A stretch of 53,614 nt of DNA from an uncultured Bacteroidales bacterium. GTDB taxonomy: Bacteria; Bacteroidota; Bacteroidia; Bacteroidales; Paludibacteraceae. Positions within the stretch are counted from its first letter, which is position 1. Each line of letters opens with the position of its first letter. A model generated the notes under the pieces. The model was not told the DNA's origin. It worked only from the letters and a program-made list of their open reading frames with translations, and did no database searches. Made by a program: the position numbers and the translations under genes. The stretch lies in the NCBI GenBank assembly GCA_903830915.1, contig CAIKVR010000377.1, forward strand, positions 1 through 53,614. Reading direction: 5' to 3'. Below, piece after piece: positions 1 to 53,614 of this stretch.

Positions 1-306
1 CTCAACATGGGCAGTTAGCTTTATTCCAATAAACAACATTCAGATTGTAAATTATAGTTCAGACAAAAGACAGTTTTTGTCTGATTGAAAACTTATGCCC
101 AGAAATCTCAACTTATTAAACACTTGTTATCCCGAACTCAGGTTATTAATCATCAGTCGATCAAGTGTTTATTCTAGATAGAAAAAAATTACAGTATTGG
201 TTAATCGTTTATTATTCTAAACATTACCTATTTTTGTTAATCCAAACTCAATAATTCGGGAATATTTACGTTAATTTGCATACTAACTAACAAAAAACTT
301 CTGGTC
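1..306. other. Non-coding leader before efflux operon
   Basis: No convincing gene is visible here. The stretch is AT-rich and holds two 9-bp perfect inverted repeats: CAGACAAAA at 60-68 with TTTTGTCTG at 75-83, and AAACACTTG at 118-126 with CAAGTGTTT at 162-170. Neither is followed by a T-run, so neither is a clear terminator. A candidate promoter for the efflux operon lies near 229-236. What lies to the left cannot be seen. Confidence 0.6.
229..236 (+). promoter_or_regulatory. Candidate -7 element for efflux operon
   Basis: TATTTTTG matches the Bacteroidota -7 consensus TAnnTTTG exactly and lies about 70 bases upstream of the first membrane-fusion gene. No good -33 TTG/TTTG box is seen at the usual 19-21 base spacing. 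A one-mismatch alternative, TTAATTTG, lies at 271-278. Confidence 0.35.
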
Positions 307-1545
307 TTGCCTAAATTCCATTATTATATCAGCTGCATACTACTTTTTGGAATCTTTTACTCCTGTAAGTCTAATGAAGTAAAGCCACCATCAACAATTA
401 CAGTACATACGACAGATTTTGTAGATGCAATGGAAATTGAGGGACTTGTACAGCCTGTACAGGTTAATACTGTAGTTACTCCGGGACAAGTTGATGGTGT
501 TGTGGTTTCTATTGTTGATGATGGGACTTATGTGAAAGCCGGTGATACGATTTGCATTCTGGAAGATAAAAATTTGAAACAACGTTACGATCAAATAAGA
601 GTACAACTCGAAAACTCAGTTGCAGAATTAAATAAGACAAAGGCAGATTTGGATCTTCAATATTCGTTATTGGAGGCACAGGTAAAGAATAATGCTGCTG
701 AAACAGAAATTGCAAATCTGGATTCGGGAGATATCAGATTTTCATCACTGGTTCAGAGTCGTATCAGAAAGCTGGAACTTAAAAAAGTATCTATAGAAAA
801 ATTCAAGCTTCAGAAAAAACTGAAGTCTATGGCAATCATTAATCGGTCAGAGATTCGAAAACTGGAACTACGAAATCGAAGTCTTACATCGAGGCTGGAA
901 AGTGCCGGAAAACAATTGACTGAAATGAAACTTACTGCTCCTAAAGATGGATTGGCTACCCGTGCCATTCACCCGATGACTAGAAAAAAAGTGATGTCTA
1001 ACGACCCAGTTTGGAACAGAATACCACTTGTTATTATCCCCGAACTTGATAAAATGAAAGTTCTGATTTCGGCAACTGAGGGTGAATATAAACGAGTTAG
1101 TTTAAACGATTCAGTTCAATATTCTTTTGATGCAATGCCCGCAAATAAAGCATGGGGAATTATTCAGAAAAAAGCACCTGTAGGTCAGCCTGTTAAAGAA
1201 AACTCAAAAGTCAAAATGTTTGAAATTGAGGCTTCGGTTGATAAAGCGCTGCTGATTCCTGGTCCCGATCTCACAACCCGATGCAAAATTATTCTCAAGC
1301 ACATTCGGGATACCATTGTTATTCCTCAAATTTGTATTTTTGAAGAAGATTCGATGAAATTTGTGTACGTACAAAGGTCCAAAACATTCGAAAAACGCCA
1401 AATAACGATTGGTACAACATCGGTAAAAGAAGCTGTGGTGTCAGCAGGATTAACGCGTAATGAAAAAATAGCAATAGTAAAACCCGAGACTGAACTAATA
1501 AACGGGAAAAGGTTATTGACTAAAATTAAAAATAAAAAAATCTGA
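307..1545 (+). CDS. Membrane-fusion lipoprotein 1 (HlyD/MacA-type)
   Basis: This is the periplasmic adaptor of a tripartite efflux pump, bridging the MacB-type permease to the TolC-type channel. The 412-residue product starts with a lipoprotein signal (FGIFYSC, acylated Cys near residue 20). A half lipoyl/biotinyl domain follows around residues 45-85 (VDGVVVSIVDDGTYVKAGD). Next come a long helical hairpin (about 85-210), the second lipoyl half (TAPKDGLATRA), a beta-barrel and a C-terminal membrane-proximal domain. The start is TTG; no nearby ATG would keep the signal peptide. It is first in the operon, 34 bases before the next adaptor. No substrate can be inferred from sequence. Confidence 0.85.
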   Translation: MPKFHYYISCILLFGIFYSCKSNEVKPPSTITVHTTDFVDAMEIEGLVQPVQVNTVVTPGQVDGVVVSIVDDGTYVKAGDTICILEDKNLKQRYDQIRVQLENSVAELNKTKADLDLQYSLLEAQVKNNAAETEIANLDSGDIRFSSLVQSRIRKLELKKVSIEKFKLQKKLKSMAIINRSEIRKLELRNRSLTSRLESAGKQLTEMKLTAPKDGLATRAIHPMTRKKVMSNDPVWNRIPLVIIPELDKMKVLISATEGEYKRVSLNDSVQYSFDAMPANKAWGIIQKKAPVGQPVKENSKVKMFEIEASVDKALLIPGPDLTTRCKIILKHIRDTIVIPQICIFEEDSMKFVYVQRSKTFEKRQITIGTTSVKEAVVSAGLTRNEKIAIVKPETELINGKRLLTKIKNKKI

Positions 1546-1579
1546 AGTAAAAAAAACACTCATTTTAAACAGATTATAC

Positions 1580-2839
1580 ATGAAAAAATATAAAGCAACC
1601 GCTGTTTTAAATTTATGCCTGATAGCGCTGGTTACCTTATTACCGGTAGCCTGCAAGAAGGAAAAAGTGCAGGAAGTGCCTCTTGGGAAAGTCGTACGGG
1701 GAACTTTTTACATTGATATTTACGAAGAAGGTGAAATTGAAGCCATTCGTTCCACTAATGCTTCGTCGCCATCCATTTCGTGGCGCTACGGAAACCTGAA
1801 AATCACACAAATTGTAAAAGATGGAAAAGAAGTTCAGACAGGTGATACGCTGATTGTTTTTGATCCTTCGGAAGTAAAAAAAGGCGTTACCGAAGCTGAA
1901 TCACGACTTCAGATGAGTGAAGCAGAGTTGGTTAAACTCGAGGCGCAACAATCGTCTGATTTAGAAGACCTGAAGGCAGACTATGAGGTGGCGCGTATTT
2001 CGCAGGAAATATCAAAAATTAAATTTGAATCGGCCGGATATGAAGCTAATATCAAAAAGAAAGAAATTCAGTTGAATCTGGAAAAAGCCAATATAGCTCT
2101 CGACAGGGCAAAAGAACAAATTGATAACCGGATAAAGATTCAACACGAGGAGTTGAAACAAAAGCAACTATCTATAAATCAGGATAAAGCACAACTTACC
2201 GAAGCCAATGAAACTTTGAAAAAACTTTTTGTAATTTCACCCGCTTCGGGAATTGCAATTGTTGGTAAAAACTGGAGTACCGGCAATAAAATTCAGGTAG
2301 GAGAACAATGCTGGCCAGGCACTCCACTGATTTTGCTCCCTGATTTGTCGGCTCTGAAAGCCACTGTAAAAGTAAATGAGGTGGATATTTCTAAAATTAC
2401 AAAAGGTCTGAAAGTAGAAATTAAGCCGGATGCTTTTTCCAATAGCAAATTTACCGGAACAGTTACTTCAGTGGCTAATTTGGCTATAAATAAAGACAAT
2501 AAGTCGAAGGTAAAGGTATTTCCAGTAGAAATATACATAACCGGAACCGATGAAAAATTATTGCCCGGACTTACTGTAAGTTGCCGGATTATTGTAGGTA
2601 GCGTTAAAAACGCAATGTATGTTCCACTTGATGCCGTTCATTCAGAGGGAGATGTAAGTTATGTTTACAAAAAAACGCCCAAAGGATTTGAAAAAACAAT
2701 TGTGGGAATTAGTGCCAGTAATGCTGATTTTGTGGTAATTACCAAAGGATTGGATGTGCAGGATAAGTTAGCGTTGGCAGATCCATTTAAAAAGGAAGAA
2801 AAGAAAAAAGAAAAAACGGCTAAAGCAAAGAAATCATGA
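1580..2839 (+). CDS. Membrane-fusion lipoprotein 2 (HlyD/MacA-type)
   Basis: This is the second periplasmic adaptor of the pump (419 aa). The N-terminus is a lipoprotein signal ending LLPVAC, with Cys near residue 25. The order of parts is: lipoyl first half around residues 60-95 (ITQIVKDGKEVQTGDTL), a Glu/Lys-rich coiled coil (about 100-215), the lipoyl second half (VISPASGIAIVG), a beta-barrel and a membrane-proximal domain, ending in a Lys-rich tail (KKEEKKKEKTAKAKKS). It overlaps the next gene by four bases (ATGA), which implies translational coupling. It has the same architecture as its upstream neighbour but is clearly diverged from it, so this is an old duplication. Confidence 0.88.
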   Translation: MKKYKATAVLNLCLIALVTLLPVACKKEKVQEVPLGKVVRGTFYIDIYEEGEIEAIRSTNASSPSISWRYGNLKITQIVKDGKEVQTGDTLIVFDPSEVKKGVTEAESRLQMSEAELVKLEAQQSSDLEDLKADYEVARISQEISKIKFESAGYEANIKKKEIQLNLEKANIALDRAKEQIDNRIKIQHEELKQKQLSINQDKAQLTEANETLKKLFVISPASGIAIVGKNWSTGNKIQVGEQCWPGTPLILLPDLSALKATVKVNEVDISKITKGLKVEIKPDAFSNSKFTGTVTSVANLAINKDNKSKVKVFPVEIYITGTDEKLLPGLTVSCRIIVGSVKNAMYVPLDAVHSEGDVSYVYKKTPKGFEKTIVGISASNADFVVITKGLDVQDKLALADPFKKEEKKKEKTAKAKKS

Positions 2840-3834
2840 AAAAGAAACATTTTGCTAAGCTGATATTCATCTCAGCACTTGGTTTTATGCTTCTGTCCTG
2901 TACCGGAAAAAATGAGGATAACCAGAAAAGCATTGACAAATCGGGAAAACGAATTGTTGAAACCGGTGAGCTGGCTGCAGTTGAATCGAGAGCTTTTATA
3001 ATGCCACGCTTCGGGCGGATGTGGTTCAATCTGAAAGTGATAGGTCTTTTGAAACATGGCTCGGTAGTAAAAGCAGGCGATTCAATAATTCAACTTGATC
3101 CGGCCGATGTGAAGAAACTTATAATTGACAGGCAGACTCAATTGGAAACTCAATTGGCAGTTATTGAGAAACTAAAGGTAGATCAGAACAACAAAGAACA
3201 GGAACTGAATTCTCAACTTAAAAGCGAAACAGCCACATTCAATCTTCGCAAATTGGAACAGGAAGCAGCACGTTTTGAATCTGAACGAATCCGCAAAATC
3301 AAGCAACTTGAATTCAATCAGGCAAAAATTGATTTTGCCAAAGTACAGCGACAATTGAAGTCGAATAAAATTATCCGGGTAAATGATATGAAAATTCAGG
3401 TTTTACGGGTAAATCAGTTGAAAACTGAATTGAAAGATGCGAAATCAATTCTTCCGCGACTCACTATCCGAACTCCAATATCAGGCATTTTCCAGATTGG
3501 TACGAATTGGAGAACCGACAATATGATTAAAATAGGTGACGAAGTTTACCCAGGAAACAACATGGGAAATGTACCGGACTTAACATGGATGAAAGTGAAT
3601 TCATCGGTTGGAGAACGTGATTTTCTGAAAATTCATAAAGGACAAAAGGTAATTGTACGGTTGGATGCGCTACCTAAAATCAGATTTGATGGCGAAGTGA
3701 CTTATATTGGACGCCTTTGCCATTTAAAAGACGAAAAATCGAAGCAAAAAGTATTTGATGTGGAAGTAAGAATGTTGAAGTCGGAAGAGCGATTAAAACC
3801 AGGTATGACAGTGAGTTGTGAATACAAACTTTAG
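2836..3834 (+). CDS. Short membrane-fusion lipoprotein 3 (HlyD-type)
   Basis: This is the third adaptor of the operon, 332 aa and about 80 residues shorter than the other two. It has a lipoprotein signal (GFMLLSC, Cys near residue 22), a lipoyl half around residues 60-95, a long coiled coil (about 95-205), the second lipoyl half (IRTPISGIFQIG) and a beta-barrel. It stops at GMTVSCEYKL, where the homologues continue into the membrane-proximal domain. It therefore seems to lack the part that normally contacts the permease, unless it works as a mixed oligomer with the other adaptors. It is translationally coupled to the upstream gene and 9 bases from the permease. Confidence 0.85.
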   Translation: MKKKHFAKLIFISALGFMLLSCTGKNEDNQKSIDKSGKRIVETGELAAVESRAFIMPRFGRMWFNLKVIGLLKHGSVVKAGDSIIQLDPADVKKLIIDRQTQLETQLAVIEKLKVDQNNKEQELNSQLKSETATFNLRKLEQEAARFESERIRKIKQLEFNQAKIDFAKVQRQLKSNKIIRVNDMKIQVLRVNQLKTELKDAKSILPRLTIRTPISGIFQIGTNWRTDNMIKIGDEVYPGNNMGNVPDLTWMKVNSSVGERDFLKIHKGQKVIVRLDALPKIRFDGEVTYIGRLCHLKDEKSKQKVFDVEVRMLKSEERLKPGMTVSCEYKL

Positions 3835-3843
3835 AAACAAATT

Positions 3844-5082
3844 ATGGAATATAAAGAAAATATACGATTGGCTATCAGTGGTTTAATTGATCATAAATTC
3901 AGATCATTTCTCACTATGCTCGGGATTATTTTTGGTGTAGCCTCGGTTATCACCATGCTTTCTATCGGTGAAGGAGCCAAACGTGAAGCTATTGCCAAGT
4001 ATCAGGATTTGGGTGTGAACAACATTATTATCAGAGATAAAAAGATGACTGACGAAGAGCTGGAGGAAGTACGTGCTAAATTCTCTCAGGGGCTTTCTCA
4101 GGAAGATGCTTCAGTGATAAAAGAAATAGTTCCGGGAGTAATTCGCACAGCTTCACAGGCTGAAATTAACTCGGAAGCTAAATATACCGACAAATCTGCA
4201 AAATCGACAGTTATAGGTATTACGCCTGAATATACTGAAATGCTGAATTACAAAATTGCAAGAGGGAAATTTATTGACGATGATCAGAATAAAAAGGAAC
4301 TAAAGGTTTGCATGCTTGCTGCTGGAGTGGCAACTTCACTTTTTCGGAGCGAAGATCCGATTGGGAAAATGGTAAAAGTTGAAGACCAATGGTTGGAAGT
4401 GGTAGGTGTACTTAAATCGAAAGCACTTTTCACAGAAACTGTGGGTGAGTTAGTCGCACGAGATTTGAACATGGATGTGTACTTACCGTTGAACACATTT
4501 CTGGGGCGTTTCAGTCACGAAAACCAGCTTACCAGTAAAATTCAACAGATAACCGTTCAGGTTGATGGTTCAGACAAACTGGAGGAAGCATCGAAGGTAA
4601 TCGATGAAATTCTGAAACGACATCATTATAATAATGAGGATTATAGCATTGTAGTACCGTATGAATTATTGCAGCAAGAAGAAAAAGAGCGACAGATTTA
4701 TAATTTTTTATTGGGAGCCATTGCTGCCATTTCATTATTAGTAGGCGGAATTGGAATTATGAATATTATGCTTGCCACGGTGATGGAACGAACCCGCGAA
4801 ATTGGCATACGACGTGCCATTGGTGCCCGTAAGTCAGATATTATGAGTCAGTTTGTAACAGAGGCAGTTGTTATCAGTATCACCGGTGGAATTATCGGCG
4901 TACTGCTGGGTGTTACACTTTCGCTGACAGTTTCGCTTTTTACTGATATAACCACCTTCATTCAGCCTTATTCCATTTTTATCGCTTTTGGTTTTTCGGT
5001 GTTGGTTGGAATAAGTTTCGGCTATTTGCCGGCTAAAAATGCTGCAAACCTGAAACCTATTGATTCTATAAGATATGAATAA
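3844..5082 (+). CDS. MacB-type ABC transporter permease
   Basis: This is the inner-membrane permease of a type VII (MacB/FtsX-like) ABC transporter. The 412 residues show an N-terminal transmembrane helix (about 18-42, LTMLGIIFGVASVITMLSIG), a MacB periplasmic core domain of roughly 230 residues, and three C-terminal helices in an FtsX domain (about 280-405). The conserved stretch MERTREIGIRRAIGARKSDI sits between the second and third helices. Unlike E. coli MacB, no ATPase is fused; the ATPase is the next gene. These transporters usually drive periplasmic export of peptides, lipoproteins or antibiotics through TolC by mechanotransmission. The cargo here is unknown. Confidence 0.93.
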   Translation: MEYKENIRLAISGLIDHKFRSFLTMLGIIFGVASVITMLSIGEGAKREAIAKYQDLGVNNIIIRDKKMTDEELEEVRAKFSQGLSQEDASVIKEIVPGVIRTASQAEINSEAKYTDKSAKSTVIGITPEYTEMLNYKIARGKFIDDDQNKKELKVCMLAAGVATSLFRSEDPIGKMVKVEDQWLEVVGVLKSKALFTETVGELVARDLNMDVYLPLNTFLGRFSHENQLTSKIQQITVQVDGSDKLEEASKVIDEILKRHHYNNEDYSIVVPYELLQQEEKERQIYNFLLGAIAAISLLVGGIGIMNIMLATVMERTREIGIRRAIGARKSDIMSQFVTEAVVISITGGIIGVLLGVTLSLTVSLFTDITTFIQPYSIFIAFGFSVLVGISFGYLPAKNAANLKPIDSIRYE

Positions 5083-5132
5083 ACAAGTAGGCAATTTATA
5101 GTAGGTAGTCGGTAAATTAACTCACAACAATT

Positions 5133-5846
5133 ATGCTAATACAAATAAAGAATCTATCAAAAAACTATGTCATGGGCGAACTGGAAGTTCCTGCGCTCAT
5201 CGATATTAACACTCAAATACATCAAAATGAGTATGTGGCAATAATGGGACCATCTGGTTCGGGGAAATCTACTTTCATGAATATTTTAGGATGTCTGGAT
5301 ACGCCAACTACAGGCGAATATCTGTTTAATGGCATAAACGTCAGTAGTCTGAGCGACGATGCTTTATCGGCTATGCGAAATAAAGAAATTGGATTTATCT
5401 TCCAAAATTTCAATTTATTACCACGACTGAATGCATTACAAAATGTGGAATTACCATTGATATATTCAGGTGTGAAAAGCGAAGAGCGTCGCGAGCGGGC
5501 ACTTAAAGCGTTGGACAGAGTTGGATTGGCGGATCGCATTCACCATAAATCGAGCGAAATGAGTGGTGGTCAGCGGCAGCGTGTAGCCATTGCCCGGGCA
5601 TTGGTTACAAATCCAGGCATTTTGCTGGCCGACGAACCAACTGGTGCTTTGGATTCGAAAACCGGTGATGAAATTATGGTGCTTTTCAATGAATTGCATC
5701 AGGACGGAAATACAATAATTCTGATTACTCATGAGCAGGAAATTGCCAACCACGCTCATCGAACCATTTTTATAAAAGATGGAATGATTCATTCAGATAA
5801 TAGGAATGAAAGAAACCTGAAATCGCCTGCTCTGATTCAATCTTAA
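5133..5846 (+). CDS. ABC transporter ATPase, LolD/MacB type
   Basis: This is the cytoplasmic ATPase that powers the adjacent permease (237 aa). All motifs are intact: Walker [10 protein letters not shown] near residue 40, the Q-loop in [14 protein letters not shown], signature [15 protein letters not shown] near 145, Walker [13 protein letters not shown] near 165, and the switch His in LITHEQE. The length and insert-free layout are typical of the LolD/YknY group. It is 50 bases after the permease and 20 before the outer-membrane factor. Confidence 0.96.
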
Positions 5847-5866
5847 ACACCTAATTTTTTTAGTAT

Positions 5867-7348
5867 ATGAAAAAAATATTCATGTTATCATTGATTATTG
5901 TGTTTTGTATTTTTAGTTCAAAAGCACAGATTTATAATCTTGATTTGCAAAAAAGCATAGAACTTGCCAAAATCAAAAGTTACACCATGCTTGGATTGAC
6001 GGAGGATTTGAAAATTGCTGAATACAATCTTAAATCGGCAACCAGCAAATTCAAAACTCATATAAGTCTGAATTTTGTAGCACCGGAATATTCAAATGTG
6101 TTACAGCGTTATCAGGATAGTGCCGGAGTGTCATATTTTCCCCTTCGTCAATTGAACTACAGCGGTAATGTACTGATTACTCAGCCTTTGCCAACAAACG
6201 GTAATATTTATATACGAACAGGACTCGATAATACAGATGACTATAAAGATTTATCACGGACATCGTATCTGAGCACTCGTATCGGATTTACGCAGCCACT
6301 CGATGCCCTATATGGTTATAACAGTATAAAATCAAGTCTGAAAAAAGCGGAGTTGGCTTACGAACAATCCAAAAAGAGTCTGAAGCGTGCAGAACTGAAT
6401 CTTGTTTATCAGGTTAGCAGTTCGTTTTACGGTTTGCTTTCGGTACAAAAAGAAGCGGAACTGGCTCGTATGAATCTCGACAGACAGAAAGATGCCCGGG
6501 AAATTGCAAAAAGTAAGTATGACGCAGGACTAATTAAAGAAGTGGATGCGCTGCAGATGGAAGTTGATTTGGCTGAAGCACAAAATAACTACGATTTATC
6601 ATTGGTTAATCAAAAATCTTCACTGAATTCATTTAAAGAGCTGATTGGAATCAATTTTACCGACAGTGTATCGTTAAGCAGTGAATTCAACTATGATATA
6701 ATAGCCGTTGACCCAAAGAAAGCAGTTCGGTATGCTCTTGAAAATCGGTTGGAGATTCGCGAACAGGAAATTCAGATTGAACAGAATAAGCTTAATCTGA
6801 AACAGCAGAAGGCGAATGGAATGATTCAGGCCAATGTAAATGCGTATTACGAAAAAGCAGGTGTAAGTGCTCAAAGTGTGAATACATCCATGACTAGTTC
6901 CATTAACAATACATATTCAAACTACATGGACCGACCAGCTAATTATGGTGTGGGGTTGGTAGTATCGGTGCCTTTGCTTGACTTTGGCGAAAACAAAGCG
7001 CTGGTGCGAGCAGCTGAAGCCAGAGTGAAACAAAATCAGTTACAAAAGGAAGAAGTACAACGTGCTATAGAGCGTGAGGTGCGAAACCTTGTAAACGACC
7101 TTAATAGTAGCTTGAAACGCTTACAATTACTGGAGAAAAATGTTTCAGTGGCTGAGAGAAGTTTTGAAATTACACGTCAGCGATTCGCCGATGGAGATAT
7201 CGACAGCCAATCGCTGGCATTGGAACGTAATAGGTTGAATAATGCCTACACTACTCATTTGCGTGCATTTATCAACTATCAACTCTTTCTGGCAGATCTA
7301 ATGCGTAAAACTTTTTACGATTTCAAAAAGAATGAATTGGTAAAATAA
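5867..7348 (+). CDS. TolC-type outer-membrane efflux protein
   Basis: This is the outer-membrane channel of the tripartite pump (493 aa). It has a cleavable signal peptide (residues 1-21, ending SSKAQ) and two OEP repeats with long heptad-rich helices (about 160-240 and 380-460). The barrel strands lie between the helices, for example around residues 90-140 and 330-365. It is the last gene of the efflux operon and is followed at once by a hairpin with a T-run. The protein looks complete and normal. Confidence 0.93.
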   Translation: MKKIFMLSLIIVFCIFSSKAQIYNLDLQKSIELAKIKSYTMLGLTEDLKIAEYNLKSATSKFKTHISLNFVAPEYSNVLQRYQDSAGVSYFPLRQLNYSGNVLITQPLPTNGNIYIRTGLDNTDDYKDLSRTSYLSTRIGFTQPLDALYGYNSIKSSLKKAELAYEQSKKSLKRAELNLVYQVSSSFYGLLSVQKEAELARMNLDRQKDAREIAKSKYDAGLIKEVDALQMEVDLAEAQNNYDLSLVNQKSSLNSFKELIGINFTDSVSLSSEFNYDIIAVDPKKAVRYALENRLEIREQEIQIEQNKLNLKQQKANGMIQANVNAYYEKAGVSAQSVNTSMTSSINNTYSNYMDRPANYGVGLVVSVPLLDFGENKALVRAAEARVKQNQLQKEEVQRAIEREVRNLVNDLNSSLKRLQLLEKNVSVAERSFEITRQRFADGDIDSQSLALERNRLNNAYTTHLRAFINYQLFLADLMRKTFYDFKKNELVK

Positions 7349-7354
7349 CTGTTT

Positions 7355-7385
7355 TATCAGTTAAACGGCTGATATCATTTTTTTT
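7355..7385 (+). terminator. Rho-independent-like terminator of efflux operon
   Basis: TATCAG (7355-7360) pairs with CTGATA (7369-7374) across an 8-base loop. It is followed within four bases by a run of eight T (7378-7385). It begins just after the TolC-type stop codon. Confidence 0.6.
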
Positions 7386-7386
7386 G

Positions 7387-7394
7387 TATATTTG
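7387..7394 (+). promoter_or_regulatory. Promoter -7 element of YjbR-family gene
   Basis: TATATTTG matches TAnnTTTG exactly and ends 18 bases before the ATG at 7413. A TTG start at 7392 would lie inside this element, which argues for the ATG. Confidence 0.5.
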
Positions 7395-7412
7395 TCGGCA
7401 AATAGAACTGAT

Positions 7413-7769
7413 ATGAACTATGAAGAGCTGCATCATTATTGCATGAGCCTTAAAGCGGTAACTGACCATTTCCCGTTTGATGAGGTGACACTGGTTCTTA
7501 AAGTGCAGGGGAAAATGTTTGCATTAATACCATTGGATAATCCTGAAACGCAAATCACGTTGAAATGTGACCCCGATCGTGCCATTAACTTACGCGAAGA
7601 ATTTGATGCGATTACTCCAGCCTGGCATTTCAACAAAAAACATTGGAACACGGTTTTTATTCAAGCTTCAATTTCGCAAAAATTTCTTTGTGAACTGATT
7701 AATCATTCCTACGACCTTGTTGTAGCTGGTTTACCCCGAAAACTTAAGGAAGAGCTTCAGAATCTCTGA
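7413..7769 (+). CDS. YjbR/MmcQ-family DNA-binding-fold protein
   Basis: A 118-residue cytoplasmic protein of the YjbR/MmcQ (CyaY-like fold) family. Visible family features are the N-terminal helix MNYEELHHYCMSLKAVTDHF, the strand pair KVQGKMFALIPLD, the TLKCDPDRAINLREEFDAI segment, the HFNKKHWNTV segment and the C-terminal helix SYDLVVAGLPRKLK. Family members are predicted to bind DNA, but their roles are mostly unknown. It stands alone between the efflux operon and the PUL, with its own candidate promoter. I see no sign that it belongs to either system. Confidence 0.88.
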   Translation: MNYEELHHYCMSLKAVTDHFPFDEVTLVLKVQGKMFALIPLDNPETQITLKCDPDRAINLREEFDAITPAWHFNKKHWNTVFIQASISQKFLCELINHSYDLVVAGLPRKLKEELQNL

Positions 7770-7829
7770 GCTTAGTCAAAAACCACATACATACCTATTT
7801 TCCCGCCTCTTGTTGTTTAACATGAAAAT

Positions 7830-7842
7830 ATGTTTTACAGCA
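7830..7842 (+). promoter_or_regulatory. Conserved upstream box, copy 1
   Basis: ATGTTTTACAGCA occurs here and, identical over all 13 bases, at 26998-27010. It starts 69 bases before the operator here and 68 bases before it at the second site. It could be an activator site or leftover identity from promoter duplication. Confidence 0.4.
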
Positions 7843-7870
7843 GAAAGTACAAAAAAAATGCAAAAAAACT

Positions 7871-7901
7871 TTTGTACATCTAAAACATTGTAGTATTTTT
7901 G
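7871..7901 (+). promoter_or_regulatory. PUL promoter A (SusC unit)
   Basis: A -33 box TTTG (7871-7874), a 19-base spacer and a -7 element TATTTTTG (7894-7901) match the Bacteroidota sigma consensus in sequence and spacing. The last three bases of the -7 element are the first three of the operator palindrome. Confidence 0.7.
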
Positions 7902-7926
7902 GTCGACCAAATTATTGGTATGCCAA
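7899..7926. promoter_or_regulatory. Tandem palindromic operator A
   Basis: A perfect palindrome TTGGTCGACCAA (7899-7910) is followed four bases later by a degenerate copy TTGGTATGCCAA (7915-7926), with centres 16 bp apart. The first copy overlaps the -7 element, a repressor-like position. Half-sites TTGGT/ACCAA resemble those of FadR-type GntR regulators, while a central CG also suits LacI-type regulators. No regulator gene lies in the window. Confidence 0.75.
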
Positions 7927-8099
7927 TTTATTCAATTTAAATACTACTAATAATTTGATTCTAAAATACTTATTTCGAACCTGTGTAAAATCAGAGTATA
8001 TCACCGTGATTATGAAATAAGAATAGGCTATTTAAATATACATATTTTTTCGATAATACTTAGGTCTACAAATCTCATTCAAATAAATTAAATACTTAA

Positions 8100-11000
8100 A
8101 TGAAAAACAACAGAAACGGCAAAAAATTCCTCCGGAACTTTGTGTGGCTATTCATACTAATAAACATGAATACATTGGTCGCATTTTCCCAGTTCAAATT
8201 AAGCGGAACTGTAACTGACACAAATAAAGAGCCCTTAATTGGTGTGAACATTAAAATTATTGGTACAAATACAGGAACAATTACTGATGTAGATGGAAAA
8301 TATTCCCTACAGGCAAAGGATAGCAAATCATTAATTGCATTTTCGTATATCGGCTATAAAAATGTAGTTCAGGCTGTTGGAACAGCGAAAAAACTGGATA
8401 TCGTGATGGAGCAAGACACAAAAGCTATTGATGAGGTAGTGGTAGTTGCTTACGGAACACAACAAAAATCACACTTAACAGGAGCTGTTTCCTCCATTAA
8501 AGGTGAAAAAATGGATGATATTCCGGTTTCAAGTATTGGTCAAGCATTACAAGGGAAACTTGCGGGAGTAACAATAAATCAGTTTGACCCGGAAGCAGGT
8601 GAAGCTCCGGTTATTCGTGTTCGTGGGTTGGGTTCAATCAGTGCAGATTCAGGTCCGCTGATTGTTGTAGATGGATTCCCTATCCCTGATGGTTTATCAT
8701 CCGTAAATATGGGAGATGTGGAGTCAATTGAAGTGCTAAAAGATGCAGCTTCTGCGTCATTATATGGCTCACGCGCTGCAGGTGGTGTAATTCTGATTAC
8801 AACCAAAAGTGGTAATGTTGCTAAACCAAAATACAATTTTAAAATGTATTCAGGAGTTCGTAACGTAATGAAGTTAAATAAAATGTTAACAACCGCTGAA
8901 TATGTTCAGTTGCTTTATGATGAAGCAGCAATGCGTATGCAGGATCCTGCTGTAGATGGCACTATATATAATGCTACTTCTAATCCAAACGGAACAATGA
9001 AATATAATCAGATTGCTACAGCTGATCAGGCAGCCTATTTAATTGAACATTATTTACTGGATCAACCAACCGATTGGCAGCACGAAGCATTGCGTGGAAA
9101 TGGCTCAAATCAAAATTTTGAATTAAGTGCATCAGGAGGTGATAAAACAACCAAATATTTTGTTTCAGGTAACTATCTGAAAGAAGATGGTGTGATGAGG
9201 TATAGTAATTATGATAAATACAGTGTTCGTGCCAAAATTGATATTACATTGTCAAAAGCCGTAACTATTGGTTTAAACTTATCACCGACCTACAGCCGAC
9301 AAACAAAACCGGCAGTAAATCTGGTCGATTTTATGCGATCTCCCACCTGGTTGCCTGTACGTAATAATGCAGCCATGGCTGCATTTAATGGTACTGTTGA
9401 AGGGGCTTATTGCCAACCGAATAATTTTACGTTTGCTTCAATTAGTGGTACCGGACTGAACGGTGAATCATGGTTTGTTCCAACTGCAAGTGTATCTGGT
9501 TCTACTTCTCAAAATCCCGTTTCTCAAAATGAAAGAACTAATATTTCTACAGATGATTATCGTTTACAAGCAGGTTCATATATTTTGATTAATATTTTAC
9601 CTGGATTGAACTTCAAAACAGCAAACAGCGCTTTTACACAGTATAAAGAGTATAATCAAACTGAACAAACATCAGCCACACAAGAAGGTTCGCCAAACAG
9701 ACTGACACGTCAGACTACTCTTCATACCGAATTATTATCTGAAAACACACTGAATTTTTCCCGTAAATTTGGAAGTCATGATATTACTGTCATGGCTGGT
9801 TTCACTTATCAAAAAACAGGCAACAGATATAATCAAATGGTTGCTACCAATTTTCCAAACGATCAGGTTTTCTCATTTAATCTGGCATCTTCATTAATTC
9901 TGGATAATCAGAATTCTACCCCAACTATAAATGGTGTTAGTTCTTTTTATTATACAGAAGCACTTGAATCTTTTATAGGTCGATTAACTTATGCTTATCA
10001 GGGTAAGTATTTATTCTCAGCCAGTGTTCGTACCGATGGTAGTTCTAAATTTGCCGATAATCACAAATGGGGAACTTTCCCTGCCGGTTCAATTGGTTGG
10101 CGTGCTTCCGAAGAGAGGTTTCTTAAAAAATTCGATTGGCTTTCAAATCTGAAATTCCGTGCCAGCTATGGTTTGACTGGCAACAACAAAATTCCACAAT
10201 ATTCGTACATGAACGCATACAATACTTCTAATTATGTTCTGGGATTTGGTACAGGAACATTAATTCCCGGAGTTGCAGGCACAGATGCATTTATTGGCAA
10301 CCCAAACATAACCTGGGAACAAACTGAGGAAGGTAACTACGGAGTTGATTTAGGATTGTTTAATAGTAAAGTAAATATTTCTGTTGAATACTATAATTCC
10401 AACACCATCCAATTATTGCTTCAACAGCCAATAATGAGTATAACAGGTCATAATACATTCTGGAATAACATAGGGAAAGTAAATAACCAGGGTATTGAAT
10501 TTGAAATAACTACAACCAATATCGATTATAAGGGATTTACCTGGAAAACCACTGCTAATATTGCTCATAATCAAAATACTCTGATTAACTATGGAAGCAG
10601 TGAACCCGGAACTTATGTTGATAACTTTGGTGAACGAAGCGAAGTATATCGTGCTCAGGTGGGGATGCCATCCATTCAGTATTTCGGATATGTGCAGGAA
10701 GGTGTCTGGACTTCATGGGCAGAATGTAATATAGCAAAGGCAACCTATAATAAAGCCGGTACACCTGCTGTATATGCAAAATATGCTCCATTGCCCGGAG
10801 CAGAAAAAGTCAAAGATTTGAATGGTGATGGTAATATTACACCTGAAGACCGTACATTTATCGGCTCACCGTTTCCAGATTTCACGTATGGAATTACCAA
10901 TACATTTAGTTATAGTGGTTTTGAGTTAAGCTTTCTATTTCAGGGTGTTAAAGGTGGTAAACTTATTGATGGTAATATGAACTATAATGAAACTTTACGA

Positions 11001-11390
11001 TCTACTGCGGTTTACCTTGCTAATCGTTGGGTAAGTCCAATGTTCCCTGGCGATGGAATGACTACCTATGATAAGAATACCTCTGGTGGTGATTTGATTT
11101 TAACCGATCATGCTTTGCAGGATGCTTCATACCTTGCCATGCGTGATTGTACATTTGGGTATACACTTCCTCCTAAAATTGTAAAATCCTTTGGATTAAG
11201 TAAATTAAGGCTGTATTTCTCAGGAAATAACTTGTTATATTTCATGGCATCGAGTTACAAAGGAATTAATCCTGAAGCAAGAATGAAATCCGGTCCATAT
11301 TCAAGCGCTTTCCCTTTAGTGGATGGTTATCAACGCGGCTCGTTTCCTTTAAACAGGACTTATACACTGGGTGTTGATATTAATTTCTGA
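8100..11390 (+). CDS. susC: SusC-family TonB-dependent glycan transporter
   Basis: This outer-membrane importer takes up oligosaccharides in complex with the SusD lid. The 1096 residues comprise a signal peptide (1-31, ending LVAFSQ), a carboxypeptidase-regulatory-like domain (about 33-112, GTVTDTNKEPLIGVNIKIIG), a TonB-box region (about 113-125), a plug (about 125-240, with the family hallmark SIEVLKDAASASLYGSRAAG) and a 22-strand-type barrel ending in the aromatic C-terminus TYTLGVDINF. It is the first gene of unit A, behind promoter and operator A, and lies 51 bases from SusD. Length and motifs are normal. The cargo, probably acidic lyase products, is inferred from neighbours only. Confidence 0.97.
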   Translation: MKNNRNGKKFLRNFVWLFILINMNTLVAFSQFKLSGTVTDTNKEPLIGVNIKIIGTNTGTITDVDGKYSLQAKDSKSLIAFSYIGYKNVVQAVGTAKKLDIVMEQDTKAIDEVVVVAYGTQQKSHLTGAVSSIKGEKMDDIPVSSIGQALQGKLAGVTINQFDPEAGEAPVIRVRGLGSISADSGPLIVVDGFPIPDGLSSVNMGDVESIEVLKDAASASLYGSRAAGGVILITTKSGNVAKPKYNFKMYSGVRNVMKLNKMLTTAEYVQLLYDEAAMRMQDPAVDGTIYNATSNPNGTMKYNQIATADQAAYLIEHYLLDQPTDWQHEALRGNGSNQNFELSASGGDKTTKYFVSGNYLKEDGVMRYSNYDKYSVRAKIDITLSKAVTIGLNLSPTYSRQTKPAVNLVDFMRSPTWLPVRNNAAMAAFNGTVEGAYCQPNNFTFASISGTGLNGESWFVPTASVSGSTSQNPVSQNERTNISTDDYRLQAGSYILINILPGLNFKTANSAFTQYKEYNQTEQTSATQEGSPNRLTRQTTLHTELLSENTLNFSRKFGSHDITVMAGFTYQKTGNRYNQMVATNFPNDQVFSFNLASSLILDNQNSTPTINGVSSFYYTEALESFIGRLTYAYQGKYLFSASVRTDGSSKFADNHKWGTFPAGSIGWRASEERFLKKFDWLSNLKFRASYGLTGNNKIPQYSYMNAYNTSNYVLGFGTGTLIPGVAGTDAFIGNPNITWEQTEEGNYGVDLGLFNSKVNISVEYYNSNTIQLLLQQPIMSITGHNTFWNNIGKVNNQGIEFEITTTNIDYKGFTWKTTANIAHNQNTLINYGSSEPGTYVDNFGERSEVYRAQVGMPSIQYFGYVQEGVWTSWAECNIAKATYNKAGTPAVYAKYAPLPGAEKVKDLNGDGNITPEDRTFIGSPFPDFTYGITNTFSYSGFELSFLFQGVKGGKLIDGNMNYNETLRSTAVYLANRWVSPMFPGDGMTTYDKNTSGGDLILTDHALQDASYLAMRDCTFGYTLPPKIVKSFGLSKLRLYFSGNNLLYFMASSYKGINPEARMKSGPYSSAFPLVDGYQRGSFPLNRTYTLGVDINF

Positions 11391-11441
11391 TAATAATTTA
11401 ATTTTTATTTAAAAAAGTTCGGATTTAAAAAAAGTAAGAAA

Positions 11442-13046
11442 ATGAAAAATAAAATAGCAATATTTATAGCATTAGTATCCATTTTTATGGTTTCATCCTG
11501 TAACGATATGATTACAGATAACCAGGAATCAAAACTTAATCAGGAAGGATTTTACAATTCTCCAATAAGTATACAATATGGAGTAATGGGCTGTTATTCG
11601 GGCATGCAACGGATTATTGTTGATGAATGGAAATTTACAGAAAACAGAACCGATAACAGTTGTGTGGCAAATACAGGCACAGGCACAACAAGAAGAGTTG
11701 ATTATTGTGATATCCGTTTCTTCAGAACACCTCCAAGTCAACCTATGTTGTTAGAATTCTGGCGTAACTATTTCTCAAATATCATGAATGTAAATGCCGT
11801 TCTGCCGTCTGTGGTAAAAGGTCAAACCATAATCCCTTCCGAAACATTACGTGCTCAATACGAAGGTGAATTGTTGTTTATAAGGGCTTACCATTATTTC
11901 TCACTGGTGACTCTATGGGGCGACATGTTTAAGGTTACTGGTTTACTGGATAAAGATCAGGCAAAAACGTTGAAAAGATTACCAGTTGACTCCATTTATG
12001 CCGAACTAATTATGCCTGATTTGAAAAAAGCTGCCGCACAATTACCTTCAATTTATGCTTATAATGATTTAGGCAGAGTTACAAAATGGGCCGCAAAAGG
12101 TATGTTGGCTAAAGCATATATTACCCGTCATGGTACTAATGATTTAGATTCTGCCCTAGTTCTTATCAACGATATAATAACTAATAGTCCACATGGATTA
12201 CTGACAACCGGTGCAGTAATTGCAGGAAAACAATTAACTCCTTATGGTAGCATTTTTGATATCACTAACGAAATGAATAAGGAAATAATTTTTGCTATTC
12301 GTTTCAAAGGTGGAACTTCGGGCATTGGGTCACCATTTTGGTCAAATTTTGCACCCGATGGTTCACCAACAGGACTTTTCCTTAATGTAGGAACTCCGGG
12401 TGGCGATAACAATGCAACCCCTAATGACCTTTTACCTAAATTTTATGCGGATACAACTGCCGGTATTCCTAACATAAGATTTCATCAGTCGGTAATTTGG
12501 TACGGCAAAAAAGCATCCTCGATGATTGGAGCTCCCGGAAAATGGGTAGATCCAACTATTCAACAGGTTAACCAGGGTGAAAATGACTGGATAGTGTTAC
12601 GTTTTGCCGATTTATTATTGCTGCGGGCTGAGATTTTAGCTCAGGGTACTACTCCCGACCTTGCCCGAACTGATGTTAACACAATACGGGCAAGAGCAGG
12701 TGTTACACAATACACCACAGCATTTGCATCAAATACTGATGCGCTGGATAAAGTTTATCTTGAAAGACGACTTGAATTTGCATTTGAAGATATCCGTTGG
12801 TTTGATTTACTGCGTATGAATAAATCTTATGGTGATCCTGAAAAAGCGATTAAAATATTAAAATATGAAATGACCGATCCAAATAGTCTTGATTATTATA
12901 ATATTTACTCAAAATACAAACCAATTATACCACCATCATCGGAATATTTTAAAACAAGCAAACTTTTATTACCAATTCCTCAACAGGAAATAGATACTTA
13001 CAATTCAGGCAACAGCTTAACCTTATCACAAAATGATGGCTATTAA
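11442..13046 (+). CDS. susD: SusD/RagB-family surface lipoprotein
   Basis: This surface-exposed lipoprotein caps the SusC barrel and captures glycan. The 534 residues start with a lipoprotein signal (FMVSSC, Cys near residue 20). TPR-like helices follow (for example the GELLFIRAYHYFSLVTLWGD segment near 145). The conserved C-terminal part includes WIVLRFADLLLLRAEILAQ near 390 and LERRLEFAFEDIRWFDLLR near 440. The stop overlaps the upstream Met of the next reading frame, consistent with one transcript. Confidence 0.97.
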   Translation: MKNKIAIFIALVSIFMVSSCNDMITDNQESKLNQEGFYNSPISIQYGVMGCYSGMQRIIVDEWKFTENRTDNSCVANTGTGTTRRVDYCDIRFFRTPPSQPMLLEFWRNYFSNIMNVNAVLPSVVKGQTIIPSETLRAQYEGELLFIRAYHYFSLVTLWGDMFKVTGLLDKDQAKTLKRLPVDSIYAELIMPDLKKAAAQLPSIYAYNDLGRVTKWAAKGMLAKAYITRHGTNDLDSALVLINDIITNSPHGLLTTGAVIAGKQLTPYGSIFDITNEMNKEIIFAIRFKGGTSGIGSPFWSNFAPDGSPTGLFLNVGTPGGDNNATPNDLLPKFYADTTAGIPNIRFHQSVIWYGKKASSMIGAPGKWVDPTIQQVNQGENDWIVLRFADLLLLRAEILAQGTTPDLARTDVNTIRARAGVTQYTTAFASNTDALDKVYLERRLEFAFEDIRWFDLLRMNKSYGDPEKAIKILKYEMTDPNSLDYYNIYSKYKPIIPPSSEYFKTSKLLLPIPQQEIDTYNSGNSLTLSQNDGY

Positions 13047-13065
13047 TCTTTGTAAAATTTTAAAC

Positions 13066-14214
13066 ATGAAATATCCAACTAAACTATCATTTTTATTCCA
13101 ATTATGTATTGTTCTTGGAATAAGTATTACTTCGTGTACCAAAGAAGATCCGGTGATTCTTAAGGTAAAACCAACAGCTGACTTTATTAATCAGTATAAA
13201 GATTATTATACAACTCAACGACAAATTCTGGATACCTGTTATGCCGGCTATAAAAGAGGCAATACAGGATATAAGAAAGGATATTATAATCAAAGTCAGA
13301 TTGCTCTGAATTTTCAGAAATACTATGCCGCTTATCTGGCCGATTTAAAAACCGATTCCACGTTACTTGCAAATCCTGATGTTACATTAGGTGAATTAAT
13401 AGTTATAAATAAAAAAATGGCAACTTCGGGATTTAATTTTATAACCAGAGTTAATCTTTGTGATCATTCAGAGCTCTACGATTCAATAGTTGCAGGAAAT
13501 AAAGTTTATTCATCCATAGTTCAATTTTCCGGGTATAACGGATCTGCTGCCGGTAAAGTGTTAGGGTATGATAAAGGTCAATTATTATTGGTGCTTACGA
13601 ATGCCGGATATGTCCGAGATTCAGCCACATACACTACTCCATTAATGAATAGGTCACTTACAACAATAAAGGCTGCAATATCATCTTTTTACAATGCAAT
13701 TATTCCAAGTGATTTGGAGACATATAAAGCAAAATGTTTTAGTTATATCAAAGATCAATTAGTTTTGTGTTATAATGTGAAAGTAGGATATGGGTTTAAT
13801 GAATATGTACCTTACGTTTACAACAACTATTTGACCGCATTACGTGCAGATTCTATTCTTGCCGACCCGGCCTCGTCAAAACAAGCAACTTCGGTGGAGA
13901 TAATGGCGAGGGGTATGATAACACTGGGATCAAATGTACCACCTTCAGGTCCACGTGTTAACTTTACTCCAAGTATATCATACCGAATCACTCTGAATGA
14001 TTCTATCATTGCAGCTCAAACATTGTATAATAACACTACTCCCGGTACTGCGAAAGGTCAGGTTGCCCCATCTGTAAAAACTACTTTTAAGACTGCAATT
14101 GATGCTGCCACAACAAGTAGAGATACACCAACTACTACTGATGCAAATATTAGTGTAGCTGTTGTAAATTTAGAAAAAGCAAAACTGATTTTTATTAGTG
14201 CAATTGTGAAATAA
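13066..14214 (+). CDS. Surface lipoprotein, candidate glycan-binding protein
   Basis: A 382-residue predicted lipoprotein in the position where PULs carry their surface glycan-binding protein (SusE/F-like). I start it at 13066 because MKYPTKLSFLFQLC gives a proper signal ending SITSC; an upstream in-frame ATG at 13033 overlaps the SusD stop. The body is rich in Tyr and Thr and I cannot assign it to a named family. The last 70 or so residues (LYNNTTPGTAKGQV... NISVAVVNLEKAKLIFISAI) resemble a FIVAR-type helical module. Glycan binding is inferred from position and lipidation only. Confidence 0.7.
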   Translation: MKYPTKLSFLFQLCIVLGISITSCTKEDPVILKVKPTADFINQYKDYYTTQRQILDTCYAGYKRGNTGYKKGYYNQSQIALNFQKYYAAYLADLKTDSTLLANPDVTLGELIVINKKMATSGFNFITRVNLCDHSELYDSIVAGNKVYSSIVQFSGYNGSAAGKVLGYDKGQLLLVLTNAGYVRDSATYTTPLMNRSLTTIKAAISSFYNAIIPSDLETYKAKCFSYIKDQLVLCYNVKVGYGFNEYVPYVYNNYLTALRADSILADPASSKQATSVEIMARGMITLGSNVPPSGPRVNFTPSISYRITLNDSIIAAQTLYNNTTPGTAKGQVAPSVKTTFKTAIDAATTSRDTPTTTDANISVAVVNLEKAKLIFISAIVK

Positions 14215-14295
14215 TCCATCATTGAAATTCTACTTTCAGAAATATTAAAAGATGAATTTCATTCAACTATTGTCTATAATTTAATTTAAATTGTC

Positions 14296-16701
14296 ATGAT
14301 GAACGTGATAAGTAAATTTATACACCTCGCTTTTTCAGTTGTTTTTCTGCTTTCTTTTAGCCTGAATGCTGAAAACAAAGTAATTAAGACATCAAACATT
14401 GGTGAGCTAAATCAAGGAGTGAAAACTGCCAAACCCGGAGATTGTATTGTTATGACCGATGGCGTATGGAAAGATGTTCAAATAGTATTCAAAGGTAAAG
14501 GAACAACAAAGAAACACATAACCTTACGGGCTGAAACTCCCGGAAAAGTTTCGATTGAAGGACAATCCTCACTGTCACTTTCAGGTGATTATTTGGATGT
14601 GAATGGTCTTGTTTTCAGAAACGGATTTAGTCCGAGCGAGGCGGTTATCAATTTTCAAACATCATTGAAAGATTATGCATATCATTGTACTGTAAGTGAA
14701 TGTGTTATCGACAAATTCAATCAGTTCGTTCGCGAAAAAGCCGATCACTGGATTATCTTGTGGGGGAAATACAACACAGTAAGTAATTGTTATTTTGGCG
14801 GAAAATCCAATGTAGGAACTACGCTTATAGTCTGTCCAAACGATTCTAACAGTATTCACAACAAACACTACATTTACCGCAACTATTTCGGACGACGCCC
14901 ACGCTTGGGATCGAACGGAGGCGAATCGATTCGCATCGGAACGGGAGAAGTTTGTACACTAAGTTCCGAAACAGTGGTGGAAGAAAATTATTTTGAACAT
15001 TGCAGTGGCGAAGTGGAAATTATCTCGAACAAATCCTGCAATAATCAATTCATAAACAATACTTTCTTCGAATCGGAAGGTAGCTTGGTACTTCGTCACG
15101 GAAATAACGCATTGGTAAAAGGTAACTGGTTTATTGGCAACGGAAAACCATTTACGGGTGGTGTAAGGGTGATAAACGAAGGTCACAAAATCTACAATAA
15201 TTACTTTTACAAACTTCGTGGCGACGAGTTCCGTTCACCGCTTACCATCATGAATGCAATACCCGACTCACCACCGACGGGTTATGCCGCGGTGAAAAAT
15301 GTGATTATTGCTAACAATACATGGTATGATTGTTCGCTGCCTTGGAATTTTTGTGTGGGTGTCGGCGAACGAAACCGTACAGTTACACCTCAAAATGTAC
15401 AGATTATCAATAATATAGTCGATTGTCCGAACGATACAGTATTGAGTAAAAGTTACGACAAAACTGATGGATTCAGGTTTGCAAATAACCTGATGATCAG
15501 TAAAAAAGGTCTATCAGTTGAAAAAGGGGCAATTTCAGGTGAAATCCTGAAATCGCAGTCAACTGATATTGAAACAATTTACACCAAAACTGAGGGACAG
15601 AAAATACCGTTTATCAGCATGGATATTGTTGGACAATCGAGTTTGAATCCAACTGTAGGTGCATTTCAAAATGAACCATCGAAAACGGAAATAGCAAGTG
15701 CCAGAATCTGTGGTCCATTATGGTATAAACCCGATTTAAGTCAATTAAAGAAAGAGTTTTCAAAAGGTAAAACGATTATAGTAAAAGCCCGAACCGATAA
15801 TTTAGCCGAAGCAGTGACTAAAGCAGAAGCTGGTGATATATTGATGCTGGCCGAAGGCGAACATATACTGACTAAAAAAATCCTACTTTCTAAAAGTATC
15901 TCCATTACATCTTCCTCAAAATCAGTCTCAAAACCGGTTATAAAAATGAAAACTGCCAAAGGTGACGAATCTTTGTTTGAGTTAGTATCGGATGTGTATG
16001 TCCATTTCAAAAGTGTGAGAATTGATGGCGAAGGCGATAATAAATTAGCAAAATCCCCGAAATATGCTTTTGCTACCGGTGAACATGCGTTGGGTTATTC
16101 CCTATTTATTGACAACTGCGAAATTTCCGGTTTTGGCGTGAAGGATGGTGCAATATTCAATAGTTTGATTAGTACTATGGCCGATTCCATTGTGGTGAAA
16201 AACTCGGTGATTCGTGATTCGTACAGCGGATTCAACCTTCATAAAGAAAAGGAAGATGGCAAGTATAATGCTGAATCAGTGGTTTTTAGCAATTCTGTTT
16301 TTGCCAATTTAGCGGATTGCGTGCTCGATTATTACCGTGGTGGGTACGACGAATCGACCATTGGGGGTTCGCTGTTGATAAATCACTGTGTTTTCGATTC
16401 AATAGGAATTTCAGCAAAAGAATCGATTTTGAAACTATCGCGCATTATGTTCGTGAAAATCAATAATTCTGTTTTCTCAAACTCCGCCGTGAAATCATCC
16501 ATGTTGCTTTGGGGTTTGTACGATAAAGTATCGAGAAGTTGTTTTTACAACTGCCCAAAACCGGAAATTACAAAAGGGGCAAGAATAACCACTTTGACTT
16601 TCGATAATCCACTTTTTGAACCTAAATCTTATTCATTATCTGTCTCTTCACCATTGAAAGGCAAAGCAGTCGATGGTTCAAATATTGGACTAAAAAAATA
16701 A
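14296..16701 (+). CDS. Two-domain PL6 polysaccharide lyase
   Basis: A family PL6 (alginate lyase/chondroitinase B) lyase that cleaves uronic-acid polymers by beta-elimination. The 801 residues have a signal peptide (1-25, ending SLNA) and an N-terminal right-handed beta-helix with the catalytic pair: Lys246 in IISNKS and Arg267 in LRHGN, 21 residues apart as in chondroitinase B and AlyGC. A second beta-helix starts near residue 490 (KTIIVKARTDNLAEAVTKAEAGD). The long two-helix form fits AlyGC-like exolytic members. There is no T9SS tail, so it is probably periplasmic. It sits between the SusCD genes and a beta-helix protein. Substrate (alginate, dermatan or glucuronan type) cannot be set from sequence. 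Confidence 0.9.
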   Translation: MMNVISKFIHLAFSVVFLLSFSLNAENKVIKTSNIGELNQGVKTAKPGDCIVMTDGVWKDVQIVFKGKGTTKKHITLRAETPGKVSIEGQSSLSLSGDYLDVNGLVFRNGFSPSEAVINFQTSLKDYAYHCTVSECVIDKFNQFVREKADHWIILWGKYNTVSNCYFGGKSNVGTTLIVCPNDSNSIHNKHYIYRNYFGRRPRLGSNGGESIRIGTGEVCTLSSETVVEENYFEHCSGEVEIISNKSCNNQFINNTFFESEGSLVLRHGNNALVKGNWFIGNGKPFTGGVRVINEGHKIYNNYFYKLRGDEFRSPLTIMNAIPDSPPTGYAAVKNVIIANNTWYDCSLPWNFCVGVGERNRTVTPQNVQIINNIVDCPNDTVLSKSYDKTDGFRFANNLMISKKGLSVEKGAISGEILKSQSTDIETIYTKTEGQKIPFISMDIVGQSSLNPTVGAFQNEPSKTEIASARICGPLWYKPDLSQLKKEFSKGKTIIVKARTDNLAEAVTKAEAGDILMLAEGEHILTKKILLSKSISITSSSKSVSKPVIKMKTAKGDESLFELVSDVYVHFKSVRIDGEGDNKLAKSPKYAFATGEHALGYSLFIDNCEISGFGVKDGAIFNSLISTMADSIVVKNSVIRDSYSGFNLHKEKEDGKYNAESVVFSNSVFANLADCVLDYYRGGYDESTIGGSLLINHCVFDSIGISAKESILKLSRIMFVKINNSVFSNSAVKSSMLLWGLYDKVSRSCFYNCPKPEITKGARITTLTFDNPLFEPKSYSLSVSSPLKGKAVDGSNIGLKK

Positions 16702-16710
16702 AACCTGACA

Positions 16711-18567
16711 GTGAAAGTTGACTATTCAATACTCTTTTTTTTTCTGTTTATTTTGAGCAATATAAATGCTCAAAATAACTGGCAATCAGCACTCCTGAGT
16801 ATTGATAGTAGCGGAAAAATAACCTACTTTGCCGACAAAGACGGATATATTTTACCCGATTTTAGTCATGCCGGTTTTAAAGGTGGTGGAATAGATTTAC
16901 CTGAAGTTGCAACCGTAAAAACTATATCAGCAATAGCCGGAACTGATAATACTCAAAACATTCAGACTGCAATTGATTACGTTGGCTCATTACCTAAAGA
17001 TGCCAACGGAATTCGTGGTGCAGTGCTTCTGAACGCCGGGAAATATGATATTTATGGAACGATTTATGTAAAAAATGATGGTGTGGTATTGCGCGGTGTT
17101 GGTCAAAGTGCTGATACACTAACTTCCACGATAATTTTTGCACGGGGAAATACTCCAGCTCAACGTGATGTAGTGGTGCTTGGTAATTCTTCAACTCAGA
17201 TTAATGGCAAAATTCAACTTAGCGGAACAACATCAAATATTACTGATGATATAGTACCTGAAGGTGCCTTTAGCTTTAATGTAGAAAACAGTTCACTGTA
17301 TATAGTTGGTGACCGTATCATTATTTATCATCCCTGCACTCAGGCCTGGATTGATGCGGTAAATCAGGGCGGTGTTACTTATCCTGACCCTGCTGCTCCA
17401 ACCGATCCCGATGAACGTTGGGTAGCAGGACAGTTACCAATTTCATATAACAGATTCATTACCAATATATCCGGCAACAAAATTACTGTTGATGCACCTG
17501 TTTTTTATAGCTTACACAAATCCATTTCACAATCCTATTGTTACAAGCCCAATGTGACAAACCTCATCAATCAGGTAGGACTTGAAAACCTGAGAATCGA
17601 TATTGAAACGTTGAGTGGTGATGATGAAAATCATGCATGGGAAGCATCACGCTTTAAAAGCTGTGAAAATTCATGGGCAAAGAACTGTACATTTATTCAT
17701 TTCGGACATTCAGGAATCATCACAGAAGCCTGTACCAGAAGCACTTTTGTTTCTTGCTCTGCCATTGACCCGGTTGCCATTATAACTGGAGAAAGAATGT
17801 ATAATTTCAATACTTATGTTTATTCGCAATTAAATCTGTTTTCAAATTGCTATGCACGCAACGGCCGTCATCACTACATCTCAAACGGCACTTCATCTAC
17901 ATCTGGAAATGTTTTTCTTCGGTGTACTTCTGATTCAATTAATGCTGTGAACGAAGGACACAGGCAATGGACTCAGGGCATGTTGTACGACAATCATAAA
18001 GAAATTAATCTGAAACGTGATTTTGTACTCGGACTGTATAACCGTGTAAACATGGGAACAGGGCATGGCTGGGCAGCTGTACATTCAGTATTATGGAATT
18101 GTGATGTGACAGCCAATTATGGAAAAATTGCATTGCAACAACCTCCAACCGGCCAAAATTATGCCATTGGTTGTATGGCAAAAACAATTACCGGAAATCC
18201 TGTTAGCGCCACTAATTTTCCGATTGGGTATGTCGAAGGTCAGAATAAAGTAGGCTTAGTACCTGCTTCAATTTATGAAGCACAACTTGCTTCACGTAAA
18301 TCAATACGTACATATCAGATAATTCCAACCGAAGAAAAGATAGGACTTTCATCAACAATTACAGATAATTTTCTGAATATCAGTATAAAGAAAAATAATC
18401 AAAAAGCTCATATTCAAATACTTTCTTCACAGGGTAAAGTAGTAAATGAAACAGATTTTACTTATGACAAATTGAAAATAGACATATCAAACCTCCCATC
18501 GAGTGTATATATAATCAATTGCCAAATTGAAAACCAATCCATTAATTCAAAATTTATTAAACTATAA
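16711..18567 (+). CDS. T9SS-secreted beta-helix protein, paralogue 1
   Basis: A 618-residue secreted protein with a signal peptide (ending SNINAQ), a pectate-lyase-like right-handed beta-helix (about 70-520) and a C-terminal T9SS sorting domain (about 545-618). It starts with GTG. It is paralogous to the proteins at 32300 and 48371. All three share an N-terminal IPDFS(W/H)AGYK-type segment, an NGIRGA(V/I)L..AG(K/T)Y strand, an RH motif, H..W..GIL.D, G.GHGW (His452 here), WNC, a Q.PP motif and N(W/Y)AIGC. Conserved His and Arg suggest an enzyme, likely a lyase or hydrolase on the same glycan. I recognise no CAZy family. It follows the PL6 gene by 9 bases. Confidence 0.75.
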   Translation: MKVDYSILFFFLFILSNINAQNNWQSALLSIDSSGKITYFADKDGYILPDFSHAGFKGGGIDLPEVATVKTISAIAGTDNTQNIQTAIDYVGSLPKDANGIRGAVLLNAGKYDIYGTIYVKNDGVVLRGVGQSADTLTSTIIFARGNTPAQRDVVVLGNSSTQINGKIQLSGTTSNITDDIVPEGAFSFNVENSSLYIVGDRIIIYHPCTQAWIDAVNQGGVTYPDPAAPTDPDERWVAGQLPISYNRFITNISGNKITVDAPVFYSLHKSISQSYCYKPNVTNLINQVGLENLRIDIETLSGDDENHAWEASRFKSCENSWAKNCTFIHFGHSGIITEACTRSTFVSCSAIDPVAIITGERMYNFNTYVYSQLNLFSNCYARNGRHHYISNGTSSTSGNVFLRCTSDSINAVNEGHRQWTQGMLYDNHKEINLKRDFVLGLYNRVNMGTGHGWAAVHSVLWNCDVTANYGKIALQQPPTGQNYAIGCMAKTITGNPVSATNFPIGYVEGQNKVGLVPASIYEAQLASRKSIRTYQIIPTEEKIGLSSTITDNFLNISIKKNNQKAHIQILSSQGKVVNETDFTYDKLKIDISNLPSSVYIINCQIENQSINSKFIKL

Positions 18568-18571
18568 ATTT

Positions 18572-19789
18572 ATGTTAACAACAATCAAAATAAAACTACT
18601 TTTATCTTTTCTGTTTGTTTGCTTTGGGTGTTTTTCAGCCCAAAAACCTACTACAGTAACAATTGAAAATACTATCAAATCAGGAATAATCAAAGCTGAA
18701 AAACCACGTATCATTCTGTTGGCTGATAGTTTTTTACAGTTAAAACCTATAACTGTGACTTCATTTTCTTGTCCCAGAAGCGCAGGTGGGATTCACGATT
18801 ATTACTCCGAAGCGACCTACTGGTGGCCTGATCCAAAAAACCCGGATGGACCGTATATTCGCAAAGACGGGTTGAACAATCCTGCCAATTTTGATTTTCA
18901 CCGTCAGGCTATTGGCGATTTTTCGTGGGCAGTTGGTACGTTGACTTCAGCATATTTATTAACAGGCAAAGCCGTATATGCAGAAACTGCAGTGAAACAT
19001 TTGAAAGCGTGGTATGTGAATTCTGAAACGATTATGAACCCGAATTTCCTGTTTGCTCAGGCTATTAAAGGTGTAAATACCGGTCGTGGTATAGGAATTA
19101 TTGATGGAATTCCGTTTATTGAAGTTACAAAATCGATTCAGGTGTTGGAAAATTCACCATACCTCTCAAAATCGGACAGTGAAACCATTCATAACTGGTT
19201 TAAAACATTTATGACGTGGCTTAATACACACCAATACGGAAATGACGAAATGAATGCCAAAAACAATCACGGCACCTGGTGGCATACTCAGGTGGCTGCT
19301 TATGCCCGTTTCGTTGGTGACAAATCCATTTTGGAGAAATGCCGGAAACATTACGTGGAAATTCTGTTACCCACACAAATGGCGCAGAATGGAAGTTATC
19401 CGCTTGAAATTGAGCGAACTAAACCGTTTTCGTACGAACTCTTCAACCTGGATGGAATGGCTACACTAACCTGGCTTTTGACCGACAGTGACTTCAATGG
19501 TTGGAAATTTTCACTTTCTGACGGACGTGGTATGCAAAAAGGTGTTGACTTTATTAAACCCTATGTGGTTGATAAGGAAAAATGGCCATTCAAAAAAGAT
19601 ATTTCGCACTGGGATGAGCAGCCCGGACGCCGTCCGTTCATGTTTTTTGCTGCCATTATTCACCAACAACCTGAATGGATTTCAATCTGGGAAAAATGCA
19701 GTGCCGAATTTCCAACCGATGAAAGTAAAAGAAATATGCCACTAAAAAATCCAATTCTCTGGTTGGGATTAAACAAACCTATTAAATAA
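18572..19789 (+). CDS. PL38-like lyase (Alginate_lyase domain)
   Basis: A 405-residue periplasmic candidate lyase of the alpha-toroid Alginate_lyase group, closest in appearance to PL38, which includes a Bacteroides endo-glucuronan lyase. Family signatures are YYSEATYWWPDP near residue 80, the YIRKDGLNNP segment and NNHGTWW with His233. A signal peptide ends near CFSAQ (a lipobox reading, VCFGC, is also possible). I start it at 18572, just after the preceding stop, because the upstream in-frame ATG at 18527 lies inside the previous gene and would bury the signal. It lies 12 bases before GH88, which would act on its unsaturated products. Confidence 0.82.
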   Translation: MLTTIKIKLLLSFLFVCFGCFSAQKPTTVTIENTIKSGIIKAEKPRIILLADSFLQLKPITVTSFSCPRSAGGIHDYYSEATYWWPDPKNPDGPYIRKDGLNNPANFDFHRQAIGDFSWAVGTLTSAYLLTGKAVYAETAVKHLKAWYVNSETIMNPNFLFAQAIKGVNTGRGIGIIDGIPFIEVTKSIQVLENSPYLSKSDSETIHNWFKTFMTWLNTHQYGNDEMNAKNNHGTWWHTQVAAYARFVGDKSILEKCRKHYVEILLPTQMAQNGSYPLEIERTKPFSYELFNLDGMATLTWLLTDSDFNGWKFSLSDGRGMQKGVDFIKPYVVDKEKWPFKKDISHWDEQPGRRPFMFFAAIIHQQPEWISIWEKCSAEFPTDESKRNMPLKNPILWLGLNKPIK

Positions 19790-19801
19790 CATTAGAATTA
19801 T

Positions 19802-20998
19802 ATGCCTGATTATAAGAAAATTATCATACTTCTGAATTTGTGTTTTCTGATTCCTTTTGCTGCTGAAGCACGGAGTCAGAATGAATACGGTTGGGTAAAA
19901 AATGCGCTGGAACGCTCCGAAGAACAACTGCTGACAGCTGCCGAAAAGTATAAATGTGTAAAGAAAAACCCACGTACTTTTGAAAATGGAACTGCCAAGT
20001 TTGCCGGAACAAACGACTGGACATGTGGATTCTTCCCCGGTACGCTTTGGTATTTATTTGAAATAACCAAACAAGAGAAATTTAAAACTGAAGCCGATTA
20101 TTACACAGAATTACTGAAATGTGTGCAATACCGCAAAGATACACACGACCTCGGTTTCATGCTTTATTGCAGCTTTGGAAATGGCTACCGAATAACCGGA
20201 AATGAAGCATATAGGTCTGTATTATTGACCGGAGCAAATTCATTAATGACACGCTTTCATCCGGAAATCGGTTTAATAAAATCGTGGGATAATCGTAATA
20301 ACTGGCAATATCCTGTTATCATTGACAATATGATAAATCTCGAATTTTTGTGTGAGGTTAGTAAACTTACAAAAGATGAATCCTATAAATCGACATCTAT
20401 AAAACACGCCAATAAAACGCTGGAAAATCATTTCAGACCAGATAACAGCTGTTTTCATGTGGTTAATTACGATAGTATTACAGGTAATGTCATTTCAAAA
20501 GTAACACACCAGGGATTCAGCAACAGTTCATCCTGGGCGCGTGGTCAGGGTTGGGCATTGTATGGCTATACCATGATGTACCGCGAAACAAAGGATCCGA
20601 AATACCTCGTTCAGGCTCAGAAAGTGGCAGAATTCATTCTACATAATCCCAATTTACCTAAAGATAAGATCCCATATTGGGATTTTAATGCACCCAACAT
20701 ACCGAATGAACCCCGAGATGCATCGGCAGGAGCATTGTACGCGTCAGCACTAATAGAACTAAGTGGTTATGTGCCGAATGGAACAGAGTATTTAAACGCT
20801 GCCGAACAAATGCTTAAAAATCTTTCATCACCCGAGTATTTTGCCAATAAAGGCGAAAACGGGTTGTTTATTTTAAAACATTCAACAGGGAACTGGCCTG
20901 CAAAAAAAGAAATCGATGTTCCATTGAATTATGCTGATTACTACTATATTGAAGCATTAGGCAGATTTATAAAGGTGAAAAACATCAATATCCCTTGA
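19802..20998 (+). CDS. GH88 unsaturated glucuronyl hydrolase
   Basis: It removes the 4,5-unsaturated uronic acid that lyases leave at the non-reducing end, by hydration of the double bond. The 398 residues have a signal peptide (ending EARSQ) and the alpha6/alpha6 barrel with family landmarks: DWTCGFFPGTLWYLFE near residue 75, Asp116 in THDLGF and Asp175 in IIDNMINLE (the two essential Asp, 59 apart against 61 in the Bacillus GL1 enzyme), then SSWARGQGWALYGYTMMYR near 245. It is periplasmic by inference. Its presence shows that the locus handles uronic-acid glycans broken down by lyases. Confidence 0.95.
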   Translation: MPDYKKIIILLNLCFLIPFAAEARSQNEYGWVKNALERSEEQLLTAAEKYKCVKKNPRTFENGTAKFAGTNDWTCGFFPGTLWYLFEITKQEKFKTEADYYTELLKCVQYRKDTHDLGFMLYCSFGNGYRITGNEAYRSVLLTGANSLMTRFHPEIGLIKSWDNRNNWQYPVIIDNMINLEFLCEVSKLTKDESYKSTSIKHANKTLENHFRPDNSCFHVVNYDSITGNVISKVTHQGFSNSSSWARGQGWALYGYTMMYRETKDPKYLVQAQKVAEFILHNPNLPKDKIPYWDFNAPNIPNEPRDASAGALYASALIELSGYVPNGTEYLNAAEQMLKNLSSPEYFANKGENGLFILKHSTGNWPAKKEIDVPLNYADYYYIEALGRFIKVKNINIP

Positions 20999-21017
20999 TT
21001 AATACTAAAAAAATACT

Positions 21018-21043
21018 GATTTTCTAGCCAAGGCTAGAAAATC
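21018..21043. repeat. Perfect 12-bp palindrome
   Basis: GATTTTCTAGCC (21018-21029) and GGCTAGAAAATC (21032-21043) are perfect inverted repeats separated by AA. The element lies between the GH88 stop and the GH2 start, 14 bases from the latter. No T-run follows, so it is not a classic terminator. It may be an operator, an attenuating hairpin in front of GH2, or a partial terminator. Confidence 0.6.
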
Positions 21044-21057
21044 ATAAAACCCGAATA

Positions 21058-23733
21058 ATGCTTAACAAGACATTCAAATTATGGTTAATTTCAGGTATTT
21101 TTCTGAACACAATGTTTTGTTTTTCTCAACGTGGAAAAGAAAGTATAAATGAATCATGGAAACATATAACAGAAGATGTTTCAGGAGCTGAAAAACCTGA
21201 ATTTAAGGATGACTTATGGCAGAAATTAAATCTTCCTCACACATGGAATGCCACTGACGCTTATACTTTAAAGCAATATTACAGAGGAGTTGGCTGGTAT
21301 CGTAAAGATTTGAATCTAACACAAAAATATATTGATAAGAAGCTTTTTATCAATTTTGAAGGCGTGTTTGTAAAAGCTGATATTTATGTGAATGGAAAAT
21401 TTGTTGGAGAACATAAAGGCGGTTATACGGCTTTCACTTATGATATTTCAAATTTTGTGTCAATTCCAGGTAAAAACATTATCGCTGTTAAGGTTGATAA
21501 TAGTAAAAATTTAGATTTACCTCCGATTTCGGGTGATTATACTATGTTTGGTGGGATTTATAGGGATGTCTATTTATTATCTACCAATAAAATTCACTTT
21601 GATCAAATGAACTTTGGGTCGGGTGGTGTTTTTGTTGAGACACCTTTGGTGAATGAAAAAAATGCAACAATAAAAGTTAGAGGAACTATAATAAACCAAT
21701 CTGCTGTAAAACAAAATTTAACTGTAGTTTCAAAAATCATTGACAAATCGGGCAATGTAGTCTCAGTAATTAAATCGAAACTCAAACTTGATGCAGATGC
21801 CAAAGGTGATTTTGAACAATTTTCAGAAAAAATTGCTAATCCGAATTTATGGTCACCGGAAAATCCTTATTTATATACAGTTCAAACTACGATACTTTCA
21901 GACGACCAAAAACAAGAAATATTTGATATACAAAATCAACCTTTGGGTTTAAGATGGTTTAGTTTTAGTCCTGATTCGGGGTTTTATATAAATGGAAAAT
22001 CCCTGAAATTAATTGGTGTAGCCCGTCATCAGGATTATATGGGTTTAGGTAATGCTTTGGACAATGACCTTCAACGTCGTGATATAGAGTTATTAAAAGC
22101 AATGGGTGGAAATTTTATTCGAATAGCCCACTATCCACAAGATCCGACGATTTTAGAGATGTGCGATAAATTGGGGATTTTAGTATGGGAAGAAACTCCA
22201 CTGGGAAATACTTTTTATGACAGTTCAGAATTGAAATCGACCTGCATAAGTAGTTTGAAAGAAATGATACGTCAAAACTTCAATCATCCAAGTATAATAA
22301 TTTGGGGTTACATGAATGAAATTGGACTTGGGACTTCTAAGTTATCTGATAAAGAAAAGAAAAAAGAAACATTTAAAATTACAGCAAAATTTGCAAAAGA
22401 ATTAGACAGTATAGTTCATAGTGAAGATAAATACAGGTTATCTACCATGGCACAAAATTCAGGAGGCAAAGATTACTATCAAAGTTATGGTTTGTCGAAT
22501 ACCCCAAATGTAATTGGTTGGAACACTTATTATGGTTGGTATAAAGATGAATTTGACAAATTCGGTGAGTTTATGGACGAATTACATACTGAATCACCCC
22601 AAATTATTTCGTTAATTAGTGAATATGGTGCTGGTAGTGATGGTCGTTTGCACAGTTTGAAACCAGAGCAATTTGATTTTAGTATCGAATGGCAACAATT
22701 GTATCATGAATCATATTTAGCTCAAATATTTAGTCGAAAATTTATTGCAGGTGCTGCGGTTTGGAATTTTATAGACTTTAGTGCTTGTAGTCGTCAGGAA
22801 AGCATGCCTCATATTAACAATAAAGGACTGCTTTATAACAATCGTACTCCTAAAGATGTATATTTTCTATATCAGGCATGGTTGTTAAAAACACCTGTTA
22901 TTCATATTGCCAGTCGAGATTGGTAAATTCGTAAAGGAATCCAGTCATCGGTTAATGACAAATTTGTTATACAACCAATGAAGGTATATTCAAATCTTGA
23001 CAAAGTGGAATTATTTGTCAATGGTAAATCGATGGGAACACAAAATTCTATCAAAGGTGTTTCTTATTGGAATGTGGCGTTTGTAAACGGCAAAAATTCA
23101 TTAATTGCAAGAGGTATAAATGAAAATAGAACTTGTGAAGATGCCATGCAAATTGATTTTGAAATAATACCTGCACTGCTGAGTCAGGCCAATGAAAAAT
23201 CCTTCGAACTTGCTGTAAATGTTGGAAGTAACTGTTTTTTTATTGATCCTGTTAATAGCACAACATGGTTACCGGATCAGGAATACAAATCTGGTAGTTT
23301 TGGGTATGTTGGTGGAGAAATATTTCGAACTTCTGATAAAAGAATTGGTCATCAATCTGAAGTAAACCAAACCCGAAATGTTCCATTATATCAAACGTTT
23401 CGATACGGCTTAACCAACTATAAATTTGATGTTTCTGATGGTGAATATGAAGTTGAATTGCATTTTGCCGATTTGAGTAGCAAACAAACAAAAACAGTTT
23501 ACGATGTAAACGAAACAGAAAGTAATAGCAAGGAAATCAGTCAGTTTAACATTATTATAAATGATGTTAGGGTGCTAGAAAATTTTTGCCCCTCAGTGCA
23601 GTATGGTGCATTAACTGCCGTACCGAAAACTTTTGTTATTGAAGCAAAAAGTATGAAAGGAATAACTATATCATTCGAAAAAGAAATAGGTAATACTTTT
23701 GTAAATGCCATAAAAATAAGAAGATTAAATTAG
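21058..23733 (+). pseudogene. GH2 glycosidase with malectin domain, broken by in-frame stop
   Basis: A family GH2 beta-glycosidase (galactosidase or glucuronidase type) interrupted by TAA at 22924-22926. The first part (622 aa) has a signal peptide, a sugar-binding jelly roll, an Ig-like domain and the TIM barrel with acid/base Glu421 (GYMNEIG) and nucleophile Glu522 (LISEYGAG), then stops after HIASRDW. The same frame continues for 17 codons to an ATG at 22978 and 251 more residues: the GH2 C-terminal domain (VYSNLDKVELFVNGKSMG) and a malectin-like carbohydrate-binding domain. The undamaged protein would be about 891 aa. Catalytic residues survive in the first part, so partial activity is possible. 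The gene reads as more AT-rich than its neighbours. A sequencing error is the main alternative. Confidence 0.8.
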
Positions 23734-23849
23734 ATTTTTTAAACTACAGTAAACCAAATAATTAATAAAGACAAGGCAACAGAATTATATTTCGATTTTC
23801 TGAAAGTTAAGCTTATCTAATATAATCAATGCTATTTTATTTTAGATAT

Positions 23850-25289
23850 ATGAAGAAGCAAATTATTCTCTTATTGATTTTGATTATCGGTTTAGATAGT
23901 TTTTCTCAAGTATCTACCAGTCAAATTGCTAAGGACAAAAAAATGGATTGGTGGCGCGAAGCCCGGTTTGGAATGTTTATTCACTGGGGCGTGTATGCTG
24001 TTCCGGCAGGCAACTACCACGGATTTCAGCAAAAAAAGGGAGGAGCTGAATGGATTATGAACCGAATGAAGATTCCTGTAAGTGAATATCAGGGCTATGC
24101 CAAAGAATTTAATCCTGTAAAATTCAATGCCGATGAATGGGTGAAAATGGCAAAGGATGCCGGAATGAAATACATTGTGATAACTGCCAAACACCATGAT
24201 GGGTTTGCTATGTTTAAATCCGGTGCCAGCAAATGGAATATTGTTGATGCGACACCTTACGGCAAGGACATTTTAAAACAACTTGCCGCTGCCTGCAAAA
24301 AACAGGGAATAAAACTCGGTTTTTATTATTCTCAGGCTCAGGACTGGAACAATCCCGGTGGTGCAGCTGCCCGAAAATTAATGGCTGAGGGCTGGCCGAA
24401 TCCCGACTCTTCTCTGGTTGATGCCTTCACCAAAGCTAATTCAGGACACTGGGATCCGCTTCAAACCAAAGCAACAATGGCAAAATACATTGATAATGTC
24501 GCTGTTCAGCAGGTAAAAGAATTACTAACCAATTATGGAGATGTGGCTGTTTTGTGGTGGGATACCCCGACCAATATGACCGACGAATTTGCCGGGAAAC
24601 TGGATTCGCTACTTAAACTTCAACCCGAAATTATCACCAACGACAGACTGAAACGTCCCAACTATCCCGGTGATTTTAAAACTCCTGAACAGAAAATTCC
24701 AAATCTGAGTGAACTGGATGGGAAAGACTGGGAAACCTGTATGACAATGAATAAAACCTGGGGGTTCAACAGCAACGACCACAACTGGAAAAGCAGCGAA
24801 ACACTCATTCGTAACCTAATTGATATTACATCCAAAGGAGGAAATTACCTGCTAAATATCGGACCGAAAGCCGATGGAGAATTTCCACAGGAAAGTATTG
24901 AACGCCTGAAGGAAATCGGAAGCTGGATGAAAATAAATGCTGAAGCCATTTACGGAACTCACGCAAGTGGTTTAAAACCGGTAAGCTGGGGCAGATTCAC
25001 ACAAAAGGAAAACGGGCAGAACTCAACGCTTTATGTTTCCATTTTTAACTGGCCGTCTGACAAGAAACTAAGGATTGAAGGATTAACAAACGAAATTCAA
25101 ACAACAAGTTTACTTTCGAACGGTCAGAAACTGAAAAGCATTAGAAGTGCTGATATTTTGACTATCGATTTGCCTGAAAATGCAACTGATAAAATTGCCA
25201 CAGTCATTAAACTTGAGATAAAAGGAAAGCTCGAAAACATTGTTTCGACTGAATATAAAAAGAAAATGAAAACAGGAGAACTCGATTAA
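23850..25289 (+). CDS. GH29 alpha-L-fucosidase
   Basis: A family GH29 retaining fucosidase that releases alpha-L-fucose (or a close analogue such as L-galactose) from oligosaccharides. From the ATG at 23850, which opens a good signal peptide (MKKQIILLLILIIGLDSFSQ), it is 479 aa; an ATG seven codons upstream is less likely. Landmarks are WWREARFGMFIHWGVYAVPA near residue 37, ITAKHHDGFAMF near 110 and VLWWDTP with the nucleophile candidate Asp238. A small beta-sandwich follows. There is no T9SS tail, so a periplasmic location is inferred. It implies fucose branches on the target glycan. Confidence 0.93.
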   Translation: MKKQIILLLILIIGLDSFSQVSTSQIAKDKKMDWWREARFGMFIHWGVYAVPAGNYHGFQQKKGGAEWIMNRMKIPVSEYQGYAKEFNPVKFNADEWVKMAKDAGMKYIVITAKHHDGFAMFKSGASKWNIVDATPYGKDILKQLAAACKKQGIKLGFYYSQAQDWNNPGGAAARKLMAEGWPNPDSSLVDAFTKANSGHWDPLQTKATMAKYIDNVAVQQVKELLTNYGDVAVLWWDTPTNMTDEFAGKLDSLLKLQPEIITNDRLKRPNYPGDFKTPEQKIPNLSELDGKDWETCMTMNKTWGFNSNDHNWKSSETLIRNLIDITSKGGNYLLNIGPKADGEFPQESIERLKEIGSWMKINAEAIYGTHASGLKPVSWGRFTQKENGQNSTLYVSIFNWPSDKKLRIEGLTNEIQTTSLLSNGQKLKSIRSADILTIDLPENATDKIATVIKLEIKGKLENIVSTEYKKKMKTGELD

Positions 25290-25304
25290 AACAATTATAA
25301 AATT

Positions 25305-26957
25305 ATGAAAAATAATTCATCAACCAAAAAACTAAATCTTGCTTTAGCTGGTTTAGTATCAGTATCTTGTTTTGCTCAAAACGAGAAAAAAGCACCCGAA
25401 AAACCTAATATTCTTTTTATTGCAGTGGATGATTTAAAACCGATTTTGGGCTGTTACGGCGACAAATTAGTGAAAACACCAAATATTGACCGACTTGCAA
25501 AAAACGGTACGGTTTTTCTGCAAAACTACGTTCAACAAGCAGTTTCCGGTCCTACGCGTGCCAGCATAATGACTGGTATGCGTCCCGATTATACCGGTGT
25601 TTGGGATTTAAAAACCAAGATGCGCGATGTGAATCCGGATATTTTGAGTTTGCCGCAATACTTAATCACACAAGGTTATAGTACTCAGGGAATTGGCAAA
25701 ATTTATGACCAGCGCTGTGTTGATAAAAAAATGGATGTTCCTTCATGGAGCGTGCCGTATTATAATTATTTCAAAACTCAGGAAAAATACTATTCTGCAC
25801 AAACCGGTATGCCTGCATTAGGAGCCTATCAATTGCCCGAAACCAAAGCGCTTGCCGAAAAATACCGCAAAGAAGCCATTTCAAAAGGAATTGCCGAAGA
25901 TGAAATAGAAGCGTACATCTCAAAATTTGTAAAACCATCGGTGGAATGTGCAGATGTGCCCGACAATGCCTACAACGACGGTGCCAATGTGATTAGAGCC
26001 AAAGAAATTCTGCTTAAATTAAAGTCAGAGAATAAGCCTTTCTTTTTTGCTGTTGGATTTTCGAAACCTCATTTACCTTTTGTTTCGCCTAAAAAATACT
26101 GGGATATGTACCAACGCGATCAGATGCCGGTAGCTGAGTTTCAGGAAAAATCTAAAAACAGCCCGGCCATTGCGTATCATAATGCTGGTGAACTTCGGCA
26201 GTATTCGGATATTCCGGCCCTGACTGAGTTTACCGATCAAAAAGATTACGGATTGACCTTGCCTTTGAACAAACAAAAAGAACTGATTCACGGCTATTAT
26301 GCAGCAGTTTCGTACACCGATGCTCAAGTTGGTAAGTTGCTCAATGCTATGGACTCACTTGGGTTACTAAAAAATACCATCGTTATTCTTTGGGGCGATC
26401 ACGGTTGGCATTTAGGCGATCATAATTTGTGGTGCAAACACACAAATTTTGAGCAAGCTACATACGCACCGCTTATTATTTCAGCCCCCTGGATTAAGCC
26501 ATCAATTTCCAAATCGATGACCGAATTTGTTGATATTTTCCCGACTCTGTGCGATTTAGCAAGTGTTCCAATACCCTCCCATTTGGATGGAAAAAGTCTG
26601 GTTTCAGTTATGAGAAAACCCGAGTCTAGAGTTAAGGAATTTTCAGTAAGCCAATATCCACGCAATGGTTCAGATGCTGAAACCGGTAGGTTAGGATTTG
26701 CCGAAGGAAAGTGTATGGGCTATTCTATTCGAACATCGCAGTATCGATTTACGATTTGGATGAGAGATAATTTCCGTACAAAAAGAGCTTTTGATAAAAA
26801 CCTTATTGTTGCTATGGAATTGTATGATTATCAAAAAGATCCAAATGAAACAATAAACGTTGTTGACGAGAAAAATTATACCGACGTTAAGCAAGATTTA
26901 TACAGCAAAATGCTGAGTTTTTTCGAATCTCAACGACTTAAACTTGCTAAGAAATAA
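25305..26957 (+). CDS. S1 sulfatase, iduronate-2-sulfatase-like (1)
   Basis: A formylglycine-dependent sulfatase (550 aa) that removes sulfate esters from the glycan. The signal peptide ends near SCFAQ. Metal-site start PNILFIAVDDLKP lies near residue 33. The maturation motif is Ser81-Gly-Pro-Thr-Arg85 (S-x-P-x-R), so activation needs an anSME-type radical SAM enzyme, which is not in the window. ILWGDHGWHLGDH near residue 365 is typical of iduronate-2-sulfatase-like members. It is about 34% longer than a minimal arylsulfatase because of an insert around residues 160-215. It is the last gene of unit A and a paralogue of the gene at 28623. Confidence 0.93.
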   Translation: MKNNSSTKKLNLALAGLVSVSCFAQNEKKAPEKPNILFIAVDDLKPILGCYGDKLVKTPNIDRLAKNGTVFLQNYVQQAVSGPTRASIMTGMRPDYTGVWDLKTKMRDVNPDILSLPQYLITQGYSTQGIGKIYDQRCVDKKMDVPSWSVPYYNYFKTQEKYYSAQTGMPALGAYQLPETKALAEKYRKEAISKGIAEDEIEAYISKFVKPSVECADVPDNAYNDGANVIRAKEILLKLKSENKPFFFAVGFSKPHLPFVSPKKYWDMYQRDQMPVAEFQEKSKNSPAIAYHNAGELRQYSDIPALTEFTDQKDYGLTLPLNKQKELIHGYYAAVSYTDAQVGKLLNAMDSLGLLKNTIVILWGDHGWHLGDHNLWCKHTNFEQATYAPLIISAPWIKPSISKSMTEFVDIFPTLCDLASVPIPSHLDGKSLVSVMRKPESRVKEFSVSQYPRNGSDAETGRLGFAEGKCMGYSIRTSQYRFTIWMRDNFRTKRAFDKNLIVAMELYDYQKDPNETINVVDEKNYTDVKQDLYSKMLSFFESQRLKLAKK

Positions 26958-26997
26958 TGGCATTATGTTGAAAGGGTTTATAATTTTGCAAAAATCT

Positions 26998-27010
26998 ATG
27001 TTTTACAGCA
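26998..27010 (+). promoter_or_regulatory. Conserved upstream box, copy 2
   Basis: ATGTTTTACAGCA is identical to 7830-7842 and sits at almost the same distance (68 against 69 bases) from the operator. A looser relative (TAGGTTTTCAC near 35795) lies at about the same distance from operator C. Confidence 0.4.
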
Positions 27011-27060
27011 TATTTCATTAAAAACCCCTGAAATTATTTTTTTATTCTTAATAGTTGTAG

Positions 27061-27068
27061 TACTTTTG
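27061..27068 (+). promoter_or_regulatory. PUL promoter B, -7 element
   Basis: TACTTTTG matches TAnnTTTG. The -33 region is only T-rich (27037-27043), without a clear TTG. The final TTG is shared with the operator, exactly as at promoters A and C. The context TTGTAGTA directly upstream of the operator also matches promoter A. Confidence 0.6.
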
Positions 27069-27093
27069 GTCGACCAATAAACTGGTCGACCAA
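27066..27093. promoter_or_regulatory. Tandem palindromic operator B
   Basis: TTGGTCGACCAA (27066-27077) is followed four bases later by CTGGTCGACCAA (27082-27093). Centres are 16 bp apart, as at sites A and C. It overlaps the -7 element and the predicted transcription start. Confidence 0.8.
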
Positions 27094-27123
27094 ATTTATA
27101 TTATTTGGTATTTAATTTGTACT

Positions 27124-28605
27124 ATGAAAAGTTTCACTATTGTTCGTAAAATGAGAAAAAAATATACTTCACTTTTCTTTCTTCTTTGCATAATAACGTT
27201 TTTGTCTGCTGAAAATCAGAAGGTTGAAATTTTAGTTTCAAATATATCAGAACTGAATTCTGCAATTGTAACAGCTGCTCCAGGACAAATAATTGTAATG
27301 AAAGATGGAAGGTGGAAAAATGTTATAATTGATTTTAAAGCACTGGGAACAAGTTCCTCTCCGGTAGTTTTGCGGGCGCAAAATCCAGGGAAAGTGGTTT
27401 TGACCGAAAAATCCATGCTAATTTTCTCAAAACCAAATCTGGTGGTAGATGGTTTGGTTTTCAGAAATGGAACGATTGAAAGCGGTTCAGTAATTACTTT
27501 TAATTCTGATAGTTGCAGAATGACAAATGTAGTTATAAGGAATTATAACCCGTCCGATTTTCAGAAAGCGTATTATTGGGTTTACTTTCAGGGAAGCCAT
27601 AACCGGATGGATCATTGTCTGATGACGGGAAAAAACAACATGAACCCTGTGGTTCAGAACCATGAGGAAAATTCGCGCTATAACCGTGTTGATAGCTGCA
27701 TTGTAAGAGATATCCCCTATATTCGTAAAGCCAACGGTCGGGAGATTTTTCGTATTTTTGGATACGGTCATGCCGATCAAACAGGTAACGATGGAGCCTA
27801 TTTTTGCGTGGAATATAATCTTTTTGAACAGGCTCATGGCGAAGGAACGGAAATTGTATCTTTAAAGTCGAATTATAACTCAGTGAAATACAATACGGTA
27901 ATTGCTTCAAAAGGTGGTTTGGTAAATCGCAGAGGGAAACATAATATCATCGAAGGAAATATTATTCTGGGCAAAGGAATGGAAAAAAGCTGTGGTATCC
28001 GGATTGCCGACAGTGGTCAAATGGTAGTGAATAATTACATTGAGAATGTGGCTGAAGATGGAATCAGGCTTATGTCGGGTGAATATTACGAGAAAAGTCT
28101 GACACCAAATTTTGCCCCGAAACAAAAGGACTTACCAAAGTATCTGCAGGTAAAAAACTGTTATTTTGGAAATAATTCAGTAATTAACTGCGGTGGAAAT
28201 GGTTTTGACATTGGCTACAATTATATGTCTCACTGGCCTGATTTGCAAATGGTTTTATTGCCGGAGAACAACCATTTTGCCAATAATTTGGTTTCCGGTT
28301 GCAAAGGATTTTCGTTTTTTGAAGCCGAACAGATAAATACAACACCGTTTAATTTATTTAAATTTAAACCCAATTTCTACGACGGAAATATAATGTGGGG
28401 AGGCGATAAAAATATTAAAACAACCCGACCCAATGAAATCAAATTGGAAAACCCAAAATTGAAATATTCCGGCAACAGTTTATATAAAACAGAATGTGGC
28501 AAAGGAGCAAATAGCACCCATGATTCTGATAATCAAATATTAAAAGCATTACATCAGCTTACCGAAAACGAAGTCGGACCAAAATGGTTAATCCACAAAA
28601 ACTAA
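27124..28605 (+). CDS. PL6 polysaccharide lyase, single-domain
   Basis: A 493-residue PL6 lyase with one right-handed beta-helix. The likely catalytic pair is Lys248 (VSLKSN) and Arg269 (NRRGKHN), 21 apart as in family references. An internal ATG at 27151 opens a tighter signal peptide (MRKKYTSLFFLLCIITFLSA) and may be the true start; both lie downstream of promoter B. The N-terminal strand KVEILVSNISELNSAIVTAA and WKNVIIDFK match the paralogue at 14296. There is no T9SS tail, so it is probably periplasmic. It is the first gene of unit B. Confidence 0.88.
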   Translation: MKSFTIVRKMRKKYTSLFFLLCIITFLSAENQKVEILVSNISELNSAIVTAAPGQIIVMKDGRWKNVIIDFKALGTSSSPVVLRAQNPGKVVLTEKSMLIFSKPNLVVDGLVFRNGTIESGSVITFNSDSCRMTNVVIRNYNPSDFQKAYYWVYFQGSHNRMDHCLMTGKNNMNPVVQNHEENSRYNRVDSCIVRDIPYIRKANGREIFRIFGYGHADQTGNDGAYFCVEYNLFEQAHGEGTEIVSLKSNYNSVKYNTVIASKGGLVNRRGKHNIIEGNIILGKGMEKSCGIRIADSGQMVVNNYIENVAEDGIRLMSGEYYEKSLTPNFAPKQKDLPKYLQVKNCYFGNNSVINCGGNGFDIGYNYMSHWPDLQMVLLPENNHFANNLVSGCKGFSFFEAEQINTTPFNLFKFKPNFYDGNIMWGGDKNIKTTRPNEIKLENPKLKYSGNSLYKTECGKGANSTHDSDNQILKALHQLTENEVGPKWLIHKN

Positions 28606-28622
28606 CTAATTATTATAAAACC

Positions 28623-30206
28623 ATGAAGAAACTTTTTCAAAACAGCAGTTTAAACCTTGCATTGTTGGGTTTGGCTACAATGCCTGCAGTGGCACAAAAA
28701 ACTGAAACAAAGCAAACTCGACCAAATGTGTTATTCATTGCCGTGGATGACCTGAAGCCTCTTATTGCAGCTTATGGTGATAAAATGGCGATTACTCCTG
28801 GTATGGACAGGTTGGCAAACGAAGGTATGGCATTTCAGAATTGCTATGTACAGCAAGCCATTAGTGGTGCTACACGCGCAAGTTGCCTTACCGGAATGCG
28901 CCCTGATAAAACCAAAGTATGGGATTTGATAACAAATTTCCGTCAGGTAAATACAAATGCAGTTAGTTTGCCCGAATACTTTATTAAAAATGGTTACGAA
29001 ACAGCTGCAGTTGGAAAAATTTACCATGTTGGTAGTGCAGGTCCGGGACATGATGCAGCATCATGGTCTACTCCATGGATTAATGATAAAGCTGAAACTT
29101 ATGTCAATTTCGTTCCTGAAAAAGGTAAAAAAGGTCCGGCAGTTGAATGTGCCGATGTGCCCGACAATACTTACCAGGATGGCGTTTGTGCCGAAATCGG
29201 AATCAAATTGTTGAACCAACTGAAAGATAACGGAAAACCATTTTTCCTTGCTGTAGGTTTTCACAAGCCTCATTTACCATTTGTTGCACCAAAAAAATAC
29301 TGGGATTTATACAAACGTGATCAGTTCAAGATTGCACCTTTCCAACACAAGGCAGCAGGCAGTCCGGATTTGGCCTACCATGTTTCGGGTGAATTGAAAA
29401 GTTACACCGACATTCCTCAGTTCGACAGTTATTCCGAGCAAGAGCTGGATCATTTGTCGGTTGATAAACAAAAGGAACTGATTCATGGTTACTACGCAGC
29501 CACTTCCTATATGGACGCTCAGCTTGTGAAGGTGCTGAACGAATTAGACCGGCTGAAATTGAGCGATAATACCATCGTAATCCTTTGGGGTGACCACGGC
29601 TGGCATTTGGGCGATCATGGATTGTGGAACAAACACACTGATTTTGAACAAGCTACACATGCTTGTATGTTGATGCGGGTAAAAGGAATGAAACCGGGTA
29701 TAAAACCACTAACACAATGCGAATTTGTTGATATTTTCCCAACCTTGTGTGAACTTTCAGGAATTCCGACCCCAAAATATCTGGATGGAATCAGCCTGAT
29801 ACCTGCCATGAAAAATCCAACTGCAGAATTACGGGAATTTGCATTCAGTCAGTACCCACGCAAGGATGCTATGGGTTATACCATACGCACCAAACGTTTC
29901 CGTTATACTGAGTGGATTGGCGACCTGTATTCAGCTGAATTTCCTTACAGTCAGGCCAAAATCGTAGCCACCGAAATGTATGATTACGACAAAGATCCGC
30001 TGGAAACTAAAAGTCTGATTGGTGATAAAGCATACAGCAAAGAAGAAGTGATGATGAAAAAAATGTTCACTGAAGCAATGAACCGCGAACACGTTCAATA
30101 TGCAAACTATTCAAAATTAGCCGATTGGCACGAACCTATCAGTACAACTCCGGAGAAAAAAGGAAAGAAAATCAAAAAAGACAGAAAAAGCGGTGACGTA
30201 GAATAA
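28623..30206 (+). CDS. S1 sulfatase, iduronate-2-sulfatase-like (2)
   Basis: A 527-residue sulfatase, paralogous to the one at 25305. I start it at 28623 (MKKLFQNSSLNLALLGLA, signal ending PAVAQ) rather than at an upstream ATG that overlaps the PL6 gene. The maturation motif is Ser81-Gly-Ala-Thr-Arg85, with Ala in place of the usual Pro; S-x-A-x-R is an accepted anSME variant. ILWGDHGWHLGDHGLWNKH near residue 330 completes the active-site pattern. The C-terminus is a Lys-rich tail (EKKGKKIKKDRK). A periplasmic site of action is inferred. Which sulfate position it attacks cannot be read from sequence. Confidence 0.92.
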   Translation: MKKLFQNSSLNLALLGLATMPAVAQKTETKQTRPNVLFIAVDDLKPLIAAYGDKMAITPGMDRLANEGMAFQNCYVQQAISGATRASCLTGMRPDKTKVWDLITNFRQVNTNAVSLPEYFIKNGYETAAVGKIYHVGSAGPGHDAASWSTPWINDKAETYVNFVPEKGKKGPAVECADVPDNTYQDGVCAEIGIKLLNQLKDNGKPFFLAVGFHKPHLPFVAPKKYWDLYKRDQFKIAPFQHKAAGSPDLAYHVSGELKSYTDIPQFDSYSEQELDHLSVDKQKELIHGYYAATSYMDAQLVKVLNELDRLKLSDNTIVILWGDHGWHLGDHGLWNKHTDFEQATHACMLMRVKGMKPGIKPLTQCEFVDIFPTLCELSGIPTPKYLDGISLIPAMKNPTAELREFAFSQYPRKDAMGYTIRTKRFRYTEWIGDLYSAEFPYSQAKIVATEMYDYDKDPLETKSLIGDKAYSKEEVMMKKMFTEAMNREHVQYANYSKLADWHEPISTTPEKKGKKIKKDRKSGDVE

Positions 30207-30213
30207 TTTAGAA

Positions 30214-30894
30214 ATGAAAATAAAACTCTCTCTGATTTTTATATTGCTTGTGAATAGCCTATGGCTTTTCCCACAAAAAAATTGTCCTGAAAAGATTCTT
30301 TTTCAGGACAATTTCGGGGGAAATCTATCCAATTGGCTGGTAGAGTTTGAACAACCTGAAAGTTCATCCATCAAAGTGATTGACAACAAATTAGACCTTT
30401 CTTCTTCGAAAGGAGCAACGGTTTGGTTTAATCAAAAACTATCGGGCAATATCATGATTACTTACAACGGGATTATTGTGGATAAAGGTGGGAAAAACGA
30501 CCGGGTTTCGGATTTGAATGCTTTCTGGATGGCCTCTGAACCAGGTAAAGAAAACCCTTTCGGACACGATGGACATTTTGAAGCATACGATAACTTGAAC
30601 CTCTATTATGCGGGAGTTGGCGGGCATTACAACAAGTACACCCGTTTCAGGAAATATCATAGCAACGGAGAGAAGCCTGTATTGAAAGAATACAGCGATG
30701 CTCCTCATTTATTGGTTGGAAATAAAACATACTCAGTCAAAATAATCGTAAATAATGGTCTGATTCAGTATTACTTAAACAATGAACTGTATTGGGAATT
30801 GAAAGATGAAACGCCTTACAAAGAAGGCTATTTTGGTTTCAGAACTACCATAAGTCATCAGCAATTTTCTGATTTTAAAGTAAATCGACTCTAA
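30214..30894 (+). CDS. Secreted jelly-roll protein (DUF6250/DUF1961-like)
   Basis: A 226-residue secreted protein with a signal peptide (ending LWLFPQ) and a single concanavalin-like beta-sandwich. Recognisable parts are ILFQDNFGGNLSNWLVE near residue 28, FWMASEPGKENPFGHDGHFE near 110, and the ending GYFGFRTTISHQQFSDFKV typical of the DUF6250/DUF1961/DUF1080 type. Members recur in PULs for acidic glycans; catalytic or binding roles are not firmly known to me. It lies between two sulfatases, 7 bases after the first and 12 before the second, so it is surely co-expressed with them. Confidence 0.7.
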   Translation: MKIKLSLIFILLVNSLWLFPQKNCPEKILFQDNFGGNLSNWLVEFEQPESSSIKVIDNKLDLSSSKGATVWFNQKLSGNIMITYNGIIVDKGGKNDRVSDLNAFWMASEPGKENPFGHDGHFEAYDNLNLYYAGVGGHYNKYTRFRKYHSNGEKPVLKEYSDAPHLLVGNKTYSVKIIVNNGLIQYYLNNELYWELKDETPYKEGYFGFRTTISHQQFSDFKVNRL

Positions 30895-30906
30895 AAAATT
30901 AATAAA

Positions 30907-32265
30907 ATGAAACACAAAGAATTTTTGAAAGCTGCAGGTATTGTTGCAGCCGGTATGTTAGGAATTAATACTCAGGCTCAGACTAAAGAAACGAAAAAAC
31001 CCAATATCATTTTCATTTTGGCTGACGATTTGGGTTATGCTGAAATTGGCTGCAATGGCTCTGACAAATACAAAACACCGAATATTGACAAGTTGGCTAG
31101 CGAAGGAATTCGCTTTACTCATGCTTATGCCAATCCGCTGAGCGGTCCATCGCGTGCTGCGCTTCTTACAGGCCGCTATCCGTTCCGCACCGGTGCAACC
31201 AATCAGGATGCCTGCTCGGAAGTGTTTCAACCAACCGAGAAAATGATTCCAGCCTATTTAAAACAAGTCGGTTATACATCAACTTCTATCGGCAAATGGG
31301 GACAAATTTTACTTGGACCAGCAGAATTTGGTTTTGACGATTACCTTCGTTTTTTTGGTAGTGGCATTTATTGGAGTTCACCTGAAAAAACAGTTAATTA
31401 TAGATCAAACGGTGTTGATTTGATTTTGAAAGACAAAGAATATATGCCGGATTTAATGCATAAGCAATTGGTTGATTTTCTTCAAAAAAATCAAAACAAA
31501 CCATTTTTTGCCTATTATCCGCTGTCGCATGTTCATGGTGAAATAAAACCAACTCCCGACAGCAAACCGAATGGTGATAATTATGTTGATAATATCGTTT
31601 ACATGGATAAATTAGTTGGAATTTTGCGGACTGAATTGGATAAATTAAAGCTCAGCGATAATACCATTCTCATTTTCTTCAGCGATAATGGAACTGCAGG
31701 CGGTCATTCTGATGCAGCCACCATCGGCGGACGCAGATTAATTGGTCAAAAAGGTAAAATGGAAGAAGGTGGAAGTCTTGAACCATTGATTGTTTATTGG
31801 CCCGGCGTTACTCCAAAAGGAAAAGTTTCGGATGACTTAATCAGCTCGACCGATTTTCTCCCAACTTTTGCAGAGATTACAGGAGCTCAACTACCTAAGG
31901 ATATAGCTCTTGACGGACAGAGCTTCAATGCTCAACTTCATGGGCAGAAAGGCAATCCACGCACATCCTTATTTGTTCAATTGGCAAATAATTATTGGGT
32001 TCGAAATAATGGTTGGAAATTGAATCAGGCGGGTGAACTGTTTGATATGAGCAAAGCTCCATTCGAAGAAATTCTTATTTCTGTTGATACAAAAAATCCT
32101 GCTGCAATAGCTGCACGTACCAGTCTACAAACAGAACTTGACCGACTCAATCCGAAAGGCGGTTATATCGACCACGGAGACGGAACCGGCAGACATGGAA
32201 ATAAAGATAAAAAAGCAGAAAAAAGAGAAGTCAGGAAAGAGGCAAAACTTAAACAAGGTCAGTAA
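30907..32265 (+). CDS. S1 sulfatase, arylsulfatase-like (3)
   Basis: A 452-residue S1 sulfatase from a different subgroup than the two iduronate-2-sulfatase-like proteins. It has a signal region ending INTQAQ, the metal-site motif PNIIFILADDLGYAEIGCNG near residue 33, the maturation motif Ser79-Gly-Pro-Ser-Arg83, IGKWGQ near 130, and IFFSDNGTAGGH near 255. The end is strongly basic (NKDKKAEKREVRKEAKLK), possibly for electrostatic retention on anionic glycan or envelope. It also depends on anSME maturation. It is followed after 34 bases by a beta-helix protein gene. Confidence 0.93.
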   Translation: MKHKEFLKAAGIVAAGMLGINTQAQTKETKKPNIIFILADDLGYAEIGCNGSDKYKTPNIDKLASEGIRFTHAYANPLSGPSRAALLTGRYPFRTGATNQDACSEVFQPTEKMIPAYLKQVGYTSTSIGKWGQILLGPAEFGFDDYLRFFGSGIYWSSPEKTVNYRSNGVDLILKDKEYMPDLMHKQLVDFLQKNQNKPFFAYYPLSHVHGEIKPTPDSKPNGDNYVDNIVYMDKLVGILRTELDKLKLSDNTILIFFSDNGTAGGHSDAATIGGRRLIGQKGKMEEGGSLEPLIVYWPGVTPKGKVSDDLISSTDFLPTFAEITGAQLPKDIALDGQSFNAQLHGQKGNPRTSLFVQLANNYWVRNNGWKLNQAGELFDMSKAPFEEILISVDTKNPAAIAARTSLQTELDRLNPKGGYIDHGDGTGRHGNKDKKAEKREVRKEAKLKQGQ

Positions 32266-32299
32266 TTTTCCTGAATATAATTAACTATACACCAACTAA

Positions 32300-34087
32300 A
32301 TGGTCAAGAAAATAAGCATTATTTCTCTGATAGTTTCTCTTGCATTGCAAAGCGTTTTATGCCAGACAACAACATTAGTATCAATTGATTCCAATGGAAA
32401 GTTGACTTATAAACCGGATTCAAAAGGAACGGTGATTCCCGATTTCAGTGGTGTAGGGTATCAGAATTCTGAAAAACCGATTCCGGTTGTGCCGGTTGTA
32501 AAAACGGTGACAGCGGTAGTTGGCGATAATGTATCAAATGTTCAAAATGCCATCAATGCTGTGGCTGCCATGCCGTTGGTAAATGGAATTCGGGGAGCAA
32601 TTTTGTTCAAAGCCGGAACGTATGAAATGAATGCGACAATAAATGTTGCTGCAAGTGGCATTGTGTTGCGGGGCGAAGGACAATCCACCATTTTCAAAGC
32701 CACCGGAACGGTTCAGTACGATTTAATTCATATCATAGGTGCGTCAGGTAAAACTGACATAACTTCCTCGCAGAAAATGGTAACCGATGCGTTTGTTCCG
32801 GTAGGAGTAAAAAGTGTAACTGTTCAAAGTGCACAACCATTTGCAGTTGGTGATTGGGTACATTTTCGCCGCGAACCAAACGATGCCTGGATTCACATGC
32901 TTGGCATGGACACACTTTCAAAAATTGACCCACTTGCAACCAATTGGACTGCTTCTTCCTATAAAATCAGTTATGAACGCAAAATAATGAACATTCAGGG
33001 AAATGTATTGACTTTTGATGCACCTGTTATGGATATAATCGATCCGGTTTATGCCAATGCTTTTGTGCTAAAATTTACTTCAGGTCGGATTTCAAATTGT
33101 GCAGTCGAAAATCTGAAAATGACTTCAAGTTACGCTTCTTCTACCGATGAACTTCATGGCTGGAATGCCATTTTTATGGATAATGTAGAAAATTGCTGGG
33201 TAAAAAATGTAATTGCATATTCGTTTGGTTATTCGTGTGTTAACGTCAATGATGGTGGTGCTTTCGTAACTGTTGACAGCTGTTCAATGCTCGATGCAAT
33301 TTCTCAAATTACCGGTGGTCGGCGATATTCGTTTAATTTGAACGGACAACGTTGTCTGGTTCAGAATTGCATTACCCGCAATGGACGACATGATTTTGTA
33401 GATGGAAGTCGCACCCCAGGTCCAAATGTATTCTATAACAGCACCGCCACTCTCGAACATGCCGACATTGGTCCGCATCACCGCTGGTCAACAGGAATTT
33501 TGATTGACAATGTCACCAGCGATGGGCAAATTCGGGTACAAGATAGAGCAGACTCAGGCTCGGGGCACGGTTGGTCAGGTGCTCAGATTATGTTTTGGAA
33601 TTGCACCTGCCCCGATTTTGTGGTGCAGGATCCGCCATCATATCATTGCAATTGGGCAATTGGGTGTGTTGGACAGATTACCAATGTAGGTCAGTGGACA
33701 ACAAATCCGTTAGGTATTGTTCAGTCGAAAGGCACAAAAATAACTACCATCCCAAGTTTATTTAAAGCACAATTGGCCTATCGGTTAAAAAACATGGCGA
33801 CTGTTACTGAAATTCCAACTAATACAAAAACTGATTTTCAGGTTATTCCAAATCCTGCATCAAATCAGTTTCAGGTGAAACTATCGATGACAGAATTGTC
33901 TGAAATTCAGCTTAACCTATGTGATTTGAGTGGTAAATCAATTAAAAAATTGCTTTCAACAAGAGTGAACGAAGCGGGAACAACTAATTTCTCTTTTAAT
34001 ACAATCGGCTTAAAATCAGGTATTTATTATTTAAAACTCACATCCGGTAACTTTCAGAAATCATCTAAACTGATTATTCAAAACTAA
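32300..34087 (+). CDS. T9SS-secreted beta-helix protein, paralogue 2
   Basis: A 595-residue secreted protein with a signal peptide (ending QSVLCQ), a beta-helix (about 70-500) and a T9SS tail (about 505-595, opening FQVIPNPASNQFQVKL). It is the most diverged of the three paralogues but keeps the diagnostic set: IPDFSGVGYQ, NGIRGAILFKAGTY, GRHDF, HHRW..GIL.D, GSGHGW (His423), WNC, QDPP and NWAIGC. I cannot name its CAZy family. It is three bases upstream of a T9SS-secreted PL6, so the two are probably secreted together and act on the same polymer. Confidence 0.75.
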   Translation: MVKKISIISLIVSLALQSVLCQTTTLVSIDSNGKLTYKPDSKGTVIPDFSGVGYQNSEKPIPVVPVVKTVTAVVGDNVSNVQNAINAVAAMPLVNGIRGAILFKAGTYEMNATINVAASGIVLRGEGQSTIFKATGTVQYDLIHIIGASGKTDITSSQKMVTDAFVPVGVKSVTVQSAQPFAVGDWVHFRREPNDAWIHMLGMDTLSKIDPLATNWTASSYKISYERKIMNIQGNVLTFDAPVMDIIDPVYANAFVLKFTSGRISNCAVENLKMTSSYASSTDELHGWNAIFMDNVENCWVKNVIAYSFGYSCVNVNDGGAFVTVDSCSMLDAISQITGGRRYSFNLNGQRCLVQNCITRNGRHDFVDGSRTPGPNVFYNSTATLEHADIGPHHRWSTGILIDNVTSDGQIRVQDRADSGSGHGWSGAQIMFWNCTCPDFVVQDPPSYHCNWAIGCVGQITNVGQWTTNPLGIVQSKGTKITTIPSLFKAQLAYRLKNMATVTEIPTNTKTDFQVIPNPASNQFQVKLSMTELSEIQLNLCDLSGKSIKKLLSTRVNEAGTTNFSFNTIGLKSGIYYLKLTSGNFQKSSKLIIQN

Positions 34088-34090
34088 AGA

Positions 34091-35797
34091 ATGAAAAAAT
34101 TTCAATTACAAATGATTAAAAACCAATGTTTGTCATTATTAATTTTGACAATCATTTTTATTGTTACCGGCAATTTAAAGGCTGCAATCATTAATGTAAG
34201 TTCAATTTCAGCACTACAAACGGCCATTAACAATTCAACAACGGGTGATATTATAAATCTTGGAAACGGACATTACGCCAATAATAATATAAGTATTTCA
34301 AAAAACAATATAACGGTGCAGGCAGCTACACAAGGAGGCGTATTTCTGGATGGTACTAATTCAATTTTGATTACTGGCAGCAATAACATATTTAGTGGAT
34401 TTCAATTTACTGAGAATTTCACCATGACGGGCGTGGCAATTACTGTCAGAGGGAATAACAATACTATTACTCAGCTCAATTTCAATGGTTATTCGGCAGG
34501 AAAATTTATTCAACTTGAAGGTACAAATGCTGTAGTTTCATATTCAAATTTTCAAAATAAGCTGTGTGTACTGACGACATCGAAGTCGGGCACAGGTGAT
34601 ATGGTTCAGATTATTCCAAATGAAACAACTCCGGGAAATAATATTATCCGGTATTGTTCATTCCAGCACATGCCGGGTTTAGGTGGCGATTTTGGGAATG
34701 AATGTATCCGAATTGGCGACGGTGTTTATTCAACCTATATTTCGAGAACTGTAGTGGAATACTGTTATTTTGAAGATACAGGTCTGGGCGACAGCGAAGC
34801 AATTTCAGTCAAATCGCGTGAGAATGTTCTAAGATATAACACCATGAAAAATAACCCTGATGCCATGTTTTGTTTCCGTCGGGGTGATAACAATGTAGCT
34901 TATGGTAATTTCTTTATAAATTCCGGTGGACTAAGAGCAAAGGAATCTAATAATATCTTTTGTTACAACAATTATTTTGAAAAATCGGGCGTTACCGGCT
35001 CAGCAAATGCTGTGTCTTATGTTTATTATACAGCTAATTCAACGTACGTTTTGGACAATATCAATTTTCTTCATAACACTTTTGTGGATTGTGGGGATAT
35101 TGATTTTGGTGGTACAGGTGCTACAAACGGCACATGGGTCAATAATATTTTCAAAAAATCAGGGACAATTTTCGTAAATCCAAACTCCGGAACAAGCTTT
35201 AAAAACAACATATATACAGGCAATCTAGGTATTAATATTCCTTCCGGAATGACCTTAGCCGATCCAAAACTTGCATTAAACTCCGATGGTTATTATGGTT
35301 TGACTTCAGCGAGTCCGGCAATAGGAAAAGCTTCAAATGGGTATCCTGCAATGTTGAATCTTCAGGGAATTGACACTTTGTTTTTAGATATCAAAGGACT
35401 TACCCGACCCGTTTCAAGACTGTTGAAAGATATTGGATGTGAGCAATTTAATGCAAATGGAACAATCACAAACAGACCACTAAAACTTTCGGATGTTGGT
35501 CCGATTTATCTTAAGTCTTTAGCCGGAATTGAAACTCAGAAAGAAAACTTGAATTTCAATGTTCAGGTGAATTTAGCGACAATGAAATTGGTTTTTCATC
35601 ATTTTTCACCACATACTTCAAAAATAAATCTGTCAATTTATAGTTTGAGTGGGACATTAATCAAAACCATTGATATTATGAGTACTGAAAACCAACAACA
35701 AACCGTTGATATCTCAAATCTAAAAAGTGGTATGTATTTGGTTCGTTTAACTGCACTTGATTTATCCAATACAGCAAAATTTATCCTTGGAAATTAG
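34091..35797 (+). CDS. T9SS-secreted PL6 lyase
   Basis: A 568-residue extracellular PL6 lyase. It has a signal peptide (ending GNLKA), a beta-helix (about 35-440) with Lys241 in ISVKSR and Arg263 in CFRRGDN (22 apart, one residue more than in the periplasmic paralogues), and a T9SS sorting domain (about 490-568, ending SGMYLVRLTA... KFILGN). Its catalytic domain is very close to that of the giant protein at 35917; long shared stretches include GGDFGNECIRIGDG and YISRTVVEYCYFEDTGLGDS. It is the last gene of unit B. Confidence 0.9.
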   Translation: MKKFQLQMIKNQCLSLLILTIIFIVTGNLKAAIINVSSISALQTAINNSTTGDIINLGNGHYANNNISISKNNITVQAATQGGVFLDGTNSILITGSNNIFSGFQFTENFTMTGVAITVRGNNNTITQLNFNGYSAGKFIQLEGTNAVVSYSNFQNKLCVLTTSKSGTGDMVQIIPNETTPGNNIIRYCSFQHMPGLGGDFGNECIRIGDGVYSTYISRTVVEYCYFEDTGLGDSEAISVKSRENVLRYNTMKNNPDAMFCFRRGDNNVAYGNFFINSGGLRAKESNNIFCYNNYFEKSGVTGSANAVSYVYYTANSTYVLDNINFLHNTFVDCGDIDFGGTGATNGTWVNNIFKKSGTIFVNPNSGTSFKNNIYTGNLGINIPSGMTLADPKLALNSDGYYGLTSASPAIGKASNGYPAMLNLQGIDTLFLDIKGLTRPVSRLLKDIGCEQFNANGTITNRPLKLSDVGPIYLKSLAGIETQKENLNFNVQVNLATMKLVFHHFSPHTSKINLSIYSLSGTLIKTIDIMSTENQQQTVDISNLKSGMYLVRLTALDLSNTAKFILGN

Positions 35798-35857
35798 GTT
35801 TTCACTGACAAAATCTCCAATTATATTGATAAATACTTTTATTTCAAGAAATATTGC

Positions 35858-35865
35858 TATCTTTG
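35858..35865 (+). promoter_or_regulatory. PUL promoter C, -7 element
   Basis: TATCTTTG matches TAnnTTTG and shares its last three bases with the operator. The -33 position is only T-rich (35837-35840). Confidence 0.6.
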
Positions 35866-35890
35866 GTCGACCAATAATGTGGTCGACCAA
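35863..35890. promoter_or_regulatory. Tandem palindromic operator C
   Basis: TTGGTCGACCAA (35863-35874) is followed four bases later by GTGGTCGACCAA (35879-35890), with centres 16 bp apart. Geometry relative to the -7 element is identical at sites A, B and C. Confidence 0.8.
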
Positions 35891-35916
35891 TAAATTTACT
35901 ATTAAATCCAACAATT

Positions 35917-38900
35917 ATGAATTCTAAAATTACAGCTTTTATAGACATTCCTTTTCGTACAAAATGCATAAATATTAAAGCACTTGCATTTATTGTCGTT
36001 TGTCTTTTCTTTGGAAATGAAGTTATAACAGCTGCAACTATTACTGCAACCTCCATCGCAGATTTACAAACCAAAATAAATTCAGCTGCTTCGGGTGATA
36101 TTATCAATCTTGCAAATGGCCATTATACCAACAATACCATTAGCATTTCCAAAACGAATATCACTGTTCAGGCAACAACTGCAGGTGGAGTATATCTTGA
36201 CGGTACAAATACGATAACTATCTCAGGGAATAACAACACGTTTGGTGGATTCCAATTTACAAACGGAACCATTACTTCTAATGTGGTTACGGTAACCGGC
36301 AACAATAATACAATTACACAATTAAATTTCAATGGTTATTCGGCAAGTAAAATGTTGCAACTCGAAGGTCAATATAATGTTGTTTCGTTCTGTAATTTTC
36401 AAAATAAACCAGCACCCAATCTGGTAAATCACGGAGGCGATGGGGATATGGTTCAAATTATTCCAAACGCCACAAATCCTGGCTATAACACCATTAGGTA
36501 TTGCTCATTTCAACACATGCCCGGCTTTGGCGGAGATTTTGGAAATGAATGTATTCGAATAGGAGATGGTGCTTATTCAACCTATATTTCAAGAACTGTT
36601 GTTGAGTATTGTTATTTTGAAGACACTGGATTGGGCGATAGTGAAGCCATATCCGTTAAATCGATGGAAAATACACTTAGGTATAACACTATGAATAATA
36701 ATCCCAATGCCATGTTTTGTTTCCGAAACGGAGATAACAATGTAGCCTATGGTAATTTCTTCATTAGGTCAGGTGGAATTCGATGCAAACAATCCAATAA
36801 TGTCTGGATTTATAATAATTATTTTGAAATGGCCGGTACAGGCTGGGATAACACATTACCGGGTTCAGGGACTAGAGCAATCTATTTTTTGACTTATGCA
36901 GGCTACAACAACAATTATAATGTGATTCACAACACCTTTTATAAATGCGGTGAAACTGAAATACAACCCGGTATGACCAACTGTACCTGGGCAAATAATG
37001 CAATTTATTCTAATTCCGGTAATATTTTTTCAAGTTCTGGCACTACTGATGGTCAAACATTTGTTGGAAATCTTTACTCAGGTACGTTGGGATTAACGAT
37101 ACCAAGCGGCATGGTAAAAAACGACCCAAAACTGTCATTAAATTCCGACGGTTATTATGGCTTATTGGCTACCAGCCCAGCTATAAATGGAGCAAGTTCA
37201 AACTACCCTGCAATGCTGAGTATTCCATTAATCGACACCCTGGCACTCGATATACAAGGTCAATACAGACCTATAACAAGGACACAGAAAGATGTTGGTT
37301 GTGAAGAATACAGTGCAACAGGAACAGTTTTAAATAAACAATTAACAGTTACTAGTGTAGGACCATCTTATCTTGGTGGACCTGCAACTCCTACGCTTAC
37401 TGATCAAAATATTATATTTAATTCATTATCATCAAAAAATGTAGGTGATGCTAATTTTGCACTTGGAGCTTATGCTACGTCAGGTCTCACTGTTTCGTAT
37501 ACAAGTTCTAACACTGCAGTAGCGACCATTGTGAGTGGTCAGATTCACATTGTTGGAGGAGGAACTTCTATAATCACTGCATCACAAGCTGGAAATTCAG
37601 CCTATAATGCAGCTACCAACGTTACTCAAACGTTGACGGTAAATAAACAAAATCAAACCATCACTTTTGGTACTTTACCAACTAAGCTTGTATCGGATGC
37701 TGACTTTAGTGCGAGTGCAACAGCAAGTTCGGGACTAACAATCTCACTGTCAAGTTCAAATACCGCTGTAGCAACCATCGTAAGCGGTCAAATTCATATT
37801 GTTGGCGCAGGAACTACAACTATCACAGCTTCGCAAACTGGTAATACTTCCTACAATGCAGCGACTAATGTAACTCAAACTTTGACGGTTAATAAACTTT
37901 CCCAAACAATCACCTTCGGCACTATAGCTTCGAAAGTTACAACAACTGCTGATTTCAATCCAGGAGCAACCGCAAGCTCCACATTGATAGTAACTTATGC
38001 AAGTTCAAATACAGCTGTGGCAACTATTGTAAACAATCAGATTCATATTATAGGAGTTGGAACTACAACCATTACAGCTTCGCAAGCCGGAAACGCATCA
38101 TACAATGCCGCTCAGGATGTTACTCAATCATTTACCGTGAATAATGCAACAACACCTCAAACAATAACCTTCAATGCATTACTAACAAAAATGTATGGAG
38201 ATGCAGATTTTACACCGGGAGCAACTGCAAGTTCAGGGTTGACAGTAACATACAGCAGTTCAAACACCACTGTGGCAACTATTGTGAGCAATCAGATTCA
38301 TATTGTTGGAGCAGGAACATCAGATATTACAGCTTCCCAAACCGGAAACGGGACTTATAATGTAGCATCAAATGTTGTTCAAACACTCACTGTCAATAAA
38401 AAATCACAAACGGTTACTTTTACTGCATTACCAACTAAACTTATTACCGATGTGGATTTTGCACCGGGAGCAACTGCAAGTTCGGGGCTAACAGTTTCAT
38501 ACAGCAGTTCAAACACTGCTGTGGCAACTATTATCAGTAATCAAATCCACATTACAGGTGCAGGAACAATGACTATTACGGCTTCGCAGGCTGGAGATTC
38601 AAATAACAGTGCTGCAACCGATGTTCAACAAACATTGACCGTAAATAAACTATCTCAAACAATCACTTATGGTTCTCTTGCCAAAAAATGTACTGCTGAT
38701 GCTGATTTTAACCCAGGAGCAACTGCAAGTTCAGGATTAGCAGTAACTTATTCCAGCTCAAACACTTCAGTTGCAACAATTGTAAGTGGTTTGGTTCATA
38801 TTGTAGGTGCCGGAGTGTCAACTATAACTGCTTCACAAAGCGGGAGTTCCAGCTATAATACAGCCACGAATGTTGTACAGTCACTTACTGTAGAAGAGGT

Positions 38901-40983
38901 TACAAACGTATCAATTACATTGAATCCGGCAGCTGATACCTATGTTTATGGGACTAATACTACCACAAATTATGGAACACTAACTGATTTGGTGAGCAAA
39001 AAGGGTAGCAATTCAACCGGCGACAGAATAATATATACGCAGTTCGATATTTCTGGGCAAAATATTTATTCAATTTCTTCAGCTAAAGTCCGATTATACG
39101 CCAATTCTGTTTCTGGGCCAACTACAGTAACTGTTTCACAAGCAACTGACAACTGGACTGAAACTGGCATTACCTATGCAAATTGTCCTGGCAAAGGAAC
39201 CGATATTACTTCTGTTTCAATACCTACTGTCGGTGCATATTACGAATGGGATATAACATCATACATTCAAAGTCAGTTTGCAGCCAACGACAATCTGATA
39301 AGTCTTGTTTTCAATAACACTACAGCAGATGGAATAATTGTTAAATTTAATAGTAAGGAAGCCACATCAAACATTCCTCAACTTTATATTACCTTGAATA
39401 AAATTGTAACAAGAGTCTCAGGAGCTGCAGCAACGTCTTCGCTGACATTAACACCAACAAGTGATGTAAAAGTACTGAGTGGAGGATTACTGACAATTGA
39501 TACACCAACTTCAGTGAAAAGCATTAATGTTGCAAGTGGAGGAAAGCTAACTCAGAACTCAGGTCAGACATTGAATGTTGGGGCATTAACCATTCAAAGT
39601 GATGCAACCGGAACAGGTACTTTTGTTGATAACAATACCACAAATCTGCAGACAAAAACTGCTACTGTACAACAATACCTGACCGCTGGCAGAAACTGGT
39701 ATATTTCAAGTCCTGTCGCAGGGGCAACCAGTAATGTATTCTCTGCAAGTTCTCTGTATCCGTTATACTGGTACGATGAAGCGCATGGAAGTACAGCTCC
39801 ATGGGGAACAATTATTAATACTTCCACTCAGCTATCTGTAATGCAGGGTTATGTTGCTAAAATGGCATCAGATGGAGTTGTTCCATTTAATGGAACTTTA
39901 AATAACGGTTCGCAATCTGTCAATATTTACCGTACAACTGGTCAGACAAAAGAAGGATTTAATCTTGTGGGTAACCCATTCATTTCGTATCTTGATTGGG
40001 ATCAGGTTTCAAAAACAAACCTTCAGACATCAATCTGGCAACGAACAAAAAATGCTGGAAATAATTATGTGTTTGACACCTATAACTCTACAGGTCAACA
40101 ATATCTGAATAATAGTGGAAAAGGAATAAATAATCATATTCCGCCAATGCAGGCATTTTGGGTACGTGTTAGTAATGGTTTTTCTTCAGGCTCGTTAACG
40201 GTTGACAACACCATGCGTTCACACAATGGAAATGCCAATATATTAGGTAGCACAGTGAACGATCCTGTATTCAAGTCATCTTCTTCAAAAATGGAGTCGC
40301 AGAAAGTTCTTCGTCTGCAGGTTTCAACCGGATCTAATACCGATGAAACATTAATTTATAGCAATCCATCAGCCTCTAATGGATTTGATACCTATGACAC
40401 ACCAAAAATGTTTAACGACTCGGGGGCAATTGCTGAAATTTATACTGTAGTTGGTATCGAAAATGTAGCTATCAATGGATTTAATATTCTTCCTTATGAC
40501 ACAGAAATCCCGCTTGGATTCAATTCTCTTACGGCTGGTGAATTTAATATTAAAGCTACACAGATATACAACTTTATTTCTGGAACACAGATAATTCTGA
40601 AAGATTATCTGGATATAAACAATCCTGTTATTACCGACCTCAGTAATGGTAGCAGTTATTTATTTTCGTCTGGGGCTACATCGAATAATATAAGTAGATT
40701 TTCCCTGATATTCCATGCGCCTTCTATAGAAACCGGAATCAGTAATTCAATCAGTAATGGCACGGGTTGGGTTTCAATAAATAAAAATGGTCAGATTTCG
40801 CTAAATGGCACGCTAAAAGGTGAAACTAACATATCGGTTTACAATGAAGTTGGTCAAAAGTTGTTATCAAAGAATTTTACAGACGCAAAGCAAACAATTG
40901 ATTATCAACTCATACCTGGTATTTATATCGTTACGGTTATTAATGCCGGTAAAAGTAAAATAAGCAAAGTAATTGTTAATTAA
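35917..40983 (+). CDS. Giant modular T9SS-secreted PL6 lyase
   Basis: A 1688-residue extracellular lyase and the first gene of unit C. Modules in order: signal peptide (about 1-42); PL6 beta-helix (about 45-460) with Lys248 (SVKSM) and Arg270 (CFRNGDN); six Ig-like repeats of about 83 residues (about 495-993); a DNRLRE/CBM96-like domain (about 996-1163, AADTYVYGTNTTTNYGT); a stalk region common in large T9SS proteins (about 1170-1610, LTAGRNWYISSPV); and a T9SS sorting domain (about 1615-1688). CBM96-type domains occur on alginate-active lyases and are proposed to bind the polymer. The repeats probably act as a flexible or extended spacer. The catalytic part is a recent duplicate of the gene at 34091. 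Confidence 0.88.
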   Translation: MNSKITAFIDIPFRTKCINIKALAFIVVCLFFGNEVITAATITATSIADLQTKINSAASGDIINLANGHYTNNTISISKTNITVQATTAGGVYLDGTNTITISGNNNTFGGFQFTNGTITSNVVTVTGNNNTITQLNFNGYSASKMLQLEGQYNVVSFCNFQNKPAPNLVNHGGDGDMVQIIPNATNPGYNTIRYCSFQHMPGFGGDFGNECIRIGDGAYSTYISRTVVEYCYFEDTGLGDSEAISVKSMENTLRYNTMNNNPNAMFCFRNGDNNVAYGNFFIRSGGIRCKQSNNVWIYNNYFEMAGTGWDNTLPGSGTRAIYFLTYAGYNNNYNVIHNTFYKCGETEIQPGMTNCTWANNAIYSNSGNIFSSSGTTDGQTFVGNLYSGTLGLTIPSGMVKNDPKLSLNSDGYYGLLATSPAINGASSNYPAMLSIPLIDTLALDIQGQYRPITRTQKDVGCEEYSATGTVLNKQLTVTSVGPSYLGGPATPTLTDQNIIFNSLSSKNVGDANFALGAYATSGLTVSYTSSNTAVATIVSGQIHIVGGGTSIITASQAGNSAYNAATNVTQTLTVNKQNQTITFGTLPTKLVSDADFSASATASSGLTISLSSSNTAVATIVSGQIHIVGAGTTTITASQTGNTSYNAATNVTQTLTVNKLSQTITFGTIASKVTTTADFNPGATASSTLIVTYASSNTAVATIVNNQIHIIGVGTTTITASQAGNASYNAAQDVTQSFTVNNATTPQTITFNALLTKMYGDADFTPGATASSGLTVTYSSSNTTVATIVSNQIHIVGAGTSDITASQTGNGTYNVASNVVQTLTVNKKSQTVTFTALPTKLITDVDFAPGATASSGLTVSYSSSNTAVATIISNQIHITGAGTMTITASQAGDSNNSAATDVQQTLTVNKLSQTITYGSLAKKCTADADFNPGATASSGLAVTYSSSNTSVATIVSGLVHIVGAGVSTITASQSGSSSYNTATNVVQSLTVEEVTNVSITLNPAADTYVYGTNTTTNYGTLTDLVSKKGSNSTGDRIIYTQFDISGQNIYSISSAKVRLYANSVSGPTTVTVSQATDNWTETGITYANCPGKGTDITSVSIPTVGAYYEWDITSYIQSQFAANDNLISLVFNNTTADGIIVKFNSKEATSNIPQLYITLNKIVTRVSGAAATSSLTLTPTSDVKVLSGGLLTIDTPTSVKSINVASGGKLTQNSGQTLNVGALTIQSDATGTGTFVDNNTTNLQTKTATVQQYLTAGRNWYISSPVAGATSNVFSASSLYPLYWYDEAHGSTAPWGTIINTSTQLSVMQGYVAKMASDGVVPFNGTLNNGSQSVNIYRTTGQTKEGFNLVGNPFISYLDWDQVSKTNLQTSIWQRTKNAGNNYVFDTYNSTGQQYLNNSGKGINNHIPPMQAFWVRVSNGFSSGSLTVDNTMRSHNGNANILGSTVNDPVFKSSSSKMESQKVLRLQVSTGSNTDETLIYSNPSASNGFDTYDTPKMFNDSGAIAEIYTVVGIENVAINGFNILPYDTEIPLGFNSLTAGEFNIKATQIYNFISGTQIILKDYLDINNPVITDLSNGSSYLFSSGATSNNISRFSLIFHAPSIETGISNSISNGTGWVSINKNGQISLNGTLKGETNISVYNEVGQKLLSKNFTDAKQTIDYQLIPGIYIVTVINAGKSKISKVIVN
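37402..38889 (+). repeat. Six tandem Ig-like repeats (about 250 bp each)
   Basis: Six consecutive copies of a unit reading roughly QTITFG.L..K, SSNTAVATIV, QIHIVGAGT and ITASQ.G...YNAA. The protein motif is nearly invariant, while the DNA varies mostly at synonymous positions, so these are old repeats held by selection rather than fresh amplification. Confidence 0.88.
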
Positions 40984-40989
40984 ACTACC

Positions 40990-42009
40990 TTGAAGAAAAG
41001 CTTATTTATATTATTTCTAATGTGTTTGAGCATTCATTTGTATGCTTTAGATCCATTATTGCCACCGGGTTCAAATTTTGATTTAAATCCGTGGATTTTA
41101 CAAACAATAAGTTCAACTAATCTATTTGAAGAGAAGTTACCACCCGATTTAAGAAATGGCTTTACAAATAGTCTTTTTTATACAAATACTGTTGATGGTT
41201 CATTGGTTTTCAGAGTTCCAAGTAATGGTGGAATAACCAGTGGCAGCGGTTATCCTCGTGTGGAATTTCGTCAGGTAAAAAATGGTGCATACTGGAATAT
41301 GACCGACACGACTGAGCATTTTTTGACAGCTCAGTGCAAGGTTATGGTGGTTGCAACAGCTAAACCACAAACCATTATTGGTCAGATTCATGGAAGCGAA
41401 ACAAACTCTGAACTCCTTAAAATTCGATGGACAGGTTATCTGGCAGGTAAATGTTATGTGGAAGCACGGTATCAGACAAATGATGCAACAAAAAGTGAAT
41501 ATGGAGTGAAACTGGCTACAGGTTTGTCGCTAGGCGATATAATTAACTATACAATTACAATGAAAAACGGAACAATTGTGGTTACAATCAATGGTGTCAG
41601 TGCTACTCAAACTTACACCACTGAATTTTATGGAACAACAGATTCCTATTATTTTAAAGCAGGTAATTATCTTCAATACAGCAGTACCGATGCGAGTATT
41701 TATGGGAAAAATCAATTTTATAAATTATCATTCAACAAACAAATAACTGAAGTTCAGTCTGTTTTAGAATCTAATCGGTTTTGTATTTATCCAAACCCGC
41801 CAAAAGATAAAATCTACATTAATTCTCCATTTTCAAGTTTATCCAATACACATCTTCAAATTTTTGACGGGAGCGGAAAGTTGGTAAAAACATTTTATAG
41901 CATTGTAGATCAAAGTATTGATATTTCTGATTTGTCAAATGGCATTTATTTGGCCAAAATTAGTGACAATTCAACCATTAATACAACAAAATTTATTATT
42001 TTAAAATAA
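40990..42009 (+). CDS. PL7 alginate lyase with T9SS tail
   Basis: A 339-residue extracellular lyase with all three PL7 signature motifs: Arg90-Val-Glu-Phe-Arg94, Gln132-Ile-His134, and YYFKAGNYLQ (220-229). His134 and Tyr227 are the expected catalytic base and acid. The QIH form (rather than QVH) is usually linked to guluronate-containing alginate, but PL7 members with other uronan substrates are known. The fold is a single beta-jelly roll (about 20-255) followed by a T9SS sorting domain (about 260-339). The start is TTG; it gives MKKSLFILFLMCLS, a proper signal peptide, and no usable ATG is nearby. It lies 6 bases after the giant PL6. Confidence 0.9.
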   Translation: MKKSLFILFLMCLSIHLYALDPLLPPGSNFDLNPWILQTISSTNLFEEKLPPDLRNGFTNSLFYTNTVDGSLVFRVPSNGGITSGSGYPRVEFRQVKNGAYWNMTDTTEHFLTAQCKVMVVATAKPQTIIGQIHGSETNSELLKIRWTGYLAGKCYVEARYQTNDATKSEYGVKLATGLSLGDIINYTITMKNGTIVVTINGVSATQTYTTEFYGTTDSYYFKAGNYLQYSSTDASIYGKNQFYKLSFNKQITEVQSVLESNRFCIYPNPPKDKIYINSPFSSLSNTHLQIFDGSGKLVKTFYSIVDQSIDISDLSNGIYLAKISDNSTINTTKFIILK

Positions 42010-42021
42010 TCAGGACTTTTT

Positions 42022-45000
42022 ATGAGAACATTCCTACATTCAGTATTAAAATCGGCATTTATACTAGCAGTAATTTTCAGTCCACTTTCACTGTATTCGC
42101 AAGCATTATTAAATGCAAATGGAACAACTGACACTTACTCATTGATAAATAGCATATTAGCTCCGGGTGCAACAGCCGAAGAAACACCCGATGCATTTGA
42201 TCCTTCATTTGGCCCACATATCAAGCAGGTTTGGGATACTGATTTAGGAAAATATGTCTTTGAATTTTACCTCCATATCAGCAACAGCAACGAACTTCAG
42301 GATGAATCGACAGGTGATACCGATCGTCAGCGGGTGGAGATTAAAACCTATGCCTCCTCTCCGGACAGCATGAAGGGAACAGTTGGGGAAACGGTGCTGT
42401 ATAAGTGGAGATTTAAAATTCCAGTAGGATTTCAGCCTTCTCCAAGTTTCACACATATTCATCAGGTAAAAGCTGTGGATGGTGATGACAGTGACCCGAT
42501 TTTTACGCTTACACCCCGATATAATGCAAACGGAAACCAGTTGGAACTTATTTATGTGCAGGATGTCAACAGTGGAACATCCAAACTTGCGACTGTGGAT
42601 ATATCCTCATTTTTGGGAACTTGGGTTGAAGCTACCGAACAAATTTATATAGATAGTATCAATGGAGCGAAGAATGGAAGTTATTCGATTGTAATAAAAA
42701 AAGTGAGCGATGGAACAACCTTATTATCGTATACCAACAATAATATCAGCACAATACGTAAAACAACAAACTCTTTTATTCGTCCAAAATGGGGAATTTA
42801 CCGCAGCGTAACCAACATATCATATCTGCGTGACGAAACCATGCGATTTAATAGTTTTTCAGTTCAGGAAATCAAAAACCAGTCCCAAACCATTACTTTT
42901 GGATCATTGACGGGAGCTACTTATGGCGATGTAAATTTTGATCCGGGGGCAGTATCTTCATCCTATCTTAACATCACTTATACCAGTTCCAATACAGCCG
43001 TAGCGACTATTGTAAATGACTCCGTACATGTTGTGGCCCCAGGAACAACCACTATAACGGCTTATCAAACTGGAAATGCCTCATTTGCAGCAGCAACTCC
43101 AGTCAATCAGACTTTAACTGTAAATAAAGCCGACCAAACCATCGCATTCGGGGCAATTACTAAAGCCGTGGGCGATGCCGATTTTAGTCCGGCAATTGCC
43201 AGTTCGGGATTAACTTGTACTTACCAAAGTTCAAATTCAGCAGTGGCAACTATTGTGAGCGGAAAAGTTCATATTGTGGGAACTGGAACAACTACCATTA
43301 CTGCATCACAGGTTGGAAATGCAAATTTTAATGTTGCCACAGACAATATACAAACACTTACGGTAACAAGTTCGGCACTTTATGTTTACAACCCAACTTC
43401 AATTACGATAACATCAGGTAGTACCGGTAGCGGAAGCTATGCCAATCTGGCAAGTAACGATGCAAGTTATCTGCGAATTAATTCAACCACAAGTAGTACC
43501 CGCAAAATAGATTGGTATGCGAGCACTTTTGTAAGTCAATCGGCAAGTTCAATTGCCAAACTTATAGTGAACTTTGATGGGAAAAATCAGTCCAGCAAAA
43601 CACAAATACTTTATTTATACAACTTTACATCTTCTGCGTGGGATCAGATTGACTCCAGAGCAGTTTCTTCAACTGATGTTACCATAACCTATGAACAAGC
43701 CAACCCGACAAATTATATTTCAGCTGGTGGTGAGATTAGATTGAGAGTTTACACTTCGGGTGGAACTCAAAACTATGTAAGTAATACTGATTGGATTCAG
43801 TTTACCCTTCAGAATATTACCAAATCAAATCAAACCATTACTTTCAACACTTTAGCAACAAAAACGTATGGCGATTCAGATTTTAGTGCGGGGGCAACTG
43901 CTAGTTCAGGATTGGCAGTTTCTTATACCAGTTCAAATACAGCTGTGGCAACTATTGTGAACAGTCAGATTCATGTAGTTGGAGCTGGTAGCTCAAACAT
44001 TACAGCTTCGCAAGCCGGTGATGGATATACCAATGCTGCCACTGACGTAATTCAAACTCTGACAGTTTCAAAGTTAAATCAAACCATTACGTTTGGAGCA
44101 ATTGCATCTAAATCAGTTGGAATGTCCGATTTTGATCCCTTAGCCAATACCAGCTCAGGATTAGCAGTAACATATTCAAGTTCAAACATATCAGTTGCAA
44201 CAATTCTCAATGGATTAGTACACATTGTCGGAACCGGTACATCTACCATTACTGCATCTCAGACAGGTGATTCAAACACAAATGCTGCCCCGGACGCAAC
44301 TCAGCTATTAACGGTAACTGTAGCTACTACGGTATTGATGGAAGAGATATTTAACTACTCAGCTACAAATCTTGAAAACGAATCTTCGTGGACAACACCT
44401 ATATTGCTTGCAGCCACAGGAACTACTATCGTGGGCACAGGAAAAAATATTGTAAGTCCGGCATTAACCTATACAAATGCCGGTAGAACATACATTTTGT
44501 CTGGAGCTGGGAAGAAAATAAACAGTGATTATACCAGTGGTGCATCGGATTACAAAAATTACAAACCATTTACAGCTTCTCCAATAAGCTCTGGTACAGT
44601 ATATTTGTCATTTCTATTAAATCCAGGTGTAACTCAAAGTCAAAGTCAGTCCGAAGTGATTGGCATGGCAACAGGTACAAGTGCCGGAGCAAAAGTTTGG
44701 ATAGGCAAAGGTGCTTTAAACAGCAGTTACTATCGATTTGGAACTACCCGTGGAAGCACCACAAGCGCTGATATTAAATGGAGCTCAACTGAATTTTCTG
44801 ATATAACAGCTACTCAATTAATTGTATTGAAATACGATTTTTCAACTGCAACTTCATCGATTTATCTGAACCCAACAATTGCCTCGTTATCCGAACCAAC
44901 AGCAGATATAACTGATAACACAAGTTCTGCAATACGCACTTCGTTAAATAACTTGTGGTTTAGAATTAATGGATCGAGTGCAAATAAATACAACCTCAGC

Positions 45001-47241
45001 AGTGTAAGAGTCTCAACTTCATGGTCTGATGCGGTAGCTTCTGCAACCATGATTAGTCAATCTATTACTTTTAATGCCTTAGCTACTAAACTAACAACTG
45101 ACGCTGATTTTACTCCGGGAGCAACTGCAAGTTCAGGTTTGACAGTTGCTTATGCAAGTTCAAATACTTCGGTGGCTACTATTGTAAATGATCAGATACA
45201 TATTATTGGTTCAGGAACAACAACCATTACGGCTTCACAGGGAGGTAATACAAACTTTAGTGCTGCAACTAATATCAGTCAGACATTAACTGTAAATAAA
45301 CAGACTCAAACAATTACATTTGGGGCACTATCATCGAGAATTACATCAGATGCTGATTTCAGTCCGGGAGCTACAGCTAGCTCGGGCTTATCGGTAAGCT
45401 ATGCAAGTTCAAATGCTGCTGTGGCAACTATTGTAAACAATCAGATTCATATTACAGGAGCTGGAAATACAACTATTACTGCATCACAAGCCGGAAACTC
45501 AACTTATAATGCCGCCCTAGATATAACACAGACATTGACTGTGAATAACGTTACGACTCCACAAACAATCACTTTTGGAGCTTTATCGACCAAAACTTAT
45601 GGTGATGTAGACTTTGCTCCGGGAGCAACAGCCAGCTCTGGTTTGACTGTTACTTACATTAGTTCAAATACTTCTGTGGCAACAATTGTAAACAGCCTGA
45701 TACATATTGTTGGTGCAGGAACCTCAATCATCACAGCTTCTCAGACAGGAACCTCAAGTTACAATGCTGCAATTGATGTGAGCCAAACATTAACTGTGAA
45801 TAAACTAAGTCAAACACTTACTTTTGGAGCGTTTGGAACAAAAATAACGACTGATGCTGATTTTGCTCCGGGAGCAACTGCCAGTTCCGGAATGACTGTA
45901 AGTTATAGCAGCTCAAATCCTTCAGTTGCAACTATCGTGAACAATCAAATTCACATTACAGGTGCAGGAACAACGACTATTACGGCTTCACAGTCAGGCG
46001 ATTCAAATTACAGTGCAGCTACTGCTCTGCAGCAGATTCTAACTATAAATAAACTGAGTCAATCGATTACATTTGGGACATTAGCTACTAAATTTATTAC
46101 CGATGCAGATTTCAGTCCGGCAGCAACAGCAAGCTCAGGGCTTACCGTTATATACAGCAGTTCAAATACAGCAGTGGTCACCATTGTAAACAATCAAATT
46201 CATATCGTGGGGGTCGGCACATCAACAATTACAGCTTCACAGGCTGGCGATGGCAATTATTCTGCTGCATCCGGTGTTTCACAAACCTTAATGGTAACAA
46301 GCATTTACATGGATGAAACATTCAATTACACAGCTTCAACCAACATCAATGGTCAAAGTTCCTGGACTACTGCCGGATCGTATGTTGGCGGAACCGGATA
46401 TACAATAGGAGCTGATAATCTGACTTATGCGGATGCAAATGGAAGTTACGCACTATCTGCAACAGGTAAATCATTTGTAAATAATATTGGAACAACTGCC
46501 ACTGATTATAAAGCGTATAAACCATTCTCTGCAAGTTCAATAAGCACGGGCGCAATATATTTATCGTTTTTAATGAAAGCCAATGGCAATATTGTCTCTA
46601 CAAATCAGGAACTTTTCGGACTGGCTGATGTGCTTAATGCCGGACCTAAAGTGCTGATTGGAAAAACAACAAGTGGATTTTTCAAGATTGGTACAGTTAG
46701 GGCAAGTACAACAAGTACCGACTATAAATACGCAACTAGTCCAACAATATTAACGGTTGGAAATGCCTACCTGATTGTACTGAAATATGATTTCAGCACA
46801 AATACTTCAACTGTTTTTATCAATCCGGCAATTGGAGGAACAGAAGCAGCCGCAACCGCCGAAGTTTCGGACAATACCTCAACGACATACAGAACAAAAC
46901 TCAGCAATTTATGGGTTCGAGCCACCGGTACTGTGGTTACAACATCAACTGTAGGTGCTGTGAGAGTTTCAGCAAACTGGACAGACGCAGTAGCAAAATA
47001 TACAAGCGGTACAGTAACTCAAATTGAAACTCCTGTAAACAATGAGGGTATAAAAGTAGCAGGAAAAACTATTATTACACCGGAAACAGGCACAATTGAA
47101 GTTTACAATTTACAAGGGAAATTATTATTACAACGAAAGAATACTAATACGCTGATTACCTGCGGTATGACTGGTTTGTATATAGCGTGTTTCAGAAATA
47201 CAAATAATCAGATAAAAGTTCAAAAAATTATTATTCAGTAA
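42022..47241 (+). CDS. Giant modular T9SS protein with candidate jelly-roll lyase
   Basis: A 1739-residue extracellular protein. Modules: signal peptide (1-30); jelly-roll domain (about 31-287) with DRQRVEIKTY and FTHIHQVKAVDGDDSDP, resembling the heparin-lyase-I-like polysaccharide lyases (PL13/PL20/PL28 type; family not settled); Ig-like repeats 1-2 (about 288-452); a beta-sandwich (about 453-598); repeats 3-4 (about 600-768); LamG-like module A (about 772-1008); repeats 5-9 (about 1010-1427); LamG-like module B (about 1430-1665); T9SS sorting domain (about 1670-1739). Modules A and B are homologous and probably bind carbohydrate. The lyase reading rests on fold-level resemblance and gene context. 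Confidence 0.75.
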   Translation: MRTFLHSVLKSAFILAVIFSPLSLYSQALLNANGTTDTYSLINSILAPGATAEETPDAFDPSFGPHIKQVWDTDLGKYVFEFYLHISNSNELQDESTGDTDRQRVEIKTYASSPDSMKGTVGETVLYKWRFKIPVGFQPSPSFTHIHQVKAVDGDDSDPIFTLTPRYNANGNQLELIYVQDVNSGTSKLATVDISSFLGTWVEATEQIYIDSINGAKNGSYSIVIKKVSDGTTLLSYTNNNISTIRKTTNSFIRPKWGIYRSVTNISYLRDETMRFNSFSVQEIKNQSQTITFGSLTGATYGDVNFDPGAVSSSYLNITYTSSNTAVATIVNDSVHVVAPGTTTITAYQTGNASFAAATPVNQTLTVNKADQTIAFGAITKAVGDADFSPAIASSGLTCTYQSSNSAVATIVSGKVHIVGTGTTTITASQVGNANFNVATDNIQTLTVTSSALYVYNPTSITITSGSTGSGSYANLASNDASYLRINSTTSSTRKIDWYASTFVSQSASSIAKLIVNFDGKNQSSKTQILYLYNFTSSAWDQIDSRAVSSTDVTITYEQANPTNYISAGGEIRLRVYTSGGTQNYVSNTDWIQFTLQNITKSNQTITFNTLATKTYGDSDFSAGATASSGLAVSYTSSNTAVATIVNSQIHVVGAGSSNITASQAGDGYTNAATDVIQTLTVSKLNQTITFGAIASKSVGMSDFDPLANTSSGLAVTYSSSNISVATILNGLVHIVGTGTSTITASQTGDSNTNAAPDATQLLTVTVATTVLMEEIFNYSATNLENESSWTTPILLAATGTTIVGTGKNIVSPALTYTNAGRTYILSGAGKKINSDYTSGASDYKNYKPFTASPISSGTVYLSFLLNPGVTQSQSQSEVIGMATGTSAGAKVWIGKGALNSSYYRFGTTRGSTTSADIKWSSTEFSDITATQLIVLKYDFSTATSSIYLNPTIASLSEPTADITDNTSSAIRTSLNNLWFRINGSSANKYNLSSVRVSTSWSDAVASATMISQSITFNALATKLTTDADFTPGATASSGLTVAYASSNTSVATIVNDQIHIIGSGTTTITASQGGNTNFSAATNISQTLTVNKQTQTITFGALSSRITSDADFSPGATASSGLSVSYASSNAAVATIVNNQIHITGAGNTTITASQAGNSTYNAALDITQTLTVNNVTTPQTITFGALSTKTYGDVDFAPGATASSGLTVTYISSNTSVATIVNSLIHIVGAGTSIITASQTGTSSYNAAIDVSQTLTVNKLSQTLTFGAFGTKITTDADFAPGATASSGMTVSYSSSNPSVATIVNNQIHITGAGTTTITASQSGDSNYSAATALQQILTINKLSQSITFGTLATKFITDADFSPAATASSGLTVIYSSSNTAVVTIVNNQIHIVGVGTSTITASQAGDGNYSAASGVSQTLMVTSIYMDETFNYTASTNINGQSSWTTAGSYVGGTGYTIGADNLTYADANGSYALSATGKSFVNNIGTTATDYKAYKPFSASSISTGAIYLSFLMKANGNIVSTNQELFGLADVLNAGPKVLIGKTTSGFFKIGTVRASTTSTDYKYATSPTILTVGNAYLIVLKYDFSTNTSTVFINPAIGGTEAAATAEVSDNTSTTYRTKLSNLWVRATGTVVTTSTVGAVRVSANWTDAVAKYTSGTVTQIETPVNNEGIKVAGKTIITPETGTIEVYNLQGKLLLQRKNTNTLITCGMTGLYIACFRNTNNQIKVQKIIIQ
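42885..43375 (+). repeat. Ig-like repeats 1-2
   Basis: Two units of the same 80-83 residue repeat found in the 35917 protein, here directly after the candidate lyase domain. Unit 1 is the most diverged (ITYTSSNTAVATIVNDSVHV). Confidence 0.8.
43825..44325 (+). repeat. Ig-like repeats 3-4
   Basis: Two further units lying between the central beta-sandwich and LamG-like module A. Confidence 0.85.
45050..46300 (+). repeat. Ig-like repeats 5-9
   Basis: Five consecutive units between LamG-like modules A and B. Units 6 and 7 are joined by the NVTTPQTITFGAL linker, which also occurs between units 3 and 4 of the 35917 protein (NATTPQTITFNAL). This points to exchange between the two genes. Confidence 0.88.
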
Positions 47242-47244
47242 TTT

Positions 47245-48366
47245 ATGAAGCCTCAATTTTTCAGATATTTAGTAGGAATGACAGCTATATTTTGCTCTGT
47301 CAATTCCTATGGACAGAGTCTGTTAAATGCTGACGAATCGGGAAATACATACGAACTGATAAACAGCATTTTAGCTCCCGGTGCTACAGCTGAAGAAACT
47401 CCCGATCAATTTGATCCCGCTTTCGGCAGACATATAGCCGAAATATGGGATGCAGATTTGAATCAGTATGTCTTTGAATTCTATCTTCATGTTAGTGTTG
47501 CCAATGAACATCAAGATGAATCAACCGGAGACACTGATCGGCAGCGGGTTGAGATAAAAACGTATGCAGCTTCGCCCAACAATCTGAAAGGCGTTCCGGG
47601 CGAAACAATTACTTACAAATGGAAATTTAAGATTCCAACCGGTTTTCAACCATCATCCAATTTCACCCATATTCACCAAATTAAAGCAGTTGGTGGCGAC
47701 GACAGTGACCCTATTTTTACACTGACTTGCCGTAAAGGAACACCAAATAAACTGGAACTGAACTATTACAGCAATTCAAATTTAAGCTCATTAAAATTAG
47801 CTACTACCGACCTTACTCAGTTTGAAAATACGTGGGTGGAAGCTATTGAACGAATTAAAATTGACAGTATACACGGCAGCTACTCAATTAATATCGCAAG
47901 AGTAAGCGATGGTACTAAATTGCTGTCCTACAGCTATAATGATATGTTGACATACCGTGCAACAAACACATTTATCCGCCCAAAATGGGGTATTTACCGC
48001 AGCTTATTGAGTGTTCAGGATTTGCGTGATGAAACACTTCGTTTCAACAGTTTCTCCATTTTTGAAACTCCAACAAAAGTAGATTCGGACATTGTCAATA
48101 GTGAAAACAACTTTAAAGTAGTACTCAGTCCCGGCGGAAACAAATTATTTTTTGAGTATTATTTGCCTGATAAACTGAATGTTGAAATAGCGGCTTATTC
48201 ATTAAACGGCCAGAAAATAAAATCAATTATCAGCGAAAAAAATCAGGAAAGCGGCTTTTACCAAAATTCAGCTGACATTTCAGTACTGAAAACCGGCGTA
48301 TATATTATTCGTATGCAATCGGGTAATTATTCACAATATTGCAAATTAATCATTCGCAAAAACTAA
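47245..48366 (+). CDS. T9SS-secreted candidate jelly-roll lyase (short paralogue)
   Basis: A 373-residue protein whose residues 25-280 are a close paralogue of the first domain of the preceding giant. Shared stretches include LINSILAPGATAEETPD, DESTGDTDRQRVEIKTYA, FTHIHQ(I/V)KAV, DDSDPIFTLT and FIRPKWGIYRS. It has a signal peptide (ending NSYGQ) and a T9SS tail (about 290-373). The conserved His pair in THIHQ and the Arg/Lys/Tyr residues are consistent with a beta-eliminase, but the catalytic set is not proven by sequence alone. It starts 3 bases after the preceding stop. It is probably the minimal version of the giant enzyme without binding modules. Confidence 0.75.
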   Translation: MKPQFFRYLVGMTAIFCSVNSYGQSLLNADESGNTYELINSILAPGATAEETPDQFDPAFGRHIAEIWDADLNQYVFEFYLHVSVANEHQDESTGDTDRQRVEIKTYAASPNNLKGVPGETITYKWKFKIPTGFQPSSNFTHIHQIKAVGGDDSDPIFTLTCRKGTPNKLELNYYSNSNLSSLKLATTDLTQFENTWVEAIERIKIDSIHGSYSINIARVSDGTKLLSYSYNDMLTYRATNTFIRPKWGIYRSLLSVQDLRDETLRFNSFSIFETPTKVDSDIVNSENNFKVVLSPGGNKLFFEYYLPDKLNVEIAAYSLNGQKIKSIISEKNQESGFYQNSADISVLKTGVYIIRMQSGNYSQYCKLIIRKN

Positions 48367-48370
48367 GAAT

Positions 48371-50233
48371 ATGAATTTAAAGTTCAAAATATCTTGTATT
48401 GGTTTCATATTCTTTTATGTATCAACTTTCGGACAAGCAACCTGGCAATCAACCATTGTAAAGTTTGGTGCAGATGGTAAGTTGATGTATGTTGCTGATG
48501 CAAACCAGAACAAGGTTGTCGATTTTAGTTGGGCAGGTTATAAAAACAGTAACGAATCAATTCCAACCATTAGCAATATAATTTCTACTTTAACACCTAT
48601 TACAGGTGCTGATAACACTACAGCGATTAACAATGCCATTAAAGCTGCGGCTTCACTCCCGGCAGATGTAAACGGTTTTCGTGGGGTGATTCTGCTGAAA
48701 AAAGGAAATTATCAAATCAATGGCACAATTTCATTGAATGTCAGCGGAGTTATTGTACGGGGTGAAGGAAATGATGCTTCGGGTACTGTACTCACGGCAG
48801 TAGGAAATACGCCGGCACAGCGAACTGTATTTGTGGCCGGAGGAGGCACAAGTGCACAATGGAAACAATATGGCTCAGTAAAAACCAATATTACCAGTTC
48901 GTTTGTTCAGGTAGGTTCTACTCAGTTTAACGTGGCAAGCACTACAGGACTTACAGTGGGAGATGAAATTTGCGTTTATCATCCTTCTTCAGCTGCATGG
49001 ATTACAGCAGTTGGTAATGGTGGAGTTGATACCGCAGCTCCCTGGACAGTAGGACAAATCGATATTATGTTCAACCGTACTATCCTTGCAATTTCAGGGA
49101 AAACTATAACCATTGATGCACCGGTAATGAACCATTTGGATTTGTCACTAACTCAATCGTACATTTATAAAATTGATAAAACAACTACTAAAAACAAAAT
49201 TGGGATTGAAAACCTACGAATTGATATTCAAAACTGGACTTCGTACCGCGATGAAGCACATGCATGGGAAGGCTTGGTGATGGCTGATATCGAAGATTCG
49301 TGGGCTAAAAATGTGGTGGCATTACATTTTGGACAATCTGGTTTTCAAACATTTACAGCTAACCGTATTACTATCGACAGTTGTCAGGCACTTTGGCCAT
49401 GCGCCACGTTATCAGGTAGTTGTCGCGATAATTTTCAGATTGACGAATGGTCTTCCAATATTTTAGTTTCGCATTGTATTGCTGACAGCGCCCGCCATGC
49501 CTTTGAAGTGAGCGGAACTTCCAAAGCTTCGGGTGTAGTTTTCCATCGATGCACAGCTACTAACTCAACCAATCCGAGCGAAGGTCATTTCCATTGGCCA
49601 CAAGGAATATTATACGATTGTTTCCGTGATTATGGAACTATGACGGATGTGGTTTTAGGGCTTTATTCACGGGGTAGTATGGGAACTAATCATGGTTGGG
49701 CAGCAGCACATTCGGTGGCCTGGAACTGCGATTTGCGCCGAACAGCAACAACTTACGGCGATATGATTTGTCAGCAACCACCCACTGCTCAAAACTACAT
49801 GATTGGTGGATTTGCCTATGTAAATCGTGCAAACAAAATCCCTTTTCCACAATATCCATTGGGATACGTGGAAGGAGTTAACAATACAAGTGCTTCCCTT
49901 AATCCTCAATCGCTCTTTGAAGAACAACTTAAAGAAAGACTTTCAAACCTTACAACTGTGTATAATCCATTGGAATATAACATTGATTTTAAGGTGTTTA
50001 GCACTAAATCAACCGCTACAATTGAATATATTCTGAATAAAGAATATGCTGTTTCGGCTCAGGTTTTTGGAATTAATGGTCAACTGGTTAAAGCAATTAT
50101 TCGAAATGAAATCCAGTCAACCGGTGTTCACCAACAATCGTTTGATATTCAGCATTTAAGTTCGGGTATTTATCTAATAAAACTTACGACTGATGGTTTC
50201 TCTACGACAACAAAATTAATTGTATCACGCTGA
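48371..50233 (+). CDS. T9SS-secreted beta-helix protein, paralogue 3
   Basis: A 620-residue secreted protein: signal peptide (ending STFGQ), right-handed beta-helix (about 70-520) and T9SS sorting domain (about 540-620). It is closest to the paralogue at 16711: both have WQS at the mature N-terminus, GNTPAQR, QSYIYK/QSYCYK, IGIENLRIDIQ/VGLENLRIDIE, HAWE, MGT.HGWAA.HSV.WNCD (His441 here) and QQPPT.QNY.IG. The conserved His and Arg cluster in the second half is the best candidate active site. No CAZy family is recognised. The stop overlaps the next start by one base. Confidence 0.75.
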   Translation: MNLKFKISCIGFIFFYVSTFGQATWQSTIVKFGADGKLMYVADANQNKVVDFSWAGYKNSNESIPTISNIISTLTPITGADNTTAINNAIKAAASLPADVNGFRGVILLKKGNYQINGTISLNVSGVIVRGEGNDASGTVLTAVGNTPAQRTVFVAGGGTSAQWKQYGSVKTNITSSFVQVGSTQFNVASTTGLTVGDEICVYHPSSAAWITAVGNGGVDTAAPWTVGQIDIMFNRTILAISGKTITIDAPVMNHLDLSLTQSYIYKIDKTTTKNKIGIENLRIDIQNWTSYRDEAHAWEGLVMADIEDSWAKNVVALHFGQSGFQTFTANRITIDSCQALWPCATLSGSCRDNFQIDEWSSNILVSHCIADSARHAFEVSGTSKASGVVFHRCTATNSTNPSEGHFHWPQGILYDCFRDYGTMTDVVLGLYSRGSMGTNHGWAAAHSVAWNCDLRRTATTYGDMICQQPPTAQNYMIGGFAYVNRANKIPFPQYPLGYVEGVNNTSASLNPQSLFEEQLKERLSNLTTVYNPLEYNIDFKVFSTKSTATIEYILNKEYAVSAQVFGINGQLVKAIIRNEIQSTGVHQQSFDIQHLSSGIYLIKLTTDGFSTTTKLIVSR

Positions 50234-50883
50234 TGAACATGAAATTGTTTAAAATATTCGCTGTCTTATTGTTTTGTTTTTTCGTTCAGCCCGGAAAAGC
50301 CGCAGAAAAATTGCCTCTTACAATAACAGATACCGTAGAAATAAATAATCCGTATTTCTATGTGTTGCGGAATTCGTCGGCAAATATAACGGTTGATTCC
50401 TTGCATGTCGGGAAGCGGGTGGTTGTTGCTTTGAATCCAATAAAAATCAAAACAGCCAAAAAGAATATTCTGCTTAATCGTGGACAGATAGCTGTTTTTC
50501 AGCCAAAAGAATCCTATAAGGTTATCAGCGGTCAGTTTTTTGAAGTAGGATTTCAGAAAAATCATCCGAAACTTAAAAGACCGGATGAATGGATTGAACC
50601 TGGAAAAAATAATGTGGTTTATGATGATGCAGAAATTCGTGTTTTCGAAGAACGGCTTGCACCACACGACATTCGTGAAGTTCACAGTCACGCTCAACGG
50701 GTGGTTGTCCGGTTGAATCTGGTTCAACTTACCGATCCACGGTTTCATGATGTGCCAAAACCAGGTTCCGGAATTCAGGTACCAAACACGGTGAAATATG
50801 CAGAACCAATAGTTCATGCCGTGAAAAATACAAGCGATATTCCACTTTTTAATGTTGTTGTTGAATATAAATTAGAAAAATAA
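50233..50883 (+). CDS. Periplasmic bicupin, possibly KdgF-like
   Basis: A 216-residue protein with a signal peptide (ending GKAAE) and two cupin-like halves. The second half (about 125-216) keeps metal-site positions His151-x-His153 (EVHSHAQ) and His195-x3-Asn199 (VHAVKN), matching cupin motifs 1 and 2. The first half (about 27-115) has a similar strand pattern but lacks these His. Small cupins of the KdgF type linearise 4,5-unsaturated uronates released by lyases and GH88, which would fit this locus. KdgF is normally a single cytoplasmic domain, so an exported bicupin would be unusual. Function is inferred. It lies between a beta-helix gene and GH2. Confidence 0.6.
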   Translation: MNMKLFKIFAVLLFCFFVQPGKAAEKLPLTITDTVEINNPYFYVLRNSSANITVDSLHVGKRVVVALNPIKIKTAKKNILLNRGQIAVFQPKESYKVISGQFFEVGFQKNHPKLKRPDEWIEPGKNNVVYDDAEIRVFEERLAPHDIREVHSHAQRVVVRLNLVQLTDPRFHDVPKPGSGIQVPNTVKYAEPIVHAVKNTSDIPLFNVVVEYKLEK

Positions 50884-50915
50884 TCAAACATATAACTTAA
50901 TAATTTTCAAAACTT

Positions 50916-53396
50916 ATGAAATCAAAAATCACAAATTTGCTTATTGTGTACAGTATTTGTATGGCAAGTTTTTCAAACGCACAAACCGTTTCTGTACGTT
51001 TAAACGACAACTGGCAATTCATCAAAACCGATCTGGGAAGTATTTGGGAATCAGTCAGACCTATTGTAAAAGCCGGAAATCCCGAATGTATGCCAGTTTG
51101 GGCTAATGTTACTTTGCCACATTGTTTTAATGCCTCCGATGGTGTTGACCCTGACATAAATTACTACCAAGGACCGGGCTGGTATCGCACACAAATTGAG
51201 GTGAAAAACCCGTTCACATCTGGTCGTACCTTACTCCATTTTGAAGGTGTCGGTCAAAAAACCGAGGTATATGTCTATACAACGAAAGTTGGTTCACATG
51301 TTGGCGGATACGATGAATGGACTGTGGATATAACCGATGCTGTAAACACATTTTCACAAACTAAAAATGCTGAAACCTTTAAAGGAAAAATACCTGTTGC
51401 CATCCGCTGCGACAATTCGCGAGATGCCGAAATGCTGCCGTCAGCACTTTCCGATTTTAATATTAACGGTGGAATTTATCGTTATCTAAATCTGGTTTAT
51501 GTACCGGCTTTATCTATTGAACGAGTGAATATCAACTCGGAAGTCGATTCAAAAGGCATTTTGGGGAAATATGATGTCGTTTTGAAAACAATAAACAGTT
51601 CGACTTTGGCAAAAGGAACGTTGAAAATTGAAATCTTAGATCCGAAAGGCAAATCCATACTTTCGAACAATCAGGAAATTGAAGCCGGAAGCACTGAAAA
51701 AACAGTTTATTCGTCTACCGTAAAAAAACCTGCACTTTGGTCGACTTCTCAACCAAATTTGTACACTGCGAAAGTTACCCTGACTTCCGATGCAGGTGTT
51801 CAAAATGTGACTGAAAAGTTTGGATTTCGCAATTTTGAGTTTGTAGATTACGGACCTTTTATGCTGAATGGCAACCGATTACTTTTGAAAGGCACCCATC
51901 GTCACGAAGACCATGCAGGCGTTGGCTCAGCTATGACCGAATCGCAAATCCGCGAAGAAATGATTATGATAAAAGATATGGGTGCGAATTTTATCCGTCT
52001 TGGCCATTACCAGCAATCGCGCATTTGCCTGAATCTTTGTGACAGTTTGGGAATTCTGGTTTGGGAAGAAATTCCATGGTGTCGTGGTGGAGTTGGTGGC
52101 GAACGCTATAAAAATCAGGCATACAGCATGATGACCAATATGATTGCTCAACACCGTAACCATCCTTCCATCATTCTTTGGGGACTGGGAAATGAAAACG
52201 ACTGGGAGGGTGATTTCCCTTCACTTGGAAAAAATAATTATATCAAGATAGTTCGTGATTTTATGACTTCGTTGAACGATTTATCTCACAAACTCGATCC
52301 ATCGCGCAAGACAACCATTCGCCGCTGTGAATTTGCCAAAGACATTCCGGACGTATATTCACCTTCCATTTGGGCCGGTTGGTATCGCGGCATTTATACC
52401 GAATACAAGGATATGTCGGAAAAAGAAATTAAGGGTGTAAAACATTTTCTGCATGCTGAATGGGGTGGTGACAGCCATGCCGGTCGTCATTCCGAAACAC
52501 CTGACAAAGGATTACAGGATATCAAACCCGGTGGTGGAGTTGACGAACGTGCCGGTGATTTTCCACGTGTTGGAGGTGCACCACGTGTTTCGAAAGACAG
52601 CGAATGGAGTGAAACTTATATATGTAATTTGTTCGACTGGACGTTGAAAGAACAGGAAACTATGCCGGGTTTGACCGGGGCTGCATTCTGGACATTCAAA
52701 GATTTCACAACTCCGGTTCGTCCTGATAATCCGGTTCCGTATGTAAATCAAAAAGGTGTAGTGGAGCGGGATCAAACCAAAAAAGAATCCTATTTCGTAT
52801 TCCAGTCATACTGGGCTGATAAACCCATGGTTCATATCTACGGTCATAGCTGGCCAACCCGCTGGGGCAATGCCGGTGAAGAAAAAATGGTAAAGGTATA
52901 TTCCAATTGTGACGAAGCAGAGTTGATTTTCAACGGAAAAAGCATGGGTATTCGGAAACGTAACTCACAGGATTTTCCTGCTGCAGGATTACGCTGGAAC
53001 GTGGTTTACAGCGAAGGTGAAAACACGCTGAAAGTCATTGCCAAAAAGGGTAAAACAACAGTTACCGATGAAATTAAGCAAGGTTATCAGAGTGCTAAAT
53101 GGGGAAAACCAGCTCAAATGACCTTGACTAAAATTGCTCAAATGGGAGATGTTGCCACCATTGAAGTAAAATTATTGGATGTAAACAAGATTATGTGCCT
53201 GGATGCTAAAAACGTTGTGAGCTTTGGACTGACAGGTGATGGAAAACTCATTGATAATTTGGGAACAGCTTCGGGTTCAAGAGTGGTTGAACTTCAAAAC
53301 GGCCGGGCTATAATCAGGGTTCATTTAAACGGTGGGAAAAGCATTGCCAGTGTGAAATCGGACAAAATTCCTACTACATTCTGCGAATTGAAATAA
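50916..53396 (+). CDS. GH2 beta-glycosidase
   Basis: An intact family GH2 enzyme (826 aa) of the beta-galactosidase/beta-glucuronidase type. It has a signal peptide (ending SNAQ), a sugar-binding jelly roll (about 25-200, ending NINGGIYR), an Ig-like domain (about 205-305), a TIM barrel (about 310-620) with acid/base Glu427 (LGNEND) and nucleophile Glu515 (HAEWGGD), then DUF4982-like and C-terminal Ig-like domains (VYSNCDEAELIFNGKSMG near 665). There is no T9SS tail, so it is likely periplasmic. It is only distantly similar to the broken GH2 of unit A, so it is not a simple replacement copy. It is the last gene of unit C. Confidence 0.93.
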   Translation: MKSKITNLLIVYSICMASFSNAQTVSVRLNDNWQFIKTDLGSIWESVRPIVKAGNPECMPVWANVTLPHCFNASDGVDPDINYYQGPGWYRTQIEVKNPFTSGRTLLHFEGVGQKTEVYVYTTKVGSHVGGYDEWTVDITDAVNTFSQTKNAETFKGKIPVAIRCDNSRDAEMLPSALSDFNINGGIYRYLNLVYVPALSIERVNINSEVDSKGILGKYDVVLKTINSSTLAKGTLKIEILDPKGKSILSNNQEIEAGSTEKTVYSSTVKKPALWSTSQPNLYTAKVTLTSDAGVQNVTEKFGFRNFEFVDYGPFMLNGNRLLLKGTHRHEDHAGVGSAMTESQIREEMIMIKDMGANFIRLGHYQQSRICLNLCDSLGILVWEEIPWCRGGVGGERYKNQAYSMMTNMIAQHRNHPSIILWGLGNENDWEGDFPSLGKNNYIKIVRDFMTSLNDLSHKLDPSRKTTIRRCEFAKDIPDVYSPSIWAGWYRGIYTEYKDMSEKEIKGVKHFLHAEWGGDSHAGRHSETPDKGLQDIKPGGGVDERAGDFPRVGGAPRVSKDSEWSETYICNLFDWTLKEQETMPGLTGAAFWTFKDFTTPVRPDNPVPYVNQKGVVERDQTKKESYFVFQSYWADKPMVHIYGHSWPTRWGNAGEEKMVKVYSNCDEAELIFNGKSMGIRKRNSQDFPAAGLRWNVVYSEGENTLKVIAKKGKTTVTDEIKQGYQSAKWGKPAQMTLTKIAQMGDVATIEVKLLDVNKIMCLDAKNVVSFGLTGDGKLIDNLGTASGSRVVELQNGRAIIRVHLNGGKSIASVKSDKIPTTFCELK

Positions 53397-53426
53397 ATTA
53401 GATAATTTTTTATTATTAACAAAACG

Positions 53427-53451
53427 ACCTGAAATAATATCAGGTTTTTTT
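53427..53451 (+). terminator. Rho-independent terminator of unit C
   Basis: ACCTGA (53427-53432) pairs with TCAGGT (53440-53445) across a 7-base loop and runs straight into a T tract (53445-53451). It lies 31 bases after the GH2 stop. Confidence 0.75.
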
Positions 53452-53454
53452 GTT

Positions 53455-53614
53455 GAAGCCGTCTTGACTTTTTCTGAAATGTCTTTATTTTTGGGTCTTG
53501 CGAGTTCCAACTCGCGAATATTCATAAATACCGCGAGTTGGAACTCGCGAGACCCGATTCAGATCAGCAATAAATTCTCAAAAATAGCAACATTATAAAA
53601 GTCAAGACGACTTC
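53455..53614. mobile_element. MITE/REP-like element with terminal inverted repeats
   Basis: The left end GAAGCCGTCTTGACTTTT (53455-53472) and the right end (53597-53614) are inverted repeats matching at 17 of 18 positions. They bound a 160-base non-coding element that reaches the window edge, so the right end may extend further. Inside is a strong hairpin (53493-53555). No transposase is present. It could be a MITE or a RAYT-mobilised palindromic repeat. Confidence 0.6.
53493..53555. repeat. Nested palindromic hairpin
   Basis: Two 24-base arms (53493-53516 and 53532-53555) match at 23 of 24 positions, with the single mismatch a possible G-U pair, around a 15-base loop. Each arm is itself nearly self-complementary (GCGAGTT-CC-AACTCGC), giving a fourfold-symmetric cruciform-capable structure. 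Confidence 0.8.

Follow-up and report, generated by a model that had tools for sequence, protein, structure and literature searches.

The best-studied PULs read their signal through membrane sensors. The window analysed here, a whole stretch of 53,614 nucleotides from an uncultured Bacteroidales bacterium of the Paludibacteraceae, raises the question of which regulator acts at the tandem operators A, B and C at the heads of its three gene units (Table 1). Very probably these sites serve as operators for an AusR-type repressor, a member of the FadR subfamily of GntR regulators with HTH and FCD domains, whose gene lies on another contig, a prediction that draws on the association of the motif with GntR genes across genomes and on an alginate locus in Zobellia. 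Sequence comparison shows the motif, its geometry, the regulon, the co-occurrence of motif and regulator gene between genomes, and the spacing of an additional upstream box.

Table 1. Units, promoter elements and candidate regulator gene (window positions unless a contig is named)
Feature	Position	Strand	Description
Unit A	8100-26957	+	SusC/SusD, PL6, PF05426 lyase, GH88, GH2, GH29, sulfatase, others
Unit B	27124-35797	+	two PL6-type genes, two sulfatases, DUF6250, one gene with a secretion tail only
Unit C	35917-53396	+	CBM96 protein, PL7, more large secreted proteins, GH2
Operator O1 of A	7899-7910	.	TTGGTCGACCAA, perfect 12-bp palindrome
Operator O2 of A	7915-7926	.	TTGGTATGCCAA, variant copy, imperfect palindrome
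Operator O1 of B	27066-27077	.	TTGGTCGACCAA, perfect 12-bp palindrome
Operator O2 of B	27082-27093	.	CTGGTCGACCAA, perfect 10-bp core
Operator O1 of C	35863-35874	.	TTGGTCGACCAA, perfect 12-bp palindrome
Operator O2 of C	35879-35890	.	GTGGTCGACCAA, perfect 10-bp core
TAnnTTTG -7 element of A	7894-7901	+	3 bases common with O1
TAnnTTTG -7 element of B	27061-27068	+	3 bases common with O1
TAnnTTTG -7 element of C	35858-35865	+	3 bases common with O1
TTTG -33-like element of A	7871-7874	+	19 nt ahead of the -7 element
Cur/Crp-like box, unit A	7829-7844	+	TATGTTTTACAGCAGA, 2 mismatches to TATGTTNTANAACATA; centre 62 bp ahead of O1
Cur/Crp-like box, unit B	26997-27012	+	TATGTTTTACAGCATA, 1 mismatch; centre 61 bp ahead of O1
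GntR/FCD regulator gene	C213:8174-8890	-	238 aa

Among the 24 forward open reading frames between 8100 and 53396, only two intergenic gaps exceed 100 bp, one of 166 bp that holds B and one of 119 bp that holds C, which fits the three transcription units into which an earlier note on this DNA had divided the locus. One PL6 protein matches alginate lyases at 7.3e-124 and chondroitinase B at 1.2e-25; a second PL6 comparison gave 5.4e-109 and 6.3e-11, respectively. A role as chondroitinase B was rejected for the PL6 genes because this match is far weaker than that to alginate lyases.

The coordinates given in the earlier note for the three sites, and the three-base overlap with the -7 element, proved right at A, B and C, and the centres of O1 and O2 are 16 bp apart at each of them, as it had claimed. 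Its description of two 12-bp palindromes per site holds for the first copies, which are perfect, and fails for the second, which keep a perfect 10-bp core (B and C) or are imperfect (A). The second copy of A, which the note had called degenerate, is a recurring variant: the identical 12-mer is found on the reverse strand at C212:40801-40812, and this recurrence makes simple decay doubtful. With up to one mismatch, the tandem pattern matches three times in the window and never in 100 shuffles. The single 12-mer with up to three mismatches is near chance in the window, with 33 matches against 23.67, so that the signal lies in the exact copies and their pairing. Exact copies of TTGGTCGACCAA number five in the 4.74-Mb genome, three of them in the window, and the reversed control has none. 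The tandem pattern is real, chance being rejected by shuffles and reversed controls. A TTG -33 element 18-21 nt ahead of the -7 element is present at A and absent at B and C; over 65 promoters it occurs in 36, against 3.95 expected.

The whole-genome search that the earlier note had proposed places the motif at genes for lyases, for uronate catabolism and for GntR proteins. Matching operators outside the window lie at a kdgK-kdgA operon (C407), a second alginate operon (C212), a lyase gene (C185) and a GntR/FCD regulator gene (C213); predicted target genes encode a PfkB kinase, KDPG aldolase, PL6, PL7, a KdgF-like cupin, MFS and SDR proteins. Operators are single or double, with up to four copies on C314; the search for tandem pairs in this genome used a fixed spacing of 16 bp. 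The genome list at up to one mismatch has 23 matches against 18 for the control, a count that alone says little. The -7-fused motif TANNTTTGGTYRACCAA occurs nine times in the genome (control 0). Ten places outside the regulon were inspected, C425:9695 being left out. Eight of them (C134, C306, C336, C345, C358, C410, C430 and C31) are intragenic and were dropped from the regulon. The matches on C62 and C106 are not inside genes; the former, an exact site, has neither uronate nor lyase genes nearby, and the latter, with one mismatch, has no fitting gene.

The best candidate for the repressor of the window operators is the GntR/FCD protein encoded on C213, in which PF00392 (GntR HTH) and PF07729 (FCD) are both above cut-offs. 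Its gene has a -7-fused operator 158 bp ahead of the ATG and stands outside the lyase loci, beside an alanine dehydrogenase and a GH2 gene. In a family comparison of 150 genomes, -7-fused sites were found in all 13 genomes with a close homologue (61-100% identity) versus 3 of the 137 others; of the nine family genomes whose homologue has 45-53% identity, eight lack them. The fused motif itself gave 51 matches in 16 of the 150 genomes, against eight in seven for the control, and operators lie within 250 bp after the regulator gene in G055, G075, G079 and G105. The association extends to 80 loci across Bacteroidota that were picked solely by GntR protein homology, with an alginate locus of Zobellia among those that carry the motif: TTGGTNNACCAA occurs there 126 times, compared with once for the reversed sequence, 1.8 times in shuffles and zero to seven times for each of nine other palindromes of equal composition. 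In 39 of the 80 loci it precedes the GntR match by no more than 200 bp (control 0), and 21 loci, among them four of the six titled Paludibacter, are without a site. The loci of relatives are also PL6-rich (31 of 80). The regulon search and this association lent support to each part of the view that a single repressor acts, that it is of the GntR and not the LacI family, and that it is AusR-like. Against this reading count the family genomes with more distant homologues and no fused motif, the loci without a site, the sites on C62 and C106, and the place of the regulator gene away from the lyase loci.

The window sites are even palindromes with a central CG, and could be operators for a repressor of the LacI family, which is predicted to regulate hexuronate genes in Bacteroides thetaiotaomicron. 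Four LacI genes in the genome are above cut-off, and KdgR, UxaR, UxmR and UxuR of B. thetaiotaomicron are assigned to LacI in the cited passages of Ravcheev 2013 (PMC3878776). Such a repressor is nevertheless highly improbable: the central CG occurs in merely 8 of the 126 sites in the 80 loci, so the pair is not conserved, the sites track the GntR gene across genomes, and all four LacI genes lie on contigs other than C377, C212, C213, C314, C185 and C407. Since two self-complementary copies can pair with each other too, they might also act in RNA, as a hairpin ending or attenuating transcription, and a scan for terminator-like stems gave B (27065-27094), with 12 pairs and T-rich sequence behind them, as one of 12 found (7.7 expected). 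This is scarcely credible, because the single-copy operator sites E, H, I and J cannot form the hairpin, nor can 6 of 21 family promoters in which a second copy at 12-19 bp is missing; the fusion of the first copy to the -7 element and the fixed distance of the -33 element point to promoter DNA.

A different substrate is a possibility of more weight, though still unlikely. The same repressor would be a general uronate regulator, the substrate of the window would be a uronan bearing sulfate or fucose, and a common intermediate such as KDG would serve as the signal. Sulfatase, GH29, GH88 and GH2 genes in the window are consistent with this, as are the kdgK-kdgA operon, which is common to many uronates, and kduI, a target in relatives that belongs to pectin and glycosaminoglycan routes. 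Alginate is favoured by the much better match of the PL6 proteins to alginate lyases than to chondroitinase B, by the PL7 and KdgF-like genes among the targets, and by the frequency of PL6 in relatives' loci.

The earlier note had overlooked an activator-like box upstream of A and B, which differs from TATGTTnTAnAACATA by two mismatches at A and one at B. In 7 of 10 promoters of this genome, A and B among them, the box precedes the operator by 61-62 bp; the 60-62 bp range holds a box in at most one promoter in any of 2000 shuffled sets. None was found upstream of C, H or I. Genome-wide, 16 Cur-type boxes occur at up to one mismatch (control 1). Three HTH_Crp_2 genes in the genome are above cut-off, one of which (C23, L201) has two boxes with three mismatches near its 5' end. 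When the gap was left free, the box lay at 53-55 bp in 18 of 21 family promoters, and a third operator (O3) is found just upstream of the box in 7 of the 21; because promoters compared among relatives share descent, these counts are not independent. O3 is 17 bp from the box and 84 bp from O1 (8.0 turns of 10.5 bp), a spacing that suggests, on a lac-like reading, that the repressor may loop DNA or evict the activator. Promoters form a graded series, with O1+O2 only at window C, Cur+O1+O2 at A and B of the window, and O3+Cur+O1+O2 at C212:40.8 kb and C314; O3 is not found at A, B or C. The Cur-O1 layout is not general, as only this genome and G151 match it among 393 genomes of the order, and a box at 60-62 bp was found at just one of 55 promoters from other loci, in a Paludibacter record. 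Tentatively, and with the balance tipping slightly against it, Paludibacter, together with one or more other families of Bacteroidales, may have reached independently, with a GntR repressor, a lac-like control region for polysaccharide genes (O3-Cur box-O1). As two of the three window operators have an activator site at a set distance, the bacterium seems to join substrate control to catabolite control, much as in the lac operon.

For binding, repression, the effector and the identity of the acting Crp-family protein, we infer the following scheme for the AusR-type repressor. As long as substrate is absent, one repressor dimer bound at O1 would cover the -7 element and probably also the transcription start, and a second dimer on O2 would reinforce the block. 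Once alginate or a related uronan is broken down, its products would bind the FCD domain and release the repressor, jointly switching on the three window units, the C212 alginate operon, the C185 lyase gene and kdgK-kdgA on C407; the putative repressor gene carries the same operator. At A and B, a Cur/Crp-type activator would add to this, so that these two units would be fully expressed only when substrate is present and carbon is limiting, while unit C would be governed by its operators only.

Through one short operator, a repressor in the cytoplasm seems to link the control of alginate and uronate loci across several orders of Bacteroidota, so that searching DNA for this operator could reveal target genes of unknown function. 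The fixed spacing of repressor and activator sites offers a testable model of how substrate meets catabolite control at Bacteroidota promoters. The original study of AusR is reportedly that of Dudek et al. 2020 (NAR 48:7786). As described in the cited passages, AusR of Zobellia galactanivorans is a GntR-family repressor of alginate genes that acts at single, double or triple operators and is released by degradation intermediates (PMC7874173, PMC8286568, PMC8073546). Single-to-triple operators are thus already published, and the present system resembles AusR, as there described, in its candidate GntR-family repressor, its alginate genes and its single and multiple operator copies; this likeness is one of homology, domains, gene order and copy number. 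Homologues of the C213 regulator in two Zobellia records, with AusR of Z. galactanivorans not among them, have 38-39% identity. The Z. uliginosa locus combines a GntR+FCD homologue with SusC, PKD, PL7, MFS, SDR and PfkB genes, and TTGGTAAACCAA and TTGGTTAACCAA lie 13 bp apart upstream of SusC, whereas the operator copies here are 16 bp apart. The regulator gene here, unlike that of AusR, is outside the lyase loci, and a Cur-type box is added.

The earlier note had likened the half-sites to those of FadR. GT-AC spacing is 2 nt for UxuR and GntR and 3 nt for FadR in the cited part of Suvorova 2015, which includes no Bacteroidetes FadR-subfamily regulators (PMC4494728); the window sites (GT-nn-AC) belong to the 2-nt class, and a FadR-type spacing was rejected. 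UxuR-like FadR-subfamily regulators, as described there, share the TKGT/ACMA boxes, the gap of 2 nt between GT and AC, and the GntR and FCD domains, but the C213 protein is far below the NCBIfam cut-offs for UxuR (55.6/442), ExuR (56.1/396), NanR (113.4/260) and FadR (27/189). In Bacteroides, the Cur box wwwTATGTTnTAnAACATAwww is described at operons for monosaccharides, alongside local regulators of sugar use (Ravcheev 2013, PMC3878776), and a Cur/BT4338 box at fusA2 was demonstrated by deletion (Townsend 2020, PMC6989115). A, B and most of the other promoters compared in this genome likewise have a Cur-type box upstream; unlike in those passages, it stands at promoters of lyase and SusC genes, at a fixed distance from a GntR operator.

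Among the literature matches listed, judged by titles and abstract openings, none for the operator strings concerns a GntR operator and none for Paludibacter, alginate and GntR concerns this regulon; the literature listings and cited passages gave no earlier description of the Cur-O1-O3 layout. In the E. coli lac operon, O3 is about 20 bp from the activator box and about 93 bp from O1. The family promoters share with lac the order O3, activator box, promoter, O1, and differ from it in their unrelated repressor family and promoter class and in having O3 at 7 of 21. To the known AusR-type and Cur-type systems, the present analysis adds a Cur/Crp box at a set distance from the operator and the variant with O3.

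The three tandem operators claimed in the earlier note are present in the window with identical geometry: at A, B, and C the first copy (O1) is exactly TTGGTCGACCAA and begins with the three bases that end a TAnnTTTG -7 element, and the second copy (O2) lies 16 bp further on. This tandem pattern, with up to one mismatch, occurs three times in the window versus never in 100 shuffles. From position 8100 onward, all 24 ORFs accepted as genes point the same way, and the sole gaps of more than 100 bp among them are at B and C. A Pfam scan of the window genes from 7392 on found no regulator domain; 13033-14214 and 50233-50883 gave no Pfam match.

Operators and associated genes in the genome of the window (C-numbers are contigs) and in the compared Zobellia locus
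Feature	Position	Strand	Genes or arrangement
Operator A	window 7899-7926		unit 8100-26957 (+)
Operator B	window 27066-27093		unit 27124-35797 (+)
Operator C	window 35863-35890		unit 35917-53396 (+)
TTGGTNNACCAA site	C213		upstream of GntR gene
TTGGTNNACCAA site	C185		upstream of gene with HepII_C domain
TTGGTNNACCAA site	C407		upstream of PfkB kinase, KDPG aldolase, MFS gene
Gene set	C212	-	esterase-type genes, PF05426 lyase, PL6, heparinase II/III-type lyase, KdgF-like cupin, MFS, SDR
O3 and Cur box	C212:40882-40912; C314:12248-12278		extra operator 3 bp upstream of box; geometry same in relatives
Z. uliginosa locus			SDR, SusC, SusD-like, PKD, PL7, GntR, MFS, SDR, PfkB (in order)

Across the genome (4.74 Mb in 436 contigs, 87% complete), in which the window is contig C377, the exact TTGGTCGACCAA 12-mer occurs five times (none for the reversed motif as control) and TTGGTNNACCAA 16 times (control 6). 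Twelve of the 16 belong to a single set that comprises the three window operators, four sites on C212, two on C314, and one each on C213, C185, and C407; the other four are on C62, C31, C358, and C425, those on C31 and C358 falling within genes. The genome-wide search for pairs at 16 bp proposed earlier returned, with up to one mismatch, six pairs: A, B, C, two on C212, and one on C314; with three mismatches allowed there are 25 pairs versus 14 in the control. The -7-fused form TANNTTTGGTYRACCAA has nine sites (control 0). Ten promoters were defined (A-C in the window, D-F on C212, G on C314, H on C185, I on C407, and J on C213), and all except H are fused to the -7 element. The C212 gene set is a second alginate operon. 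On the same contig, the tandem pair at 36316-36373 (16316-16373 of stretch L017) lies inside a long inverted repeat with TTGTAGTATTTTTGG on either side, and therefore has a -7-like element facing each way. An exact TTGGTCGACCAA at C62:1594-1605 (stretch L019), between a DEAD helicase gene and a gene labeled ETF-QO-like by us from sequence, has no fused -7 element and is either a chance occurrence or an odd target.

The candidate regulator is the 238-residue C213 protein, which has GntR and FCD domains and is one of two GntR matches above the Pfam cut-off in the genome; a fused operator lies 158 bp before the ATG of its gene. In the alignment of homologues D152, H156, and H199 do not vary and H221 hardly does, a pattern consistent with the metal site of FCD domains, which is often a seat for carboxylate ligands. 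Homologues at 1e-20 or better occur in 22 of 150 family genomes, with identities of 61-100% in 13. The fused motif is present in every one of these 13 and in three of the other 137: G039, with a 49% homologue and three fused sites, and G024 and G043, with one site each and no homologue. In total, the 150 genomes contain 51 matches, and the reversed control matched 8 times in 7 genomes. The fused motif is absent from the two same-genus genomes that lack a homologue. Eight of the nine family genomes with 45-53% homologues also lack it, which counts against a simple link between regulator and motif.

Named genomes were scanned with the alignment of these 22 proteins, and the best 80 of at least 559 homologue loci, chosen by protein only, were kept. 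They include records titled Paludibacter (63-82% identity), Marinifilum, Saprospiraceae, Pedobacter, many flavobacterial genera, and two Zobellia species (38-39%); within the family, the genome of the window shares its genus with G094 and G148. These best 80 loci (1.22 Mb) contain 126 TTGGTNNACCAA sites versus 1 for the reversed motif, 1.8 in shuffles, and 0-7 for each of nine other palindromes of equal composition. At least one site is found in 59 of the 80, and 39 have a site upstream of the GntR match at a distance of no more than 200 bp (control 0); four of the six Paludibacter-titled loci have none. In tblastn searches with proteins of the window and its relatives, the same best 80 loci matched PL6 (31), KdgF-like (25), KdgK-like (21), and SusC-like (65) proteins.

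Among the best 80 of at least 559 loci, 53 fused sites have 140 bp of upstream sequence, and the next operator lies at 13 bp in 17, 15 bp in 13, 16 bp in 10, 26 bp in 3, and 41 bp in 1, with none within 60 bp in 9; all 17 cases of 13-bp spacing are in records of flavobacterial genera. The -33/-7 arrangement is the promoter form of Bacteroidota. In 36 of 65 promoters (the ten defined here, H included, and 55 from other loci), versus 3.95 expected, TTG precedes the -7 position by 18-21 nt, counts among relatives not being independent since the promoters are related; the operator therefore lies on real promoters, covering the -7 element. Paired operators, each -7-fused and on opposite strands, occur at L137 1355-1381, L140 1383-1409, L147 3245-3271, and G079:C155:56991-57028; from their sequence, each looks like one operator pair common to divergent promoters.

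A putative activator box, TATGTTnTAnAACATA-like with 0-3 mismatches, is centered 61 bp (62 at A) before O1 in seven of the ten promoters (A, B, D, E, F, G, and J); none was found at C, H, or I, and 2000 shuffled sets never gave more than one promoter with a box. With up to one mismatch, the genome has 16 such boxes (control 1). The box is that of Bacteroides Crp/BT4338 (Cur), predicted in the portion consulted of Ravcheev 2013 (PMC3878776) and shown by deletion at fusA2 in the sections seen of Townsend 2020 (PMC6989115). When box and operator were sought in 150 family genomes at any gap from 36 to 66, 21 distinct promoters turned up in nine genomes (control 0); the gap is 54 in 15, 55 in 2, 53 in 1, and 38-39 in 3, the last being two kduI promoters and one KdgF-like promoter. 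Among 393 genomes of the order, box-operator matches occur in the genome of the window and in G151, of another family, only; all three G151 promoters have a gap of 54. A Cur box at fixed distance from an operator is not described in the parts of the literature examined. At C106:2835-2871 (stretch L020) a perfect Cur box lies near a one-mismatch operator fused to TAATTTTG; no ORF of at least 80 residues begins within 400 bp downstream, and the site may belong to a small RNA or to a gene that has been lost.

In seven of the 21 family promoters the 40 bp that precede the Cur box include an additional operator-like 12-mer (O3), found at -17 from TGTT in six and -18 in one, and nowhere else in that stretch. 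Two of the seven are in the genome of the window (C212:40901 and C314:12267), and one of the three G151 promoters (L227) also has O3 at -17. O3 is 17 bp from the box center and 84 bp from O1, near eight helical turns. The order and distances of O3, box, and O1 recall the lac region, and O3 could act by DNA looping or by eviction of the activator. The excerpts of the literature examined do not describe this layout.

The substrate probably includes alginate by protein similarity: the two PL6 proteins tested have solved alginate lyases as best matches, the PL7 protein matches alginate lyase A1-II', and the PF05426 protein has matches to chains that carry the name alginate lyase. The units in window 8100-53396, headed by the same operator, also encode sulfatases, GH29, GH88, and GH2 next to the alginate-type lyases. 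Besides alginate, a sulfated or fucosylated uronan may therefore be a substrate, and these enzymes would fit a uronan that is decorated or a second one.

The earlier reading of the window sites as the operator set of one repressor, a putative GntR protein of the AusR type (AusR represses alginate genes in Zobellia), proves right in the main, judging from the regulon, the regulator gene, and the loci of relatives. Operators in the Z. uliginosa locus are 13 bp apart upstream of SusC. Its gene order agrees with the Zobellia AusR locus in the available part of PMC8073546; PL17, named there for that locus, was not seen in the Z. uliginosa stretch examined. AusR with single to triple operators has already been published (PMC7874173), and alginate loci of gut Bacteroides are described as including a GntR/FadR-type gene (PMC11381880); as far as the seen portions of these two papers extend, this kind of system is therefore already known.
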